Positions 1 to 64,000 of a stretch of 64,000 nucleotides of DNA are shown in pieces (positions within the stretch are counted from its first letter, which is position 1; every line of letters begins with the position of its first letter). Below the pieces are notes generated by a model. That model worked only from the letters and a program-made list of their open reading frames with translations, was not told the DNA's origin and did no database searches. Source of the DNA: Pseudonocardia sp. SCN 73-27. GTDB lineage: Bacteria; Actinomycetota; Actinomycetes; Mycobacteriales; Pseudonocardiaceae. The stretch is taken from the NCBI GenBank assembly GCA_001725415.1, contig MEGH01000099.1, positions 26,967 to 90,966 of the forward strand, given 5' to 3'. Position numbers and translations under genes: made by a program.

Positions 1-95
1 CACGACCTGGGTCCCTGTCGGGAATTCGCGCGGCTGCCTATCGTCGGCCGGGCGGTCCGTCGGGCCGGTCCCACCACCTGGCCCCAGGAGCCGAC

Positions 96-1358
96 ATGCG
101 CCGCGCCCGCCTCGCTGCCATCGCCGTCGTGACGGCCGCGGTGCTCGCAGGATGCGCCTCCGCACCATCGGCTCCGCCTCCGGCAGGCTCGCCCGGCCTT
201 GTCACGCAGGACCCGGCGACGTTCCTCCCGCTGGTGATCACCCCGAACGATCAGCCGCCGTCGCCTGTCCGCGGCACCGACGGCCGTTTCCACGTCGCCT
301 ACGAACTGCAGGTGCTCAACGCCGGGCCGCGGCCGGCGACGCTCACCTCGGTCGAGTCGCTCGCCGACGGACCGGACGGGCGAGTCGTCGGCTCCCTCGA
401 CGGGCCTGCGGTGACGGCACGATCACTGATGGTCGGCGACTACCCGCTCCCACCCGTCCCGGTCACGGAGATCCCCGCAGGCCGCACCATCCTGCTGATC
501 CTCGACGACGTCTTCGACTCCCGCGAGGCAGCGCCCGCCGCGATCGTGCACCGTGTCCGGGCCACCTTCGGGCCCCTGCCGCCCGGGCAGGCCGAGTTCG
601 CGAACAACTTCCCAGCGTCGAGCGAACAGGTCACCTCCCAACCGGTACGGGTCGACGGCCGCGCCCCGGTCGTGGTGGGGCCGCCGCTGGCCGGACCGGA
701 CTGGGTCGCCGTCAACGCGTGCTGCGAGCTCTCACCCCACCGCGGCGCGATGGTGCCGTTGAACGGCCGCATCAACGGCGCCGAGCGCTACGCGGTCGAC
801 TGGTCGCGGTTCGACCTGGCCCGCCGCCCGATCGTCGACTTCGCCGCAGGCACGCAGGCCACCTTCACCGGCGACCCGACGCGCAACGAGGACTACTTCA
901 CCTTCGACCAGCCGGTTCTCGCCGTCGCCGACGCGACCGTCGTCGCCGTCGTCTCCGACCTCCCCGAGGCCGCACCGCACCAGTTCCTGAGCCTCCCGGT
1001 GAACGACCTGGGAGGGAACCGGATCGTCCTCGACCTCGGCAACGGCGTGTTCGCCTTCTACGGCCATCTCAAGACGGGGTCGCCGGAGGTTCGCGTCGGC
1101 GACCCCGTCCGGCGGGGGCAGGAGATCGCGCGCACCGGGAACTCCGGCAACACCAGCGAGTCGCACCTGCACTTCGGACTCATGGACACCCCGGCACCGC
1201 TCACCGCGACCAACGTACCGTTCGAGATCGACACCCTGACCTACGTCGGAACCGTGACCCCCGAGACCGTGCTGGCGGACCCTCCTCCGGGCGTCCGCTC
1301 CGGGGAGCTCCCCCTGATCAACAGCGCCGTCGACTTTCCCGAGGCCCCACCGAGGTAG
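96..1358 (+). CDS. M23-family (LytM/peptidase-like) lipoprotein
   Basis: A 420-residue exported lipoprotein. The N-terminus is a lipoprotein signal (RR-rich start, hydrophobic run, VLAGC with the lipidated Cys at residue 20), so it should be anchored outside the membrane. The C-terminal half has the peptidoglycan-hydrolase M23 fold signature: a glycine-rich GNRIVLDLGNG strand, YGHL, and SHLHFG (His357 and His359), the HxH zinc/catalytic pair. The other M23 zinc motif (HxxxD) is not clear: the corresponding stretch reads RYAVDWSRFD, with Arg where His is expected. It may therefore be a degenerate, non-hydrolytic or altered member. The first ~190 residues are an Ig-like/unknown extracellular region. 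It stands alone, convergent with the ClC gene. Confidence 0.75.
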   Translation: MRRARLAAIAVVTAAVLAGCASAPSAPPPAGSPGLVTQDPATFLPLVITPNDQPPSPVRGTDGRFHVAYELQVLNAGPRPATLTSVESLADGPDGRVVGSLDGPAVTARSLMVGDYPLPPVPVTEIPAGRTILLILDDVFDSREAAPAAIVHRVRATFGPLPPGQAEFANNFPASSEQVTSQPVRVDGRAPVVVGPPLAGPDWVAVNACCELSPHRGAMVPLNGRINGAERYAVDWSRFDLARRPIVDFAAGTQATFTGDPTRNEDYFTFDQPVLAVADATVVAVVSDLPEAAPHQFLSLPVNDLGGNRIVLDLGNGVFAFYGHLKTGSPEVRVGDPVRRGQEIARTGNSGNTSESHLHFGLMDTPAPLTATNVPFEIDTLTYVGTVTPETVLADPPPGVRSGELPLINSAVDFPEAPPR

Positions 1359-1407
1359 CCCGGCGCGGAGGAATCCGGCGCGGCGTCGCGAGGCCGGCAC
1401 CCCGAGG

Positions 1408-2790
1408 TCACTCCCCCTGCGTCGCGCCTGATGCCGGCGTCGGAGGGTCCGCCGGTCCCGTCGCGGCGTCCGCCTGCCTGCGGCGGGCCAGGAGGAACTT
1501 CACGCTCTCCATGGCGAGGAAGGCGGTGACGACGGCGATGAGGACGGGGGCGGTCTGCAGGGCTCCCACCTGGGTCAGGAACGCGGTCAGCAGCACCATG
1601 GTGAACGGTGCCGCCACCATCGCCCCCGGAAGCGCGGCGAGCATGCAGCTGAACGCCAGTCCGAGGGGCACACCGGGTATCACCTCGTGCACGAGCAACC
1701 CGGCCACCCCGCCCATGAACAGCGCCGGGAAGATGGGGCCGCCCACGAAGCCGCTGCCCTGGCTGACCGCGAAGGTGAGCATCTTCGCGACGAGTACGGC
1801 GACGAGCAGCCCCAGCCCGAGCGCTCCTGCGCCGAGCATCGTCTTGAGCTGGTCCGAGCCGCTGAACATGGTCAGCGGCAGGACCACACCGACGACCCCG
1901 AAGATCACCCCGCCCAGCACGGACTTGACGACGTCCGGGACCTGCAACCGGTCGAACAGCGTCGCCGCCCCGCGGACGAAGACGGCCAACACCGTCACCA
2001 GCACGGCCGCGAACAGGCCGAGGGGGATCGCGGCGAGCAGGTGCCAGTCCTCGAACCCGTATTGGGGCACCGTGTACTCGCCGAGGAAGACCGCTCCGGC
2101 GATCGCGAAGTAGACGCCGAACGAGACGCTGGACGCCACGATCTGCGTGGCGAGGGCCTTGGTGAACCGCTGCCCGCCGGGGCGCGCGATCTCCATGATC
2201 AGCATCACGACGATGACGGTGCTGGAGAACAACCCGCCGTAGGCGCCTGCGAAGCCGGCGAGGGTGTTCGCCTGGGCGTCGGCCTTCGCGAGCTTTCGCC
2301 GCCGGGCGAGCCAGGTGCCCGCCCCGCCACCCATCGACCCCAGCGCCTTCTCCGGACCGAGGCTGGCGCCGCCGATCAGCGACACCAGGGAGACGGCCAC
2401 GATCCCGGGCACCAGCTTCGTCTCGACGGACCCGGTCTGCAGATCGTCGAACAGGCCGGGGGTCGTCCAGGGCAGGCGGGTCAGCCGGCGCGCGATGCCG
2501 ACCGCGACACCCGCGGCAGCGGCGACCGCCACCCACCACCAGTGCCCGCCGAGCCATCCCGGGTCGGCAGCGTCGTACCACTTGCCCCCGAAGGTGATCG
2601 CTCCGACGAAGATCAGCGCGGCGAACGCCCCGAACACCCCGAGGACCACCGCGTACCCGACCAGGGCCCAGAACTCCGGCCTCTGCAGTGCCGGTGACGT
2701 CGGCGGTGTCGGTGCCGCGCTCACGACGTCGGCCTCGGCGGGCTCGAGCCCGGGCGTCGGTCGCCCACACGCGGCCGGAGTCCTGGGCAT
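1408..2790 (-). CDS. ClC-type voltage-gated chloride channel / Cl-/H+ antiporter
   Basis: About 460 residues with roughly 10-11 hydrophobic segments. Family motifs are visible: LGPEKALGSMGG (the GxEGP-type loop, keeping the gating Glu) and GSGFVGGPIFPALFMGG (the GxFxP selectivity loop). Members move chloride across the cytoplasmic membrane, often coupled to protons. The ATG at 2790 is preceded by a GAGTGGG Shine-Dalgarno-like stretch. An upstream in-frame extension to 2892 is possible but reads as low-complexity leader. There is no obvious operon partner. The gene converges on the M23 lipoprotein with a 49-bp gap. Confidence 0.85.
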   Translation of the reverse strand: MPRTPAACGRPTPGLEPAEADVVSAAPTPPTSPALQRPEFWALVGYAVVLGVFGAFAALIFVGAITFGGKWYDAADPGWLGGHWWWVAVAAAAGVAVGIARRLTRLPWTTPGLFDDLQTGSVETKLVPGIVAVSLVSLIGGASLGPEKALGSMGGGAGTWLARRRKLAKADAQANTLAGFAGAYGGLFSSTVIVVMLIMEIARPGGQRFTKALATQIVASSVSFGVYFAIAGAVFLGEYTVPQYGFEDWHLLAAIPLGLFAAVLVTVLAVFVRGAATLFDRLQVPDVVKSVLGGVIFGVVGVVLPLTMFSGSDQLKTMLGAGALGLGLLVAVLVAKMLTFAVSQGSGFVGGPIFPALFMGGVAGLLVHEVIPGVPLGLAFSCMLAALPGAMVAAPFTMVLLTAFLTQVGALQTAPVLIAVVTAFLAMESVKFLLARRRQADAATGPADPPTPASGATQGE

Positions 2791-2857
2791 CGCCCACTCA
2801 TGCGTCACCGACTCTCTGACGACGAAGGTCCTGCCGGGCCCGGCCGCAGCCCGCCCG

Positions 2858-3110
2858 TCACCGACACCGTGTGACCGTTGTCCGTCCGACACATCGTCCG
2901 TCGTGGGTGACAGGCTGCGCGCAGGCGCGAGCGATCAGCCATGAGGCGATGTGCTCGGCGACGGCGGCTGCCGTCACCTCGGGGTGATCGACGTGCGCGT
3001 TGTACCCGGCCCCGGCGAGCTCGTGGACGTCGACGCCGAACCGCTCCTCGTCCGTCATCGCCGCGGGTCGTGGTGGGCACCGTGGAGCCGGTGCACGACG
3101 CCGGTCGCCC
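2858..3110 (-). pseudogene. C-terminal remnant of an alpha/beta hydrolase
   Basis: The minus strand reads as the tail of an alpha/beta hydrolase in two frames. One frame has a GVVHRLHGAHHDP stretch (the usual strand and Asp region before the catalytic acid). After a frameshift near 3055 the other has HELAGAGYNAHVDHPEV followed by a helix (the usual catalytic-His region). No N-terminal half or nucleophile elbow is present. This is gene debris next to the P450 fragment on the other strand. The family assignment rests on pattern only. Confidence 0.4.
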
Positions 3111-3289
3111 GGATTCTGCCTCGGACGCCCGCCGGTCGTGATCTCCTGGTGATCGGCGGTGCCATGGGCAGAATGTGCGGGGCGGGAGCGGAAGGCGCCT
3201 CCCGGACCCGGATTCCGGAGCTGCTGATGGCCGTCGTCCCGAACGTGTTCGATCCCCGGATCTTCGCCCGGCGCGTTCCGCACGAGGCC

Positions 3290-3751
3290 TTCCGCCGGGC
3301 GGTGTGCTGGCGCTGTGCGAGCATCCGGAGCAGCAGCTCCTTCTCCGTGAGCGGCCCGAGCCGCTCGGAAGCGCGATCGAGGAGATGCTGCGCTGGCATC
3401 CGCCCGTCCTGTCCTTCCGGCGGACGGCGACCCGGACGACCGAACTGGCCGGCCGGCACATCCGCCGCGGCGACAAGGTCGTCGTCTACCACGTGTCGGC
3501 GCACTACGACGAGCGGCAGTTCCCCGACCCGATGCGCTTCGACATCACCCGCGAGCGACCCCAACGACCACCTGGCGTTCGGGAACGGGCCGCACTCGTG
3601 CCTCGGCGCACACTTCGCCCGACTGCAGATGCGGGTGTTCTTCACCGAACTGCTGCACCGGCTCCCGCCGGTGTCCCTGGCCGGCGAGCCGAAGCGGCTG
3701 ACCTCCAACTTCATCAACGGCCTCACCCACCTGCCGATCGGTTGGGGCTGA
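3290..3751 (+). pseudogene. Cytochrome P450 C-terminal remnant, frameshifted
   Basis: Only the C-terminal third of a P450 is left. Frame 1 carries ALCEHPEQ, IEEMLRW (K-helix region) and an RRTATRTTELAG strand down to RFDITRE. Near 3555 the frame changes, and the heme loop FGNGPHSCLGAHFARLQ continues with the axial Cys intact, ending GLTHLPIGWG. The N-terminal ~250 residues, including the oxygen-binding I-helix, are missing, so it cannot be a working enzyme. The flanking sequence on the other strand is also debris. I see no gene in 3752-4063 downstream. Confidence 0.75.
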
Positions 3752-4063
3752 CCGAGTCACGTCGACCGGCAGGACGGCGCCCACTCTCGACGGGTGATGC
3801 CGCGCGGCGCACCCGTCCGCAGCCTCGGTCAGGGCGATGCGCAGGGGAGGCGGGGTGAGCAGAGTCGGCTTCGGCACCGACGAACGGACGGCCTCGGCTT
3901 CAGCGATTGCCTGGGAGAGCCGCATCGAGGAAGTCGGTCGCCCCTTCGCGGCAGCCGACGCTCCTTGCCCTCGCGCCGGCCCGTCAGCGCGACGACGACA
4001 CGAGCAGCGGGCGCCGTCGCTGTGCTGGTCGAACTGCGGACCGACGTCGTCCGTCGATATCTG

Positions 4064-5605
4064 CTACTTCTTCTCGATGGCCAGATGACGGGGATGTGTG
4101 CCGGCCGGTGACAGGTCGGGTGTCCGGTCCGCGAGCGAGAGCAGCTCGGCGTAGCGGCCGAGCATCTGCTCGCTCACATGACGATAGAACTCCGGCAGGG
4201 CGGCGGTACGGCCCTCGTGGAACGCCAGGAACTCGGGGTCGGACCGCAGCAGGCTGAGAATGCGCCGGAAGCTTCTGATGTCGGCGCGGAAGCTCGCCGT
4301 GCGGGCCCGGTGGACGTACCCGATGATCCGGTTCGAGGTGGTAGTGAGGCGGCGGCGCAGCATCGCCGGGGACGCCGCGTGCGCGTAGAGCTCGACGAGC
4401 TTCTCGTAGTAGGTCACCGGGTCGTAGTGCTTGATGGTCGTCACCAGGTAGGGCGCGTAGTAGAAGCTGAACGGCATGGCCTCGAGGATGCGTCCGCCGG
4501 CGGCGAGCTCGTCGTGCAGCGGGGTGCCACCGAACGGCACGGGGATGTTGATCGTCGGAAAGGCGAACGGGGCCAGGTCCATGAAACGCTTGGTCAGTTC
4601 GACCGGTTCCTCGCCCTGGTCGGTGTCCAGCCCGAACATGAAGTTCGCCTGCAGGTAGGGCACGTTCTCGGCCAGCTGGGCGAAGTGCGCGGCGACCCGC
4701 TCGACCTTCCCCGCCCCGCCGCTACGGCCCACACCGGCCTTGTTCGAGTAGTCGGTCCACGACTCGACGCCCGGCGCGACCATCGCGCAGTTCGTGTCCT
4801 TCAGCCGTCGCGGCCGATCGCCGCGCAACACGGTGAGCGAGCTCTCGATGATGTACGGCGGCCGCTCGCCGGGAGGCTGGGCCTCGAGGGTCTCGAAGAC
4901 ATCGTCGAACTTCACGGCGAAGTTGGGGTCGTGGAACACGATGAGCCGGCCCGGCAGGTGCCGCCCGAGGTAGCGCAGGTCGGCACTGAGCCGGTCGGCC
5001 GGTAGCGGTCGGTACGTGCTGCTCCAATCGATGCAGAAGTCACACCGGTATGGGCAGCCCATGCTCGCGAGCATGGGCACTGCCGAGAGCAGCAACGGCT
5101 TGCGGCCCCAGAAGAATGCCGACGAGCGGATCTCGGGCATCCGCTCCTCGACGGTCGGTACGTCGTCGAACGGTTGAGCGGCCGAGATGACGGCGCCAGG
5201 ATCGAACTGTCCAGCCAGGATGTCGCTGACCAGCGCCGGATCGCACTCCCTGACGACCAGGTCGAAGAAACGCAGGCAGTCCACCGGGAACGCCTTGGCG
5301 TGCGGGCCGCCGATCACCGTGCGGACGCCGGCCCGGCGGTAGAGCTTGGCCAACGCGTAGGCGAGGTGGCTGACCTGGGTGTAGCAGGAGATGAACACCA
5401 CATCCAGGTCGGCCGGAAGCAGACGGTGCGGCCGGCCGAGGCCGTAGTACGTGGCGTAGAACGTCTCGTGCCCCATCCGCCGGCACCACACCGAGATGGC
5501 CTGCGGAGTGATGCTCGCGTACTGCTTGGTGATCAACAGCTGATAGCCGAGATCCACCGGGCGCCGGGCCGGCGGACCCAGAAGATCGAGGATTCCAATT
5601 CTCAC
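4064..5605 (-). CDS. Cobalamin-binding-domain radical SAM enzyme
   Basis: A 513-residue class B (B12-type) radical SAM protein. Residues 1-150 look like the Rossmann B12-binding domain (RIGILDLLG start, VVFISCYTQ and VIGGPHAKAFP), without an obvious DxHxxG axial-His motif. The radical SAM domain begins near 180 with CPYRCDFC (Cys184, Cys188, Cys191), which binds the 4Fe-4S cluster. The ~150-residue C-terminal extension is unassigned. Such enzymes do SAM-dependent radical chemistry such as C-methylation or ring formation. The substrate cannot be read from context because no biosynthetic partners flank it. The GTG at 5605 is preferred because GAGGGGGG lies 7 nt upstream; an earlier GTG at 5638 lacks this. 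Confidence 0.8.
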   Translation of the reverse strand: MRIGILDLLGPPARRPVDLGYQLLITKQYASITPQAISVWCRRMGHETFYATYYGLGRPHRLLPADLDVVFISCYTQVSHLAYALAKLYRRAGVRTVIGGPHAKAFPVDCLRFFDLVVRECDPALVSDILAGQFDPGAVISAAQPFDDVPTVEERMPEIRSSAFFWGRKPLLLSAVPMLASMGCPYRCDFCIDWSSTYRPLPADRLSADLRYLGRHLPGRLIVFHDPNFAVKFDDVFETLEAQPPGERPPYIIESSLTVLRGDRPRRLKDTNCAMVAPGVESWTDYSNKAGVGRSGGAGKVERVAAHFAQLAENVPYLQANFMFGLDTDQGEEPVELTKRFMDLAPFAFPTINIPVPFGGTPLHDELAAGGRILEAMPFSFYYAPYLVTTIKHYDPVTYYEKLVELYAHAASPAMLRRRLTTTSNRIIGYVHRARTASFRADIRSFRRILSLLRSDPEFLAFHEGRTAALPEFYRHVSEQMLGRYAELLSLADRTPDLSPAGTHPRHLAIEKK

Positions 5606-5862
5606 AACATGCCCCCCTCGCCGGTCGAGCATGACCACAAGGCGACGCGCGCATCCTGGTCAGCGTTACAGCGTCTCACGTTCACCGCGGCCTGGGAGCT
5701 GCCTCCAACATTGACGTCCCTACTGCTCGGCCGCCGCCGGCGACGGGCCTTCGGCACACCCCCTGCATCACGGCAGCGCCATCACGGCCACGCCGTCTGT
5801 GTGTTTCGTTCCTGGCACCGCCGAGTGCAGGCTGGTTTCCGCAGGCGGTTGACGCACGCGTG

Positions 5863-5892
5863 CACGCCCGACGGATCGTCGGCTCGGGCGTG
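5863..5892 (-). terminator. Hairpin terminator after the MFS gene
   Basis: A perfect 9-bp stem (CACGCCCGA/TCGGGCGTG) with a 12-nt loop lies just past the MFS stop codon on the minus strand. It has no clear U-tract, as is common in actinobacteria. The rest of 5606-5862 shows no gene. Confidence 0.55.
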
Positions 5893-5902
5893 CTGCAATA
5901 CG

Positions 5903-7237
5903 TTACGCATTGGCTGCGGGCTCGGCCGGCGAGGCCGTTGATTCGGTGACGTCGTCCGGGCGGTGGGGGCTGCGGAGGGCCAGCGTGGCGATCAGACTGA
6001 CGAGCGCGGCGACCGCCACGTACCCCGCCACCGCGGTGAGACCCCCGGTCGAGCTCGCCAGCAGCGTCGCGACGATGGGAGCACACGCGCCGCCCAGAAC
6101 CCCGCTGATCCCGTACGCGACAGAGGCGCCGCTGTATCGCACCTCGGCCGGGAAGGCCTCGGTGAGGTAGGCGCCGTACGGCCCCGTCATCAGGGCGATG
6201 GTCAGCGCGGCGACGATCGACCCGACGAAGACGCCGACCGTCGAACCCGACTCCACCAGAGCGAAGTAGGGGAACGCCCACACGCCCATGGCCACGATCC
6301 CCGCGACGAGGACCGGCCTGCGGCCGTAGCGCCCGGCCAGCACCGCCGCGAGCGGGAGGGCCACGCTCCAGAGCAGCGCGGCGACCATCGTGACCGTCAG
6401 CATCGTCGAGGCACTGTGCAGCTTCGCCTGCGCGGCGTACCCGAGCACGAAGGCGAGGAGGAGGTTGCCCAGCACCGAGGCCGCGATGGTGACCCCGGAG
6501 GCCGGGACCCAGATCCGCGGGGCACGGAACACGTCCGCGATCGGGGCGCGTCGGACCGTGTTCCGCGCCCGCAGCCGCTCGAACTCGGGGCTCTCGTCGA
6601 TCTTCAGGCGGATCACCAGGCCGACTACGACGAGCACAGCGCTGGCGAAGAACGGGATCCGCCAGCCCCAGGCCACGAAGCCCTCGTCCCCGGTGGACAG
6701 CCGCACGAGAAGGAACACCATGCTGGACAGGACCACGCCCAGCGGCAGGCCGACCTGGGGCAGAGAGCTGAACAGCGTCCGCTGCGCGGGCGTCTTGGCG
6801 TGCTCGAGGGCCAGCAGCGTCGCACCGCCCCATTCGCCACCGACCGCGAGCCCCTGCGCGAGCCGCACCACCACGAGGAGGATCGGGGCGCCGACGCCGA
6901 TGGTCTCGTAGGTCGGGAGCACACCGATCAGCGCCGTCCCGATCCCCATCACGAGCAGGGACAGCACCAGCATCTTCTTGCGGCCGACCCGGTCCCCGAA
7001 ATGTCCGATCAGTGCGCCGCCGATGGGCCGGGCGACGAAGCCGATGGCGAAGGTCGACAGCGCGGCCAGCGTGCTCGCCAGGCTGGACGTGCTCGGGAAG
7101 AACTGCGGGGCGAACACCAGCGTGGCCGCCAGCGCGTAGATGAAGAAGTCGTACCACTCGATGGTGGTGCCGATCAGGCCGGCGACCGCGACCCGCCAGG
7201 GACGGCCGGTCCTCGTCGCGGAGGTGGTGTCAGACAT
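5903..7237 (-). CDS. MFS transporter, metabolite:H+ symporter (MHS) type
   Basis: A 444-residue, 12-TM permease. IGTTIEWYDFFIYALAA in TM1, RPIGGALIGHFGDRVGRKK in the loop 2-3 signature, and RLAQGLAVGGEWGGA in TM4 are hallmarks of the ShiA/ProP-like metabolite:H+ symporters. These import organic acids, often aromatic or dicarboxylic, with protons. It is the last gene of the run reductase-permease (21-bp gap), so it probably imports the substrate of the aromatic catabolic region, but the substrate is inferred. A hairpin follows the stop. Confidence 0.88.
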   Translation of the reverse strand: MSDTTSATRTGRPWRVAVAGLIGTTIEWYDFFIYALAATLVFAPQFFPSTSSLASTLAALSTFAIGFVARPIGGALIGHFGDRVGRKKMLVLSLLVMGIGTALIGVLPTYETIGVGAPILLVVVRLAQGLAVGGEWGGATLLALEHAKTPAQRTLFSSLPQVGLPLGVVLSSMVFLLVRLSTGDEGFVAWGWRIPFFASAVLVVVGLVIRLKIDESPEFERLRARNTVRRAPIADVFRAPRIWVPASGVTIAASVLGNLLLAFVLGYAAQAKLHSASTMLTVTMVAALLWSVALPLAAVLAGRYGRRPVLVAGIVAMGVWAFPYFALVESGSTVGVFVGSIVAALTIALMTGPYGAYLTEAFPAEVRYSGASVAYGISGVLGGACAPIVATLLASSTGGLTAVAGYVAVAALVSLIATLALRSPHRPDDVTESTASPAEPAANA

Positions 7238-7258
7238 CGTTGTCCTCTCGGGGTGGTG

Positions 7259-8110
7259 TCAGAGGTCGAGCACGAGCCGGGAGCCGAGGCATCGCGAGAC
7301 GCACGGCAGGAACCGGTCCCCCGCGGCCTGTTCCTCGTCCGTCAGCACGGAGTCGCGGTGATCGGGGACGCCGGCCACCACCGTGGTCTCGCAGGTTCCG
7401 CAGGTGCCCTCCTCACACGAGGTGAGGAGGTCGACGCCGGCCGCCGGCAGGACGTCGGCGATCGACCGGTCGGCGGGCACGAAGTACTCCGAGCCCGTCG
7501 AGGCGATCGTCACCGTGAACGCACGGTCCACGGCGGCCGGAGCCACGTCCTTGGGCGCGAAGCGCTCCGTTCGCAGCGGGAGCCCGCGGGCGGCGCACGC
7601 CGCCTCGGCGGCGGCGAGCATCGATTCGGGACCGCAGCAGTAGACGACGGTGCCGGGTGCGAGCGGGTCGAGCGCCGCCGCGAGGTCGAGCGGCCCGGAC
7701 TCGTCCTGCGGGACGACGGTGAGTCGCCCGCCCGCGACGTCGGCCAGCTCGTCGAGGTAGGCCATCGTGGACCGGCTGCGGCCGCCGTAGTGCATCGCCC
7801 ACTCGGCCCCGGCCGCCGCCGCCCTGCGGACCATGGTCAGCAGGGAGGTGACGCCGATGCCACCCGCGAGGAACAGGTAGCGCGCCGCCGGCTCCAGCGG
7901 GAAGTGGTTGCGTGGCCCGCGCACGGTGAGCTTGTCGCCTTCGTCGATGTCGTCGTGCAGGCGCGCCGACCCCCCGCGGCCCGCCTGCCGGCGCAGCAAC
8001 GCGATCCGGTAGCGCAGCTCCTCACCCGCCACCGCGCGCAGCGCGAACTCCACGACGTCGTCGGCGAGCCGGGTGCGCGCCTCGACGACGACCCGGATCT
8101 CGCCCGTCAT
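7259..8110 (-). CDS. Phthalate-dioxygenase-reductase-like ferredoxin reductase, shortened
   Basis: A 283-residue oxidoreductase of the PDR/VanB type: flavin domain, NAD(P)H domain (LFLAGGIGVTSLL; YCCGPESML) and a C-terminal plant-type 2Fe-2S domain with CEEGTCGTCET and the distal Cys in FLPCVSR. Its start overlaps the P450 stop by ATGA, so the two are co-expressed and it is the likely electron donor to that P450. Odd: the normal segment carrying GAHIxV and the FMN-binding RxYSL motif is missing. The sequence jumps from LRAVAGEEL to RYRIALLRRQAGRGGS, an in-frame gap of roughly 35 residues. FMN binding is therefore doubtful. Confidence 0.8.
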   Translation of the reverse strand: MTGEIRVVVEARTRLADDVVEFALRAVAGEELRYRIALLRRQAGRGGSARLHDDIDEGDKLTVRGPRNHFPLEPAARYLFLAGGIGVTSLLTMVRRAAAAGAEWAMHYGGRSRSTMAYLDELADVAGGRLTVVPQDESGPLDLAAALDPLAPGTVVYCCGPESMLAAAEAACAARGLPLRTERFAPKDVAPAAVDRAFTVTIASTGSEYFVPADRSIADVLPAAGVDLLTSCEEGTCGTCETTVVAGVPDHRDSVLTDEEQAAGDRFLPCVSRCLGSRLVLDL

Positions 8111-9291
8111 TCCGGGTTCTCCGCGGTGAAGGCGACGGGAAGGACGTAGTGCGTCATCAGCGATCCGCCGACGAGGCCGCTCTCGACGGGGTCCCCGTCG
8201 AGGCGCAGGTCCGGCAGCCGGTCGAGGAGCCGGCCCGTCGCGATTCGCAGCTCGGCCCGGGCCAGGTGCTGACCCTGGCACACGTGCGTGCCGGTCCCGA
8301 AGGTGAGGTGGCGGTTGCGGCTGCGGCCGCGGTCGAAGGTCTCGGGGTCGCCGAACTCGCGCGGATCGCGGTTGGCGGCGGCCAGATCGAGCAGTACCCG
8401 ACCGCCTTGCGGCAGCTCGTGCCCACCGACCTGCGCCGGGCATCGGACCGTGCGGGCGAACAGCTGTAGCGGAGTGGTCAGCCGCAGGCTCTCCTCGATC
8501 ACCGCCGGCAGCGCCTTCCGGTCGGCGACCAGTTCGTCACGAAGCCCGGGCACGGTGAGCACGTGCCGGATCAGTCCACCCAGGGCCGACCCGGTGGAGT
8601 GGTGGCCACCGAGGATGTAGGCCAGCAGCAGACCGGCCGCGCCGACGTCGTCGATCTTCCTGCCCTCGATCACGCCGTTCGCCAGGTGCGTCAACATGTC
8701 GTCGCCGGGGTGGCGGCGGCGGTCGGCCAACCACCCCTGGGTCGTGTCGTGGAACTCGGCGTACCGATCGGCGAACTCGGCGGTCCCCATCGCGGCGTAC
8801 AGTGCGGCGGCAATCCCGCGGGCCCGCACCGCCTCCGTCTGTTCCAGCCCGATCATCCGGCCGATCACGATGGCGGGCAGGGGTTCGGCGAGCTGGTCGA
8901 CGAGGTCGGCCTTCCCCGATCCGGCGAAGTCGTCGATGAGCAGGTCCGCGACCTCGGTGATCACCGGCTCGAACGCCCGCACGGCACGCGGGGTCAGCGG
9001 GCCGTCGAGGACCCGGCGCCACTCGCCGTGCTCGGGCTCGTCGAACTCCAGCGCCGGGACCGGCGGGAGCAACGAGTTGGCCGGGATCTTCACGCCGTCG
9101 GCCGAGGAGAACGTCGCCGGGTCGCGCAGCGCGGCGCGGACGTGCTCGTAGCGGGTCAGGTAGTCGAAGCCGCCGTGGCGGTCGCTGTGCACCACCGGGC
9201 AACGCTCCCGCATCTCGGTGTGGGCTCGGCGGACGCCGGCGGCGGGCAGGGTGCCGTCGAGGTGGTCGAAGGCGGCAGGTGTGGTGGTCAT
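8107..9291 (-). CDS. Cytochrome P450
   Basis: A full-length bacterial P450 (394 aa). The K-helix EESLR (ExxR) and heme loop FGTGTHVCQGQHLARAE with the thiolate Cys are intact. The oxygen-activating I-helix motif, normally [AG]Gx[DE]T[TS], reads GGHHST, with His at the acidic position and Ser at the Thr position. This is unusual and may mark a subfamily with different proton delivery. The next gene downstream is a PDR-type reductase with a 4-nt overlap, which resembles a split version of the P450-PDR fusions (CYP116B type). The substrate is unknown. Context suggests an aromatic compound. Confidence 0.9.
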   Translation of the reverse strand: MTTTPAAFDHLDGTLPAAGVRRAHTEMRERCPVVHSDRHGGFDYLTRYEHVRAALRDPATFSSADGVKIPANSLLPPVPALEFDEPEHGEWRRVLDGPLTPRAVRAFEPVITEVADLLIDDFAGSGKADLVDQLAEPLPAIVIGRMIGLEQTEAVRARGIAAALYAAMGTAEFADRYAEFHDTTQGWLADRRRHPGDDMLTHLANGVIEGRKIDDVGAAGLLLAYILGGHHSTGSALGGLIRHVLTVPGLRDELVADRKALPAVIEESLRLTTPLQLFARTVRCPAQVGGHELPQGGRVLLDLAAANRDPREFGDPETFDRGRSRNRHLTFGTGTHVCQGQHLARAELRIATGRLLDRLPDLRLDGDPVESGLVGGSLMTHYVLPVAFTAENPE

Positions 9292-9410
9292 GGCGACTCC
9301 TTCGTCTTCGCTGACCGGCCGACCCAGCCTGACCTGGGAGATTCGGGCGGTCTATCCCGTCGGCGCGGCGATGTCCGCAGGGCGCGACCCGGTCGGGGGG
9401 CGCGCGACGC

Positions 9411-9987
9411 TCACCGGCGCGCGGCGCATTCCGCGGCGAAGGCGAGCTGCCCCAGGTGGAACGCCCTCGAGAGCCGGTGGTGGTCGAGATCGTGGCCCGC
9501 GCCGCCCTGGGTCCGGGCGTGCACCCACGGGGCCGACGTGAAGGCCCCGGCGAACGCCGCCAACCGCTCCTCGTCGACGATCCACAGCCCGTCGTGTTCG
9601 GCGAGCGTGTACTGGACGGGGACGACCACGTCGGCCGCCGGCCTCACGTTCGCCGTGGGCCACCCGTCGACGATCTCCAGCATCTCCGCGAGCGGCAGCG
9701 GCGCGACACTCGCCCTGGCCGCGTCCACAGCCTCCTCGTCGACCGTGCCCGCCGGCCCGTAGAGCAGCGCCCGCCGCTGCGGAGCCGGGAGCTCCACCGG
9801 CCCCGCGCCGGGCGGAACGCCGTGCCAGGCGTCGACCACACGGGCCGGCGACCGGTCCGGTGCCCCGACCCGTGATCCGCCCCGCGGCGGTGCGCAGCCG
9901 CACCGTCGTACGTACCGTCGTGGTGAGGGCCGGCGTCGTGAATGCCGGCGTCGTGAATGCCGGCGTCGTGAATGCCATGGTCGTCAT
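9411..9987 (-). pseudogene. Decayed alpha/beta hydrolase with repeat-expanded N-terminus
   Basis: The ATG at 9987 overlaps the AraC stop (ATGA) and opens a short frame: MTTMAFTTP, two more AFTTP repeats, then a VRLRTAAG strand. That frame is not coherent with the rest. From about 9860 another frame reads PDRSPARVVDAWHGVPPG and continues to the end. It includes VPVQYTLAEHDGLWIVDEE (the catalytic-Asp region of alpha/beta hydrolases) and GGAGHDLDHH (the catalytic-His region). The core with the nucleophile elbow is absent, so a large deletion plus frameshift has occurred. If translated, the distal part could start at the GTG at 9839. Confidence 0.55.
9929..9973. repeat. Three perfect 15-bp tandem repeats
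   Basis: GCCGGCGTCGTGAAT occurs three times in a row. On the minus strand it encodes AFTTP repeats at the N-terminus of the decayed hydrolase, which suggests slipped-strand expansion. Confidence 0.9.
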
Positions 9988-10988
9988 GCCCTCGTCCTGC
10001 GGGGCCGCCCGTCCCGCGCGACGCGACGGGCGCCGTGCAGCGTGACGGACGGCGGGATGCCGTAGTGGGCGCGGTAGTCCTGCGCGAACCGGCCCAGGTG
10101 AACGAACCCGCAGGCCAGCGCGACATCCGCGACCGTCGCCTCGCCCGGGGGACCGGTCAGCATCCCGTGGGCGCGCACGAGCCGCTGCTCGCGCTGGAAG
10201 CCGGTGAGCGTGGTCCCGAACCGCGACCGGAAGCCCTCCTGCAGCGTGCGCAGCGAGACCCCCGCCGCCGCGGCAAGCTCCTCGGGGCGCAGCGGCGCGA
10301 CCGGGTCCGCCGCGACCCTCTCGGCCACGACCCCCGCCGCCCGGTGACCACGCGCTCCACCGCCCCGGGTCAGGGCGGCGGCGTGGTCGTGCGGCTGGGC
10401 CAGCAGGAGGGTGGTGACCAGCATGCGTTCCAGCTCGGCACCCGCACCCGGAGGCAGGACGCCGCTGTCGAAGCGGTCCACCGTGGAGGCCGCAAGCCGG
10501 AGCACCCCGGGCCACGGTGAGTTGTCCGGCACACGCAGGTCGAAGGTCAGGTCGTGTGGCGGTTCCGTCCCGACCCGGGAGAACGCCTGGTCGACGACGG
10601 CCTGCGGCAGCTTCGCCGCGACCTGCGCCGTCCGGGGGCCGAACCGCAGACGCAACCGTTCTCCCGGTGAGATCACGCAGGCCCGGCCCGCGGCGATCCG
10701 GTGCCGCCCCAGATCGGTCGTGACATCCATCCCACCGCTGAGCGCGAGCACGACGGTGTAGTACTCCATCGGGACCCGGCCTGTGAGCTCGGCCTCGCCC
10801 TCGTACAGCGCGGAGAGCAGCGTCGACGTGCCGATCGCGACGGCGTGCACGCGCGACCCGAACTCCCGGGGACGAGTCGCGCGCAGCCGGTGCGCCGACA
10901 TCACCCGGCCCGCCACCTCCTCGGCCTCGTCGAGTGCGGTGGTCTGCATCCGGGTGTGTCTGCGCAGCGGCAGGGGCGTCGTCGTCAT
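9984..10988 (-). CDS. AraC-family transcriptional regulator
   Basis: A 334-residue activator-type regulator. Residues ~1-210 are the AraC-binding-like sensor domain (MEYYTVVLALSGG, VISPGERLRLRF). The C-terminal ~100 residues are the double helix-turn-helix (LAAAAGVSLRTLQEGFRSRFG and VADVALACGFVHLGRFAQDYRAHYG). Upstream lies the aryl-acid ligase operon and downstream the P450/reductase/permease set, all on the same strand, so it probably controls one of them in response to an aromatic effector (inference). The stop overlaps the start of the hydrolase remnant. Confidence 0.88.
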   Translation of the reverse strand: MTTTPLPLRRHTRMQTTALDEAEEVAGRVMSAHRLRATRPREFGSRVHAVAIGTSTLLSALYEGEAELTGRVPMEYYTVVLALSGGMDVTTDLGRHRIAAGRACVISPGERLRLRFGPRTAQVAAKLPQAVVDQAFSRVGTEPPHDLTFDLRVPDNSPWPGVLRLAASTVDRFDSGVLPPGAGAELERMLVTTLLLAQPHDHAAALTRGGGARGHRAAGVVAERVAADPVAPLRPEELAAAAGVSLRTLQEGFRSRFGTTLTGFQREQRLVRAHGMLTGPPGEATVADVALACGFVHLGRFAQDYRAHYGIPPSVTLHGARRVARDGRPRRTRA

Positions 10989-11039
10989 CTCGGTCCTCCG
11001 TTGACCCTCACGATGATCGTCGTGCCCGAAAGGTGCCCG

Positions 11040-12701
11040 TTACGAGCCGGCCCGCGGGGTCAGGTCCTCGGCGAGCCGGCGGAGGCGGATCCGGTCGATC
11101 TTGCCGACCTGGCTGACCCGCGGCATCTCGGCCAACACCTCGACGCGTTCGGGCCATTTGTACTTCGCGACCTCCAGGCGCTCGAAATGGGCCCGGACGG
11201 CGTCGAGGTCGATCTCCGCACCCTCCCTCGTCACGACGAACGCGCAGGCCCGTTCGCCGAGCCGCGGGTCGGGCATCGCGACCAGTGCCGCCTCGGAGAT
11301 CGCCGGGTGTGAGCCGAGCAGCAGCTCGACCTCCTCGGTGTTGATCTTCTCTCCGCCCCGGCTGATCATGTTCTTGATCCGGCCTTCGACGGTGTAGCAG
11401 CGCACGCCCGCGATGGTCCGCTCGGCCATCAGGTCGCCGGTGCGGTAGAACCCGTCGGCGGTGAAGGCCCGGCGGTTGTGCTCGGCGGACTCGTAGTACC
11501 CGCGCAGCGTGTATGGGCCTCGGGTGCAGAGCTCACCCACCTCGCCGGGCGCCACCTCGTCCTCGGTACCGGGCTCGTACAGGCGGATCTCGTCAGCGCT
11601 CGAGATGGGGACACCGACGCTCTCCGCCCGCGCGTCGAGCGGGTGGTCGAGCGGGGTGGTCAGGCACAGGCCCTCGCTCATCCCGAAGATCTGTCCGGCC
11701 CAGACCCCGTGGGCGTCCAGGGCGTCAACATGGGTGCGGGGGACCTTCTTGCCGCTGAAGAGGACCCGGCGCAGGGAGCCCGCCGCGGCGAGCCCCTCGT
11801 CGAGGGCGATGTCGTAGGCGAACGGGCCGAGGAGCAGGTCGGTGGCCTCATTGCGGACCACGAGATCGACCACGGCCCGCGCGTCGGGCACGCCGAGGAC
11901 GAGCGTCGCGCCGACGCTGTGCGGACCCTGCAGTCCGATGATCACTCCAGCGTTGTGCACGATCGGCATCGTGAAGGCCATCCGGTCGCCCGGGCTCCAG
12001 CCCATTGCCCGGGCAAGGCTCGCACCGTAGAGCCAGTACGGGGCCTGCAGGCACGGGATCACCTTGGGCACGCCGGTCGTGCCGCCGGACAGCTGGAACG
12101 CCGCCAGGGACTGCATGCCCAGCCCCGCCTGCACACGCTCCACGACCGCACGGGCCGCTGCGGGATCGATGTCGTCCCCGAGGTGGTCGAGCTCGACCGC
12201 ACGCGGGTCGGACGTGGCGCCGTCGGACACGAGGACCGTCCGCTCGGTGCCGGCCGCCTGCTCGAACGCGAAGGCGACCAGGTCGAAGCGCGGGTCCGCG
12301 GCGGCGACCAGGTGGGCGACGGGTGAGGTCTGGCGGGCAATTTCACCGATCTCGTGTCCACGGTGGAGCGGCAGCGTGCAGACCGGCACCAATCCGGCCT
12401 TCAGAAGCGCGTACCACACGACCACGGTGTGGACGGTGTTGTGCACCTGCAGCAGGACGGCACCGCCGGGTTCGAGCCCCAGCCTGTGAAGTCCCGCCGC
12501 CCGCAGGTCGCTGAGCCGGTCCAGCTCGGCAAAGGTCAGGCGGGCGGCACCGCAGACCACTGCGTCGGTCGTCGGGTGCTCGAGGGCGATCGTGTGGAGG
12601 TGCTCCGCGATAGTAGGTGCCTGCCAGAGGCCGTCGCGGACGTAGCGTGCCTCGACCTCGGGTGGGTAGAGGACGATCGTGGTGTCGGAAGCGAGCGTCA
12701 T
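11040..12701 (-). CDS. Aryl-acid AMP/CoA ligase (salicylate or dihydroxybenzoate type)
   Basis: A 553-residue ANL-superfamily adenylating enzyme. Core motifs: LSGGTTGVPK (P-loop A3), GMSEG (A5), YRTGDL (A7) and RIKNMISRGGEKIN (A8), with a C-terminal VGKIDR carrying the catalytic Lys. The N-terminus (LYPPEVEARYVRDGLWQ) resembles EntE/DhbE and salicylyl-CoA ligases. The neighbouring flavoprotein resembles salicylyl-CoA 5-hydroxylase. The most likely role is therefore activation of an ortho-hydroxylated aromatic acid to its CoA thioester as the entry step, with AMP + PPi released. No peptidyl carrier domain or NRPS is nearby, which argues against siderophore use. Confidence 0.82.
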   Translation of the reverse strand: MTLASDTTIVLYPPEVEARYVRDGLWQAPTIAEHLHTIALEHPTTDAVVCGAARLTFAELDRLSDLRAAGLHRLGLEPGGAVLLQVHNTVHTVVVWYALLKAGLVPVCTLPLHRGHEIGEIARQTSPVAHLVAAADPRFDLVAFAFEQAAGTERTVLVSDGATSDPRAVELDHLGDDIDPAAARAVVERVQAGLGMQSLAAFQLSGGTTGVPKVIPCLQAPYWLYGASLARAMGWSPGDRMAFTMPIVHNAGVIIGLQGPHSVGATLVLGVPDARAVVDLVVRNEATDLLLGPFAYDIALDEGLAAAGSLRRVLFSGKKVPRTHVDALDAHGVWAGQIFGMSEGLCLTTPLDHPLDARAESVGVPISSADEIRLYEPGTEDEVAPGEVGELCTRGPYTLRGYYESAEHNRRAFTADGFYRTGDLMAERTIAGVRCYTVEGRIKNMISRGGEKINTEEVELLLGSHPAISEAALVAMPDPRLGERACAFVVTREGAEIDLDAVRAHFERLEVAKYKWPERVEVLAEMPRVSQVGKIDRIRLRRLAEDLTPRAGS

Positions 12702-12723
12702 CGCACGTCTCTCTCGTGGGGCG

Positions 12724-13848
12724 TCAGCGTAGGTCGCGCTCGTAGCCGAGCACCACGTCGCGGTTCTGGCGGCGGAAGTCGCGGTAGGACACCCGGCCGG
12801 TCCGCATGAGGTACTCCAGCGCGAACTTCGTGGGGTGGGTGATCGTGCGGCCGGGCAGGCCCTCGTACCAGTCGATGCTCCGCTTGGCAGCGGCCTGGAA
12901 GGCGTCCGCGACGGGCTTGCGGGTGCGCTCGAACTCCTTGAGGCCCACCTCGACGTCCCAGCCGGAGCCGGCGAGGGCCTTCGTGAGGTAGACGGCGTCC
13001 CGCATCGCGAAGCGGGTGCCCGACCCGATCGACGGGTGCACCGTGTGCAGCGCGTCCCCGATCAGCACGAGGTTGCGGTGGGTCCAGTGGGCGCAGCTGA
13101 GGAACTTCGTCTGGAACCACGGCGAGTGGTTGCTCCTCAGCGGCGCGCCGTCGAGCGAGCCGGCGAACAGTTGCTCGCACAGCGCCCGCGACTCCTCCTC
13201 GGTCATCTCGCCGAACCCGAGGTGGTCGAAGGTCTCCTGGCCGACCTCGACGGTGAAGTTGCTCATCTCCGGGGAGAACTGCGAGGCATGGCTCATCAGC
13301 AGGCCGTGGTCGCTGTTCTGCAGGATGATCGACGGCGGGTAGGCCTTGGGCGTTCCGTACCAGGCCAGCCAGTTCGTGCCCAGCTCCTCGGTGGGAGCGA
13401 ACTGCTCGGCGAACCGCTCCCGGGTCCGGCTGTTCACCCCGTCCGCGCCGACCACGAGGTCCGAGTCCGCCAGCTCGGCCTCGCTGACGGCGGCCTGCGC
13501 GTCGTGCTCGACGGTCACGCCCGCCTCGCGGGCGACCCGCTCGAGCGCCGCCAGCAGGGTCCAGCGGGCGTTGAGGAAGCTCCGCCCGACGTGCACCGGA
13601 ACGTCCGTCCCGTCGAGGCTGAGCACCATCTCCTCGTGGCTCATGCCCGCGGTCAGGGCGTCGACGACGTCCGGGGCGGCGGGCCGCAGCGCCTCGGCCG
13701 CGCTCTCGCTGAAGGCCACCCCCCAGCCGTAGGTCACACCGGGCGGGTTCTGCTCGCGGACCTGCACCGTCGCCGTGGGGACGGCCCGCTTGGCGAGGAG
13801 CGCGAAGAACAGACCGGCGGGTCCGCCGCCGACCACCAGGATCCTCAC
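12724..13848 (-). CDS. FAD monooxygenase, salicylyl-CoA 5-hydroxylase-like
   Basis: About 374 residues of a group A flavin monooxygenase. The N-terminal GGGPAGLFFALLAKR is the FAD dinucleotide-binding motif, followed by YGWGVAFSES, typical of the anthraniloyl-CoA/salicylyl-CoA hydroxylase family. GADGVNSRTR is the DG motif and LIGDALHTVHPSIGSG the GD motif. The family adds oxygen to CoA-bound aromatic acids using NAD(P)H and O2. It lies 22 bp upstream of the aryl-acid ligase, which supports a ligate-then-hydroxylate route. The GTG at 13848 couples to the flavodoxin stop as GTGA and has GGAAGGGG upstream. A GTG at 13866 is an alternative. Confidence 0.8.
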   Translation of the reverse strand: MRILVVGGGPAGLFFALLAKRAVPTATVQVREQNPPGVTYGWGVAFSESAAEALRPAAPDVVDALTAGMSHEEMVLSLDGTDVPVHVGRSFLNARWTLLAALERVAREAGVTVEHDAQAAVSEAELADSDLVVGADGVNSRTRERFAEQFAPTEELGTNWLAWYGTPKAYPPSIILQNSDHGLLMSHASQFSPEMSNFTVEVGQETFDHLGFGEMTEEESRALCEQLFAGSLDGAPLRSNHSPWFQTKFLSCAHWTHRNLVLIGDALHTVHPSIGSGTRFAMRDAVYLTKALAGSGWDVEVGLKEFERTRKPVADAFQAAAKRSIDWYEGLPGRTITHPTKFALEYLMRTGRVSYRDFRRQNRDVVLGYERDLR

Positions 13849-14417
13849 AGTCCGGTCCCCTTCCACAGCGCCACTTGACGCGCGACGCGCTCACCGAGCG
13901 ACGCGGCGGTGCGCAGGTCGCTGTCCTTCATGCCTTCCAGACCCTGGTCCGAGTTCGACTGGGCCATCGCGCCCGCATAGGCGCCCAACCGGTTGAGCTC
14001 GGCGTCCGAGCCAGAGCTACGGCCGTTGCCGTCCAGCAGGCCCAGGCCGATCCAGACCATCCCGTGCTGCATCGCGAAGAGCCACAGCTGGGTCAGAGTG
14101 CTCAGCTTGTCCCCGGAGTGTCCGCTGGAGTTGGTGAACCCGGCGGCCAGCTTGCCCTTCCAGCCCTGGCCCAGCCAGATCTTGGAGCTCGCCTCCATGA
14201 ACGTCTTGAACACGGCGGAGCCGCTGCCCATGTAGGTGGGGGTGCCGAAGACGAGCGCGTCGCACCCGTCGAGCTGTCGGGGATCGAGGGCGACCTCCTC
14301 GGCGAAGTACAGCGAGACCTCGGTCCCGGGGACCGAAGCGGCCCCCTCCCCGACCGCCCGTGCCTGGGCGGCGGTATGGCCGAAGCCGCTGTCGTAGACG
14401 ACTCCGATGGAGCCCAT
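13845..14417 (-). CDS. Flavodoxin-fold NAD(P)H:quinone oxidoreductase-like (WrbA family)
   Basis: A 190-residue flavodoxin-fold protein: VVYDSGFGHTAAQA (phosphate-binding loop for FMN), FGTPTYMGSGSAVFKTFME and KLAAGFTNSSGHSGDKLST, as in WrbA/NAD(P)H-dependent quinone reductases. It could reduce quinones formed from dihydroxylated intermediates or supply reduced flavin. The ATG at 14417 has GAGGTGA 5 nt upstream. It sits within an overlapping operon between a hydrolase (5-bp gap) and the monooxygenase (GTGA overlap). Confidence 0.78.
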   Translation of the reverse strand: MGSIGVVYDSGFGHTAAQARAVGEGAASVPGTEVSLYFAEEVALDPRQLDGCDALVFGTPTYMGSGSAVFKTFMEASSKIWLGQGWKGKLAAGFTNSSGHSGDKLSTLTQLWLFAMQHGMVWIGLGLLDGNGRSSGSDAELNRLGAYAGAMAQSNSDQGLEGMKDSDLRTAASLGERVARQVALWKGTGL

Positions 14418-14422
14418 GTGGG

Positions 14423-15685
14423 TCACCTCGTCACGTGTCGTGCTTGAGTGCCGAAGCGCTCGGCGAGCCAGTGGTCGACGTGGACGGCGGCGGCGGCGTA
14501 GCCGGTCGGCTCGCCCTCGGCCACGGGCTGGCCGAAATGCTGTCCGCGCACGACGTGGTGCGTGAGATCGGCCGCCCCGAGAGCGGCGACCATCCGGGCG
14601 CCCGCGGCCGGCCGCGCTGCCTGGTCGCCGCTGAACTCCAGGTACAGCGTCGGGACCGTGACACCGGGGGCGCAGCGCACGAAGTCCGCGCGGGTGTGGT
14701 TCGCCGACCAGGTCGAGAGCCAGGAGTCCGGGGTGGTGAGCCTGCCGAACCCGACGAGCCCGTAGTTGATCAGGTCTGGCCGGTGCCCGAACAGCGACCC
14801 GTAGTGCCGGTCGTTGGGCTCGATGGTCGGGTCCACGTACGCCGGGTCCGCGTCGGTCCGGTAGGTGGTGAGGATGTGCGGAGCCAGAGCCGCTCGCCGG
14901 TCGGCCGGGTCCTTGCTCCTGCTGAACCGGGCTCGCGCTCGTGCCACCTCGTCGGCCGCGGCGAGCGCCCGCGCGTCGATGCGGGCGATCCGCTCGGCCT
15001 GCGCGGCGCGGTATGCAGCGACGAAGTCCGCCGAGTAGCGGCTCGGCTCGGGCGGCGCAGCGAACCCGTTGCGGCCCGCGTACATGTCGAGCGCGGGATC
15101 CACCGACATCGGGTCGGCCTCGTCGACGACCGACGGGTCGATGCAATGGCGCAACACCTGCCCCTGTCCGGGGTGCGGGGCGAGGAAGATCGCCCCGTCC
15201 GGCAGCGGCATCTGTGTGCCGGGCAGCGGGACCGGCCTGCCGGCCGGAGTCACGTCGAGCCGCCGCTCGGGCTCCGTCCCGGCCTGCTCGATGTAGAAGG
15301 CGGACAGCGTGCCGCCGCCGGAGTGGCCGAAGGTCAACACCGCCTCGAAGCCCAGGTCGCGCAGCAGGACGTGTCCGGCCGCCGCGTCGAGCAGGGCCTG
15401 CTCGTGCACGAGCGCGATGTCGTTGTTGGGCGACCGGGTGCCCTGGGTCCAGACCGACACTCCCGCCCGCAGGAACTCGGGGATCATGGGGTGATGGGTA
15501 AGGGACTGCCGGGGGTGCATGACCGTGACCACCGCAGTGGCGCCGTCGACGGCGTACAGGACGCCTTCCACCTTGGCCCCGTCCGCGGTCGTCAGCTGGT
15601 TGGTGGCGATCGTGACGCCCGGTGGCGCCTCGGACGTGTCGACGTCTCGCCCCGCGCCGAGACGGTCGACGGCGACGGGGCTCAC
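14423..15685 (-). CDS. Alpha/beta hydrolase
   Basis: A 420-residue serine-hydrolase-fold protein. FGHSGGGTLSAFY is the nucleophile elbow (GxSxG, Ser), VPTLYLEFSGDQAA the acid region, and VRGQHFGQPV the likely His region. A large lid of ~130 residues separates elbow and acid. The start is a GTG that overlaps the preceding stop (GTGA). In this operon it could cleave a ring-fission product or a CoA thioester, but no specific substrate can be read from the sequence. Confidence 0.72.
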   Translation of the reverse strand: MSPVAVDRLGAGRDVDTSEAPPGVTIATNQLTTADGAKVEGVLYAVDGATAVVTVMHPRQSLTHHPMIPEFLRAGVSVWTQGTRSPNNDIALVHEQALLDAAAGHVLLRDLGFEAVLTFGHSGGGTLSAFYIEQAGTEPERRLDVTPAGRPVPLPGTQMPLPDGAIFLAPHPGQGQVLRHCIDPSVVDEADPMSVDPALDMYAGRNGFAAPPEPSRYSADFVAAYRAAQAERIARIDARALAAADEVARARARFSRSKDPADRRAALAPHILTTYRTDADPAYVDPTIEPNDRHYGSLFGHRPDLINYGLVGFGRLTTPDSWLSTWSANHTRADFVRCAPGVTVPTLYLEFSGDQAARPAAGARMVAALGAADLTHHVVRGQHFGQPVAEGEPTGYAAAAVHVDHWLAERFGTQARHVTR

Positions 15686-15939
15686 GGTGTGTCGTCCCGC
15701 GGCTCGACAACCAGCTCGACCTTGTTCCAGCGCGACACCCGGCCGTCCTCGACGGCGGCGACCGAGCTGTACCAGACCGCGTTGCGACAGCCGGTCGCAT
15801 CGCGTTCGATCCGGATCTCGCCGACCGTTTCGATCTGGAGGTAGGGCCCGCGGTGGCGGACGATCGTGTCCGGATCCTTGCTCGCGACCTCGGCCAGTGG
15901 CCGGAAGTCCTCGACGTCGAGGACGTAGAGGGTGGTCAT
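15682..15939 (-). CDS. Small conserved operon protein of unknown function
   Basis: 85 residues, mixed alpha/beta, no signal or membrane segment. I do not recognise the family. It contains VRHRGPYLQIETVGEIRIERD and a VWYSSVAAVEDGRVSRW stretch, an alternating-strand pattern that could be a ferredoxin-like or SnoaL/cystatin-like fold. Overlaps both neighbours by 4 nt (VOC protein upstream, hydrolase downstream), so it is translationally coupled and likely acts in the same pathway. Confidence 0.6.
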   Translation of the reverse strand: MTTLYVLDVEDFRPLAEVASKDPDTIVRHRGPYLQIETVGEIRIERDATGCRNAVWYSSVAAVEDGRVSRWNKVELVVEPRDDTP

Positions 15940-16538
15940 GCGAACGTCACCAGCTCGGCCTCACCCGCGTAGCGCTCGGCGATGAGCTTCGCCTTGCGTG
16001 CGAAGAACTTCTCCAGCGTCGGCTCGTCCTCACCCGCCACGTCCATGAGGGCGTCGACGCTGACGTTCGCGTCGATGTCGTCCTCGACCGTGATCGCCCG
16101 CAGCGGGCGGGTGATCTCCATCAGATGGCCGTTGGGGTCGGTCACGTAGATCGACTCGACCGTCTCGTGCCGAACCTGCAGCTCACACGGCCAGTCGCTG
16201 GCGTCGAGCCGACGGCGGTACTCCTGCAGATGCTCCTCGGAGTCCACGTGGATCGCCAGGTGCCGGGCCCGATGGATCAGCTCCGGGATCTCGGTGTCGC
16301 GGTAGGGCTGGACGCCGAAGTAGTAGAAGAACGCCAGCCGGTCACCGTTGCCGATGTCGAAGAAGAAGTGGATGAAGTCCGGGTGATCACCTGGACCCCA
16401 ACCCAGGGCACAGGTCGCGTGGACGACGGGAAACCCGAGCACGTCCCGGTAGAACCTGATGGTGGCCCGGGGGTCGAACGTCGGGAACGCCGCGTGGTCG
16501 ACCCCTCGGACCACGTGCGCTCGTTCCGAGGTGGACAT
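15936..16538 (-). CDS. VOC (glyoxalase/extradiol dioxygenase-like) protein
   Basis: A 200-residue vicinal-oxygen-chelate protein. VRGVDHAAF supplies the first metal His, RHLAIHVDS a second, and DPNGHLMEIT the Glu ligand, spread over two beta-alpha-beta-beta-beta modules. The C-terminal ~50 residues are helical and charged. As first gene of the operon, with a TetR operator in its promoter, it may be a ring-cleavage dioxygenase, an isomerase or a hydrolase of the pathway. The length is less than typical two-domain extradiol dioxygenases (~290 aa). GGGAGGAG precedes the ATG. Confidence 0.75.
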   Translation of the reverse strand: MSTSERAHVVRGVDHAAFPTFDPRATIRFYRDVLGFPVVHATCALGWGPGDHPDFIHFFFDIGNGDRLAFFYYFGVQPYRDTEIPELIHRARHLAIHVDSEEHLQEYRRRLDASDWPCELQVRHETVESIYVTDPNGHLMEITRPLRAITVEDDIDANVSVDALMDVAGEDEPTLEKFFARKAKLIAERYAGEAELVTFA

Positions 16539-16574
16539 CGGATGACTCCTCCCGAATCGAATGGTTCGGGCAGG

Positions 16575-16613
16575 AGCGTAAGGCGGTCTGGCATATACGT
16601 CAATAAACTGACG
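16575..16613 (-). promoter_or_regulatory. Promoter with palindromic TetR-type operator for the VOC-ligase operon
   Basis: On the minus strand TTGACG (16603-16598) and TACGCT (16580-16575) are spaced by 17 nt, a plausible -35/-10 pair ahead of the ATG at 16538. The -35 is embedded in the perfect inverted repeat CGTCA-ATAAAC-TGACG (16598-16613). This is an AT-rich, symmetric island in GC-rich DNA beside a TetR gene, so it is the likely repressor site (inference). Confidence 0.55.
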
Positions 16614-16625
16614 ACCGTGTAGCGC

Positions 16626-17354
16626 TCAGTCTGCTTCGCGGAGCAGCCTGGCCAGGTAGTCGAGGTCTTGCTGCAGGAGCGCCACGGCGCCGAGCGGCGT
16701 AGGCGCACTGGGGCGGCGCTCGTCGACCTGCACGACCATGGCCACGGCGTTGGCCGCGATCTGCTCAGCCACCGGGCCAGCGGGATGAGCGGGTGCAGGG
16801 TGGAACCACCAGGCCACCCAGTTGCACATGCCGATGATCGACAATGCCGTGACGCGACTGTCGAGGGGCCGGAACAGGCCGGCCACGATGCCCTCGTCGA
16901 GCACCCCGGTGACCTCGCGCAGGACGGCCCGGCGCGAGTCCAGGTGACGCTCCGCGATGTCGGAGGGCAGCGCCTGCTCGCTGCGGTCGAGCGTCCGGAA
17001 CTGGGCCGGGTTGTTGGCTCGCTGCAGGACAAGAGCCCGCACGAGCGCCTGTAGCTTCTGAGTGGAATCGAGGTCCGATCGTTCCCTCAGCGCACGGAGC
17101 GAGTTCGCGGCCTCCTGACTAGTCGCCTCGACCATCGCGACAAGCAGTTCCTCCTTGCTCCGCACGTAGTTGTAGAGGTTCGGCCTGCTCAGACCCACCG
17201 CATCCGCGACGTCCTGCAGCGTCGTCCCCTCGTAGCCGCGCTCGGCGAACAGCTGCATCGCCTGCTCGAGGATCTCGCTCATCATGAGCTTGCGCCGCGG
17301 CGCCTGCTTCCGGGGACCCCGGCCGTTGCCGCCCCGCTCGACGTCCTCCGTCAC
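16626..17354 (-). CDS. TetR-family transcriptional regulator
   Basis: About 242 residues. The N-terminal helix-turn-helix is clear: LMMSEILEQAMQLFAERG followed by TTLQDVADAVGLSRPNLYNYVRSKEELL. The C-terminal ligand domain is alpha-helical. It lies directly upstream of, and on the same strand as, the VOC-to-ligase operon, with an operator-like palindrome in the intervening 87 bp, so it probably represses that operon until an aromatic-CoA or similar effector binds. The start is uncertain: GTG at 17354 is chosen, but 17402 (GTG) or the Met pair near 17285 are possible. Confidence 0.82.
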   Translation of the reverse strand: MTEDVERGGNGRGPRKQAPRRKLMMSEILEQAMQLFAERGYEGTTLQDVADAVGLSRPNLYNYVRSKEELLVAMVEATSQEAANSLRALRERSDLDSTQKLQALVRALVLQRANNPAQFRTLDRSEQALPSDIAERHLDSRRAVLREVTGVLDEGIVAGLFRPLDSRVTALSIIGMCNWVAWWFHPAPAHPAGPVAEQIAANAVAMVVQVDERRPSAPTPLGAVALLQQDLDYLARLLREAD

Positions 17355-17529
17355 CCGGTCACCGTAGACGCCGTCCACTCCGGAGACCGGCGGCTCCTCC
17401 ACGTCGACCCGGCCGCCGCCGGGCCGAGGGGTGACGACCCGGCCCGGGTCGGCCCGGTGGGCAGGTCAGGCCGTCTCGCCCCGAATGGACCGAGGATCGC
17501 GCAAGTCGCCCCGTGAGTGGCTGTCCGGA

Positions 17530-17793
17530 CCTGTCGGACACCACGTCGGCGCATCCGTGCCCAGCGCGGTGATGATCTGGGCGCCGTAGGAGTGGCCCGC
17601 GACGATCGTGGGACCGTCCTGACGGGCCAGGCCCTGACGGACCCGCGCGACGTCGGCCGCCAGCGAGGACTCCGGGAACTGCGGCGCGGTGACGGTGAAA
17701 CCGTCGGCCTGCAGGCGCTCGATGACCGCCGCTCCAGCTGGAGCCGTCGGCCCACGCGCCGTGGACCAGGACGATGTTGACTCGGCGACTCAT
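17530..17793 (-). pseudogene. N-terminal fragment of an alpha/beta hydrolase, frameshifted
   Basis: The ATG at 17793 opens MSRRVNIVLVHGAWADGSSWS (oxyanion HG motif). An extra G then shifts the frame. The next frame continues AVIERLQADGFTVTAPQFP and reaches the nucleophile elbow VAGHSYGAQIITALG, after which homology stops. It is typical of the EstC/RsbQ-type small hydrolases. Truncated and frameshifted, hence non-functional. Confidence 0.7.
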
Positions 17794-17889
17794 GGCGTTC
17801 CCTTCCGGATGGCGGCCGCCGGGCCCAGGTGGAACGCCGCGGGCGGCCGAGCAACGGTGCACGCCCGTGAGCTGTCGCTGGTTCTCCCC

Positions 17890-18230
17890 CGAGGGCCGCG
17901 CCGGCTCGATGGCCGGGCAGGTCCGCGCGCTGCTGGCCCGGCAGGACCCGGGGTACTTCGCGGCCTGCTGGGACCCGATCTCCCGGCTCGACGTCGCCGC
18001 CGGCCTGGCGGCGCTCGACCTGCCCGTCCTGGTGCTCACCGGGGACGCCGACATCAGCCTGCCCCCGGCGCGGCGGAGACGCTCGCCCGCACCGCCGGGA
18101 CACGACGACGTTCACCGTTGCGGGCGGATGGCACCTCGGTGCCCACGAGCACCCGGAGCCCTACCGGGACGCGATCGAGGCCTTCCTCGCCATGCTCCCG
18201 ACCCACCCGAGCGGCACTGTCCTGCGGTAG
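17890..18230 (+). pseudogene. C-terminal fragment of an alpha/beta hydrolase, opposite strand
   Basis: The plus strand carries the back half of an alpha/beta hydrolase: MAGQVRALLARQDPGYFAAC, LPVLVLTGDADISLPP (catalytic-acid strand), a frame change near 18085, then TFTVAGGWHLGAHEHPEPY (catalytic-His region) and the stop at 18228. It has no N-terminal half. It faces the N-terminal fragment on the other strand, so this looks like inversion and decay, not one gene. Confidence 0.65.
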
Positions 18231-18284
18231 GTCCGCACGAGGGCGTCGTTCGCGCGCGATCCGATATCACCGCTGGTAGGCGGC

Positions 18285-19865
18285 TCAGGTCGTGGGGCCG
18301 GCGCCGCGCGGCCGGCGGTCCGCGGCGCGCAGGGGGCCTCCGGACCCGTACTGCATCGTCGAGGCGTAGCAGGCCAGGTAGAGCGCGAGGAACTGGCTCG
18401 GGTCGTCGAGGTCGACGCCGAGCACGTCGAGCACCCGCCGGATCCGGTACGCCACCGTGTTGCGGTGGAGGTAGAGCTGCTCGGAGGTGCGGCTGACCGA
18501 TCGGTTGTTCTCCAGGTAGACCCGCAGCGTCGTGGCGTACTCCTTCTGCTTGGCCTTGCCCAGTTCGGCCAGCGGGGCCATCAGGTCGTCGATGCTGTGC
18601 CGGACGGAGCTGGACGAGTACCACTCGACGAGCAGCCTGCTCAGCCCCGGCGCATCGAACAGCACCGGCTCGTTCAGCGCGCCGCGCAGCCGGGCGCTCT
18701 GCAGGGCGGAGTCCGCCTCGGCCCGGGAGGCGCGCATCCCCTGGAGGCCCTCGTGGGACCCGCCGATCCCGCAGAGCACCTCGAGGCCGGGCAGCGACGC
18801 GACCATCGCGTCGATCACGGTCTGCGCCGCGGTCCGCAGCCTGCGCAGCTCGGCCGGCCCGTCGGGACGGCTGCTGCTGCGCAGCAGCAGCACGCCACCC
18901 GCGCGGGGCGCCATCGTCCACCGCCCCTCGTGGTGGGCCACGGTCTGCACCGCGACCCGGCCGAGGGTCTGCGTGTGGTGATAGCTGGCGACGGGGTCGT
19001 CCTGCGCGAGCGCCGGCAGGTTCGCGAACTCCAGCTGCACGATCTGGTGCCACGCCTCGACCCGGACGCCGACGTCGGCGGCGCGGCGGATCAGCGGTCC
19101 GCCCTCCTCGGTGGTGGCGTCCAGCAGCTGGTTGAGCAGCTCGCCCGCGGACATGAGGGACAGCTCGTGCGCGCGTTCGGTCTCGATCGAGCGCCGCGTC
19201 ATCGCCGCGGCGATCCGCCACATCGCCAGCTGCGCGAGCGCGTCCTCGGCGGCGGTCGTCGACTCGCGCTGCAGCCAGGGGCCTTCCGGGTCGGTCAGCA
19301 CGGCGGGGATCCCGGTCAGCTGCGGGTCCCTGGCCACCAGCTGCAGGCCGAACGTCCGGGCGGCGCCGCTGCGCCGCAGCAGCGCCGCGTCGGTGAGCTG
19401 CTCGGACTCCAACGCGGCGACCTCGGCGCACACGCCGATGGCTCGATCCAGCAGCGTCGGCAACTGCGCGTCGAGCATCCGGACGACGGTCGTCAGCAGC
19501 CGGGTGACGTCGGCCGGTCTGGTGAGACGGATCAGCGACAGGTCCTCGCGGCGGGCCAGCGCAACCGCGCTGAGCGAGGGCCGCGGCGCGTCGGACTGCA
19601 GGACCAGGCCCGCGACGTCGGCGCCCAGCCGGCGCAGCGCGACGTCGAGCTTGTAGCCCTGCGCGTCACGCGACGCCGCCCGGCTGAGCACGACCAGCGC
19701 CTGCGGCGGGCTCTCGCCGATGTCGTGCAGGTCCTCGGCCAGCCACACGGCCCGGACGTCACGGTCGGTGGTGCCCGCCAGCACGTCCACGAGCGCAGGC
19801 TCGCGCCGCTCCAGCTCGGCCAGCACGTCCGAAACGGTCAGGCGCACCCATCGGGCTCCCTGCAT
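18285..19865 (-). CDS. PucR-family transcriptional regulator
   Basis: A 526-residue regulator. The N-terminal ~150 residues match the PucR-like sensor domain (LTVSDVLAELERREPALVDVLAG), the middle is a GGDEF-like/CdaR-type domain, and the C-terminus is the PucR helix-turn-helix (LRVYLENNRSVSRTSEQLYLHRNTVAYRIRR). PucR/CdaR proteins commonly activate purine or other N-heterocycle catabolism. It is divergent from the nine-gene LLM/DUF917/HyuA/molybdenum-hydroxylase operon at 20000, which it most likely controls. The ATG at 19865 fits the domain start. A longer frame upstream lacks family similarity. Confidence 0.85.
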   Translation of the reverse strand: MQGARWVRLTVSDVLAELERREPALVDVLAGTTDRDVRAVWLAEDLHDIGESPPQALVVLSRAASRDAQGYKLDVALRRLGADVAGLVLQSDAPRPSLSAVALARREDLSLIRLTRPADVTRLLTTVVRMLDAQLPTLLDRAIGVCAEVAALESEQLTDAALLRRSGAARTFGLQLVARDPQLTGIPAVLTDPEGPWLQRESTTAAEDALAQLAMWRIAAAMTRRSIETERAHELSLMSAGELLNQLLDATTEEGGPLIRRAADVGVRVEAWHQIVQLEFANLPALAQDDPVASYHHTQTLGRVAVQTVAHHEGRWTMAPRAGGVLLLRSSSRPDGPAELRRLRTAAQTVIDAMVASLPGLEVLCGIGGSHEGLQGMRASRAEADSALQSARLRGALNEPVLFDAPGLSRLLVEWYSSSSVRHSIDDLMAPLAELGKAKQKEYATTLRVYLENNRSVSRTSEQLYLHRNTVAYRIRRVLDVLGVDLDDPSQFLALYLACYASTMQYGSGGPLRAADRRPRGAGPTT

Positions 19866-19999
19866 CCGGTAGTTCACCACTGTGCAGCCTGAACAATCAA
19901 GGCTCCGAGCTTGTGCACAGCGCCATGGCCGCGAGTGGTCCACGCCACTAACGTCGTCGCAGCTCACGCGAAACGGACCGGACGTGGAAAGGACACTCG

Positions 20000-20992
20000 G
20001 TGGCAGCATCGCGTCTCGGCATCCTCCTGCTCAGCACCACCGCGCCGGAGCGCCTCGGTCAGATGTCCGCTCGGTGCGAGGACCTCGGTTTCGACGAGGT
20101 GTGGCTGGCCGAGGACTACTTCTTCTACGGCGGTTTCAACGCCGCTGCCCAGGCGCTCGCCGCCACCGGTCGGATTCGGGTCGGGCTCGGGGTGATCTCC
20201 TGCGTCGCCCGGCACCCGGCTGCGACGGCGATGGAGATCGCGTCGCTGGAGCGTTCCTTCCCGGGTCGGCTGTTGCCGGGGATCGGGCACGGCGTCCCGG
20301 CCTGGGTGGCGCAGATGGGTCTGACCCCGAAGTCACCGATGCGCGCGCTGACCGAGGCCGTCACCGGTATCCGGACGTTGCTGACCAGCTCGGAGCCGTT
20401 CACGACCGAGGGCGAGTACTTCACCTTCCGCGACGTGACCCTCTTCCACCCGCCGGGTGGCGAGGTGCCGCTGTACCTGGGAGTGATCGGGGCCAAGGGC
20501 TGCGAGCTGGCCGGCCGGATCGCCGACGGCAACGTGTTGTCGGTACTCGCGCCGACCGAGTACGTCACGTGGGCGCGCGACCTCGGGCAGCGCGGAATGG
20601 ATGCGGCGGGCCGATCGGGCACGTTCAGCGTCCCGACCTACGTGCTCACCGCGGTGGACGAGGACCGCGACCGGGCCCGCCGAGCCGTGCGCGAGTCGCT
20701 GGCGTTCTACCTGGACGCGATCGGTCCGACCCCGCTGACCGGCGTGATCGGCATCAACGACACCGTCGCCGAGCTGGCCGCCGGCGGCTTCGCCGCGCTC
20801 GTCGACGGCATGCCGGACGAGTGGGTCGACCGACTGGCGATCTGCGGCACCCCTGACGAGGTGGCCAAGCGGATCGAGCAGTACTGGGCCGCGGGCGCCG
20901 ACAGTGTCGTCCTCTCGCCACAGCCTGCCGGCACCGTCGAGTCCCAGCTCGAGCTGATCGCCGCCGAGGTGCTGCCGCGGTTGAGCCGGTGA
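20000..20992 (+). CDS. LLM-class flavin/F420-dependent oxidoreductase
   Basis: 330 residues of the luciferase-like TIM-barrel family. LGILLLSTTAPERL and DLGFDEVWLAEDYFFYGGF at the N-terminus, and LPGIGHGVPAWVAQMGL, resemble F420-dependent members (MER-like). The family oxidises or reduces substrates with F420 or FMN. As first gene of the heterocycle operon it may carry out a redox or ring-opening step. The GTG start at 20000 is preceded by GGAAAGGA. The stop overlaps the DUF917 start (GTGA). Confidence 0.82.
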   Translation: MAASRLGILLLSTTAPERLGQMSARCEDLGFDEVWLAEDYFFYGGFNAAAQALAATGRIRVGLGVISCVARHPAATAMEIASLERSFPGRLLPGIGHGVPAWVAQMGLTPKSPMRALTEAVTGIRTLLTSSEPFTTEGEYFTFRDVTLFHPPGGEVPLYLGVIGAKGCELAGRIADGNVLSVLAPTEYVTWARDLGQRGMDAAGRSGTFSVPTYVLTAVDEDRDRARRAVRESLAFYLDAIGPTPLTGVIGINDTVAELAAGGFAALVDGMPDEWVDRLAICGTPDEVAKRIEQYWAAGADSVVLSPQPAGTVESQLELIAAEVLPRLSR

Positions 20993-22077
20993 CGGCGGTC
21001 GAGGTGGGCACGCGGATCGACCTGGACAACCTACCGGCACTCTCCCTGGGCTGCACCGTCTTCGCCGGGGGCGGCGGCGGGGACCCGCGCATCGGCGAGC
21101 TCATGGCGATGGAGGCGATCCACCGGCTCGGACCCGTCGAGGTACTGCCGCTGGAGGCGCTCGCCGACGACGACCTGATCATGCCGTGCGGGATGATCGG
21201 GGCCCCGACGGTCATGGTGGAGAAGATTCCGAACGGGGCGGAGGGGCGGGTCATCCGCGAGACCTACGAGGACCGTTTCGGCCGGCACGTCGCCGCGGTG
21301 ATGCCGTTCGAGATGGGCGGGATCAACGGCGTACTGCCGGTCGCGTGGGCCGCCTACGCCGGCCTGCCGCTGCTCGACGCGGACTTCATGGGCCGTGCCT
21401 TCCCCGAGCTGCAGATGCTCACCCCGCACCTGTACGGGATGTCCGGCTCGCCGGCGGTGATCACCGACGAGCGGCTGCAGACCATCGTGTTCAACACCCG
21501 CGACAACATCTGGCTCGAACGGCTCGTCCGCAACTGCGTGGCGACGCTCGGTGGGTCCGCCTGCGGCGGCCTCTACCCGATGACGGCCGGGGCCGCGCGC
21601 CGACCTGCCATCACCGGCACGGTGACGCGGGCCATCCGGATGGGCGAGGCGATCCGGCGCGGGGGCGAGGACCCGCTCTCCGCGATCGGGCAGGTCGCGC
21701 CGCTGACCCGGCTCGGTCAGGGCAAGGTCGTCGACATCGAGCGGCGCACCAGCGGCGGTTTCGTCCGCGGCTCCGCGCTGGTCGAGGGCCTCGCCGCGGA
21801 CAAGGGTCGGCTCTTCCGGCTGGAGTTCCAGAACGAGAACCTCGTCGTGCTCGAGGACGGGGAGCCGCTCGCAACGGTCCCGGACATCATCACGCTGCTC
21901 GACCTGCACACCGGGCACGGGATCGTCACCGAGGGCATCCGCTACGGGCAGCGGATCGAGATCGTCGCGTTCCCCTCGCCCGAGGTGTGGACCAGCGCCG
22001 AGGGTCTCTCTGCGGTCGGCCCGCGGGCGTTCGGCTACGACTTCGACTACGTCGGTGTAGGGGTCCGTCATGGCTGA
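20989..22077 (+). CDS. DUF917 family protein (S-methyl-thiohydantoin desulfurase-like)
   Basis: A 362-residue DUF917 protein: LGCTVFAGGGGGDPRIGELM, LIMPCGMIGAPTVMVEKIPNG and the C-terminal EIVAFPSPEVWTS domain. The family is almost always found next to hydantoinase/oxoprolinase A proteins, as here. Some members are described as S-methyl-thiohydantoin desulfurases; that family name is from memory. The Cys in MPCGMIG and acidic loops could be catalytic. It overlaps the HyuA-like gene by 8 nt, so the two probably form one complex acting on a cyclic amide or thiohydantoin-like ring (inference). Confidence 0.8.
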   Translation: MTAVEVGTRIDLDNLPALSLGCTVFAGGGGGDPRIGELMAMEAIHRLGPVEVLPLEALADDDLIMPCGMIGAPTVMVEKIPNGAEGRVIRETYEDRFGRHVAAVMPFEMGGINGVLPVAWAAYAGLPLLDADFMGRAFPELQMLTPHLYGMSGSPAVITDERLQTIVFNTRDNIWLERLVRNCVATLGGSACGGLYPMTAGAARRPAITGTVTRAIRMGEAIRRGGEDPLSAIGQVAPLTRLGQGKVVDIERRTSGGFVRGSALVEGLAADKGRLFRLEFQNENLVVLEDGEPLATVPDIITLLDLHTGHGIVTEGIRYGQRIEIVAFPSPEVWTSAEGLSAVGPRAFGYDFDYVGVGVRHG

Positions 22078-23635
22078 GCCGGGCCGGCTGCGCGTCGGCA
22101 TCGACGTCGGCGGCACCAACACCGACGCCGTGATCGTCGACGACCAGGCCAAACTCCTGGCCAAGGTCAAGCACCCCACCACCTCCGACGTCACGACCGG
22201 CATCCTCTCGGCGCTGCGGCTGGTGCTCGCCCAGCTCGACGGCGCCGCCGCAGGGATCAGCCACGTGATGCTGGGTACGACCCACGCCACCAACGCGATC
22301 CTGGAGCGCCGCAACCTCAACAGGGTCGCCGCGATCCGCCTCGGCGGCCCTGCCACGCACTCCGTCCCCCCGTTGGCCGGATGGCCCGCCGACCTGCGCG
22401 CGGCGATCTCCTGCGGCGCGACGATCGTCGACGGCGGGGTGGAAATGACCGGGGAGCCGATCGTCCCGCTCGACGAGGACGCCGTGCGCCGCTTCCTCGA
22501 CGAGGTGGCCGAGCAGGCCGAGGGGGTGGCGATCTCCGGAGTCTTCTCGCCCGTGCTGTCCGACCAGGAGTACCGGGTCGAGGAGCTGGTCCGGGAGGTG
22601 CTCGGCGACGTCCCGGTCTCGCTCAGCCACGAGATCGGCTCGCTGGGGCTGCTGGAGCGGGAGAACGCGTGCGTGCTCAACGCCGCGCTGGTCGCGGTGG
22701 CGGCCAGGGTGACCGCCGGGCTGGGCGACGCGATGACCGTCAACGGGATCTCGGCCGAGGCCTACATCGCGCAGAACGACGGCACCCTGATGAGCCTGGA
22801 CTACGTGCGCCGCTACCCGATCCTCACCATCGGCAGCGGTCCCACCAACAGCATGCGCGGGGCCAGCTACCTGACCGGGGCGACCGACGCGCTGGTCGTG
22901 GACGTGGGCGGCACGTCGACCGACATCGGCATCCTCACGGCCGGCTTCCCGCGGGAGTCGTCCACCGCGGTCGAGATCGGCGGGGTGCGGACGAACTTCC
23001 GGATGCCCGACCTGGTCTCGCTGGCCATCGGCGGCGGCACGATCGTCGGCCCGGCCGGCGACGACGTGCAGCTCGGGCCGGGCAGTGTCGGGTACCGCCT
23101 CACCTCCGAGGCGCTGGTCTTCGGCGGGACGGTGCCCACGTTGACCGACGCGATCGTCGCCGCCGGCCGGGCGCACGGCATCGGCGACCCCTCCCGCACC
23201 GCCGCGCACGAGCGGCTGCTGCGCCGGGCCGTCGCCGCGTCCGACGCCCGGATCGAGGAGGGCGTGGACCGGGTGAAGACGTCCGGCCGTGAGCTGCCGC
23301 TGATCGCCGTGGGCGGGGGCAGCGGGCTCATCCCCGACTCGCTGGCCGGGGTCGCCGGGGTCGAACGGCCGGAGAACTACGACGTCGCCAACGCGATCGG
23401 CGCGGCGATCGCGTCGGTGTCCGGCGAGCTCGACCGTGTCTTCGCCTACGGCAAGGACGGCCGCGACGAGGCCATCGCCGAGGCCGTCCGGTTGGCCAGG
23501 GACGAGGCGATCCGTGCGGGCGCCGATCCAGGGCACGTCGAGGTGGTCGAGATCGAGGAGGTCCCGTTGGCCTATCTCACCGATCCGGTCGCCAGGGTTC
23601 GGGTGAAGGCGGCCGGGCCGTTGAAGACACATTGA
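22070..23635 (+). CDS. Hydantoinase/oxoprolinase A-family ATPase
   Basis: 521 residues with the actin-like ATPase signatures of HyuA/oxoprolinase: VGIDVGGTNTDAVIV (phosphate 1), GTTHATNAILERR, VVDVGGTSTDIGI (phosphate 2) and AIGGGTIVGP. It belongs to the short single-subunit group that pairs with DUF917, not the HyuA/HyuB acetone-carboxylase type (~700 aa). The likely role is ATP-dependent opening of a lactam or hydantoin-like ring. Followed by a 105-bp gap before the first molybdenum-hydroxylase trio. Confidence 0.85.
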   Translation: MAEPGRLRVGIDVGGTNTDAVIVDDQAKLLAKVKHPTTSDVTTGILSALRLVLAQLDGAAAGISHVMLGTTHATNAILERRNLNRVAAIRLGGPATHSVPPLAGWPADLRAAISCGATIVDGGVEMTGEPIVPLDEDAVRRFLDEVAEQAEGVAISGVFSPVLSDQEYRVEELVREVLGDVPVSLSHEIGSLGLLERENACVLNAALVAVAARVTAGLGDAMTVNGISAEAYIAQNDGTLMSLDYVRRYPILTIGSGPTNSMRGASYLTGATDALVVDVGGTSTDIGILTAGFPRESSTAVEIGGVRTNFRMPDLVSLAIGGGTIVGPAGDDVQLGPGSVGYRLTSEALVFGGTVPTLTDAIVAAGRAHGIGDPSRTAAHERLLRRAVAASDARIEEGVDRVKTSGRELPLIAVGGGSGLIPDSLAGVAGVERPENYDVANAIGAAIASVSGELDRVFAYGKDGRDEAIAEAVRLARDEAIRAGADPGHVEVVEIEEVPLAYLTDPVARVRVKAAGPLKTH

Positions 23636-23740
23636 CCTGTGCCGGCCGCACAGGTGCGGCGACGACCTCGTGCAGCCGGCACACAGCCTCAGGTGACCGT
23701 TCCCAACTTTGGCCGACACGACCGTCGGAAAGGAGGTGTC

Positions 23741-24592
23741 ATGGAACTGAGTACAGCGGACTCGGTCGACGCGGCCCTCGACGAGCTGTCGCGGCGGGGC
23801 GAGCGGTGCCGGGTCCTCGCGGGTGGCACCGACGTGATGATCCAGCTCGCCCGCCGGGAGATCACACCGGAGCACCTGCTGCACGTCGAGCGGCTCGGCG
23901 AGCTGCGGGCTGTCGAGACCGAGGGCAGCACCCGGCTCGGCGCGCTGGTGACCCACCGGGACCTGGCCGTCGGCCGGCTCGGACCCGGCTATGCCGCGGT
24001 CGCGGAGTCGGCCGCCACCGTAGGCGGCCTGCAGACCCAGGTCGTCGGCACGATCGGCGGCAACGTCTGCAACGCCTCGCCCGCCGCGGACACGTTGCCC
24101 GCGCTGCTCGTGCACGACGCCGAGGTGACGCTGCGCAGCGTGCGGGGGAGCCGGACCGTCCCGCTGGCCGAATTCGTCGTCGGCAGGCGGGTCACCACGC
24201 GGGCGCCCGACGAGCTGCTCACCACGATCACCCTGGGCCGGCCAATACCGCGCACCGGGGACGTCTATCTCAAGGTCGGCAGGCGCAGCGCGATGGAGGT
24301 GGCGATCGTCGGGCTCGCGGCACGGCTGACGTTCGACGGCACCGGCGTCGTCACCGACGCCCGGATCGCCGTCGCGTCGGTGGGACCGCGCCCGCTGCGC
24401 TCGGTCGGCGCCGAGACAGCCCTCGTCGGCGGCACCGGGGACGCGGAGTCGGTCCACGCGGCCGCGAAGGCCCTGCTGCAGGACGTCGACCCGATCGACG
24501 ACGTGCGCGGGACCGCGGACTACCGGCGCCGCGTGATCCCCGGGCTGCTCGGTAGGGCCGTCCGGGTCTGCGCAGAGCGAGCGGAGGGATGA
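23741..24592 (+). CDS. Molybdenum hydroxylase FAD subunit 1 (CutM/CoxM type)
   Basis: 283 residues, FAD-binding domain of the xanthine dehydrogenase family: RVLAGGTDVMIQLARRE (first FAD loop), TVGGLQTQVVGTIGGNVCNASPAADTLPALL (second) and the CO-dehydrogenase flavoprotein C-terminal domain. It passes electrons from the 2Fe-2S subunit to NAD+ or another acceptor. The ATG at 23741 is set by a perfect AAAGGAGGTG ribosome-binding site 5 nt upstream, which may signal higher expression of the trio. Overlaps the next gene by 4 nt. Confidence 0.88.
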   Translation: MELSTADSVDAALDELSRRGERCRVLAGGTDVMIQLARREITPEHLLHVERLGELRAVETEGSTRLGALVTHRDLAVGRLGPGYAAVAESAATVGGLQTQVVGTIGGNVCNASPAADTLPALLVHDAEVTLRSVRGSRTVPLAEFVVGRRVTTRAPDELLTTITLGRPIPRTGDVYLKVGRRSAMEVAIVGLAARLTFDGTGVVTDARIAVASVGPRPLRSVGAETALVGGTGDAESVHAAAKALLQDVDPIDDVRGTADYRRRVIPGLLGRAVRVCAERAEG

Positions 24593-25065
24593 GCCCGGTG
24601 GACGTCACGTTGACCGTCAACGGTAGGCGGGAGCAGGTCGAGGTCGGCCCGGCCGAGACGCTGCTGGGGATGTTGCGCGAGCGGCTGCGGCTGACCGGCA
24701 CCAAGGAGGGCTGCAACGAGGGCGAGTGCGGCGCGTGCACGGTGCTGGTCGACGGGCTCCCCGTGGACTCCTGCATCTATTCGGCCGCCGCCACGTCCGG
24801 ACGCTCGGTCGAGACCGTCGAGGGTCTCGCCGACGACGACCTGGGCCGCGACCTGCAGGCCGCGTTCGTCGCCGCCGGCGGCGTGCAGTGCGGGTTCTGC
24901 ACGCCCGGCTTCCTGACGACCCTCGTCGCCGTGCTGCGGGAGAACCCTGAACCGTCCGAGCCGGAGCTGCGCGAGGCGCTGGCCGGCAACATCTGCCGCT
25001 GCACCGGCTACAGCCAGATCCTCGACGCGGTCGCCGCGACGATCTCCGGGAGGAACCGACGATGA
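24589..25065 (+). CDS. Molybdenum hydroxylase 2Fe-2S subunit 1 (CutS/CoxS type)
   Basis: 158 residues with the two 2Fe-2S clusters of the xanthine dehydrogenase family. The plant-type cluster is GCNEGECGACTVLVDG plus a distal Cys. The helical-bundle cluster is VQCGFCTPGF and NICRCTGYSQI. It carries electrons from the molybdenum centre to the FAD subunit in the cytoplasm. Flanked by ATGA-type overlaps on both sides, so subunits are made in stoichiometric order M-S-L. Confidence 0.92.
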   Translation: MSPVDVTLTVNGRREQVEVGPAETLLGMLRERLRLTGTKEGCNEGECGACTVLVDGLPVDSCIYSAAATSGRSVETVEGLADDDLGRDLQAAFVAAGGVQCGFCTPGFLTTLVAVLRENPEPSEPELREALAGNICRCTGYSQILDAVAATISGRNRR

Positions 25066-27383
25066 GCGTCATCGGCGAGCGCGTCCCGCGCAGCGACGGG
25101 CGGGCGAAGGCCAGCGGCGACGCCGAGTACGGCGTCGACCACGCCGAGCCGGGCATGATCTGGGGCGCGCTGGTGCGCTCGCCCGTCAGCTCGGGCCGGA
25201 TCACCCGGCTCGACACCGCGCCGGCGCTGGCGATGCCCGGGGTGCACGCCGTGGTCACGGCGGCGGACGCGCCCGACACCCGGGCCGGCTGGGTGCTGCG
25301 CGATCAGCGGCTGTTCGCCGCCGACCGGGTGCTCTACGAGGGCCAGCCGGTCGCCGCGGTGGCGGCCGACACCCTTGAGCTGGCCCGGGAGGCCGCGGCA
25401 GCCGTCGTGCTCGAGATCGAGCCGCTGCCCGCGGTGGTCGACCTCGACGCGGCGCTGCGTCCCGACGCGCCTCTCGTGCATCCCGATTGGGAGAGCTACG
25501 TCCCGGCCCTCGGCCCCGACGCCGACTACCCGCGCCACGGGAACCTCGCAGCCGAGTCGGTGTCCGACCCGCCCGGGGTCGACGACGCCTTCGCCAGGGC
25601 CCACCGGGTCGTCACCGACGAGTTCGTGGTGCAGCGCCAGTACCAGGCCTACATCGAGCCCAAGAGCGCGGTCGGGACCTACCGCGACGGCCGCTACACC
25701 GTCCACACGGCGCACCAGTTCCCCTACAACGTCCGCGACCGGGTGTCGCAGTTCCTCGACGTCCGGCCGTCCGCGGTGCGCATCGTCGGGCACACGATCG
25801 GCGGCGGGTTCGGCGCCAAGCTCGACGCGGCACTGGAGCCGTACGCCGCGCTGCTGTCGAAGGCGGCGCGGGGGCGGGCGGTCAAGCTCGTCAACACCCG
25901 CACCGAGGACCTGCTCACCTGCCCCAGCCGGGAGGGCGCGATCACCCGCGTGCGGTCCGCGCTCGACGAGGACGGCACGATCATCGCCCGCGAGCTGGAG
26001 GTGATCGCCGACAACGGCGCCTACAGCGGGGAGATGCCCTGGCTGGCCAGCATCGCGCTGCACTGCGCGCGCGGCGTCTACCAGGCCGGACCGACGCGGG
26101 TGACCGCCCGGCTCGTCTACACGAACACGGCTCCGACCGGCGCGTTCCGCGGTGTCAACGGCACCTACCTGTACCACGCCGTCGAGCGGCACATGGACCA
26201 CATCGCCGCCGAGCTGGGCGTCGACCGGCGGGAGTACCGGCTGCGCCACCTGTTCGACGACGGTGAGGAGCTGCTCAACGGCCAGGTGCTGACCGACGCC
26301 GGGATCCTGCGCGAGGGCTTCGACGCGATCGAGGCGGCGGCGCCGTGGGCGAAGCTGGAGGCGGAGCGGCGGCCTTACCGCGGCGTCGGGATCGCCGCGG
26401 CCTGGTGGCTGACCAACCCGATGCCCGGCACGGCCGTGGTGAAGCTGCACGAGGACGGAACCGCCGCGGTGATCACCGCGGCCACGGACAACGGCTCGGG
26501 TGCGGTGTCCATGGGCGTCACGCAGATCGTGGCGGAACGGCTGGGCATCCCGCCGTCGGACGTGTTCGTCACGCTGCCCGACACCGACGTCGCCGGGTTC
26601 GACGCGGGGTCGCAGGGCAGCCGCACCACCCGGATCGTCGGAAAGGCCTCGCAGATCGCCGCCGACGAGGTGATCACGAAGCTCAAGGATGTCGCGGCGG
26701 GGCTGTTGGAGGCCGCGGCCGACGACCTCGAGGTCGCCGACGGGACGGTCCGGGTCAAGGGCGCACCGGGCACCAGCGTCCCGATCGCCGTGGTCGCCGC
26801 GACGGCGACGAACACCGTCGGGCCGATCCAGGGCACCGGGTCGTTCGTCACCCCGTTCCCGGACTTCAACCCCGGCTGTGCCACCGGGTTGATGCTGCCG
26901 TCGTTCCCGACGCCGACCTACCACGTGCACCTGGCCGAGGTGGAGGTCGACCCGGTCACCGGCACGGTGCAGGTGCTGCGCTATCTGGTCGCGCAGGAGG
27001 TGGGGGCGGTGATCAGCCCGGACGGCACCTACGGCCAGGTGATGGGCGGGGTGACCCAGGGCATCGGGTACGCGCTGCACGAGAGCCTGCGGATCGGCGA
27101 GGACGGCCGCTACCGCGAGCGGACGCTGGAGAGCTACCGGCTGCCGCTGGCCGGCGACGTGCCCCGCGTCGAGTTCTTCCCCCTCGAACACCCCGACCCC
27201 GACGGCCCGCACGGTGCCAAGGGCGTCGGGGAGGGGCCGATCCTGCTGCCCGCCGCGGTCATCGCCAACGCGGTCGGCGACGCGATCGGCCGACCGCTGA
27301 ACAACATCCCGATCACGCCGGAGGAGGTCCTCGCGGCGCTGCAGACAGCCGAGTTGAGGAACGTCGAGGAGCACATGCGATGA
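25062..27383 (+). CDS. Molybdenum hydroxylase large subunit 1 (CutL/xanthine dehydrogenase type)
   Basis: 773 residues, the molybdopterin-binding subunit. GERVPRSDGRAKASGDAEY begins the a/b hammerhead domain. HTIGGGFGAKLDAALEPY is the Mo-cofactor Gln/Phe loop region, and HGAKGVGEGPILLPAAV carries the catalytic Glu that activates the hydroxylating water. Family members hydroxylate C-H bonds next to a ring nitrogen or aldehyde carbon. There is no CO-dehydrogenase VAYRCSFR loop, so not a CO oxidase. The substrate is unknown. Confidence 0.88.
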   Translation: MSVIGERVPRSDGRAKASGDAEYGVDHAEPGMIWGALVRSPVSSGRITRLDTAPALAMPGVHAVVTAADAPDTRAGWVLRDQRLFAADRVLYEGQPVAAVAADTLELAREAAAAVVLEIEPLPAVVDLDAALRPDAPLVHPDWESYVPALGPDADYPRHGNLAAESVSDPPGVDDAFARAHRVVTDEFVVQRQYQAYIEPKSAVGTYRDGRYTVHTAHQFPYNVRDRVSQFLDVRPSAVRIVGHTIGGGFGAKLDAALEPYAALLSKAARGRAVKLVNTRTEDLLTCPSREGAITRVRSALDEDGTIIARELEVIADNGAYSGEMPWLASIALHCARGVYQAGPTRVTARLVYTNTAPTGAFRGVNGTYLYHAVERHMDHIAAELGVDRREYRLRHLFDDGEELLNGQVLTDAGILREGFDAIEAAAPWAKLEAERRPYRGVGIAAAWWLTNPMPGTAVVKLHEDGTAAVITAATDNGSGAVSMGVTQIVAERLGIPPSDVFVTLPDTDVAGFDAGSQGSRTTRIVGKASQIAADEVITKLKDVAAGLLEAAADDLEVADGTVRVKGAPGTSVPIAVVAATATNTVGPIQGTGSFVTPFPDFNPGCATGLMLPSFPTPTYHVHLAEVEVDPVTGTVQVLRYLVAQEVGAVISPDGTYGQVMGGVTQGIGYALHESLRIGEDGRYRERTLESYRLPLAGDVPRVEFFPLEHPDPDGPHGAKGVGEGPILLPAAVIANAVGDAIGRPLNNIPITPEEVLAALQTAELRNVEEHMR

Positions 27384-29785
27384 CCATCGTTGAACCCGAC
27401 AGGACCACCTACACCGGCACCAGGGTGCGGCGCACCGAGGACCCGAGGCTGCTCGCGGGCCGCGGCCAGTACGTCGACGACGTCACGGTGCCCAAGATGA
27501 TCGAGGCAGCGGTGCTGCGCAGTCCGCTGGCGCACGCCCGGATCACCGGCATCGACGTCAGCCGGGCCCGCGAGCTGCCCGGCGTCTTCGACGTCATCAC
27601 CGGCCGCGACCTGGCGGCCGTCGCGGGCGAGCAGCCGGTGATCTGGTTCCCGATCCCCGACCAGCGGATCGCGCGCACCCACGCGCTGGCCGTCGACCGG
27701 GTCCGCTGGGTCGGGCAGGCGGTTGCGGCCGTGGTGGCGGTGAACCGCTACGTGGCCGAGGACGCGCTGGAGCTGATCGAGGTCGACTACGAGCCGCTGC
27801 CGGTCGTCGCCGACCTGGACGCGGCGCTCGCCCCGGACGCGCCGAAGCTCTACGACGACTGGCCCGACAACGTCAGCGGTTCGCTGACCTACACCGCCGG
27901 CGACGCCGAGGCCGCCTTCGCCGAGGCCGACGTGGTCGTCCGGGAGCGCTTCACCCACGGCCGGGCGTTCGGCTGCCCGCTGGAGCCGCGGGGTTGCATC
28001 GTCGAGTGGGACGACTTCGCCGGGACCGTCGACGTCCACCTGTCCACGCAGTCGCCGAACCTGGCCCGTGACCTGCTGTCCGAGGTGCTCGGGGTACCGG
28101 TGCACAAGATCCGGGTGCGCACCCCCAACCTGGGCGGCGGTTTCGGCAACAAGTTCGACTTCTACGGCGAGGAGGTGATCGCCGCGGTCCTGTCGCGGCG
28201 CACCGGTCGCCCCGTCAAGCTCATCGAGGACCGGCTCGACAGCTTCGTGGCCACCTCGCACTCCCGCGACCAGCGCCTGGACTTCGAGATGGCACTGCGC
28301 AACGACGGCACGATCCTCGGGCTGCGCGGGATCTCCTACGGCGTGCTCGGCGGAGCGCTGGGCACGGTCGGCGCCGGGCCGCCGTGGGCGTCGGTGCTCA
28401 CCTGCATGGGCCCCTACAAGATCCCGAACCTGGACGTGACGGTGAAGGCCGTCGTCACCAACCGGTCGCCGTACGGCTCCTACCGCGGCTGGGGCGTGCC
28501 GAAGGGCAACATCGTGCACGAGCGGCTGATCGAGATCGCCGCCCGGGAGCTGGGGATGGACCGCGCGGCAATCCGCCGCAAGAACTTCCCGGCGCCCGAG
28601 GAGTTCCCGTTCTTCAGCGGGGTCGCCTTCACCTACGACAGCGGTGATTACGCCGCCTGCCTGGACCTGGCGATGACCAAGGTCGACGAGCTGGGCTGGC
28701 GGAACCGGCAGACCGCGGCGCGGGCGGAGGGGCGCTCGCTCGGCATCGGCTACTCGTTCCACGTCGAGCCGAGCGCCTACGGGCCGAGCCGGATCCTCAA
28801 CCTGGTCGGCCTGGCCCACTCCGGCTTCGACGAGGTGACCGTGCGGATGGACTCCATCGGCAAGGTCACGGTCTACTCCGGGCAGATCAACATGGGTCAG
28901 GGGACGCACACGATCTACGCGCAGCTGGCCGCCGACGGGCTCGGCATCCCGATGGAGGACGTCGTCGTGGTCACCGGCGACACCGACTCCTGCCCCTACA
29001 CCGGCTACGGCACCGGCGGCAGCCGGGCCGCCCCGCTCGGCGGCGCGGCGATCCTGCGGGCGACCGAGCGGTTGCAGGCCAAGATCCTCCGCGTTGCCGC
29101 GGAGCTGCTCGAGGCCTCGCCCGACGACCTGCAGATCGAGAAAGGCGTGATCAGCGTCAAGGGCACGACGTCGCGCTCGGTGACGACCCGCGACGTGGGC
29201 GACGCCGCCTACCGCAGGCTGCTGAACAAGATGCCCGAGTCGGAGATGCCGACGCTGGAGGAAGTCGACGTGTTCGACCCACCCAACATGGCCACCTCCT
29301 ACGGGTGCACGGCGCTGCTGGTGGAGGTCGACCGGGGCACCGGCGCGGTCACCCTGCTGGACTGCCTGCAGGCCCACGACTGCGGCACGGTGATCAACCC
29401 GATGCTGGTGGACGGCCAGCTGGCGGGCGGGCTCGCCCAGGCCCTCGGCGGGGCGCTGCTGGAGGAGCTCGTCTACGACGAGGAGGGCCAGCTGCGCACG
29501 GCCAGCTTCATGGACTACCTGCTGCCGACGGCGATGGAGATCCCGCCGTTCCACTTCTTCCACCAGGAGACGCCCGCCCCGGACATTCCCGGTGGGATCA
29601 AGGGGGTGGGGGAGGCGGGCACGATCGCCGGCGTCTCGCTCGTCGCCAGCGCCGTCGACGACGCGCTCAGCGACCTCGGGGTGACGGTGACCCGGTTCCC
29701 GATCACGCCGCCGCGGCTGCTCGACCTGATCCAGGCCGCCCGGACCCCCACCGGGCAGGCCCACACCGAGGAGGACGCGCGATGA
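27380..29785 (+). CDS. Molybdenum hydroxylase large subunit 2
   Basis: A second, distinct large subunit (801 aa) encoded immediately after the first with an ATGA overlap. It contains TRVRRTEDPRLLAGRGQYVDD (hammerhead start), NLGGGFGNKFDFYGEE (cofactor loop), SPYGSYRGWGVPKGN, and GGIKGVGEAGTIAGVSL (catalytic Glu). It is more like CoxL/quinoline-oxidoreductase-type members than subunit 1 is. Having two different large subunits, each with its own FAD and Fe-S partners, argues for two successive hydroxylations or two substrates, not a gene copy. Confidence 0.88.
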   Translation: MTIVEPDRTTYTGTRVRRTEDPRLLAGRGQYVDDVTVPKMIEAAVLRSPLAHARITGIDVSRARELPGVFDVITGRDLAAVAGEQPVIWFPIPDQRIARTHALAVDRVRWVGQAVAAVVAVNRYVAEDALELIEVDYEPLPVVADLDAALAPDAPKLYDDWPDNVSGSLTYTAGDAEAAFAEADVVVRERFTHGRAFGCPLEPRGCIVEWDDFAGTVDVHLSTQSPNLARDLLSEVLGVPVHKIRVRTPNLGGGFGNKFDFYGEEVIAAVLSRRTGRPVKLIEDRLDSFVATSHSRDQRLDFEMALRNDGTILGLRGISYGVLGGALGTVGAGPPWASVLTCMGPYKIPNLDVTVKAVVTNRSPYGSYRGWGVPKGNIVHERLIEIAARELGMDRAAIRRKNFPAPEEFPFFSGVAFTYDSGDYAACLDLAMTKVDELGWRNRQTAARAEGRSLGIGYSFHVEPSAYGPSRILNLVGLAHSGFDEVTVRMDSIGKVTVYSGQINMGQGTHTIYAQLAADGLGIPMEDVVVVTGDTDSCPYTGYGTGGSRAAPLGGAAILRATERLQAKILRVAAELLEASPDDLQIEKGVISVKGTTSRSVTTRDVGDAAYRRLLNKMPESEMPTLEEVDVFDPPNMATSYGCTALLVEVDRGTGAVTLLDCLQAHDCGTVINPMLVDGQLAGGLAQALGGALLEELVYDEEGQLRTASFMDYLLPTAMEIPPFHFFHQETPAPDIPGGIKGVGEAGTIAGVSLVASAVDDALSDLGVTVTRFPITPPRLLDLIQAARTPTGQAHTEEDAR

Positions 29786-30657
29786 AGCCACCTGCCGTCC
29801 GCTACGCCCGGGCCGGCGACGTCCGGGAGGCCGTCGCACTGCTCGCCGAGCACGGCTCCGACGCGAAGGTGCTCGCCGGCGGCCAGAGCCTCGTGCCGCT
29901 GATGAGCTTCCGGCTCGCCCGACCGTCGATCCTCGTCGACATCAACAGGATCGGCGGGCTCGACCGCATCGAACAGGACAACGGCAGCCTGCTGATCGGA
30001 GCGATGGCCCGACAGCGCGACGTCGAGCTCAGCGACGTCGCCGCGGCGGCGGTGCCGCTGCTGCCGCAGGCGCTGCGTTACGTCGGGCACGTCACCATCC
30101 GCAACCGGGGCACCGTCGGCGGCAGCCTCGCGCATGCCGACCCCGCGGCGGAGCTGCCCGCGGTGGTCACCGCGCTCGGCGGGGACCTGGTACTGGAGGG
30201 CCCCGGCGGCACCCGGTCCGTCGCGGCCGAGGACTTCTTCACCGGCACCTTCACCACCGTGATGGCACCCGACGAGGTGCTGGTCGGCGTCCGGCTGCCA
30301 CGGCTGCCCGATCGCACCGGCGTCGCCGTCGAGGAGCTGGCCCGCCGGCACGGCGACTTCGCCGTCGTCGGGGTGGTCGCCGCGGTCCACCTCGCCGCCG
30401 ACGGCACGGTCGACCTGGTGCGGCTGGCCGCGAGCGGGGTCGACTCCGTCCCGGTCCGGCTGCACGCCGCGGAGGCCGCGCTCAGCGGGGCGCGGCCGAC
30501 CGCAGATGTCCTCGAGGCGGCGGCGGCGACCGTCGACGCGAGCATCCATCCGACCGACGACGTCCATGCTCCGGCGTCGTACCGGCGACACGTCGCCCGG
30601 CTGCTGGTGCAGCGGGCACTGGGAGCAGCCGTCGAGCGGAGCGGAGCGGAGCGATGA
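29782..30657 (+). CDS. Molybdenum hydroxylase FAD subunit 2 (CutM/CoxM type)
   Basis: 291 residues. VRYARAGDVREAVALLAEHG, KVLAGGQSLVPLMSFRLARP (FAD loop) and HVTIRNRGTVGGSLAHADPAAELPA (second FAD motif) are the CoxM signatures, with the C-terminal CO-dehydrogenase flavoprotein domain. Belongs to the second trio (order L-M-S, the reverse of the M-S-L first trio). Four-nucleotide overlaps with both neighbours indicate translational coupling. Confidence 0.9.
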   Translation: MKPPAVRYARAGDVREAVALLAEHGSDAKVLAGGQSLVPLMSFRLARPSILVDINRIGGLDRIEQDNGSLLIGAMARQRDVELSDVAAAAVPLLPQALRYVGHVTIRNRGTVGGSLAHADPAAELPAVVTALGGDLVLEGPGGTRSVAAEDFFTGTFTTVMAPDEVLVGVRLPRLPDRTGVAVEELARRHGDFAVVGVVAAVHLAADGTVDLVRLAASGVDSVPVRLHAAEAALSGARPTADVLEAAAATVDASIHPTDDVHAPASYRRHVARLLVQRALGAAVERSGAER

Positions 30658-31160
30658 CCGAACTGGCGAGCGAGTCGACTGCACAGCGCGACACCCTGTC
30701 GATCACGGTGACCGTCAACGGTCACGCCTATACCGCCGACTGCGAGCCGCGGGTCACTCTGGCGGACTTCCTGCGGCACACGTGCGGCCTCACCGGCACT
30801 CACCTCGGCTGCGAGCACGGCGTCTGCGGAGCCTGCACAGTCCTGGTCGACGGCCGGTCGGCGCGGGCCTGCCTGACGCTGGCGGTGCAGGCGGACGGCG
30901 CCACGATCACAACCGTCGAGGGACTGGCCACCGGCAACACGCTCAACCCGCTGCAGGAGGCCTTCTGGGACAACCACGGCCTGCAGTGCGGGTTCTGCAC
31001 GCCGGGCATGCTGATGACGGCGACGGAGCTGCTGGCCGACAACCCGGACCCCGACGCGGCCGAGGTGCGGGAGTGCTTGTCCGGCAACCTGTGTCGCTGC
31101 ACGGGCTACGACTCCATCGTGCGCTCGGTGCTCGACGCGGCGCGGCGGATGCGCGGCTGA
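30654..31160 (+). CDS. Molybdenum hydroxylase 2Fe-2S subunit 2 (CutS/CoxS type)
   Basis: 168 residues with GCEHGVCGACTVLVDG and a distal Cys (plant-type 2Fe-2S), then LQCGFCTPGMLM and NLCRCTGYDSI (helical-bundle 2Fe-2S). Last gene of the nine-gene operon, followed by a strong hairpin. No molybdenum cofactor insertion protein (XdhC/CoxF-like) is in the operon, so maturation must come from elsewhere in the genome. Confidence 0.92.
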   Translation: MTELASESTAQRDTLSITVTVNGHAYTADCEPRVTLADFLRHTCGLTGTHLGCEHGVCGACTVLVDGRSARACLTLAVQADGATITTVEGLATGNTLNPLQEAFWDNHGLQCGFCTPGMLMTATELLADNPDPDAAEVRECLSGNLCRCTGYDSIVRSVLDAARRMRG

Positions 31161-31164
31161 AGGA

Positions 31165-31205
31165 GCCGCCGGTGGTCGCGCCGAATCACGCGACTCCTCG
31201 GCGGC
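31165..31205. terminator. Strong bidirectional hairpin between convergent genes
   Basis: A nested stem, GCCGCCG...CGGCGGC (7 bp) outside GTCGCG...CGCGAC (6 bp), starts 4 nt after the operon stop. It lies between the molybdenum-hydroxylase operon (plus) and the secreted-protein gene (minus), so it can end both transcripts. Confidence 0.7.
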
Positions 31206-31257
31206 GCAGGGGCCGGGCCCGGGGTGCCGACCCGCCCCGGGGCCGGCCGGGCGTCAC

Positions 31258-31770
31258 TCAGCGCCGGCCGGCCTCGGCCAGGTCGTCGGTGCAGTGGAGC
31301 CGAACCTTGTAGTAGGCATCGGTCGTGAGCCAGTTCGTCGCGCTGGAGTTCAGCGGGCCTGTCTTCGTCCCCGTGATCAGGCTCCAGTGCTGCGGGTCCC
31401 TCGGATCCGGCGTCAGCTCCCACCCGGTGATCGAGACGCCGATCGGCCACGGCCGGCTGCTGTCCCAGGGGCTCTCGAGAATCTCGAGCCCCGGCGGCAG
31501 CGTCGTGAAGTCCGGTGCGTACTTGTCCTTGGTGAGGTAGGGGTGGTCGGCCGGACAGCTGTAGGCGGGGACCGACTCGCTGGTCCAGCCCTTCATCAGA
31601 CGCCACTCGCCGTCGACGGTGATCGTCCCGGAGGCCGTGGTCGGCGACGGCGTGCTCGCCTGCGCCGCCGTCGCGCCGAGCACCCCGGTGACGACGACGC
31701 CGACGGCGACGGCCGCTGCACGCCGCCGCCAGCGCCGGCCGGGCTCGGGGGTCTGTTCCTGGTTCGTCAT
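31258..31770 (-). CDS. Secreted protein of unknown function
   Basis: A 170-residue exported protein. The signal peptide has an Arg-rich n-region (GRRWRRRAA), a hydrophobic core (VAVGVVVTGVLGATAA) and an AQA-S cleavage site near residue 38. The mature part contains two Cys residues (SCPADHP and LHCTDD) that may pair, and Trp-rich strands (SWSLI-type, GEWRLMKGWTSE). I do not recognise the family. AGGAGGAGCG precedes the ATG at 31770. It is divergent from the metalloprotease gene. The 300-bp region between them shows no further gene. Confidence 0.75.
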   Translation of the reverse strand: MTNQEQTPEPGRRWRRRAAAVAVGVVVTGVLGATAAQASTPSPTTASGTITVDGEWRLMKGWTSESVPAYSCPADHPYLTKDKYAPDFTTLPPGLEILESPWDSSRPWPIGVSITGWELTPDPRDPQHWSLITGTKTGPLNSSATNWLTTDAYYKVRLHCTDDLAEAGRR

Positions 31771-32070
31771 CGCTCCTCCTGGTGGGTGTGTCCCGTCCGG
31801 TGCCCTCCGTGTCGGGGCGTCCGGTGTGACCACCATCTCCGAGACGAGCAGGTGCGACCGTCGTTCGATCGGACCCCGCCCAGGGGGATCCCCCACCCGT
31901 CCGATCGGCCGACACCGCGCCCACAGATGGGCTGGGCTCCGCCATCCGCGGCGGGCGGTCAACCCGGCACACAGTGCTGACACGCCGCATCCGGGTAACG
32001 ACGCGCAGTGCACGACCGAGCAACCCGCCACACGCCGCAGATCCGATGCAGTGCGCCAAGGGGGGACGTC

Positions 32071-33573
32071 ATGGCCTTTCCGCTCGGAGGAGCCGAACTC
32101 GGCACGCCACGCTGCCGAAAGGCGAATCCTCCCGGGAGCAGTGGCCTGCACCCCAGCGCCTACGGCCCGCCCGCGGGCCGCTGGCCCGGCACCGACCTGA
32201 CCTACTCCGTCGACCCTTCCGGCGGCGGCGTCGAGTACGACGCCGGCGGGAGACTCTCCTCGCAGAACATCGCCGACTGGATCGCCGATGCGTTCGAACT
32301 GTGGGCCGATGCGTGGTCCCCGCTCACCCTGACCCGCGTCCCGCCCGACAGCAACCCACCCGCCGACATCAGGGCCGCGTTCGTCGGCGCGGACGTCCAG
32401 CCCGACTTCTTCGACACCAGCAGCGTCGGGAACGGCGAGTTCCCACCCGATGGCACGATCCATTTCACGACCGCGCGCAACTTCACCGCGACCTCGATGA
32501 AGGCCACGGCGATCCACGAGATGGGTCACGCCCTGGGGTTGACCCACTCGGGCGACGAGGCGTCGGTGATGTACCCGTTCGGCCTCGACGTGGTGGTCAT
32601 CGACCAGGACAGCCGCGACGCGATCAACGACGTCTACGCGCCCTGGTCGCCGCAGGCTCAGCTGGGCGACCGCGCCACCGACGACCGGCCGGCGCTCGCG
32701 GCATCAGGGTTCGCGAGCTTCGGCGGCAGCAGCCGCGAGCTCAGTGCCGTCTGGCGCGGGTCGAACGGGGACCGCACGATCTACCACTCCCGGTTCCGCG
32801 CCGGCTCGTGGACACCGCAGGAGCGCATCGCGGGCGCAGCCTCGACCGACGGGCCGGCGCTCGCGTCCTACGACCTTCGTGACGGAACGCCGTCGACGGG
32901 GCTGATGATGCTCTGGAAGGGCGCCGCCGGTGACTCCACGCTGTGGTGGAACGTCAACCCCGGCAACGGCTGGAGCCAACCCCGGCAGATGCCGGGCGCC
33001 GGCACGAGCGCGCGCCCCGCGTTGGCCTCCTTCACCGACTCCGTCGCCGCCTGGAAGGGCGCCGGCGACGACACCGGCATCTACTGGTCGCTGTGGCAGG
33101 CGGGCGGCTGGGCTCCGCAGCAACGCGTTCCCGACGCGGCATCCGGGCACGGCCCCGCCCTGGCGGTGCTCAACCGCCGCCTCTACCTGTTCTGGCGCGG
33201 GGTCGGGGACGACCATGCCCTCTGGTACAGCTCCCGCGGTTCCGGTGAGGACCAGCTCTGGCAGCCCCGCAGGCTGATCCAGGCCGAGGACTTCAGCCTC
33301 GACATCGGCGGAGGCGTCTGGATCACCCCCGGGTCCACGCACGGACCGGCGGCCGCGCACCACGTCGACCGGATCCTCCTGGCCTGGAAGGGCGTCGAGG
33401 GCGACTCCGGCATCTACTGGTGCGCGTTCAACGGTCGCGAGTTCTCTCCGCAGATCCGCGTCGAGGACGTCGGTACCAGCCGCGGCCCGGGTCTGGGCAG
33501 TCTCGACGACCGCACCTTCATGATGTGGAAGGGCGTCTCCGGCGACAACACGCTCTGGTGGTCCCTCTACTGA
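32071..33573 (+). CDS. Metzincin (M10/matrixin-like) metalloprotease with repeat domain
   Basis: 500 residues. The zinc motif HEMGHALGLTH (His149, Glu150, His153, His159) followed by the Met-turn SVMYPFG defines a metzincin protease, residues ~35-185. Residues ~190-500 consist of about six ~50-residue repeats built around W.G..GD..IYWS / LWWN-type strands, like a lectin or beta-propeller domain, probably for binding sugars or surfaces. No signal peptide is visible from this ATG (chosen for the AAGGGGGG site upstream). An upstream in-frame extension to 32008 also lacks one, so export is uncertain. Confidence 0.8.
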   Translation: MAFPLGGAELGTPRCRKANPPGSSGLHPSAYGPPAGRWPGTDLTYSVDPSGGGVEYDAGGRLSSQNIADWIADAFELWADAWSPLTLTRVPPDSNPPADIRAAFVGADVQPDFFDTSSVGNGEFPPDGTIHFTTARNFTATSMKATAIHEMGHALGLTHSGDEASVMYPFGLDVVVIDQDSRDAINDVYAPWSPQAQLGDRATDDRPALAASGFASFGGSSRELSAVWRGSNGDRTIYHSRFRAGSWTPQERIAGAASTDGPALASYDLRDGTPSTGLMMLWKGAAGDSTLWWNVNPGNGWSQPRQMPGAGTSARPALASFTDSVAAWKGAGDDTGIYWSLWQAGGWAPQQRVPDAASGHGPALAVLNRRLYLFWRGVGDDHALWYSSRGSGEDQLWQPRRLIQAEDFSLDIGGGVWITPGSTHGPAAAHHVDRILLAWKGVEGDSGIYWCAFNGREFSPQIRVEDVGTSRGPGLGSLDDRTFMMWKGVSGDNTLWWSLY

Positions 33574-33644
33574 CGCGCACCGTCAGCCCGCTGCCGCGCC
33601 ATCCGCTCGCCGGTGGCGGCCCGACGGGGCCGTACGCGCCCGAT

Positions 33645-33672
33645 TTGGGGAGTCGAACCCCAGACCTACGCA
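33645..33672 (-). repeat. tRNA-Thr 3'-end fragment, att-like copy 1
   Basis: 28 bp (TTGGGGAGTCGAACCCCAGA then CCTACGCA) identical to part of the copies at 38807 and 51696. On the minus strand this is a tRNA T-arm (GGGGTTCGACTCCCC) with its variable loop. The acceptor side (GCCCGAT) differs and no 5' tRNA half exists. It is likely an old attachment site at the left edge of block A. Confidence 0.65.
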
Positions 33673-33773
33673 CGAAGGGAATTGCGATCGGCGTGTTCAG
33701 GGTGCCCGCTGAGTCCATCGGCGCCAGTCACGGCGTCCCCCGTGAACACTGGTCACACCGGGCACCGCCGTTT

Positions 33774-33797
33774 CGTTCCACGATCCGTTCCACGGCA
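33774..33797 (+). repeat. Att-flanking paired repeat (CGTTCCACG type)
   Basis: CGTTCCACGATCCGTTCCACGGCA-type 24-bp unit: CGTTCCACG, two spacer bases, then CGTTCCACG-like. A near-identical unit (3 mismatches) lies at 51835, right of att copy 3. Candidate integrase arm site. The rest of 33574-33896 holds no gene. Confidence 0.5.
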
Positions 33798-33896
33798 AAG
33801 ATCGTTGTGCCGGTCGCTGAGACCCGCTCTACGGCACGATCCTCAGCCCGCCCCGAGGGCCCACCTCACAGGTCGTGACGGGCATGGGCGATCTCC

Positions 33897-35072
33897 TCAG
33901 TGACGGAGGCCTGCCTGCTTCAGCAGCGGTAGGGCGTTGTCGCCGAAGTAGTCGATCTCCTGGTTGTAGTCGAGCATTCCCATGATCATCCCGTCCATGC
34001 CGCCGATGTCGTGGATGCGCTGCATCTCCTCGACGACCTGCTCCGGGGTGCCGACGATCGGGTAGCCACCCCAGCCGGCGATGAAGCGCTCCTGGTAGGA
34101 CGCGAGCTGGGAGGCGAAGGACTCGCTCTGCATGCCGAGCACCTTCATGACGTTGTTCGCGCCGTCGCGGTCGCCCATGTCGACGATGTGCTGGAAGTCG
34201 CGCTTGGCCTCGTCCTCGGTGTCGCGACAGACGATCAGGCCATAGGTCATGGTCTGGATCTCACGCTGGTGGTCGTCGCGCGCCTTCGCCTTGAGCTGCG
34301 AGGTGTAACCGCTCATCGTCTCGACCGTGTCCATCGCGGCGAAGTTGACATCGACGTTGCGAGCGGAGAAGTCGATGCCCGACTTCGAGTTGCCTGCATT
34401 GATCAGCGCCGGCCGCGGGCCCTGGTAGGGCTTCGGATAGGACTCGACGTCGAGGCTGCTGAAGTCCTGGGTCACGAAGTCGAAGGAACCCTCCTCCGTC
34501 CAGAGCTTGTTCACGAAGTCGATCCACTGCTGGCCGTAGACGTAGCGCTGGTCGTGCTCGCGCTGCTCGGCGCCGAACATCTCCATCTCCGGGGTGAACC
34601 AACCCATGACGAGGTTGAGCCCGAAGCGACCGTGGGACACGTGATCGGCAGTCGTCGCCATCTTGGCCGCGACGATCGGGTGCAACGTCGGCAGGTGCGA
34701 GGTGGCGAAGATGCCGATGTTCTCCGTGAGCGCGGCCAGACCGGTCGCCCACGTATAGGTCTCGAAGCAGGTGCCGTTGAAGTTGGTGCTGCTGCCGAAG
34801 CCACGCCAACGGGCCACTGGCACGAGGGCCTCGAAGCCGAGCCGGTCGGCCTTCTGCGCGATCTCGAGCGTGTGCTCCCAGGTCGGCTCGTAGGTGGTCT
34901 CGGCGTGGCTTATCGTCAGCCCGTACGAGCAGTTGGTGCCGAACAGCCCGAGCTTGAGCGGCTGATCGTTGAAGATCGGGTGCGTGGTGCGCCCGTCGGC
35001 GACCGGCCTGCGTTGGCCGTCCGGCCGTGGAGTGGCGGGGACGAGACCCAGACGTTCTGCTGCGCTGCTCAC
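33897..35072 (-). CDS. LLM-class FMN-dependent monooxygenase (RutA/alkanesulfonate monooxygenase-like)
   Basis: 391 residues of the luciferase-like family, two-component FMNH2 type. LGLFGTNCSYGLTISHAE, VPVARWRGFGSSTNFNG, and FATSHLPTLHPIVAAKM with HVSHGRFGLNLVMGW are the conserved barrel motifs shared with RutA, SsuD and SfnG-like enzymes. These cleave C-N, C-S or C-halogen bonds with O2 and reduced flavin from a separate reductase, which is not encoded here. It is the last gene of the CoA-transferase/SDR/GlcG/LLM cluster in block A. Confidence 0.85.
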   Translation of the reverse strand: MSSAAERLGLVPATPRPDGQRRPVADGRTTHPIFNDQPLKLGLFGTNCSYGLTISHAETTYEPTWEHTLEIAQKADRLGFEALVPVARWRGFGSSTNFNGTCFETYTWATGLAALTENIGIFATSHLPTLHPIVAAKMATTADHVSHGRFGLNLVMGWFTPEMEMFGAEQREHDQRYVYGQQWIDFVNKLWTEEGSFDFVTQDFSSLDVESYPKPYQGPRPALINAGNSKSGIDFSARNVDVNFAAMDTVETMSGYTSQLKAKARDDHQREIQTMTYGLIVCRDTEDEAKRDFQHIVDMGDRDGANNVMKVLGMQSESFASQLASYQERFIAGWGGYPIVGTPEQVVEEMQRIHDIGGMDGMIMGMLDYNQEIDYFGDNALPLLKQAGLRH

Positions 35073-35096
35073 GGGGTTCTCCTCAGATGTCCGGAG

Positions 35097-35531
35097 TTAC
35101 TGGAGGCCGACGGCCTGCAACGCGCCCTGCGCGACGGCCATGTCGTCGGTGTAGTGACCGCCGCTGACGCCGATCGCGCCGACGACCTCACCGTCGACGA
35201 CGAGCGGGTAGCCGCCGCCGAAGGTCACCAGGCGGGCGGTGTGCGGGATCCCGATCCGCAACGGTTCGTCGTCCTTGATGAACTCGTGCCACTGGTCGGT
35301 CGGGATGCCGAACGCGACGGCCGTGTAGGCCTTGTCCTGCGAGATCTGCACCGACAGCAGCGGCGCGCCGTCCATCCGGACGAAGGCCTTGAGGGTGCCC
35401 TCCCTGTCGCACACCGTGATCACCATCGGCGTGCCGTTCCCGGTGGCCACCTCGGCCGCCCGTACGACGAGCTCCTGGGCGAACTCTGCGGTGATCGTCG
35501 AGACGCTGGCGGTCCTGGTCACATCGGTCAT
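35097..35531 (-). CDS. GlcG/HbpS-like protein
   Basis: 144 residues of the GlcG/HbpS fold (DUF336): AAEVATGNGTPMVITVCDREGTL, an AYTAVAFG segment and the C-terminal VTFGGGYPLVVDGEVVGAIGVSGG. Such proteins accompany many catabolic operons. HbpS-type members bind heme, others are of unknown role. It is cotranscribed with the LLM monooxygenase (24-bp gap) and SDR gene, so an accessory role in the same pathway is likely. Confidence 0.85.
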   Translation of the reverse strand: MTDVTRTASVSTITAEFAQELVVRAAEVATGNGTPMVITVCDREGTLKAFVRMDGAPLLSVQISQDKAYTAVAFGIPTDQWHEFIKDDEPLRIGIPHTARLVTFGGGYPLVVDGEVVGAIGVSGGHYTDDMAVAQGALQAVGLQ

Positions 35532-35559
35532 GTCACTGCTCCTCGGATGGGGAATCGGT

Positions 35560-36321
35560 TCATCGGACGGACCAGCCGCCGTCGATGGGGATCGCGGCGC
35601 CGGTCATGAACGTCGAGTCGTCGCTCGCGAGGTAGAGCGCGAGCGAGACGATCTCCTCGGAACGGCCGAGCCTGCCCACGAGGTGGCCGTCCTCGAAGCC
35701 CTGCCAGATCGCGTCCTTCTCAGCGAGCCCGCTGATGAAGTTGCGGGGCATCGGGGTGTCGACGACACCGGGGCAGATCGCGTTGACGCGGATCCCGTAG
35801 GGCGCGAGGTCGACTGCCGCGGCCTTGGAGAACATGGCGAGCCCGCCCTTGGCGGCGCCGTAGGCCGCCATGTTCTCGAACGCCACGAGCCCGCCGACGG
35901 ACGACACGTTGATGATCGAGCCGCCGTGCTCGAGCATCAGGGGGGCGATCTGCTTGGTGAGCAGGAAGACGCTCTTGAGGTCCACGTCGTGGACGAGGTC
36001 CCATTCCTGCTCGGTGGTCTCCAGCAGCGGCTTGCCCAGGATGATCCCGTGGTTGTTGTAGAGGACGTCCACCCGGTCGAACCGGGCGCCGACCTCGCCC
36101 GCGAACCGCTCGACCCCTGCCGATCCGACGAGGTCCGCGGTCACGAACGCGAAGTCGTGTCCCTTCCCGCGCAGTTCCTCCGCGAGCTGGGCACCGGCCT
36201 GCTCGTCGAGATCGGTGCCGAGCACCCGGCCGCCCTCCTCACAGAACAGGTGGCACGCGGCCTGCCCCTGCCCACCGGTGGCACCGGTGATGACGACGTT
36301 CTTGCCATCGAGCTTTCCCAT
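35560..36321 (-). CDS. Short-chain dehydrogenase/reductase (SDR)
   Basis: 253-residue classical SDR: cofactor loop TGATGGQG, NNHG in strand 4, catalytic Ser in INVSSVGG, and YGAAKGG (Tyr-x3-Lys). The DLDE acidic residue after strand 2 favours NAD(H) over NADP(H). It oxidises or reduces a hydroxyl/keto group of the block A pathway intermediate. It lies 12 bp downstream of the CoA-transferase gene. Confidence 0.9.
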   Translation of the reverse strand: MGKLDGKNVVITGATGGQGQAACHLFCEEGGRVLGTDLDEQAGAQLAEELRGKGHDFAFVTADLVGSAGVERFAGEVGARFDRVDVLYNNHGIILGKPLLETTEQEWDLVHDVDLKSVFLLTKQIAPLMLEHGGSIINVSSVGGLVAFENMAAYGAAKGGLAMFSKAAAVDLAPYGIRVNAICPGVVDTPMPRNFISGLAEKDAIWQGFEDGHLVGRLGRSEEIVSLALYLASDDSTFMTGAAIPIDGGWSVR

Positions 36322-36333
36322 CGGGACCTCTCC

Positions 36334-37242
36334 TCAGATGATTCCGCGCGCAGCCCACTGCTCGCGTCGTTCCCCGGCGACGCCGAGCAGGCCGCCGTAG
36401 ATCTCGTCGTTGTGCTCGCCGAGCTCCGGCCCCAGCCACCGGACCCCGCCCGGTGTGTCGGACAGCCGTGGCGCCACGTTCTGCATCGGGAACGAGCCGA
36501 GCCGGTCGTGCACGAGGCGGACGATCGCGTGCCTGGCCCGGAAGTGCGGGTCGTCGAGCATGTCGGCGGCGGTGTAGGTGAGGCCGGCAGGCACGCCGGC
36601 CTCGTGCAGCAGGCCCAGCAGGTCGTCGGCATCGAGCGTCCGGCTCCACCGGGCCAGCAGCGCCATCACCGTGCCGAGCGCGGCGAACGTCCCGGCGAGG
36701 GAGTCGCCCAGCGAGATCCCGGCGCGACTCGGGGCCCGGTCGGCCTCCCCGGTGACATGGCGGATCCCGCCCATCGCCTCGCCGATGGACCCGAACCCGG
36801 CCCGCGACGCGTACGGGCCCGTCTGCCCGTAGCCGGTGACCCTGGCGAGCACCAGCCCCGGGCCGCGGGTCGACAGCTCCGGATAGCCGAGTCCCCAGCG
36901 TTCCAGCGTCCCCGGGCGGAAGTTCTCCACCAGCACGTCCGCGGTCGCCACCAGATCACGCATGATCTGCTGGCCCTCCGCCGTCCGCAGGTTGCAGGTC
37001 ACCGACTTCTTGTTGCGCGCGATGATCGGCCACGACAGCGAGATGCCCTGCGGACGCGTGCTTCCCCACTGACGCATCGGGTCACCGCCGCGTGGGTCCT
37101 CCACCTTGATCACCTCGGCCCCGAAGTCGCCCAGCAGCTGGGCGCAGAACGGGCCGGCGATCAACGAGCCGCACTCCACCACCCGGACCCCGGCCAACGG
37201 GCCCGCTGCCCCGCCATCCGTCTGCTGCTCGTCAACCCGCAT
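36334..37242 (-). CDS. CaiB/BaiF (family III) CoA transferase, internally shortened
   Basis: 302 residues, against ~380-400 for the family. The N-terminal Rossmann part is intact: AGVRVVECGSLIAGPFCAQLLGDFGAEVIKVE, NKKSVTCNL, LVENFRPGTLERWGLGYPEL, and SRAGISLGDSLAGTFAALG with the catalytic Asp. The text then passes from ALGTVMALLARW directly to SRTLDADDLLGLLHEAGVPAG, normally ~100 residues later. The GHQ/VD-type middle domain is therefore missing in frame. The enzyme may be inactive. The ATG at 37242 is the first start matching the family. Confidence 0.78.
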   Translation of the reverse strand: MRVDEQQTDGGAAGPLAGVRVVECGSLIAGPFCAQLLGDFGAEVIKVEDPRGGDPMRQWGSTRPQGISLSWPIIARNKKSVTCNLRTAEGQQIMRDLVATADVLVENFRPGTLERWGLGYPELSTRGPGLVLARVTGYGQTGPYASRAGFGSIGEAMGGIRHVTGEADRAPSRAGISLGDSLAGTFAALGTVMALLARWSRTLDADDLLGLLHEAGVPAGLTYTAADMLDDPHFRARHAIVRLVHDRLGSFPMQNVAPRLSDTPGGVRWLGPELGEHNDEIYGGLLGVAGERREQWAARGII

Positions 37243-37443
37243 GCAGGAGAGCCTGCGGCGCACACCCCGGGACCGCGTATCCCCGAAACGCACGTCCCGG
37301 TGTCACCACGCGCACGCCCGCCGGGGATGTCCGCTGCACGCACCGGTCATGTCCGGGAAACGCACGCGCGGCCCGGCAGCAGTGCTCCGGTGCTAGCGTC
37401 GGCCGGACCGCCACCAGGTCGGGGACGACGGAGTCCGGTCACG

Positions 37444-38514
37444 ATGACACAGCAGGCAGAAGCGATCCCGGGAACTGACCCGGCGCCGATCCGCGAGGCA
37501 CACGACCTCGCCGAGGCCAGGCACCACATCACCACGGTCTACATCCCCCACGAGCTGACCTCGCACGACAGCCGGCCGCTGGACTTCAGGCTGGCCTACC
37601 TCCACTCGCGGCAGCTCACCCTCGGGCACGTGCGCTACGGAGCCGACGTCGAGCTCCTCTGCCCACCCATGCGCTCCTGCTACCACGTCAACCTCACGCT
37701 GGCCGGCAGCACGCAGGTGCGCCAAGGCAAGCGCTCGGCGGCCACCGACGGCGGCCGCGGTGGAGCGGCGTTCGGCTTCACCGAGCCCTACCTCGTACGG
37801 TGGAACCCGGACGCGGTGCAGTACGCGATCAAGATCCCCCGGACCGCCATGGAGAGTCAGCTCGCGGCCCTCGCAGGCCGACCGGTCGACGCGCCCATCC
37901 GGTTCGACCTGGGTTTCGACCTGAGCTCTGCGCACGGGCAGAGCCTGCTCGCCGCGGTGCGCCACCTGCAGGCCGAGCTCGCGCGACCGGGCGGCACGGC
38001 CGAGCTCCCCCTCGTCCGGGCGCAGCTGGAGTCCTACGTCATCAGCCAGATGCTGCTGGTGATCCCGCACGACCGCCAGGACCTGCTCACGACCACCGGC
38101 CGAGCGGCAGGCCGCACCCACGTCCGCATCGCGATGGAGTATGCCGACGAGCACGCCGCCGAGCCGATCACGGCACCCGACCTGGCCCGGGCCGCGTGCG
38201 TGAGCATGCGGGCGCTGCAGGTCGGATTCCGCGACGAACTCGGGGTGTCGCCGGGCACCTACATCCGCAACGTGCGCCTTGATCGGGCTCGTCAGGACCT
38301 GCTCGCCCGCACCGAAGGTGTGCCGATCAGTGAGATCGCCCACCGCTGGGGGTTTCACCACCTGGGCCGCTTCGCAGAGCACTACCGGCGCCGGTTCGGC
38401 TGCCTGCCGTCCGACACCATCGTCACCGAGAAGACTGCCCGGTCATCGGTCGAACTCGGTCGGGTCGTGCGACCGAGGGCCGGACGGGAACCCGACCACT
38501 CGTTCGTTCCATGA
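37444..38514 (+). CDS. AraC-family transcriptional regulator
   Basis: 356 residues. The N-terminal AraC-binding-like domain (LTLGHVRYGADVELLCPPMRS, YHVNLTLAG) precedes the C-terminal double HTH (LARAACVSMRALQVGFRDELG; ISEIAHRWGFHHLGRFAEHYRRRFG). It is divergent from the CoA transferase-LLM cluster across a 201-bp gap and is the only regulator in block A, so it most likely activates that cluster. The end of this gene lies ~115 bp from the arm-type repeats next to att copy 2. Confidence 0.87.
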   Translation: MTQQAEAIPGTDPAPIREAHDLAEARHHITTVYIPHELTSHDSRPLDFRLAYLHSRQLTLGHVRYGADVELLCPPMRSCYHVNLTLAGSTQVRQGKRSAATDGGRGGAAFGFTEPYLVRWNPDAVQYAIKIPRTAMESQLAALAGRPVDAPIRFDLGFDLSSAHGQSLLAAVRHLQAELARPGGTAELPLVRAQLESYVISQMLLVIPHDRQDLLTTTGRAAGRTHVRIAMEYADEHAAEPITAPDLARAACVSMRALQVGFRDELGVSPGTYIRNVRLDRARQDLLARTEGVPISEIAHRWGFHHLGRFAEHYRRRFGCLPSDTIVTEKTARSSVELGRVVRPRAGREPDHSFVP

Positions 38515-38628
38515 AAACCGGGTGTGACCTGCGCGAACAAGAGCCACAGTCTCCACGCACCGTGCCGTGCGGATTTCAAGATCGCTCTACAGGAGCTGAC
38601 CTGCGGAGACCGAGACAGGTAACCAGAT

Positions 38629-38650
38629 GGAGGCCACGAAGGAGGCCACG
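38629..38650 (+). repeat. Direct repeat pair GGAGGCCACG, left of att copy 2
   Basis: GGAGGCCACG occurs twice with a 2-nt spacer. The same 10-mer recurs right of att copy 2 and twice left of att copy 3. Candidate integrase/excisionase arm site. Confidence 0.55.
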
Positions 38651-38665
38651 GCGCGGCCTCCTGGT

Positions 38666-38760
38666 TCACCAGATCGTCTCGACGACACCGGTGGCGGTGA
38701 TGGCCCGATCCTTGGTCACCAGCGGCACGCCCAGATGCGAACGACGTCGATGCCGACGAT
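38666..38760 (-). pseudogene. VapC/PIN-domain toxin C-terminal remnant
   Basis: The minus strand ends with SHLGVPLVTKDRAITATGV-VETIW followed by a stop, the standard C-terminus of VapC-type PIN ribonuclease toxins (VPLVTKDR motif with the last acidic residue). No N-terminal part or antitoxin is present. It is debris between the arm repeats and att copy 2, consistent with past element traffic. I see no other gene in 38515-39499. Confidence 0.6.
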
Positions 38761-38806
38761 CAACCTCTGGAACGACCAAAGGCCCCTCAACGGGCCTCTG
38801 ACCGGC

Positions 38807-38852
38807 GGAGCCGCCTTGGGGAGTCGAACCCCAGACCTACGCATTACGAGAA
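38807..38852 (-). repeat. tRNA-Thr(CGT) 3' half, att-like copy 2
   Basis: A 46-bp stretch identical to 51696-51741. Read on the minus strand it runs from the anticodon loop (CTCGTAA, anticodon CGT) through the T-arm (TGGGGTTCGACTCCCCA) to the acceptor strand AGGCGGC. The matching 5' half (D-arm and 5' anticodon strand) is absent, so this is not a tRNA gene. It is a typical tyrosine-integrase attachment core at the boundary of blocks A and B. Confidence 0.8.
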
Positions 38853-38944
38853 TTTCCGTCGCCGGGAACACTATGGTCGTCGATGGCATCTGCGCAGTTC
38901 AGAGGCTCGTGGCTGTGCATGATTGGATTCACAGGAATCAGGTA

Positions 38945-38965
38945 GAGGCCACGAAGGAGGCCACG
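38945..38965 (+). repeat. Direct repeat pair GAGGCCACG, right of att copy 2
   Basis: GAGGCCACG-AAG-GAGGCCACG lies 93 bp inside block B from the att core, in the same orientation as the pair on the other side of the core. Confidence 0.55.
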
Positions 38966-39499
38966 CCGCTCGGCACAGCGTGTCGAAGTGGAGGCCCCTG
39001 AGCCAGGGTAGTCGGAGCTGATCGGCGCCTGAGCGCGCGGACTACTTGCCTCGGCGATGCGCCGGCCGTCTCGGCCTTCGCGCTCCGACTGACAGGCTTG
39101 AGCTACGCGGCCGCGGCGGGTCCAGGAGCGTCCACGACCCATCACTGACGAAATTGATACCCGTCTGAGCTGGACGAACGCCGATGACTGGCCCAGACTC
39201 CCCCCACCGACACACAGCCCGACCGCCTGTGCTGGGGAGCGAACGGCGGTTTCCCTGCGGCCGGGGTCGTCGTCTGGGGGACATCGGCCCTGGCTGCTCC
39301 CGTGTCCTCAGGAGCACCGCCGCAGCGGCACCCGACCACACCGGCGACGGCCATCGCCGCGCCTGCGCCCCATCGCGCTTGCGTTCAGCCGGGTGGTAGT
39401 CGCGTCAGGATCTTCGAGACATATCCGAGCCCCGTTGCTAGCGTCGGCCGTCACCGCCCGCGCGTTCACGTCGCAGGCCCTGTGCGACAGGTGGACCAC

Positions 39500-40165
39500 G
39501 TGTCACATGCGCTGCCCACAAAGCCCGCCGATCGCGGTGACCCTCCCGAGGACTGGGTCCCGGTCGAACGTCGGTGGCTGGGTCTGGACCGCCGCAGCCT
39601 GCCGGCCGGGATCACCGTTGCGGTCATCGCGATCCTGTTCACAGCCGTCCTCCCGTTCCTCAACGACTCGATCTCGTGGAACAACCCGATCGTGGCCGGG
39701 GACCGCATCGCACTCGGCCCCCAGGCCGTCGTGACCCCGCCGCTCGGCTGGCAACTCGTCAACGGTGTACGGGTCGGCGAGCAGACGACCGCCGGAGCCG
39801 CAGCTGTCCTGACCGACGCGGGTGTGACGATGAACCTGGCCGTCGAAGCGCTCCCGGACGGCGTCGACATGCTGCTGACCACGATCACCGGCGACATCAG
39901 CCGCTCCGCCCAGGGCACGGGACTGCGGGCCGACAGCACCGCGGTCCACCTCACCACTGCCGGCGGCCTCACCGCCGCCGTTCAACGCTGGAGCTCACCC
40001 TCGACATCAGGGGTCGTCGCCGTGATCGCCGATCCACCGGCGGACGGGTCCGGGAGCCCGACCGCCGTCGTCATCCAGGCCTCGGGGCCCGGGTCCGCCC
40101 TCGACACGGTGATCGCCGACGTCGACCGGACCATCCGCGGTGTGACCCGAGGGGGGAACCGATGA
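39500..40165 (+). CDS. Single-pass membrane protein of unknown function
   Basis: About 221 residues with one membrane segment near residues 35-55 (AGITVAVIAILFTAVLPFL) after a charged cytosolic N-terminus. The rest is an extracytoplasmic domain rich in Thr/Ala (ALGPQAVVTPPLGWQLVNG). No family recognised. The GTG at 39500 follows AGGTGG; GTGs at 39491 and 39482 are also possible. The stop overlaps the PrsW start (ATGA), so it could be a partner or substrate of that membrane protease (inference). Confidence 0.65.
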   Translation: MSHALPTKPADRGDPPEDWVPVERRWLGLDRRSLPAGITVAVIAILFTAVLPFLNDSISWNNPIVAGDRIALGPQAVVTPPLGWQLVNGVRVGEQTTAGAAAVLTDAGVTMNLAVEALPDGVDMLLTTITGDISRSAQGTGLRADSTAVHLTTAGGLTAAVQRWSSPSTSGVVAVIADPPADGSGSPTAVVIQASGPGSALDTVIADVDRTIRGVTRGGNR

Positions 40166-41352
40166 GCGAGTCCGTGGTCACCCCGCTCACCCCGAACGGC
40201 CCGTCGGGCGAGGCCATGGACCGTCGCTTCCTCGCGATCCGCGAGTCCGGCTGGGGAACCCCGTTCCGGCTGGTCCAGCCCCGCAACCTGTGCTTCTGGA
40301 TCGTCCTGTGGGGCCTGGCCGCGGGCGCCGTGCACATGGTCCAGTACCTCGTGCCGGCCGCGGGCCAGTACAGCGTCGCGCTCGGCAGCGGCGTGCTGCT
40401 CTTCGGCATCTACACGGTGCCGTGGCTGTTTCTGCTGCACTACCACAACCGCTACACCTCGATCCCGGGCCGACCGCTCGTCCTGGCCTTCGCCTGGTCG
40501 TTCGTGGCGGGCACCTTCTGGATGGGCCTGCAGGTCAACGCCGCGGTCCTGTCGTTGTACGGCAAGGCGTTCGGGCCGGCGTTCGTGCGGGACTGGGCCG
40601 CAGGGCTCACCGCCCCGATCACCGAGGAGATCATCAAGGCGACGGCCCTCGTGCTCGTCATCGGGCTGGCGCCCCGCCTGGTCAGCAGCGCCTATGCCGG
40701 CCTGATCATCGGCGCCTACTCCGGGCTGGGACTTCAGATCGCCGAGGACCTCATCTACGTCGTCAACGGCGCTGCAGGGGCGCACGGCACCAACCAGGTC
40801 GGCGCTGCCGTCAGCACGCTGCTCAACCGCGGCTACGTGGGACTTTTCCAGCACGTGCTGTTCAGCGCCGTGTACTGCGCGGGGCTCGTCTGGCTGCTGG
40901 GCCGCGGCGGTCGGCACCGGGCGCGCGGGGCGCTGCTGGTCCTCGCCGTGATCGTCCTGCACTTCTGCTGGGACGACGCCGCCTCGCTCGGGACCGCCGT
41001 CGCCGGGCCTCTCGGCCCCCTCGCACTGCTCTGGGTCGTCCTCCCGATCGTCGGTCTGCTCCTGCTCTGGCTCACCTTCCGCCTCGCCGCGCCACGCGAG
41101 CAGGCCTGGATGCGCGACCTGCTGCGCCCCGAGGTCGAGCGCGGAATCATCAGCGAGGCAGAGCTCGTCGCAGTCAGCGGCGGGTTCCGCGCCCGCCGCC
41201 ATCACCTGCGTCAGGCCGAGCACCGGCGCGCCGAGAAGCACGTCCTGCACGCCATCGCTGACTTCGCAGGCGAACTCGCCCGCGGACGTGGCCGCGAGAC
41301 CGACCGGATCGACCATGCCCGGGCAGAGATCCTCCGCCTCCGCGCGGTATAG
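40162..41352 (+). CDS. PrsW-family intramembrane protease
   Basis: 396 residues with ~8-9 TM segments. The PrsW (glutamic-type CAAX-like) signatures are present in order: EEIIKA (EExxK), GLQIAEDLIYVVN (xxxED), an FQHVLFS His segment, and VLHFCWDDA (His motif). PrsW proteases cut anti-sigma factors or other membrane proteins within the bilayer. The C-terminal ~90 residues are a cytosolic, Arg-rich helix region. Coupled to the upstream single-TM protein gene. Confidence 0.82.
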   Translation: MSESVVTPLTPNGPSGEAMDRRFLAIRESGWGTPFRLVQPRNLCFWIVLWGLAAGAVHMVQYLVPAAGQYSVALGSGVLLFGIYTVPWLFLLHYHNRYTSIPGRPLVLAFAWSFVAGTFWMGLQVNAAVLSLYGKAFGPAFVRDWAAGLTAPITEEIIKATALVLVIGLAPRLVSSAYAGLIIGAYSGLGLQIAEDLIYVVNGAAGAHGTNQVGAAVSTLLNRGYVGLFQHVLFSAVYCAGLVWLLGRGGRHRARGALLVLAVIVLHFCWDDAASLGTAVAGPLGPLALLWVVLPIVGLLLLWLTFRLAAPREQAWMRDLLRPEVERGIISEAELVAVSGGFRARRHHLRQAEHRRAEKHVLHAIADFAGELARGRGRETDRIDHARAEILRLRAV

Positions 41353-41444
41353 GCACCGGCGTCCGTCGTGCACCATCGGCGCGGGCGCTGCGGTGCTGTC
41401 GCTGCTGCGGCCCAGCGCGATCGGTATTCGACTGAGAGCAGAGG

Positions 41445-42731
41445 ATGATCACGCTGCAGCACGTGCGGGTGTGGTGGTCCGGTGCGTTCTGGGTGATCCC
41501 GCTGGTCGGCGTCGTCGTGGGCTGGGCCGGTGAGGACACCGTCACCCGGCTGGACGATCTCCTGCGCAGCCGGTTCACCGGGACGCTGTCCGCCTCGGCT
41601 GCCCAGACATTGCTGGCGGCCGTCGGCGGCGGAATGGTCACCTTCACGGGGTTCGTCTTCTCCGTCGTCCTGCTGATGGTGCAGTTCGGCTCGGGCACAT
41701 ATTCGCCCCGGACCGTTTCGTGGTTCCTGCGGGCCCGGACCGTGCAGTGGGTGCTGGCGATCTTCCTGGGCACCATCGTCTTCAGCTTCCGGGCACTCAT
41801 CTCGGTCGGGTCGGGCGGGCAGGAGGACTTCGTGCCGCTGTTCGGCGTCCTGGTCGCTCTGGCGTTGCTGGTGGCGAGCCTCGTCGGTTTCCTCGCGCTC
41901 ATCCAGGTGGTCGGGCGCAGCCTCAGGGTGGATTCGGTCCTCTCGTCGATGGGGCGGATCGCGCGTCGTGGCGCCCACCTGGCCGGTCGGCCGGCGGGGT
42001 CGTCGGCCCCCACGTCGGCGATCGCCCCGGCGCCTGACGCCGAGGTGGAGGTGGTCCGCTTCGTGGGCCGCCCGGGACAGGTCGTGAGCATCTCGGTCGG
42101 GGATCTCGCGCGCCTCGCCGGGCGTCACCGCACAGACATCGAACTGCTCGTGCGGGTCGGCGACGGAATCAGCGAGGGAACCCGCATCGCGCGTCTGCAC
42201 GGTTGCGGGCCGGACCACCGCGCGGTGCGCCGCACCCTCCTCGTCCGGCGGGAGCGGTCGTTGACCACCGACCCGCTCGACGCGTTGCGGCTGCTCGTGG
42301 ACGTGGCGATCCGCGCCCTGTCACCGGCCGTCAACGATCCGACCACCGCCGTCCGGGCGCTCGACGAGATCGACGGCGTTCTGCGCGCCGTGGCGCCGCT
42401 GTCACTGGGGCGCGCGGAGATCCAGGCCGGCGCAGGCAGGCTGTTCCTCCCGGCCGCGACCTGGTCGGACATCGTCGAACTGGCCTTGATCGAGATCGCC
42501 GAGGCCGGCCACGACGCGCCCCAGGTCACCCGACGGATCAGCGCGCTCCTGGACGACCTGCTCGAGGACCTGCCCGACGGGCGCCACGAGCCACTGCTGC
42601 GCCACCAGCGCCACATCGCGGCGCGAGTGCCCGACCGGTCGGGCATCGGCGATCAGTCGACCTGGCTCACCCCGGACCGCCAGGGACTCGGCGGCGCCGT
42701 CCAGGACCCCGACGGACGCCCGATCCGGTGA
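41445..42731 (+). CDS. DUF2254 membrane protein
   Basis: 428 residues. About four N-terminal TM segments (GAFWVIPLVGVVVGWAG; GGGMVTFTGFVFSVVLLMVQFGSGTYSPR; VLAIFLGTIVFSF; VALALLVASLVGFLALIQV) are followed by a soluble domain with ALSPAVNDPTTAVRALDEI, the DUF2254 hallmark. The function of the family is unknown. There are 93 bp to the PrsW gene and 105 bp to the phosphoketolase, same strand. Confidence 0.85.
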   Translation: MITLQHVRVWWSGAFWVIPLVGVVVGWAGEDTVTRLDDLLRSRFTGTLSASAAQTLLAAVGGGMVTFTGFVFSVVLLMVQFGSGTYSPRTVSWFLRARTVQWVLAIFLGTIVFSFRALISVGSGGQEDFVPLFGVLVALALLVASLVGFLALIQVVGRSLRVDSVLSSMGRIARRGAHLAGRPAGSSAPTSAIAPAPDAEVEVVRFVGRPGQVVSISVGDLARLAGRHRTDIELLVRVGDGISEGTRIARLHGCGPDHRAVRRTLLVRRERSLTTDPLDALRLLVDVAIRALSPAVNDPTTAVRALDEIDGVLRAVAPLSLGRAEIQAGAGRLFLPAATWSDIVELALIEIAEAGHDAPQVTRRISALLDDLLEDLPDGRHEPLLRHQRHIAARVPDRSGIGDQSTWLTPDRQGLGGAVQDPDGRPIR

Positions 42732-42835
42732 GCTCGGTCCTCGTCCCGCTCGTCGCCTGATCGGGCCGTTCATCTCGTCGCCACGCGACGAACGTGTTGT
42801 GTCGCTACGTTCGTCGGACCGACTCACTCGTGGGG

Positions 42836-45175
42836 GTGGCGTTGTCCGAGGACCTGGACCTGCTCGACGCGTACTGGCGGGCGGCGAACTACCTGTCGGT
42901 CGGCCAGATCTACCTGCTGGACAACCCGTTGCTGCGTGAGCCGCTCCTCGCCGAGCACGTGAAACCGCGGTTGCTCGGTCACTGGGGGACGACGCCGGGG
43001 CTGAATCTGCTCTACGCACACCTGAACAGGGCGATCCGCGGGCGGGACCTGAACGCGCTCTTCGTGACCGGCCCCGGTCACGGCGGGCCGGGGCTCGTCG
43101 CGAACGCCTATCTCGAGGGCACCTACTCCGAGATCTACTCCTCCATCGGTGAGGACGAGGACGGTCTGCGGGCACTGTTCCGTCAGTTCTCGTTCCCGGG
43201 CGCAATCCCGAGCCACGTCGCGCCGGAGACCCCGGGATCGATCCACGAGGGCGGAGAGCTCGGCTACGCCCTGGTCCACGCCTACGGCGCCGTGTTCGAC
43301 AACCCGGACCTGGTGGCGCTCTGCGTCGTCGGGGACGGGGAGGCGGAGACCGGGCCGCTCGCCGCGAGCTGGCACGCGAACAAGTGGATCGACCCGCGTC
43401 GCGACGGCACCGTGCTGCCGGTCCTGCACCTCAACGGATACAAGATCGCCAACCCGACGATCCTGGCCCGCATCCCGGAGTCGGAACTCGCGGACCTGAT
43501 GCGCGGCTACGGGTACGCGCCGCGGTTCGTCACCGGGGACGACCCGATGGCCGTCCACGAGGAGCTCGCCACCACCCTCGACGACGTCCTGGACGACATC
43601 GCCGCGATCAAGGCCGACCCGCCTGCGGGCAGGCCGGCCTGGCCGATGATCGTGCTCCGTACGCCCAAGGGCTGGACGGGGCCGAAGGAGGTCGACGGCA
43701 AACGGGTGGAAGGCACCTTCCGCGCCCACCAGGTACCCCTGGCCGGCACCCGTACCGATCCCGGGCATCGCGCCCAGCTCGAGGAGTGGCTGCGCTCGTA
43801 CCGCCCGGAGGAGCTCTTCGACGCGGACGGCAGGCTGATTCCCGAGCTGCGGGCGCTGGCGCCCGAGGGTGCGCGGCGGATGAGCGCGAACCCGCACACC
43901 AACGGCGGCCTGCTGCTGCGTGACCTGGCGCTGCCGGACTTCCGGGACTACGCCGTCGATGTCGCGGCGCCGGGTTCGGACACCAGTGCCGCGACCGCGG
44001 TACTCGGTGAGTTCCTCCGTGACGTCGTCGCCCGCAACGCCGACCGTTTCCGGCTCTTCGGGCCGGACGAGGTCGCGTCCAACCGTCTTCAGGCCGCATT
44101 CGAGGTGACCGACCGGGCGTGGAACGCCTCCGTGGTCGAGGGCGACGAGCACCTCGCCCCGGACGGGCGCGTCATGGAGGTGCTGTCGGAGCATCTGTGC
44201 CAGGGCTGGCTCGAGGGCTACCTGCTGACCGGCCGCCACGGGCTGTTCACCAGCTACGAGGCGTTCATCCACATCGTCGACTCGATGCTCAACCAGCACG
44301 CCAAGTGGCTCAAGACCACCCGGCACATCCCGTGGCGGGCGCCGATCGCGTCGTTGAACTACCTGCTGTCGAGCCACGTCTGGCGCCAGGACCACAACGG
44401 TTTCTCCCACCAGGATCCTGGCTTCCTCGACCACGTCATCAACAAGAAGGCCGAGATCACCCGGGTCTACCTGCCGCCGGACACCAACACCCTGCTGTCG
44501 ACGATGGACCACTGCCTGCGGAGCAGGCACTACGTCAACGTCGTCGTGGCCGGCAAACAGCCGCAGCTGACCTACCTGTCGATGGACGAGGCGATCGCGC
44601 ACTGCACGCGCGGTCTGGGCATCTGGGAGTGGGCGTCGAACCCGTCCGACGACACCGTCGGCGACCCGGACGTCGTGCTCGCCTGCTGCGGTGACGTGCC
44701 CACGCTGGAGACCCTCGCGGCGGCGAAGCTGCTGCGCGAGCACCTGCCCGAGCTGAAGGTCCGGGTGGTCAACGTCGTCGACCTCATGCGGCTCCAGCCC
44801 GAACGCGAGCACCCACACGGGCTCTCGGACCGGGAGTTCGACGCGCTGTTCACCGTCGACAAGCCGGTGATCTTCGCGTTCCACGGCTACCCGTGGCTGA
44901 TCCACCGGCTGACCTACTCCCGGACGGGCCACACCAACCTGCACGTGCGCGGCTACAAGGAGGAGGGCACGACCACCACCCCCTTCGACATGGTCATGCT
45001 CAACGACCTCGACAGGTTCCACCTGGTCATGGACGTCATCGACCGCGTCCCCAGCCTCGGCTCCACCGCCGCGGCGCTGCGTCAGCGGATGTCCGACGCC
45101 CGTCTCGCCGCCCGCGCGTACACCCGCGAACACGGCGAGGACGACCCGGAGATCACCGACTGGCGGTGGGAGTGA
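42836..45175 (+). CDS. xfp: Xylulose-5-phosphate/fructose-6-phosphate phosphoketolase
   Basis: About 779 residues, normal for the family. [20 protein letters not shown] at the N-terminus, [28 protein letters not shown] and [13 protein letters not shown] (TPP motif GDG...) are diagnostic. It splits ketose phosphates with Pi into acetyl-phosphate and glyceraldehyde-3-P or erythrose-4-P. The next gene, acetate kinase (GTGA overlap), turns acetyl-P into acetate and ATP. The start codon is not certain: GTG at 42836, GTG at 42830 and TTG at 42842 are all close. Confidence 0.93.
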
Positions 45176-46197
45176 CCCGCGTCCTCGTCGTCAACGCCGG
45201 GTCCTCCTCCCTGAAGCTGCGGCTCCTCGGCCCCGACGACACCGTGGAGCGGACGGCCGAGGACCTGGCCGAGGTGCGCGACTGGCCCACACCGGACGCG
45301 GTCGGGCACCGGATCGTGCACGGCGGCATCCGGTTCACCGATCCCGTCGTCGTGGACCGGGATGTGCGGGCGGCACTCGACGAGCTCACCGCGCTGGCCC
45401 CGCTGCACCAGCCCAAGTCTCTCGACGGGCTCGACGCCGTGTCCGCGCAGTATCCGGACGTTCCCGCGGTGGCCTGCTTCGACACGGCCTTCCATGCCGC
45501 GATCCCCGACGCCGCGGCGACCTACGCGGTCCCCGCGCAGTGGCGCGAGCGGTACGCCATCCGCCGCTACGGTTTCCACGGCCTCTCCCACGCCGGGTGC
45601 GCGCGGCAGGTCGCCGACCTGACCGGGGCACGGCGGATCGTCACGGCCCACCTCGGCGCGGGTGCGTCGCTGTGTGCCGTGCTCGACGGCCGCAGCGTCG
45701 ACACCACGATGGGCTTCACCCCGCTGGAGGGGCTGGTCATGGCCACCCGCTCCGGCAGCGTCGACCCGGGTCTCGTGCTGTGGCTGACCGAGCACGAAGG
45801 GCTCTCGCCGCACGAGGTCGCCGAGACCCTGGAGAAGAAGTCGGGCCTGCTCGCCCTCGCCGGCACCGCCGACCTGCGGGAGGTCGACGCGGACTCCCTC
45901 GCCATGCAGGTCTACGTCCACCGGATCGCCGCCGGCGTTGCCGCGATGGCGGCCTCGGCGGGTGGGCTGGAGGCGCTGGCCTTCACCGGCGGCGTCGGCG
46001 AGAACTCCACGGTCGTGCGCGCGAAGGTCGCCGAGCGGCTCGCGTTCCTCGGGGTGGCGGTGGACGACCCCGGCACGACCGACGGCGAGATCACTGCCCG
46101 GGGCGCGGCGGTACGGGTGCTGGTCGTCCCCGCACGGGAGGACCTCGAGATCGCCCGCGGCACCCGGAACGCCCTGCAGCGCCACGGCACCGGATGA
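45172..46197 (+). CDS. ackA: Acetate kinase
   Basis: 341 residues, shorter than the usual ~400 because the N-terminal domain lacks an ~50-residue insertion. The catalytic pieces are present: [14 protein letters not shown] (Asn and phosphate loop), GHRIVHGG (Arg), ACFDTAFHA (Asp), [10 protein letters not shown] (His), [19 protein letters not shown] and a C-terminal [10 protein letters not shown] (Glu). Makes ATP from acetyl-P produced by the preceding phosphoketolase. Start GTG within the phosphoketolase stop. Stop overlaps the AspT start. Confidence 0.9.
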
Positions 46198-47921
46198 TGG
46201 ACTGGTTCTCCCGCGCCCTCGTCGGGCACTCCGAGATCGCGGTGCTGCTCGCCGTCGGCCTCGGTTTCGCGCTCGGCCGGCTGCGCTACCGGTCGATCTC
46301 CCTCGGCGCCGTCACCGGCACCCTGATCGTCGGGGTGGTGCTCGGAGCACTGGTCACGGTGCACCGCCCCGACGGCACGGTGGCGACACTGTCGGTGGAC
46401 GGGCCGGCCAAGAACATCTTCTTCCTGCTGTTCCTGTTCGCGCTCGGGATCCGTCTCGGTCCCCAGTTCGTCGCCGGCCTCAGGGGAACCGGTGCGCCCC
46501 AAGCGGTGTTCGCCGTCGTCCTGGCGTTGGTGGGCTTCGGCGTGGTCCTGGTCGTCGCGGCGGTGACCGGGCTGAACCCGGGGCTGGCCGCGGGGATCGC
46601 CGGCGGCGGGCTCACCCAGTCCGCGATCGTCGGCGTCGCGCAGGGCTCCATCGCCGGCCTGGCGCAGGACCCCGCCACACTGAAGGAGTGGAGCGACCTG
46701 GTCCCGGTCGCCTACGCCGTCACCTACCTCTTCGGGACGATCGGCACCGCCCTGTACTGCGCGAACGTCGCGCCTCGGCTGCTCGGGATCACCGACCTCC
46801 CCGCCGCCGCGGCCGCGCTGGAGCGTCGGCTCGGGCTCGCCCGGACCTCCCCGGACGTCCAGACCGCCTACCTCGACATCACCCGCCGCGCCTACCGGCT
46901 CACCACCCTGCCGCCCGACGTCACCACCGCCGCCGATCTCGAGCAGCACCTGCGCTCGGGCGACCACCACGTCTTCGTCGCCCGGATCCGCACCGACGCC
47001 GGCCCGGCCGACGCGACCCCCGCCACCCCGCTCGCACCCGGATGTTCGGTGGTGCTCACCGCGCGCCGGATCGACCTGTTCGCCGCGTCGCTCGCGGGCG
47101 TCGCCGAAGAGGTCGACGACCCCGAGCTGTTGGGCTTCGCGATCGAGGACCTGTGGGTCGTCGTCAGCGCCCGGGGCGCCACCGGGCGAACCGTCGGACA
47201 GCTCCGCGCCGACCCGGGATTCCGCCGCATCTATCTGCGCGGGCTCCGCCGCAGCGGCCACGACCTCCCGGTCGGCGACGCCGTCACCCTCCACTCCGGC
47301 GACGAGGTCCGGCTACAGGGGCCGTTGCCCCTGCTGGAGTCGGTGATCCCGCTGGTCGGACACGCCGAACGGGCGAGGGTCGAGTCGAGCATGGTCGTCC
47401 TCGGCCTCGGGATCGCCGCGGGTGCGCTGATCGGCGTCCCCGCGCTGCGCGCCGGCGGCATTCCCGTCGGGCTCTCGACGAGCGTCGGCGCCCTGCTCGT
47501 CGGGCTGCTCGTCGGCTGGTATCGCACCCGTCGCCCCCTGCTGGCCCGGATCCCGCCCGCCGCGGACTGGTTCCTCGAGTCCGCCGGACTCGCGTTCTTC
47601 ATCGCCATGGTCGGCATATCCGCCGGGCCGTCGTTCGTCTCCGGGCTCACCCGCTACGGCGTCGGCATCCTGCTGGCCGGCGTCGTGGTCACGCTGGTGC
47701 CGCTCGTGGTGATGACCCTGCTCGCGCGCTGGGTGTTCCGCTTCGACCCGGTCGTCGCCCTCGGCGTCCTCGCCGGCTCCCGCTCGTCCTCACCGGCCGC
47801 AGGCGCCCTGCGGGACGCCTCGCGCAGCTCGGTCCCCATGCTCGGTTACACCGTCCCCTACGCGGTGGCCAACATCGTCCTGACCGTCGGCGGCGCCGTC
47901 GTCGTCGCCCTGACCGCCTGA
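46194..47921 (+). CDS. aspT: Aspartate:alanine antiporter (AspT/AAEx family)
   Basis: 575 residues with two five-TM blocks (residues ~10-185 and ~395-575) separated by a soluble ~200-residue region with two TrkA-C-like domains: the AspT/YidE/YbjL duplication architecture. IAGGGLTQSAIVGVAQG and GSRSSSPAAGALRDASRSSVPMLGYTVPYA are the conserved pore loops of each half. AspT exchanges external Asp for internal Ala. Directly upstream of AsdA (15-bp gap), so the specific assignment is well supported by context. Confidence 0.88.
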   Translation: MMDWFSRALVGHSEIAVLLAVGLGFALGRLRYRSISLGAVTGTLIVGVVLGALVTVHRPDGTVATLSVDGPAKNIFFLLFLFALGIRLGPQFVAGLRGTGAPQAVFAVVLALVGFGVVLVVAAVTGLNPGLAAGIAGGGLTQSAIVGVAQGSIAGLAQDPATLKEWSDLVPVAYAVTYLFGTIGTALYCANVAPRLLGITDLPAAAAALERRLGLARTSPDVQTAYLDITRRAYRLTTLPPDVTTAADLEQHLRSGDHHVFVARIRTDAGPADATPATPLAPGCSVVLTARRIDLFAASLAGVAEEVDDPELLGFAIEDLWVVVSARGATGRTVGQLRADPGFRRIYLRGLRRSGHDLPVGDAVTLHSGDEVRLQGPLPLLESVIPLVGHAERARVESSMVVLGLGIAAGALIGVPALRAGGIPVGLSTSVGALLVGLLVGWYRTRRPLLARIPPAADWFLESAGLAFFIAMVGISAGPSFVSGLTRYGVGILLAGVVVTLVPLVVMTLLARWVFRFDPVVALGVLAGSRSSSPAAGALRDASRSSVPMLGYTVPYAVANIVLTVGGAVVVALTA

Positions 47922-47935
47922 ACGGGGACACGTCC

Positions 47936-49543
47936 ATGACCGAGCTCAGCCGCGCCGACATCCGCGCGCTGCAGACCCTCTCCCCGTTCGAGCTGAAGGA
48001 GAAGCTGCGCGAGATCGCCGGCGAACACGAGGGCCGCACCGCGTTCCAGCAGCTCAACGCCGGCCGCGGCAACCCAAACTTCATCGCGCCCACGCCCCGC
48101 GAGGCGTTCTTCCGGCTCGGGTTCTTCGCCCTCGAGGAATGCCGGGCCACCGTGACCTGGGACCCCGAGCTCGTCGGTGTCCCGCAGAAGGACGGCATCG
48201 CCGCCCGGTTCCGCGACTGGCTCGACACGCACACCGGCGAGAGCGGCGTCGACCTCCTGCGCCGTGTCCTCGACCTCGGTGTCGACGAGTACGGCTACGA
48301 CCCCGACGCGTTCGTCTGGGAGTTCGCCGACGCCGTCATCGGCGACCACTACCCGGCGCCGGACCGGATGCTGCGCCACGCCGAGGACGTCGTGCGCCGC
48401 TACCTCCACCAGGAGATGGGTGCCGGGATCGGCCCCGTCGACCTGTTCGCCGTCGAGGGCGGGACCGCCGCGATCTGCTACATCCTGGACACGCTCGTGA
48501 CGAACCGGCTTCTCCAGCGGGGTGATCGCGTCGCCGTCATGACCCCGATCTTCACCCCGTACCTGGAGATCGCCCACCTCTCCGAGTACGGCTTCGACGT
48601 CGTCCGCATCCACGCCGAGCCCGACACGTGGCAGTACCCGGACGCGGAGATCGACCGGTTGCGCGACCGTTCCGTCAAGGCTCTGCTCTGCGTGAACCCC
48701 ACGAACCCGCCGTCGGTGTCCGTCGCCACCAGCGCCCTCGAACGCATCGCCGGCATCGTCGCCGAGGACAACCCCGACCTCGTCGTCGTCACCGACGACG
48801 TCTACGCCACGTTCATCGACGGCTTCACCTCGCTCGCCGCCCTCATCCCGCGCAACACCGTGCTCGTCTACTCGTTCTCGAAGTACTTCGGCGCGACCGG
48901 CTGGCGCCTCGGCGTCGTCGGCGTCTCGCCGGACACGGTCCTCGACGAGCTCATCGCCCGGCTGCCCGAACAGGACGGACAAGCCCTCGACGCCCGCTAC
49001 GCCACACTCAGCCTCACTCCACGCGACATCAAGTTCGTCGACCGCCTCGTCGCCGACTCCCGCGACGTCGCCCTCAACCACACCGCAGGCCTGTCGCAAC
49101 CCCAGCAGCTGCAGATGCTGCTGTTCGCCGCCTACTGCCTCCTCGACGACACCGACCACTACAAGCAGCAGGCACAGGCGCTCATCCGCCGCCGGCTCGG
49201 CGACCTGCTCGACGGCATGCGGATCACGCTGCCCGAGGACCCGCAGCGCGTCGGCTACTACGTCGAGCTCGACCTGCTCGGCTACGCCCGCCGCCACTAC
49301 GGACCCGAGTTCGTCGCGTTCCTGCAAGCCAACTACGAACCCACCGACATTCTCTTCCGGCTCGCCGACCAGACCGGCGTGATCGCCCTCAACGGCGGCG
49401 GATTCGACGCACCGCTCTGGTCGATCCGGCTGTCCATCGCCAACCTGCGCGACCACCAGTACGCCGAGATCGGCCGCGCCGTCCGCACGGTGGCCGAGGA
49501 GTACCTCACCGAGTGGCGGGCGAGGACAGGCGTCGACGATTGA
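47936..49543 (+). CDS. asdA: Aspartate 4-decarboxylase (bifunctional aminotransferase/decarboxylase)
   Basis: 535 residues, fold-type I PLP enzyme longer than plain aspartate aminotransferases, as typical for AsdA. AFQQLNAGRGNPNFIAPTPR at the N-terminus, VEGGTAAICYILD, NPTNPPSVS, TDDVYATF, and SFSKYFGATGWRLG with the PLP Lys316 are visible. It converts L-Asp to L-Ala and CO2, consuming a cytosolic proton. With AspT this yields a proton-motive metabolic cycle. Forms one operon with the phosphoketolase, acetate kinase and AspT genes. Confidence 0.92.
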   Translation: MTELSRADIRALQTLSPFELKEKLREIAGEHEGRTAFQQLNAGRGNPNFIAPTPREAFFRLGFFALEECRATVTWDPELVGVPQKDGIAARFRDWLDTHTGESGVDLLRRVLDLGVDEYGYDPDAFVWEFADAVIGDHYPAPDRMLRHAEDVVRRYLHQEMGAGIGPVDLFAVEGGTAAICYILDTLVTNRLLQRGDRVAVMTPIFTPYLEIAHLSEYGFDVVRIHAEPDTWQYPDAEIDRLRDRSVKALLCVNPTNPPSVSVATSALERIAGIVAEDNPDLVVVTDDVYATFIDGFTSLAALIPRNTVLVYSFSKYFGATGWRLGVVGVSPDTVLDELIARLPEQDGQALDARYATLSLTPRDIKFVDRLVADSRDVALNHTAGLSQPQQLQMLLFAAYCLLDDTDHYKQQAQALIRRRLGDLLDGMRITLPEDPQRVGYYVELDLLGYARRHYGPEFVAFLQANYEPTDILFRLADQTGVIALNGGGFDAPLWSIRLSIANLRDHQYAEIGRAVRTVAEEYLTEWRARTGVDD

Positions 49544-49617
49544 CCGGCTTCGTACGATCATCCGGAAGCTGCCGGCAACTCCACGCGACGACTGCCTCGT
49601 CGCTCGATCCGAAGCGA

Positions 49618-50052
49618 GTGTCGATGACCGTTCCCCGAGCGCACCGGCCGGGCAGTGTCACCCTCGTCGTCGTCCTGACGTGGATATCGGCGCTTCTGTC
49701 GAGCCTGTGGGGACTCATCATCCTGCTGCTGTCCCCCGCCACGGGCAGCCTCGCCTACGGCCGGGCCTACTTCGTGGTGGGGGTGGTGCTACTGGTCTTC
49801 GGCCTGATCACCGCAGCGGTCGCCTCCCGGCTGGGCAAGGGCGGCAACGGTGCCAGGATGCTCGTCTCCGCGCTCCAGGTGTTGCAGATCGCCGGAGCGA
49901 TCGCCGGGATCGCCACCGCCGGAGGCACGTCCACCGTCGGTCAATCCGTCCTCACGATCGTCCTCGCCTTCGCCATCCTCGGCCTGCTGTGGAACAGCCG
50001 GGCCAACGCCTTCTTCGCCGCCGCCCCGCAGGACCGCACTACGCAGAGGTAG
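49618..50052 (+). CDS. Small four-TM membrane protein
   Basis: About 142-144 residues (ATG 49624 or GTG 49618). Four hydrophobic segments (SVTLVVVLTWISALLSSLWGL; AYFVVGVVLLVFGLITAAV; VLQIAGAIAGIA; SVLTIVLAFAILGLLW) and a polar tail. No family recognised; it resembles small actinobacterial DUF-type membrane proteins. It sits after AsdA with a 74-bp gap. Any link to the energy operon is unproven. Confidence 0.65.
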   Translation: MSMTVPRAHRPGSVTLVVVLTWISALLSSLWGLIILLLSPATGSLAYGRAYFVVGVVLLVFGLITAAVASRLGKGGNGARMLVSALQVLQIAGAIAGIATAGGTSTVGQSVLTIVLAFAILGLLWNSRANAFFAAAPQDRTTQR

Positions 50053-50237
50053 TCACACGCTCACAGCGCTGGGCGCCGAGGATCGGACAGCAGCGCCTTC
50101 GGGCCCGGCGACACCTCGACGAGGTCGTGTCGGCGCTTCGTGATCGGGTCGACGCCCGCGAAGAGCGTCCGCGTCACACCTTGTGCCACGTCACCGGCAG
50201 CCGCTGGGAACGGCTGTACGTTTCAGCTGTTCAGCGG

Positions 50238-50282
50238 TGGTGGAGACGAGGGGAATCGAACCCCTAACCCCGCCTTGCAAAG
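50238..50282 (-). repeat. 3' half of a second, different tRNA (anticodon-loop TTTGCAA)
   Basis: On the minus strand: an anticodon-loop-like TTTGCAA (would be TGC, Ala), a variable loop, T-arm AGGGGTTCGATTCCCCT, acceptor CGTCTCC, then A-CCA. The 5' half does not follow at higher coordinates, so it is not a full tRNA. It is most likely an att fragment left by an element targeting another tRNA. No partner copy is seen. The tRNA identity is uncertain. Nothing else is seen in 50053-50318. Confidence 0.6.
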
Positions 50283-50318
50283 GAAATCGGTCATGTGACG
50301 TGCGTTGTACTTGCCCGG

Positions 50319-50933
50319 TCAGAGCAACCCGGCGGTCCGCTTCTTGCCTGAGATGCCTCCGGACGCGAACACTTCATTGCCATGGACAGCGCCATCGCGT
50401 CCATACTGGACAGTCATGTAGGCCACTCGGGGACATAATCTCCGCCGAGCGCCGCACTCGGCGGGGCCCGCTGCACGCGTAGGACCGGCATTCCGGGCCG
50501 CATCGTCCCCGGCTGGGGTCGAGGTGACAGCCCTTGAACCGCACGACACCCCCATTCCGGGCAGCTGGCTGGTCGGCCGCGGGCGAGTCGGCGGCTGCGG
50601 GGCTGATCGCTGCCGCGGCGGCGACTGCCCGGCCGCGTGCTGCTGCGCCAGCATCGCGACGAACGCGGCTCGGTGCTCGGGCTCGACCAGCTGGGCCCAG
50701 CCAGCGTGCATCCGTGGCACGGTCTCGCCCGGCCACTGGGAGTAGAACGGCGGGCTCAGTGGTAGTGGTGGCGCGGCGCCCCTGCCCCGAGCGTCTCGAA
50801 CATCCATCGCGAACGCCCAACCCAGCCAGATGAAGATGCCGATGACCCCGACGCCGATCAGGCCCATCACTACCGAGACGGTCGTCGGCTGCGTGAACAT
50901 CTGGACGATGAACGCGACGGCGAAGACCAACAC
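50319..50933 (-). CDS. Mobile-element small membrane protein, 3' end uncertain
   Basis: The reading frame starts at a GTG overlapping the previous small gene's end and encodes two membrane segments (VLVFAVAFIVQMF; VSVVMGLIGVGVIGIFIWLGWAFAM). A conserved-looking GWAQLVEPEHRAAFVAMLAQQHAAG helix and a Pro/Gln-rich stretch follow. Beyond about 50560 the frame looks non-coding and passes through a terminator-like hairpin at 50442-50464, so the true stop may have been lost by frameshift. It belongs with the small genes at 50939-51339, a set seen in actinomycete integrative elements. Confidence 0.5.
   Translation of the reverse strand: MLVFAVAFIVQMFTQPTTVSVVMGLIGVGVIGIFIWLGWAFAMDVRDARGRGAAPPLPLSPPFYSQWPGETVPRMHAGWAQLVEPEHRAAFVAMLAQQHAAGQSPPRQRSAPQPPTRPRPTSQLPGMGVSCGSRAVTSTPAGDDAARNAGPTRAAGPAECGARRRLCPRVAYMTVQYGRDGAVHGNEVFASGGISGKKRTAGLL
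50442..50464 (-). terminator. Hairpin terminator of the mobile-element small-gene operon
   Basis: Perfect 8-bp stem CCGCCGAG/CTCGGCGG with a 7-nt loop. It falls inside the overlong 3' end of the preceding reading frame. Confidence 0.5.
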
Positions 50934-50938
50934 GCAGA

Positions 50939-51055
50939 TCAGGTGAGCACCGCGCTTGCGGGCGTCATGGGCTTGGCGGGCCGCTCGCGTCCGCCGCCGA
51001 TCGGGGCGCTGTAGCTGAACGGCCCCGGCAGCGGGATGTTGACTCGAAACGGCAC
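50939..51055 (-). CDS. Very small mobile-element protein
   Basis: 38 residues from a GTG: VPFRVNIPLPGPFSYSAPIG then a basic, Pro-rich tail ending SAVLT. It lies between two other small element genes, 5 bp from the downstream GTG. The N-terminal pattern (PFRV-LPGPF-YS-PIG) looks like a conserved short protein of actinomycete integrative elements; this is from memory. Function unknown. Confidence 0.4.
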   Translation of the reverse strand: MPFRVNIPLPGPFSYSAPIGGGRERPAKPMTPASAVLT

Positions 51056-51117
51056 GTCGGATCGTTCGGACAGGCAGGGACGCTCGTTACACCGCGGCGG
51101 CTTCGGGGCGACGCCGG

Positions 51118-51339
51118 TCAGGGTGACGACGACGGCGTGGTGTCGCGGGCCGCCCACAGCAGCCGCACGAGCGGCGCCACCGTCGGCACGCCCCACCCGG
51201 CCAGTCACTCGATCGCGGCCGGCTGCCGGGCCGATACGTCGATACCGTCGAAGGGCTCCAGTAGCGCGGTCACCTTGTCGAGGTGCACAGCCCGCTCCCA
51301 CGCGTGCGGCTCGCGGTCACGGAGGTGGTCGAACCGCAC
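51118..51339 (-). pseudogene. Small mobile-element gene with internal TGA
   Basis: The GTG at 51339 has AGGAGG 5 nt upstream and encodes RFDHLRDREPHAWERAVHL, DKVTALLEPFDGIDVSARQP and AAIE, then TGA at 51205-51207. The same frame continues LAGWGVPTVAPLVRLLWAARD to a proper stop at 51118. A single TGG-to-TGA change at a Trp position (IE-W-LAGWG) explains it. Without it the protein would be 73 residues. No function can be assigned beyond element-associated. Confidence 0.6.
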
Positions 51340-51587
51340 CGCAGCCTCCTACGGCACCGCCACCATCGCCGACATGGGCACCATCACCCTTACCTGGCAG
51401 TACTAGTTGCCCACGACGCCGGCGCAGGGGCGACCGTGACGGACAGCGCCTCGGTGCCCGGCCAAGACCGTTCAGTGCCGATCGGCACCATGGGCATGAT
51501 TGTGCAGCAGTGGCGGGCGTCTTCGTACACCAGAGACGCCTGCCCACTCCTGCCTGCCGTGCACGTAGTGACGAACGCACACCACGA

Positions 51588-51641
51588 GGAGGCCACGCCA
51601 CACCGGCCTGACCAACGCAAATCTTCCAGAAGGAGGCCACG
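51588..51641 (+). repeat. Two GGAGGCCACG direct repeats, left of att copy 3
   Basis: GGAGGCCACG at 51588-51597 and 51632-51641, same orientation as those around att copy 2, ending 55 bp from the att core. The region 51340-51695 has no gene that I can support. Confidence 0.55.
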
Positions 51642-51695
51642 CCCCAGAGAGGTTCGCGACCAAGACGCCGACATAACGCCCTGACCTGCGAAAAT

Positions 51696-51741
51696 GGAGC
51701 CGCCTTGGGGAGTCGAACCCCAGACCTACGCATTACGAGAA
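51696..51741 (-). repeat. tRNA-Thr(CGT) 3' half, att-like copy 3
   Basis: Identical over 46 bp to 38807-38852. Reads on the minus strand from the CTCGTAA anticodon loop to AGGCGGC-TCC, here followed by A (complete CCA). The 5' tRNA half is missing. It marks the right end of block B and the left end of the next element, whose other end is not seen in the window. Confidence 0.8.
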
Positions 51742-51805
51742 AATGTGTCGTTAGCTACATGAAGCCCATGTCGTCCATCGGTGCACGTCAGCGAGTTCAG
51801 CGTGC

Positions 51806-52189
51806 TCAGGATGCTCCGCCACACAGCCACATTTCGTGCCACGACCCGTGCCACGGCAGGGTCGCCAGAACATCTTCCGGCCCGCGCGCCAGGCCCTCGC
51901 CGCCGATGAACACCTCGGGCAACGTGCTCCCGACCTCACGAGCGGCGTCGGCGTGGCGCCAGCGCATCGCGGCGAAGTGCCCCAGCTTCAGACCCGCACC
52001 AGTCCCCGAGCCGGCGCCGAGCACGATCACCGCGGCTGGCACCTCGGGGTGCCGCGCCTGAATCGCCGCTCACGCGCCCTCCAGCGCGGCGACCATTGGT
52101 GAGCTGATCCCGGGCGTTGACCTCGTCGTGTCAGTGGTCGTGTCACCGATCGCGTCGATGCCGGTGGTGGTGTTGTCGAGTGCGGTCAT
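51806..52189 (-). pseudogene. Mobile-element protein, nonsense-mutated and truncated
   Basis: The ATG at 52189 (GGAGG upstream) encodes MTALDNTTTGIDAIGDTTTD, then ISSPMVAALEGA, then TGA at 52070. The same frame continues AAIQARHPEVPAAVIVLGAG SGTG, LKLGHFAAMRWRH and VFIGGEGLARGPEDVLATL, a pattern I associate with conserved actinomycete element proteins. The TGA replaces an expected Trp codon. The 3' end is lost where sequence enters the CGTGCCACG repeats near 51860, before the HE-type motif. Confidence 0.6.
51835..51858 (+). repeat. Att-flanking paired repeat (CGTGCCACG type)
   Basis: 24-bp unit with CGTGCCACG twice. It differs by 3 bases from the unit at 33774, and both lie 94-102 bp right of their att core. 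It truncates the element gene on the minus strand. Confidence 0.5.
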
Positions 52190-53070
52190 GCTGGCCTCCG
52201 CGAACGCCGAGGGCCTGTCGGCCCGTCCCCTTGGGGTGGCGGGGCGTTGTGTTCCCCGCCGCCGTAAGGCGTCCCAGCGCGGCCGTCGAGGCTCGCGCTC
52301 AAGGGCGGCCGCAGGCCGTCGCCGCAGGCGATGCGCAGCGCAGCGGAGCACCCTTGACCGGGAGGTCGGCCGTGCTAAGCCAAGGGCCGACAGGCCCCCG
52401 CCGAAGGCGGTCGACCATCAGTTGCTCGCCTGCGCAGCCCTGAGCGCCGCCCTGATCGCGGCTACGCTGACGCGGCCGAGCCTGTCGATCACCGTGCCGG
52501 CCAGAACTTCGCGGGAGGTAGCTCGTGACACAACTGCCGAAGGCAGAGCCGTCCCAGCCAGGCTCGCCGCGCTGCTGGGGCTGCGATGGCGAGTTCGCGT
52601 AGGTCAGGGTTGCCCGGTTGGGCCCCAGACCGGAGGTGATGATCCGCCTGGGCTGCGCGCGCTTCGTCCACCGGCGCGCTCTCGCTCGTCGCAAACGTGC
52701 ACCGCTGGACACCCCTCCGCGCGGTCCGTAACGGCATCCAACGAGCGCGACTGATCATCGAGAATGGCCGACACCGACACCGATCTACGCATTCCTGCAC
52801 ACGCTGGCCCGGTTCCGACCACGACTCACCCCGTCCGGCTCGAGGTACTCCACCACGAGGCTTGCCCGTTGGTCGCCCCGCCTCTGGAGCTGGCGCATGC
52901 GTGCGTTAGTCGGGCGTCGACGCAGTCGTCAGCGCGCACATGGCGAGTAGCCGTCCCCGACCGTCATTCTTGACGGTCGCGACGTGATGGGTGTGCGACA
53001 CGTGCAGGCTCCTCGACATACCGACCCGAGAGCAGCTCGTCGGCGCCGTACTGGCTGCGGCGTCGCAGCG
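52190..53070. other. 881-bp region without a supportable gene
   Basis: Several frames are open because of high GC, but none has a ribosome-binding site, codon bias or recognisable motif. Around 52255-52400 there are GC-rich inverted stretches (GGGCCGACAGGCCCCCG and similar) typical of element non-coding DNA. Probably decayed island DNA upstream of the arsenic genes. Confidence 0.5.
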
Positions 53071-53511
53071 CTAGAAGTTTTGGGGAGTGCCAATGGCCTT
53101 CGCGAGCAGTTCGTCGCGGAGAGGGTCGACCCTGCGGTGGATGTCGTCGCGGATGAGGCGCATCCGCTCGGCTCCGTCGATACCTCGTTCTGACGGTTCG
53201 TCGGTGTCCCAATTCCGCAGCTCGACACCGTCGGGCACCACGACGGTAGCCTCACGGCCAAGGGTGACGACGAGGTCGACGCTGCGCAGCAGGTCTGGGT
53301 CGATCGGCTTGGGGTGTTCTTCACCGATGTCGACGCCCACCTCACGAAGGGACGTGACGGACTCCATGTTGAGGCGCGGGCCCGGGTCGGTGCCCGCGGA
53401 GTGGACCTCGACGTCATCGCCGGCGGCGTGGCGCATGAGCCCGGCAGCCATTTGGGACTTGCCGCCGTTGCGGACGCACACGAACAGGACCGACGGCTTC
53501 TGCTCGGTCAC
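53071..53511 (-). CDS. Arsenate reductase-type LMW phosphatase (mycothiol ArsC-like)
   Basis: 146 residues of the low-molecular-weight phosphatase fold. The P-loop is CVRNGGKSQ (Cys12, Lys18 in place of the usual Arg of C-x5-R). The general-acid Asp region is near WDTDEPSERG. This Lys variant is familiar in actinobacterial arsenate-mycothiol transferases. The likely role is forming the arseno-mycothiol adduct and/or reducing arsenate in the cytoplasm. GTGA overlap with the preceding arsC. Last gene of the acr3-arsC-arsC run. Confidence 0.8.
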   Translation of the reverse strand: MTEQKPSVLFVCVRNGGKSQMAAGLMRHAAGDDVEVHSAGTDPGPRLNMESVTSLREVGVDIGEEHPKPIDPDLLRSVDLVVTLGREATVVVPDGVELRNWDTDEPSERGIDGAERMRLIRDDIHRRVDPLRDELLAKAIGTPQNF

Positions 53512-53924
53512 GAGGTGCTCACCTGGGTCGTGAGTTCGGCGAGCAGCTCGCGGACGCGGCGGTCGATGTCGTCGCGGATGGGGCGAACCTCGGCGACCGA
53601 CTTGCCAGCCGGGTCGGTGAGGTCCCAGTCCAGGTAGCGCTTGCCCGGAAAGACAGGGCAGGCGTCCCCGCAGCCCATTGTGATCACCACGTCAGAGGCC
53701 TGGACGGCGTCCGTTGTGAGCTTCTTGGGGACCTCGCCGGCGAGGTCGATACCGACCTCGGCCATGACTTCGAGGACTGCGGGATTGACCTCATCGGCTG
53801 GGGTCGAGCCCGCCGACCGGACGCTGACGGCGCCGTTCGCGTGGTGCTGCAGCAGCGCTGCGGCCATCTGCGACCGGCCGGCATTGTGGACGCAGACGAA
53901 CAAGACCTCAGGAATCTCGGGCAT
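53508..53924 (-). CDS. arsC: Arsenate reductase (thioredoxin/mycothiol-type ArsC)
   Basis: 138 residues. P-loop CVHNAGRSQMA (Cys11, Arg17), TMGCGDACPVFPGKRYLDWDLTDP (redox-Cys segment and Asp of the DP motif) and C-terminal RDDIDRRVRELL are standard for the LMW-phosphatase ArsC class. Converts As(V) to As(III), which Acr3 then exports. GAGGAG precedes the ATG. 23 bp downstream of acr3. Confidence 0.9.
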   Translation of the reverse strand: MPEIPEVLFVCVHNAGRSQMAAALLQHHANGAVSVRSAGSTPADEVNPAVLEVMAEVGIDLAGEVPKKLTTDAVQASDVVITMGCGDACPVFPGKRYLDWDLTDPAGKSVAEVRPIRDDIDRRVRELLAELTTQVSTS

Positions 53925-53947
53925 CAGAGTCTCCTCGAATTGGCGGG

Positions 53948-55051
53948 TCAGCGGTCCACGTCGGTTCGTGCGGGCCACCAGCGGCGCCGCAGCGCAAGCG
54001 AGACGTAGACCAGAGCGACAAGGACCGGGACCTCGATCAGCGGCCCGACGACACCGGCGAGGGCCTGACCTGAGGTGACACCGAAGGTGGCGATGGCAAC
54101 GGCGATGGCAAGTTCGAAATTGTTCCCTGCGGCGGTGAAGGCGAGCGTTGCGGAGCGTTCGTACTGCAGGCCGACAAGCTTGGCCAGCCCTAGGGACCCG
54201 AACCACATGAGCGCGAAGTAGACGAGCAGGGGCAGCGCGATCCGTGCAACGTCGAGGGGCCGGGACGTGATGGCGTCGCCCTGCAATGCGAACAGGATGA
54301 CGATGGTGAACAGCAGGCCGTAGAGCGCGAATGGACCCACCCGGGGAATGAACTTCTCCTCGTACCAGGTGCGGCCCTTGGCCTTCTCCCCCAGCCTGCG
54401 GCTGAGGTACCCGGCGACCAGCGGGATACCCAGGAAGATGAGCACTGAGCGGGCGATCTGCCAAGCGGACACATCGAGGTCGGCCTGTGGGAGACCCAGC
54501 CAGCCCGGCAAGACAGACAGATAGAACCAGCCCAGGCCGGCGAACGCGATCACCTGAAACACGGAGTTGATCGCGACCAGGACAGCTGCGGCTTCGCGGT
54601 CACCGCAGGCGAGGTCGTTCCAGATGATGACCATGGCGATGCAGCGTGCGAGACCGACGATGATCAGGCCGGTCCGGTACTCGGGCAGGTCGGGCAGCAT
54701 CAACCAGGCCAGGGCGAACATCACCGCCGGCCCGATGATCCAGTTAAGGACGAGTGAGGTGATCAGCAGCCGGCGGTCGCCGGTCACGGTGCCGAGGCGG
54801 TCGTAGCGGACCTTGGCCAACACGGGATACATCATGATCAGTAGGCCGAGCGCGATCGGCAGTGAGACACCGTCGATGGCAATGGCATCGAGAGCGGAGC
54901 CCAGTCCGGGGATCAGCCGGCCGGCGCCGAGCCCGACGACCATCGCGGCAATGATCCAAACGGGGAGGAACCGGTCGAGAGTGGACAGGCGCTTCGCGAC
55001 GGGGGCATCTGGCCCCGTCGAGGAGGTGTTGGTCTCGGGGGTGGCGCTCAT
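53948..55051 (-). CDS. acr3: Arsenite efflux transporter Acr3
   Basis: 367 residues, 10 TM segments, BART-superfamily Acr3. The arsenite-path Cys lies in TM4 within GLARCIAMVIIWNDLACGD, and AGNNFELAIAVAIATFG in TM9 is the conserved discontinuous helix. PMF-driven export of As(OH)3/arsenite. The start overlaps the ArsR stop (ATGA), so it is directly under the repressor's operon, followed by two arsC genes. Confidence 0.92.
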   Translation of the reverse strand: MSATPETNTSSTGPDAPVAKRLSTLDRFLPVWIIAAMVVGLGAGRLIPGLGSALDAIAIDGVSLPIALGLLIMMYPVLAKVRYDRLGTVTGDRRLLITSLVLNWIIGPAVMFALAWLMLPDLPEYRTGLIIVGLARCIAMVIIWNDLACGDREAAAVLVAINSVFQVIAFAGLGWFYLSVLPGWLGLPQADLDVSAWQIARSVLIFLGIPLVAGYLSRRLGEKAKGRTWYEEKFIPRVGPFALYGLLFTIVILFALQGDAITSRPLDVARIALPLLVYFALMWFGSLGLAKLVGLQYERSATLAFTAAGNNFELAIAVAIATFGVTSGQALAGVVGPLIEVPVLVALVYVSLALRRRWWPARTDVDR

Positions 55052-55431
55052 TCGGGGCGGTCGCTTTCCTCAGGCGTGCAGCGGCTTGCCAACGGTGTGG
55101 TTGTGGGGTCCAGGACGTTGGCGAGGTGGCGAATCACGTCCGGGACGGTGCGGTAGTAGATCCAGGTGCCGCGACGCTCGCCTGTGATGAGTCCGGCCGT
55201 ACGCAGCACCTTCAGGTGGTGGCTGATGGTCGGGCCCGTCAGCTCGAAGGCGCCGGTCAGGTCGCACACACAGGCTTCGCCGTTGTCGTGGGCCGCGATC
55301 AGCGAGACGAGTCGGAGTCGCACGGGGTCGCCGAGCGCCTTGAACGCTAGAGCGAGTGCGGCGGCCTCGTCGGCGCTCAGCGGGACCGGACCGCCCATGG
55401 GAGTCGTGCCCAGCGACATCAAGTTCGACAC
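55048..55431 (-). CDS. arsR: ArsR-family arsenic-responsive repressor
   Basis: About 127 residues, winged-helix ArsR/SmtB fold. ALGDPVRLRLVSLIAAHDNGEACVCDLTGAFELTG contains the ACVCDL metal site (two Cys) just before the recognition helix, followed by PTISHHLKVLRTAGLITGERRGTWIYY. As(III) binding to the Cys pair releases DNA. First gene of arsR-acr3-arsC-arsC. Start is GTG 55431 (AGATAGG upstream) or ATG 55419. The 66 bp to the next arsC on the left should hold its operator. Confidence 0.88.
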   Translation of the reverse strand: MSNLMSLGTTPMGGPVPLSADEAAALALAFKALGDPVRLRLVSLIAAHDNGEACVCDLTGAFELTGPTISHHLKVLRTAGLITGERRGTWIYYRTVPDVIRHLANVLDPTTTPLASRCTPEESDRPE

Positions 55432-55497
55432 GCGCCTATCTTCACGCTTGTCGAAACACATCCACAACCCATGATCGAGTGATGTGGACAACGCTCG

Positions 55498-56154
55498 TCA
55501 CGGTGCGGCGGGGACATTCATCTCGTCGAGGAGGTTCCGGACCCGCCGTTCGACGTCGTCGCGGATCGACCGCACGTCCTCGACGTCGAGGCCGTCGGGG
55601 TCGTTCACCGGCCAGTCGATGTAGCGGCGGCCCGGGAACACCGGGCAGGCATCGCCGCAGCCCATCGTGACCACGACGTCCGCAGCCCGCACTACCTCAT
55701 CGGTCCACGGCTTCGGGTACTCGTCCGCAATGTTGATTCCCCGCTCGGCCATCGCGACGACCGCGGCGGGGTTGATCCGCTCCGCAGGGTCGGAACCGCC
55801 GGACCAGGCGATGGCTCGATCGCCTGCGAGGTGCTCGAAGAAACCGAGGGCCATCTGGGAACGACCAGCATTGTGGGTACACAGGAACAGCACGACAGGA
55901 ACACCTTCGTCGCGCTTGCCCTCAACCTTCGCAAGCGCTCGGAGGCGTTGGCGCGCAAAGCGTTCGGCGAGCAGCGGCAGGTAGTTCAGGACGACAGCAC
56001 GGCCGGCGAACTCGTCGTAGGAACTGTGGAGAAACCGTTCGATGGTCTCGGTCCCGAACACTCCGTCGAATGCGCGCTGGAGGTTCGAGGCGGCCGTCTT
56101 GAGGGCGATCTGCTGATCGACGGACAGGTCGGGGTGGCTGTAGACAGACCTCAT
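55498..56154 (-). CDS. arsC: Arsenate reductase with N-terminal helical domain
   Basis: 218 residues in two parts. Residues 1-80 are a three-helix region (QQIALKTAASNLQRAFDGVFG, IERFLHSSYDEFAG) common in actinobacterial ArsC. Residues ~87-218 are the LMW-phosphatase ArsC domain with CTHNAGRSQ (Cys92, Arg98), TMGCGDACPVFPGRRYIDWPVNDP and C-terminal RDDVERRVRNLL. The N-terminal helices may dimerise the enzyme. Its ATG overlaps the stop of the upstream ArsR-ArsC fusion gene, so they are cotranscribed. Confidence 0.88.
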   Translation of the reverse strand: MRSVYSHPDLSVDQQIALKTAASNLQRAFDGVFGTETIERFLHSSYDEFAGRAVVLNYLPLLAERFARQRLRALAKVEGKRDEGVPVVLFLCTHNAGRSQMALGFFEHLAGDRAIAWSGGSDPAERINPAAVVAMAERGINIADEYPKPWTDEVVRAADVVVTMGCGDACPVFPGRRYIDWPVNDPDGLDVEDVRSIRDDVERRVRNLLDEMNVPAAP

Positions 56155-56873
56155 GAGGTGCTCCGTTCTTCGGGGTGGGTGGTCGTGGGCACTCGGACGG
56201 ACGAGGACAGTCGCGCTATGCGATCGCTCAGGTCGTCGACAACGCCGTCGAAGGCTGCGGGATCGCCGTCACGGACCGGGTCGGGGATCGACCAGTGCAC
56301 GGCCGAGCGGCCGTCGTGGTCCGCCAGGTGTTCGTGGGCGTTGTCGCACACCGTCACAACTAAGTCGGACGGCGCGAGGACTGCGTCGAGGTGCTGTGGC
56401 CGCGCCTGGACCAGGGAGAGGTGGCGACGCCGCGCTGCGGCGACCGCGCCCGGGTGCACCTCCGAGGCGGGGTCGGTCCCTGCCGAGGTCGCCGGCACGG
56501 TGCTGGCGTCGTTCCACAGCGCGACGGCGAGTTGCGAGCGGGCAGAATTCTGGGTGCAGACGAAGACGACCCGCTGAGCGGTCAGCGGGGCCCCGAGCGC
56601 ACAGAGGTCGCCGAGCCGTTCCCGGACGAGGGCGACATAGGTTCGGCGCCGGTCGCCTTCGGAGCGATGCCGCGCCACCAGCCCGACGCCGTCGAGCACA
56701 CGCAGGTGGTGAGCGATCAAGTTTGACGGCATACCCAGCCGTTCGCCGAGTTCCCCTGGGGACGCCTCACCGATCGAGAGCGCATCAACGATGGCGAGGC
56801 GGCCGGCGTCGCCGAGCGCCGCGTGGATGGCAGCACGCCGCTCCACGTCCCTGGCACCACTCTCAGCGTTCAT
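56151..56873 (-). CDS. ArsR-ArsC fusion protein (HTH repressor + LMW phosphatase domain)
   Basis: 240 residues joining two usually separate proteins. Residues ~10-90 are an ArsR-type winged helix (ALGDAGRLAIVDALSIGEASPGELGERLGMPSNLIAHHLRVLD). Residues ~100-235 are a LMW-phosphatase/ArsC domain with CTQNSARSQ (Cys106, Arg112) and VTVCDNAHEHL, with a modified DP loop (SIPDPVRDGD). The HTH lacks the CVC arsenic site. Sensing may occur through the fused phosphatase-like domain, or the fusion may autoregulate its own operon. It has its own promoter. Confidence 0.82.
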   Translation of the reverse strand: MNAESGARDVERRAAIHAALGDAGRLAIVDALSIGEASPGELGERLGMPSNLIAHHLRVLDGVGLVARHRSEGDRRRTYVALVRERLGDLCALGAPLTAQRVVFVCTQNSARSQLAVALWNDASTVPATSAGTDPASEVHPGAVAAARRRHLSLVQARPQHLDAVLAPSDLVVTVCDNAHEHLADHDGRSAVHWSIPDPVRDGDPAAFDGVVDDLSDRIARLSSSVRVPTTTHPEERSTS

Positions 56874-56910
56874 TGACTCAATGATGACTGAGGCATTGGG
56901 ACGGTGTCAA
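56871..56910 (-). promoter_or_regulatory. Promoter and palindrome at the ArsR-ArsC fusion gene
   Basis: On the minus strand TTGACA (56910-56905), 17-nt spacer, TCATCA (56887-56882), then the ATG only ~8 nt after the -10, implying a leaderless transcript. CATTG-ACT-CAATG (56871-56883) is a perfect inverted repeat over the -10/start codon, and another CATTG lies at 56894. Likely autoregulatory operator. The -35 overlaps the MFS gene's 3' end. Confidence 0.5.
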
Positions 56911-58175
56911 TCGGTAGTTCTGTCCGAATCGGCCTCAGCATGCTCGGGCAAGGTGCGCACATGCGCCGGGACCGAGCCGACCGCAAGCGCGGCGCCCGCG
57001 GCTGCAACTGCGGCGAGCAACCAGAACACGGCCGTGTAGCCGCCGAACACCACGGCGAGCGCGGCACCCGCCCATGGCGAGACCGCCGTGGCAATCATCG
57101 AGGGCGCGGACAGCAGTCCGTTGAGCCTCCCGTAGTGGGCCGCGCCCCAGCGGTCGCTGATGGCGGTGGCCTGCAGCAGGGTGAAGATTCCCCGTGCCGC
57201 GCCGGCCAGCATCGCCACGGCGATCAGCAGACCGGCCGGGCCCGGAATCAGCGCGAGCAAGGCCGTCGCCGCCGCCGACAGCCCCAGGATCGTCACGCCT
57301 CGCGCCTTGACGCTGAGTACTCGGTCGAGTCGACCGTAGAGGAGCCGCCCGCACACCTGACCCACCCCGCCCAGGCCCAGCGCCCACGCCGCGAGCGAAG
57401 TCGACAACCCGCGCTCGATAAGCAACGGGACCTGGTTGACCACGACCGCGAATGCACTGAACGTGCCCAACGCGACGGCCGTGACCAGCATCCAGAAAGC
57501 GCGGCTGCGCGCCACCGCCCCCGGCGCCGAGGCGACGGGACTGTCGTCCTCGGCGCGGTCCACGTCGGTAGCTTCGGGTTCAGGCCAGCGACCGTGCAGG
57601 CCGAGCACGTGCGCGGGGATCGTGACGACGGCGAGGACGATCGCGAGGACGACATAGGTGTGCCGCCACCCGAGGGGACCCAACAGCGCCGCGGTCAGCG
57701 GGGCGAAGATCGTGCTCGCGAGTCCTGCAAGCAGGGTCAGGATCGTCAGGGCCCGGACCCGGCGCGGACCCCACCACCGGGTCAGGGCGGCGAAGGCCGG
57801 CGGGTAGAGGGTGCCTGCCATCGCGAAACCGGCCAGTACCCAGGCAGCAAAGAAAATCGGCAGGGTCGGCGCCCACGCGACCCCGAGGGTTGCAGGAACG
57901 GCCAGTACCGAGCCGACCGTCATCACCGGTCGAGGGCCGACCCTGTCGAGCAGCCGTCCCGACCAGATCCCGACCAGCGCGGACACGACGAGTCCCGCCG
58001 AGAACGCTGCTGTGATCGTAGAGACCGGCCACCCTGTGTCCGTGGCGATCGACGGGGCCAGCACCGGGAAGGCGTAGTACAGCACGCCCCAGCTGACGAT
58101 CTCTGTCACGCACAGCACGGCGAGCACCCGTCGCAGTCCATCGCCGGTCAGCGTCTCGGCGCTCGCCTGCTGCAC
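56907..58175 (-). CDS. MFS transporter in the arsenic cluster
   Basis: 422 residues, 12 TM. GVLYYAFPVLAPSIATDTGWP, SALVGIWSGRLLDRVGPRPVM (loop 2-3 motif) and AMAGTLYPPAFAALTRWWGPRRVRAL place it in the OFA/MCT-like MFS group. In ars operons MFS proteins can export arsenical conjugates (ArsJ and others), so it probably exports a modified arsenical, but the substrate is not readable. The GTG at 58175 has GGGAGG 7 nt upstream. It is 16 bp from the ArsO-like gene and likely cotranscribed with it. Confidence 0.78.
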   Translation of the reverse strand: MQQASAETLTGDGLRRVLAVLCVTEIVSWGVLYYAFPVLAPSIATDTGWPVSTITAAFSAGLVVSALVGIWSGRLLDRVGPRPVMTVGSVLAVPATLGVAWAPTLPIFFAAWVLAGFAMAGTLYPPAFAALTRWWGPRRVRALTILTLLAGLASTIFAPLTAALLGPLGWRHTYVVLAIVLAVVTIPAHVLGLHGRWPEPEATDVDRAEDDSPVASAPGAVARSRAFWMLVTAVALGTFSAFAVVVNQVPLLIERGLSTSLAAWALGLGGVGQVCGRLLYGRLDRVLSVKARGVTILGLSAAATALLALIPGPAGLLIAVAMLAGAARGIFTLLQATAISDRWGAAHYGRLNGLLSAPSMIATAVSPWAGAALAVVFGGYTAVFWLLAAVAAAGAALAVGSVPAHVRTLPEHAEADSDRTTD

Positions 58176-58191
58176 GCTCGATCCTCCCGCC

Positions 58192-59553
58192 TCAGTCCTG
58201 TGGGCGTCCCATGAACAGGCTGACAGGCTCGGCCGACGCTCCGCAGCATCCGCCGGCCGCCGCGCCGTCCGGGTCGTCGAACAGTCCCGCGCCACCGCAC
58301 ACCCCGGTGTCGGGCAGCACCAGCTCCACGCGCTCGGCAGCCTCCCGGTCACCGGCGATGGCGGCGACCACTGAGCGAACCTGCTCGTAGCCGGTCATCG
58401 CCAGGAACGTCGGCGCCCGGCCGTAGGCCTTCATCCCGACCAGGAACACGCCCGGCTCGGGCTGGGCGAGCTCGGTCGCGCCGTGCGGGTACACGGTGCC
58501 GCACGAGTGCACGTTCGGGTCGATCAGCGGGGCCAGCGCTCGCGGCGCCTGCAACACGGGGTCGAGGTCCAGGCGCAGCTCGGAGAGCCACGACAGGTCC
58601 GGTCGGAACCCGGTCACCACGACGACCTCGGCGACCGGGTCCAGGCGCCGTCCGTCGTCCCCGACGACGACCAGGCCGTCGCCGACCGTCTCGACGGCCG
58701 CGGTGCGGAACCCGGTCACGGTGCTGATGTGCCCGGCCGCCACGGCCTGCGCGGCCCGGCTGCCCAGCGCGCCGCGCGCCGGGAGCTCGTCGGCGTCTCC
58801 GCCGCCGAAGGTGTCGCCGACCTGGCCACGACGCAGCAGCCAGTCGACGTGCGTCCCCGGCTCCTGCTCGGCGAGCTCGGCGAAGGCGACCAGCGCGGTC
58901 AGCGCCGAGTGCCCGCTACCGGCCACGGCGATCCGCCGGCCCGCGTAGCGGCTGCGCACGGCCGGGTCGGTCAGGTCGGGGGCCTGGTAGACGATCCGGT
59001 CCACCGCCGACGTCTCCCCCAGCGCGGGCAGGCCGTCGGCACCCAGCGGGTTCGGGCCTGTCCAGGTGCCGGACGCGTCGATCAGCGCTCGCGCCGTCAC
59101 CCTCTGCTCGGTGCCGTCGGCGCCGAGCACGTGCACCGTCAGCGGCTCGCTGTCGCGGCCGGCGTCCACAACCCGGTCACGACCTCGGCGTGCGACCCCG
59201 ACCACCCGGGAGCCGAACCGCACCCGCTCCCCCAACACTCCGGCCAGGGGCTCGAGGTAGCGCTCGGCCCACTCCTGACCGGTCGGGTAGCTCTCCGGGT
59301 CCGGTGCTGTCCACCCCGTGGGCGCCAACAGCTTCTCCGCCGCCGGGTCGACCAGCTCGGCCCACCGGGAGAACAGCCGGACGTGGTGCCACTGCCGCAC
59401 GCTCGTCCCCGCACCCGACCCGGCCTCCAACACCAGCACCGACAGGTCCCGCTCGACCAGCCGCGCCGCGGCAGCCAGCCCGACCGGCCCCGCGCCAACC
59501 ACGACGACCGGCAACTCGGTCTCGTCCACGACAACTCCTTCATCGACGCTCAT
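58192..59553 (-). CDS. arsO: ArsO-like flavin-dependent monooxygenase
   Basis: 453 residues. VVVVGAGPVGLAAAARL is the FAD GxGxxG motif, AVAGSGHSALTALVAFAELA the second nucleotide-binding motif, and VVVTGFRPDLSWL the ATG-like motif of flavoprotein monooxygenases/thioredoxin-reductase relatives. ArsO-family proteins lie in ars clusters and are thought to oxidise arsenicals; activity is inferred. The C-terminus has a Cys cluster (VCGGAGLF and GGCCGAS) that could bind As(III). The start codon lies inside an operator copy. Divergent from the ArsR-ArsN gene. Confidence 0.78.
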   Translation of the reverse strand: MSVDEGVVVDETELPVVVVGAGPVGLAAAARLVERDLSVLVLEAGSGAGTSVRQWHHVRLFSRWAELVDPAAEKLLAPTGWTAPDPESYPTGQEWAERYLEPLAGVLGERVRFGSRVVGVARRGRDRVVDAGRDSEPLTVHVLGADGTEQRVTARALIDASGTWTGPNPLGADGLPALGETSAVDRIVYQAPDLTDPAVRSRYAGRRIAVAGSGHSALTALVAFAELAEQEPGTHVDWLLRRGQVGDTFGGGDADELPARGALGSRAAQAVAAGHISTVTGFRTAAVETVGDGLVVVGDDGRRLDPVAEVVVVTGFRPDLSWLSELRLDLDPVLQAPRALAPLIDPNVHSCGTVYPHGATELAQPEPGVFLVGMKAYGRAPTFLAMTGYEQVRSVVAAIAGDREAAERVELVLPDTGVCGGAGLFDDPDGAAAGGCCGASAEPVSLFMGRPQD

Positions 59554-59616
59554 CGATATGCCGCCGCGGACTGTATCGACGCTCATCGATTGACGCAACC
59601 ATCGATGAGCGTCGAT
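59542..59616. promoter_or_regulatory. Divergent ars promoter region with three 16-bp operator copies
   Basis: ATCGACGCTCATCGAT occurs at 59542-59557 and 59575-59590, and its reverse complement at 59601-59616. For arsO (minus): TTGCGT (59598-59593), 17 nt, TACAGT (59575-59570), with copy 2 in the spacer; copy 1 spans the arsO ATG. For the ArsR-ArsN gene (plus): TTGACG (59590-59595), 18 nt, GATACT (59614-59619), with copy 3 in the spacer. Both promoters can thus be shut by one repressor, presumably the ArsR domain encoded at 59626. Confidence 0.75.
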
Positions 59617-59625
59617 ACTGGCGGC

Positions 59626-60507
59626 ATGAGCGTCACGACCGGACGAGCCGAGCTGTCGATCACCGACGTCTCGACGACCACACCGGGCCAGCTCGGGCCC
59701 GGTGACGCGAAGGTCTACGCCGAGTGGTTCGCCTGCCTGGCCGACGCCACCCGCGTCCGCCTCCTGCACGCCGTGGCCGCTGGCGGACGCGAGATCACCG
59801 TCGGCGAGCTCACCAACCTGCTCGGCATCAGCCAGTCGACCTGCTCGCACCACGTCCGCAAGCTCGCCGACGTCGGGTTCGTGACCGTGCGCCGCGACGG
59901 CAACGCCACCCTCGTCGCCGTCAACCCTGCGTGCTGCACTGGCCTCCCGCACGCCGCGGACATCGTCATGGGCCTCCTCGCACCCCGCCCGTGCTGTCCC
60001 GAGGACCTGCCCGACGACGTCACCGTCCGTGCCATGACCGACGCCGACTGGGCCGACGTCCGCCGCATCTACGCCGAAGGCATTGCCACCGGCGACGCCA
60101 CGTTCGAGACCGACGTCCCCGACCGCCGCCACCTCGACCGCACCTGGCTCCCCGACCACCGCTGGATCGCCGAGCTCGACGGCGACGTCGTCGGCTGGAC
60201 GGCGCTGAGCCCGGTGTCCGTGCGCCCCGTCTACGCCGGCGTCGCCGAGTCCTCGATCTACGTCGCCGACGGCCACCGCGGCCGCGGCGTCGGCAAGGCG
60301 CTCATCCACCGCCAGGTCTGTGCCGCCGACGACGCCAGCCTCTGGACACTGCAGACGTCGATTTTCCCTGAGAACCGGGCATCCCTCGCCCTGCACCACT
60401 CCGCCGGCTATCGCACCCTCGGCGTACGGGAGCGCATCGGCCAACGCGACGGCCACTGGCGCGACACGGTCTTCCTCGAACGGCGCCGGGCCGCTGACCT
60501 GGCCTGA
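59626..60507 (+). CDS. ArsR-ArsN fusion: arsenical repressor joined to GNAT acetyltransferase
   Basis: 293 residues. Residues ~25-125 are ArsR (ACLADATRVRLLHAVAAG; GISQSTCSHHVRKLADVGF) with Cys pairs at 103-104 and 123-124 that could bind As(III). Residues ~133-290 are a GNAT of the phosphinothricin/ArsN1 type (VRAMTDADWADVRRIYAEG, acetyl-CoA loop GHRGRGVGKALIHRQ, SIFPENRASLALHHSAGYR). ArsN1 enzymes N-acetylate arsinothricin, an arsenic antibiotic. Fusion to the sensor suggests the repressor and resistance enzyme are made as one unit. Transcript probably leaderless. The 60508-60743 stretch downstream holds no supported gene. Confidence 0.85.
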   Translation: MSVTTGRAELSITDVSTTTPGQLGPGDAKVYAEWFACLADATRVRLLHAVAAGGREITVGELTNLLGISQSTCSHHVRKLADVGFVTVRRDGNATLVAVNPACCTGLPHAADIVMGLLAPRPCCPEDLPDDVTVRAMTDADWADVRRIYAEGIATGDATFETDVPDRRHLDRTWLPDHRWIAELDGDVVGWTALSPVSVRPVYAGVAESSIYVADGHRGRGVGKALIHRQVCAADDASLWTLQTSIFPENRASLALHHSAGYRTLGVRERIGQRDGHWRDTVFLERRRAADLA

Positions 60508-60743
60508 GGCGAACACCTACATCAGCCGCGCCTCCAGTCACGGAAGTGACGGACGCGTTTGCAGATCGACCTCGACTCCATCGCCGTCCACCGACGCGCG
60601 ACCGACGCACCAGGGCCCCTCCGCCGAGCCGCGGGACCCGGCAAAATTCCTACTGAACGTCACCTTCAGCGAGCCGCCGGACTGACGACGACCCAACCGT
60701 CTGTCACCCGTCGATCTCGTACGCCTGACGCAGTCCGGCCCGA

Positions 60744-61199
60744 CTAGTCGAAGTCATCCCACAGTCCGCGGCGGCTCGGCTCGACGAAGGTGAAACGTAC
60801 CCCGACTCGAGCGACTTCCTCGATCAATGGCGGCACCAGGGGATGCACGGAGAGACGACGTCGAAGGCGACGGCTCAGGCGACGGACGCGGCGATCTCGA
60901 CGGCCAGAGGCCGCCTCCGAGATGCCAAGCCGTTGCGCGAGTTCGCTGTACGCGATGACGCGCCCCGGGCTACGCATCAGGATCGAGAGAAGGAGTGCTT
61001 CATTCGACGGCAGCACAACAGTCCAGGCGTCGACACTCGCCCTTCGACGGCCCAAGTCAAGCCAGACCGGCCCGACCGACAGTCGACCCATCCCGTTCGG
61101 CCTCTCCCCGGACCCTTCCGAAGAGCCCGATCCTTCGACGTCTCGCCGGATCCACCGCATGGCGACACCCCTTCGATCACACTTCCGCCAGTACATCAC
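60744..61199 (-). CDS. Winged-helix DNA-binding protein (OmpR/PhoB C-terminal type), no receiver
   Basis: About 138-151 residues (ATG near 61160 or an earlier start). VGPVWLDLGRRRASVDAWTV, LPSNEALLLSILMRSPGRVI and YSELAQRLG match the Trans_reg_C winged helix. An Arg-rich recognition helix (RDRRVRRLSRRLRRRL) and GVRFTFVEP wing follow. There is no receiver domain and no kinase next to it. It is divergent from pstS across ~470 bp containing a PHO box, so a role in phosphate control is possible but unproven. Confidence 0.65.
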   Translation of the reverse strand: MMYWRKCDRRGVAMRWIRRDVEGSGSSEGSGERPNGMGRLSVGPVWLDLGRRRASVDAWTVVLPSNEALLLSILMRSPGRVIAYSELAQRLGISEAASGRRDRRVRRLSRRLRRRLSVHPLVPPLIEEVARVGVRFTFVEPSRRGLWDDFD

Positions 61200-61511
61200 T
61201 CAATGAATATTGAGTCAACGGTTACTGACCGGGCCGACTGCAGGACCAAGCGGCCGATGTCACCGCATTCAGGAGGGGCAAGACTCAGAGCCGGGCGGAG
61301 ACCCAAGGCGCCACCTCGGGCCCCAGCTAGACGCCGGGCAAGACGATGGAGGCGGTCGAGCCCATTGCGAACATCAGCCGCCGCACTCGACCTACCCATG
61401 CGGCCTCTGTCACAGTCAGTTGCGACTAACCCCGAAGAGCGGGGCTAGCGCCCTCTCGATCACCTTGAAGCGCCAGCGCCAACGACTGACAGTAGGCACA
61501 TGCTGTGCTGC

Positions 61512-61529
61512 GTTCACGCTTCGTTCACG
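61512..61529 (+). promoter_or_regulatory. PHO box upstream of pstS
   Basis: GTTCACG at 61512 and again at 61523, an 11-bp-period direct repeat as in actinobacterial PhoP boxes (GTTCACC-like). It is 145-160 bp ahead of the pstS start, so phosphate-starvation induction by PhoP is expected. Otherwise 61200-61673 has no gene. Confidence 0.7.
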
Positions 61530-61673
61530 TTGACAGCAGCCTGCATTCATCGTCGAACCCTAGGTTTTCGAACCGAAGCAGCGGAGACCCGTTGTGGCGC
61601 GAGACCCGCGCCGTCTGGCGAGGCCGCACCCCGGTAAGCGGCCCAAGTGCATAGAGGGAACTGAGGGAACTAG

Positions 61674-62798
61674 GTGAAGCTCAAGCGATCTGGCCTCGTC
61701 GTTGGCGTAATGGCCGCGGCTGCAGTCCTGCTGGCCAGCTGCGGCAGCGACAACAACACGTCGGCCGCAGGGTCCGGCACGACCGGTGCGGGTTCCTCCA
61801 ACGTGCAATGCGGTGGCAAGCCCACCCTGAAGGCGAGCGGCTCCACAGCTCAGGCGAACGCCATGACCCGCTTCGTCACAGCGTACGAAGCAGCCTGCTC
61901 GGGTCAGACCCTGAACTACACGTCGAACGGATCCGGCGCTGGTGTCTCGGAGTTCGTCGGCAACCAGACCGACTTCGGCGGATCGGACTCACCCCTTAGC
62001 CAGTCGAAGGGCGAGTACGACAAGGCCAAGGCACGGTGCCAGGGCGCCGACGCGTGGAACCTCCCGGTCGTGTTCGGCCCACTCGGCATCACATACAACC
62101 TGCAGGGCGTCGATGGCCTCGCGCTCGACGGCGCCACCGCAGCGAAGATCTTCAATGGGTCCATCACGCAGTGGAACGACCCGGCGATCGCCGCGCTCAA
62201 CAGCGGCAAGACCTTGCCGGCCGAGAAGATCACCGTGATCTACCGCAACGACGAGTCCGGAACGACCGACAACTTCCAGCAGTACCTCGTCGGCGCCTCC
62301 GACGGAGCCTGGGGCAAGCAGGCAGGCAAGACCTTCAACGGCGGCGTCGGTGAGGGAGCGAAGGGCAACGAGGGAACCTCGGCTGCCATCAAGTCCACCC
62401 CCGGCAGCATCACGTACAACGAGTGGTCCTTCGCCAAGGCACAGGGTCTGCAGATCGCTGACGTCGTGACCTCGGCCGGGTCGACCCCTGTCTCGATCAG
62501 CACCGAGTCGGTCGGCAAGACGATCGCGGGCGCGAAGATCAAGGGCACCGGGAACGACCTGGTTCTCGACACGTCGTCGTTCTACAAGCCCACTGACGCC
62601 GGCGCCTACCCGATCGTTCTTGCGACGTACGAGATCGTCTGCTCCAAGTACCCCGACGCGCAGACCGGCACGGCAGTCAAGGCTTTCCTGCAGGCGACGA
62701 TCACGGGCGGTCAGGCTGGTCTGACCGACAACGGGTACATCCCGATCCCGGACGCCTTCAAGGGCAAGCTGACCACCGCGATCAACGCGATCGCCTGA
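61674..62798 (+). CDS. pstS: Phosphate ABC transporter substrate-binding lipoprotein PstS
   Basis: 374 residues, lipoprotein signal ending VLLASC (Cys23). The mature protein has [20 protein letters not shown] and [29 protein letters not shown] (phosphate-binding Ser/Gly/Asp loops), [13 protein letters not shown] and [16 protein letters not shown]. It captures Pi outside the membrane for PstCAB. GTG start with GAGGGAAC upstream. First gene of pstSCA. Confidence 0.95.
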
Positions 62799-62811
62799 TA
62801 GCAGGAGCCTG

Positions 62812-63861
62812 ATGGCCGCCAACAACGAAGCGGCCCAGTCCGGGGGCCCGTCGCCAGTCGCGACGGGCCCCCGTCCCGGGCCCGATGGAAAGACACCGCC
62901 CATGCCACAGACGACGAAGGGCACCAAGGTCGAGCGCGCCCGGCAACGCGGTGACGTGATCTTCTCGCGGCTCGCCACATCGTCCGGTTTGACTATCGTG
63001 GTCGCCATCGGCCTCATCACGGTCTTCTTGCTGATCCAGGCTGTTCCGTCGTTGCTGGCGAACCACGCGAATTTCTTCACCAGCACTGAATTCTCGACAT
63101 CCGATGCAGACAACCTGCGGTTCGGCATCCGTGACCTCCTCGTTGTCACGGTCCTGAGCTCAGCCTTCGCGCTGGTGATCGCCGTGCCACTGGCCATCGG
63201 AATCGCTGTCTACCTCACCCACTACGCCCCGGCACGCCTGTCACGTTGGTTCAGTGGCGTTGTCGATCTCCTCGCTGCCGTACCCTCGATCGTGTTCGGG
63301 CTCTGGGGAATTCTGGTGTTAGCACCGGCACTGACGCCTTTCGCCACCTTCCTCAACGACATTCTCGGGTGGTTCCCGCTTTTCGCCACGGGTAACGTGT
63401 CGATTGCAGGCGGTGGCACCATATTCACCGCCGGGATTGTCCTTGCGGTAATGATCCTGCCGATCATCACCGCTGTAACACGCGAAGTCTTCCGACAGAC
63501 TCCCCGTGGACACATCGAGGCCGCCCAGGCGCTCGGCGCGACACGCTGGGAAGTCGTACGAATGACTGTCCTGCCGTTCGGCCGAAGCGGCACCGTCGCC
63601 GCCTCGATGCTCGGGCTGGGACGAGCACTCGGCGAAACCGTCGCAGTGCTCATCATCTTGCGTTCTGCCGCAGAAGCCTCGCACTTCAGCCTCTTCGACG
63701 GCGGCTATACGTTCGCGTCAAAAATTGCGTCCGCCGCCGCTGAATTCAGCGCACCGCTGCCGACCGGTGCATACATCGCCGCAGGCTTCGTCCTCTTCGT
63801 GCTGACCTTTGCAGTCAACGCGGTCGCGCGCAAGATCGCAGGCGGAAAGGTCAACGCATGA
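62812..63861 (+). CDS. pstC: Phosphate ABC transporter permease PstC
   Basis: 349 residues with ~6 TM segments and the permease EAA loop [38 protein letters not shown] and [19 protein letters not shown] are typical PstC segments. The N-terminal ~45 residues are a Pro/Gly-rich cytosolic extension. It lies 13 bp downstream of pstS and overlaps pstA by ATGA. Confidence 0.94.
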
Positions 63862-64000
63862 GTACCGTCGCCAAGGTCGACGTTCTTGATCAGCCGGCAT
63901 CAGGGCCAATCTTCCAGCCCATCAGCTCCCGACGGCGAACGACGAATGTCATCGCTCGCGTGCTGGTGACTCTCGCATTTCTGATCGCAGTGGTTCCCCT
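63858..64000 (+). CDS. pstA: Phosphate ABC transporter permease PstA, partial (runs off the window)
   Basis: Only the first ~47 residues are in the window: a charged N-terminus and the beginning of TM1 ([14 protein letters not shown]). Identity comes from the ATGA overlap with pstC and position in pstSCA. pstB is expected next, outside the window. Confidence 0.8.

What the first reader, a model, noticed from the sequence alone, without database searches (positions are those of the whole stretch)
33645..51741. Three tRNA-Thr 3'-half copies frame tandem cargo blocks without integrases
The 3' half of a tRNA-Thr(CGT)-like gene, cut at the anticodon loop, occurs at 33645 (28 bp), 38807 and 51696 (46 bp identical). 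Each lacks the tRNA 5' half. The blocks between them are cargo-like: A (5.2 kb, LLM/GlcG/SDR/CoA-transferase/AraC) and B (12.9 kb, phosphoketolase to AsdA). The arsenic island follows the third copy. No integrase, relaxase or Rep gene is visible. Established: many tyrosine integrases use tRNA 3' ends, and accreted elements lacking integrases (CIMEs) are known. Inference: these are stacked, trans-mobilisable metabolic cassettes. By orientation, the intact tRNA should lie to the right of the window.
Basis: partly seen in the sequence, partly recalled or inferred. Interest (0 to 1): 0.85.

Follow-up and report, generated by a model that had tools for sequence, protein, structure and literature searches.

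The report
Integrase-less gene cassettes stacked at tRNA-Thr
In a soil bacterium of the genus Pseudonocardia, blocks of genes that lack their own insertion enzyme sit in a row beside one tRNA gene, and a near-identical block of this kind sits at the same spot in two divergent species, which suggests that such blocks travel with machinery borrowed from another element.

Summary
Observation confirmed. Three same-strand tRNA-Thr(CGT) 3' halves lie at 33645, 38807 and 51696. Synteny in relative G017 supports placing C83 to the right; the contig gap remains.

Block B is a clear integrase-less element: repeats GGAGGCCACG stand at fixed distances inside both ends (+128/+140 and -117/-73 from the core). 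The layout recurs in other Pseudonocardia around unrelated cargo. A search for the right-end signature alone also found it in another genus, beside a tRNA-Thr half. Of 27 att-bounded segments, 18 lack an integrase. A 10.15-kb integrase-less Wadjet cassette is 93.6% identical in two species whose DNA beyond the tRNA is 76-78% identical. Cassette ends mostly differ from integrase-bearing ends.

Corrections: block A's ends are degenerate or altered, and a possible remnant of a further element lies between A and B. The arsenic block probably belongs to the INT element. INT's own end repeats (CGTGCCACG) differ from B's, so action of the resident integrase on B is unproven. Filed as a CIME-like variant with distinctive ends.

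The parts
33645..33672 (-). tRNA-Thr(CGT) 3'-half core, leftmost copy (28 bp), left boundary of block A
   Evidence: exact core match; 3 mismatches in the G017 counterpart
33774..33794 (+). degenerate C-flavour repeat pair (+129/+141) inside the left end of block A
33673..38607 (.). block A: luciferase-like monooxygenase, HbpS/GlcG-like, SDR, CoA-transferase III, AraC-type regulator; no integrase
   Evidence: shared with G017 at 93% and 90% DNA identity in two stretches
38608..38815 (.). altered A/B boundary: GGAGGCCACG pair at 38629 and 38641, then (38765-38850) an integrase-type right end with core; possible remnant of a further, gutted element
   Evidence: 94% identity over 87 bp to the INT-element right end of G025; pair matches element left ends over 30-35 bp at 91-97% but also that right end over 23 bp at 100%
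38807..38852 (-). tRNA-Thr 3' half, second copy; left att of block B
38944..38965 (+). B-flavour repeat pair (+128/+140) inside the left end of block B
38853..51695 (.). block B cassette: PrsW-like, DUF2254, phosphoketolase, acetate kinase, AspT-like, aminotransferase; no integrase
51588..51641 (+). B-flavour repeats 44 nt apart (51588 and 51632; -117/-73) with a CTGACC motif between, inside the right end of block B
51696..51741 (-). tRNA-Thr 3' half, third copy; boundary of B and C
51835..51855 (+). C-flavour repeat pair CGTGCCACG (+130/+142) inside the left end of element C
51742..64000 (.). left part of element C (arsenic-type genes, transporter genes); inferred to continue on contig C83 to INT and the intact tRNA-Thr
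   Evidence: left end 93.75% identical over 176 bp to G023; INT at L009:5933-7333; C-flavour pair at -80/-68 beside the intact tRNA

Best explanation
The region is a tandem accretion at the 3' end of tRNA-Thr(CGT). The tRNA-proximal element C (arsenic-type genes, 466-aa tyrosine integrase INT, CGTGCCACG repeats at both ends) is an integrase-bearing element. Blocks B and, more eroded, A are integrase-less cassettes bounded by tRNA 3' halves. B's two ends together make a complete attP-like layout: core plus arm-type repeats at fixed spacing. Shown: cores, repeats, spacing, no integrase detected, recurrence with different cargo, and one such cassette (not B) shared at high identity by two divergent species at the same tRNA. 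Inferred: the repeats are integrase arm sites; movement was catalysed by an INT-family integrase of matching flavour supplied by another element, in trans or by co-transfer followed by loss of the helper; for B the helper may be the element whose remnant lies at 38608-38815.
For: Fixed spacing: 24 of 36 half copies have a repeat at +126..+143 on the element side, 0 of 47 intact tRNAs at that place on the host side, shuffled mean 0.35, maximum 3. 18 of 27 att-bounded segments have no integrase and all 18 were read in full; the profile used found 18 of 18 PF00589 test loci. Same-strand copies on 21 of 21 contigs with several. G017/G005 cassette 93.6% over 10,151 bp against 76-78% in three long stretches beyond the tRNA; bulk of it in 2 of 62 genomes, plus its right 2 kb in G031. 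Signature search over 390 genomes: 12 hit, 9 of them at a tRNA-Thr copy, one of these in another genus. A conjugation-type relaxase and coupling protein in the related INT element of G041.
Against: No circle or excision was observed. INT's repeats are C flavour, B's are B flavour. G013, G027 and G051 carry cassettes at the tRNA, yet their best listed INT relatives match at 59-61% over about half the protein and lie elsewhere (list cut). No match of more than about 3.5 kb to B was found in the other 61 genomes, although 53 of 62 genomes matched some part of A+B, mostly paralogous genes (four candidates scored per genome). XFP and AckA relatives at 95% and 91% lie in G044 on a contig without a core copy. 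The C99-C83 link is inferred.
Confidence: 0.68

Rival explanations
1. Ordinary CIMEs: each cassette is an independently decayed integrase element that lost int and transfer genes, kept its att sites and is stranded; it moves, if at all, only by co-transfer with a neighbour.
For: This is the textbook route (PMC5704250 passages). Integrase-type right ends without an integrase exist: G056 and the left copy of G109, and the remnant at 38608-38815.
Against: Right ends of integrase-less cassettes mostly have another layout: 20 of 21 rows without integrase lack the 12-nt pair, 11 of 14 rows with one have it. The cassette layout recurs with unrelated cargo, and one cassette changed species.
Confidence: 0.45
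2. Homologous recombination: cassettes spread by host recombination between the roughly 200 bp of shared end sequence, with no integrase at work today.
For: Ends share long similar stretches, e.g. 89-98% over 43-87 bp around the core; inner exchanges between G017, G031 and G013 look like mosaicism.
Against: High identity in the G017/G005 pair stops near the tRNA, and the repeats keep exact spacing.
Confidence: 0.2
3. Assembly artefact or chance repeats.
For: The genome is a 99-contig draft.
Against: No chance matches in 100 shuffles; G017 shows the left part on a long contig; 21 of 21 multi-copy contigs are same-strand.
Confidence: 0.01

Closest known systems
CIMEs (cis-mobilizable elements)
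   Same: Elements without integration and transfer genes that keep attL and attR and stack beside ICEs or IMEs (definition seen in PMC5704250 passages).
   Different: Here integrase-less ends mostly have a layout of their own, repeated around unrelated cargo, and one cassette is shared by two divergent species.
ssrA genomic islands of Dehalococcoides
   Same: Tandem islands at one RNA gene; 16 with and 15 without an integration module, the latter proposed as cis-mobilizable (PMC3146451, passages and section 10).
   Different: Serine recombinase and tmRNA gene there; tyrosine integrase, tRNA-Thr and spaced repeats here.
pSE211-type AICEs
   Same: Actinobacterial integrases using a tRNA-Thr gene (PMC3218068 passage).
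   Different: Relation of INT to the pSE211 integrase was not tested. The G041 INT element has a TrwC-type relaxase and a TraG/TraD-type coupling protein.

Membership tests
CIME | no integrase of its own | tested here: met
   block B: no tyrosine integrase by profile and no recombinase Pfam hit among the ORFs scanned; serine recombinases only covered by those scans
CIME | no transfer genes | tested here: met
   no relaxase or conjugation family among the B ORFs scanned; an oriT was not looked for
CIME | retains attL and attR | tested here: met
   46-bp cores at both ends plus spaced repeats
CIME | arose by decay of an ICE or IME | tested here: inconclusive
   right-end layout differs from integrase-bearing ends in most rows, with exceptions
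CIME | demonstrated mobilisation | not testable with these tools
   needs an experiment; indirect support from G017/G005
IME | encodes its own integrase (blocks A, B) | tested here: not met
ICE or AICE (element C) | integrase plus transfer genes | tested here: inconclusive
   integrase present on C83; no transfer gene among the ORFs scanned, but C is incomplete; relaxase and coupling protein in the related G041 element

The most novel reading that the evidence does not exclude
A dedicated class of integrase-less multi-gene cassettes (metabolic operons, Wadjet and TOTE systems), in at least two genera of one actinobacterial family, has its own attP design (repeats near -117, -73, +128, +140; CTGACC-type motifs near -98 and -25, and inverted near +77). 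They spread as true satellites by using INT-family integrases of conjugative elements in trans: a chromosomal cassette system with a tRNA gene as its entry port.
Probability: 0.33. Interest if true: 0.82.

Novelty: new variant of a known kind. Interest (0 to 1): 0.62.

Why it matters
Integrase-less islands are usually read as debris. Here their ends keep regular spacing, recur with unrelated cargo including defence systems, and one such cassette appears to have changed species. That makes the question whether CIME-like cassettes are satellites with ends of their own directly testable, and gives a sequence signature (two GGAGGCCACG 44 nt apart beside a tRNA 3' half) by which they can be found without an integrase.

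Tried and rejected
Tried without yield: an intact tRNA inside the window (none); Rfam families at gathering threshold (none); an integrase in A or B (none); an att copy at the left edge of the 97%-identical block near 17876 (none with up to 8 mismatches); a viral-contig relative of INT (7 stretches matched a pattern, none confirmed); a close plasmid-borne INT (60 records, all under 60% identity, none covering 80% of INT). A shared left-flank gene was seen in 4 of 12 genomes compared (G037, G047, G056, G059), but no clean fully empty site was shown. Literature searches listed no paper on integrase-less cassettes at tRNA-Thr in Pseudonocardia; only the listed best papers of an open-licence library were seen.

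Limits: the integrase profile was grown from INT and its relatives. Match lists were cut. The 83 copies include duplicates (L094 is the genome of L147; L098 is near-identical to L077). The value p = 0.00055 for 4 integrase-bearing against 12 integrase-less two-end-armed segments treats related ends as independent, counts own element C by hand across two contigs, and rests in some rows (G007, G028) on single one-mismatch repeats that could be chance. Element C's DNA was never searched across the genus.

Full report
What was checked. The 28-bp core occurs three times in the window on one strand; none is expected by chance. It occurs four times in the 6.95-Mb genome with up to 3 mismatches. The fourth copy is the intact tRNA-Thr(CGT) at C83:7373-7448. 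Beside its 3' end, in the same direction, lies a 466-aa tyrosine integrase (INT, PF00589). The window ends where contig C99 ends. Two facts support the order C99 to C83. First, G017 carries M10 peptidase, half copy, block A, half copy, another block, intact tRNA, SnoaL-like gene and further right-flank genes on one contig. Second, both ends of element C have homologues in G023: 176 bp at 93.75% for the left end, and INT at 94% for the right. G023 showed no DNA match to the M10 gene beyond the core, and none to A or B beyond one 76% and one 69% stretch in the first, monooxygenase gene of A.

Genus picture. Of 60 genomes searched (own included), 48 have a core match; on 21 of 21 contigs with more than one copy all copies share a strand. 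In the loci fetched, 83 copies were found, 47 intact and 36 halves, with a few duplicate genomes among them. Between neighbouring copies I could delimit 27 segments: 9 hold an integrase, 18 do not, and all 18 were read in full; four of the nine were read only in part. The integrase profile found 18 of 18 PF00589 test loci. PF00589 has 10 matches in this genome, none on C99.

Ends. Just inside the ends stand short direct repeats of two flavours, GGAGGCCACG (B) and CGTGCCACG (C), at fixed distances from the core. At element left ends a repeat lies at +126 to +143 in 24 of 36 half copies, against 0 of 47 at that place on the host side of intact tRNAs; shuffled sequences gave a mean of 0.35 and a maximum of 3. 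At right ends, integrase-bearing elements mostly have a 12-nt-spaced pair near -81/-69, and integrase-less ones single or 44-nt-spaced repeats (-117/-73, or one near -63 to -73). Over all right ends with a repeat: 11 rows with integrase and pair, 3 with integrase but no pair, 1 pair without integrase (G056), 20 neither. Duplicates are among the 11. Of the 3, L079 is an integrase fragment outside the segment, and L052 has an integrase whose ends look like another type (my reading). A further pair without integrase is at the left copy of G109. The exact 12-nt pair GGAGGCCACGNNGGAGGCCACG occurs 12 times in 62 genomes. Nine lie within 200 bp of a tRNA-Thr copy, one (G084) beside its INT gene, one (G001) about 1 kb away, one (G036:C445) has no copy seen on its contig. 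The 15 one-mismatch hits include several far from any copy seen; the reversed control matched once. That the repeats are integrase arm sites is inferred from position (recalled from other tyrosine-integrase attP sites).

This genome. Element C has C-flavour pairs at both ends and INT, so it is coherent. Block B has B-flavour repeats at +128/+140 and -117/-73 and no integrase. Block A has C-like repeats at its left end; in G017 its right end also has one, at -73, but here 38608-38807 does not match G017. That stretch holds a B-flavour pair and, about 110 bp on, an integrase-type right end 94% identical over 87 bp to that of the P. autotrophica-type element in G025. I read it as a gutted B-flavour element, a possible former helper of B. 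The pair resembles element left ends over 30-35 bp (91-97%), but also the G025 right end over 23 bp (100%), so a displaced right end is not excluded.

Do such cassettes move? The integrase-less block at the tRNA in G017 carries Wadjet JetA, JetC and JetD (PADLOC) and a Schlafen/AlbA_2-DUF5635 gene. Its bulk occurs in 2 of 62 genomes, and its right 2 kb in a third, G031. In G005 it sits at the same tRNA, 93.6% identical over 10,151 bp, while three long stretches beyond the tRNA are 76-78% identical. The G005 contig ends just short of the expected left att; a one-mismatch left repeat pair is there. G013 and G052 share 2.2 kb of cassette DNA at 88% against 77% in core; G013/G031 and G017/G031 share 1.4 and 2.15 kb at 92% against 75-78%. 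Other integrase-less segments hold a citrate synthase/isocitrate dehydrogenase set (G027), an FAD monooxygenase (G051), an AMP-binding enzyme set (G039), a TOTE primase-helicase (G031) and PRiA4_ORF3 genes (G013, G052).

Signature test. Two GGAGGCCACG 44 nt apart (no tRNA letters, one mismatch allowed) hit 12 of 390 genomes of the family; the reversed control hit 4. Eight are Pseudonocardia, each at a tRNA-Thr copy, with a CTGAC or CTGAG motif between the repeats. These eight were among the genomes that suggested the signature, so they test its specificity only. One is from another genus (G109), 118 nt from a tRNA-Thr half whose core equals that of the Actinomycetospora locus L099. There, between two halves 5.1 kb apart, repeats lie at +129/+141 and -118/-74 and no integrase is found. 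The other three (G141, G324, G337) had no core nearby and look like chance.

Against. INT's flavour is not B's. G013, G027 and G051 list only partial INT relatives at 59-61% (list cut). In the A+B search 53 of 62 genomes matched, mainly through single genes or gene pairs elsewhere; B as a unit was not seen again. XFP and AckA relatives at 95% and 91% lie off-site in G044. A was seen as a block only in G017 and may be fixed. No circle was seen.

Compared with print. CIMEs (PMC5704250, passages) and integrase-less ssrA islands (PMC3146451, passages and section 10) cover the kind; pSE211-type integrases use a tRNA-Thr gene in actinobacteria (PMC3218068, passages). What differs is the mostly consistent cassette-specific end layout and the cassette without integrase in two divergent species. 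Verdict: new variant of a known kind.

Noticed in passing
window 17876-33641: A 15.8-kb block left of A is 97.3% identical to G017, against 88-90% further left and 83-89% on the right flank. No att copy at its left edge.
   Followed up: partly
L043:6611-8395, L136:6674-8458, L066:9138-10919: The same 594-aa Schlafen/AlbA_2-DUF5635 gene (95-96% identical) lies at the tRNA-proximal end of three integrase-less cassettes with different cargo.
   Followed up: partly
L045, L047, L048, L051, L052, L078, L144: Other integrase types at the same tRNA-Thr seem to have their own end repeats (GCGGACCA-like, CATGCC-like), read by eye.
   Followed up: no
L009:1979-7333: INT is followed by a conserved set (APH-family kinase fold, 498-aa protein without Pfam hit, WhiB-like) that recurs beside INT in G023, G037, G041 and G044.
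   Followed up: no
window 42794-46197 and G000:C2:20676-24052: Block B's phosphoketolase/acetate kinase pair is a second copy in this genome; the other is 81% identical at DNA level.
   Followed up: no
L059:7890-13974: In G049 a related arsenic gene set (transporter 86%) lies directly beside that genome's own tRNA-Thr half copy.
   Followed up: no
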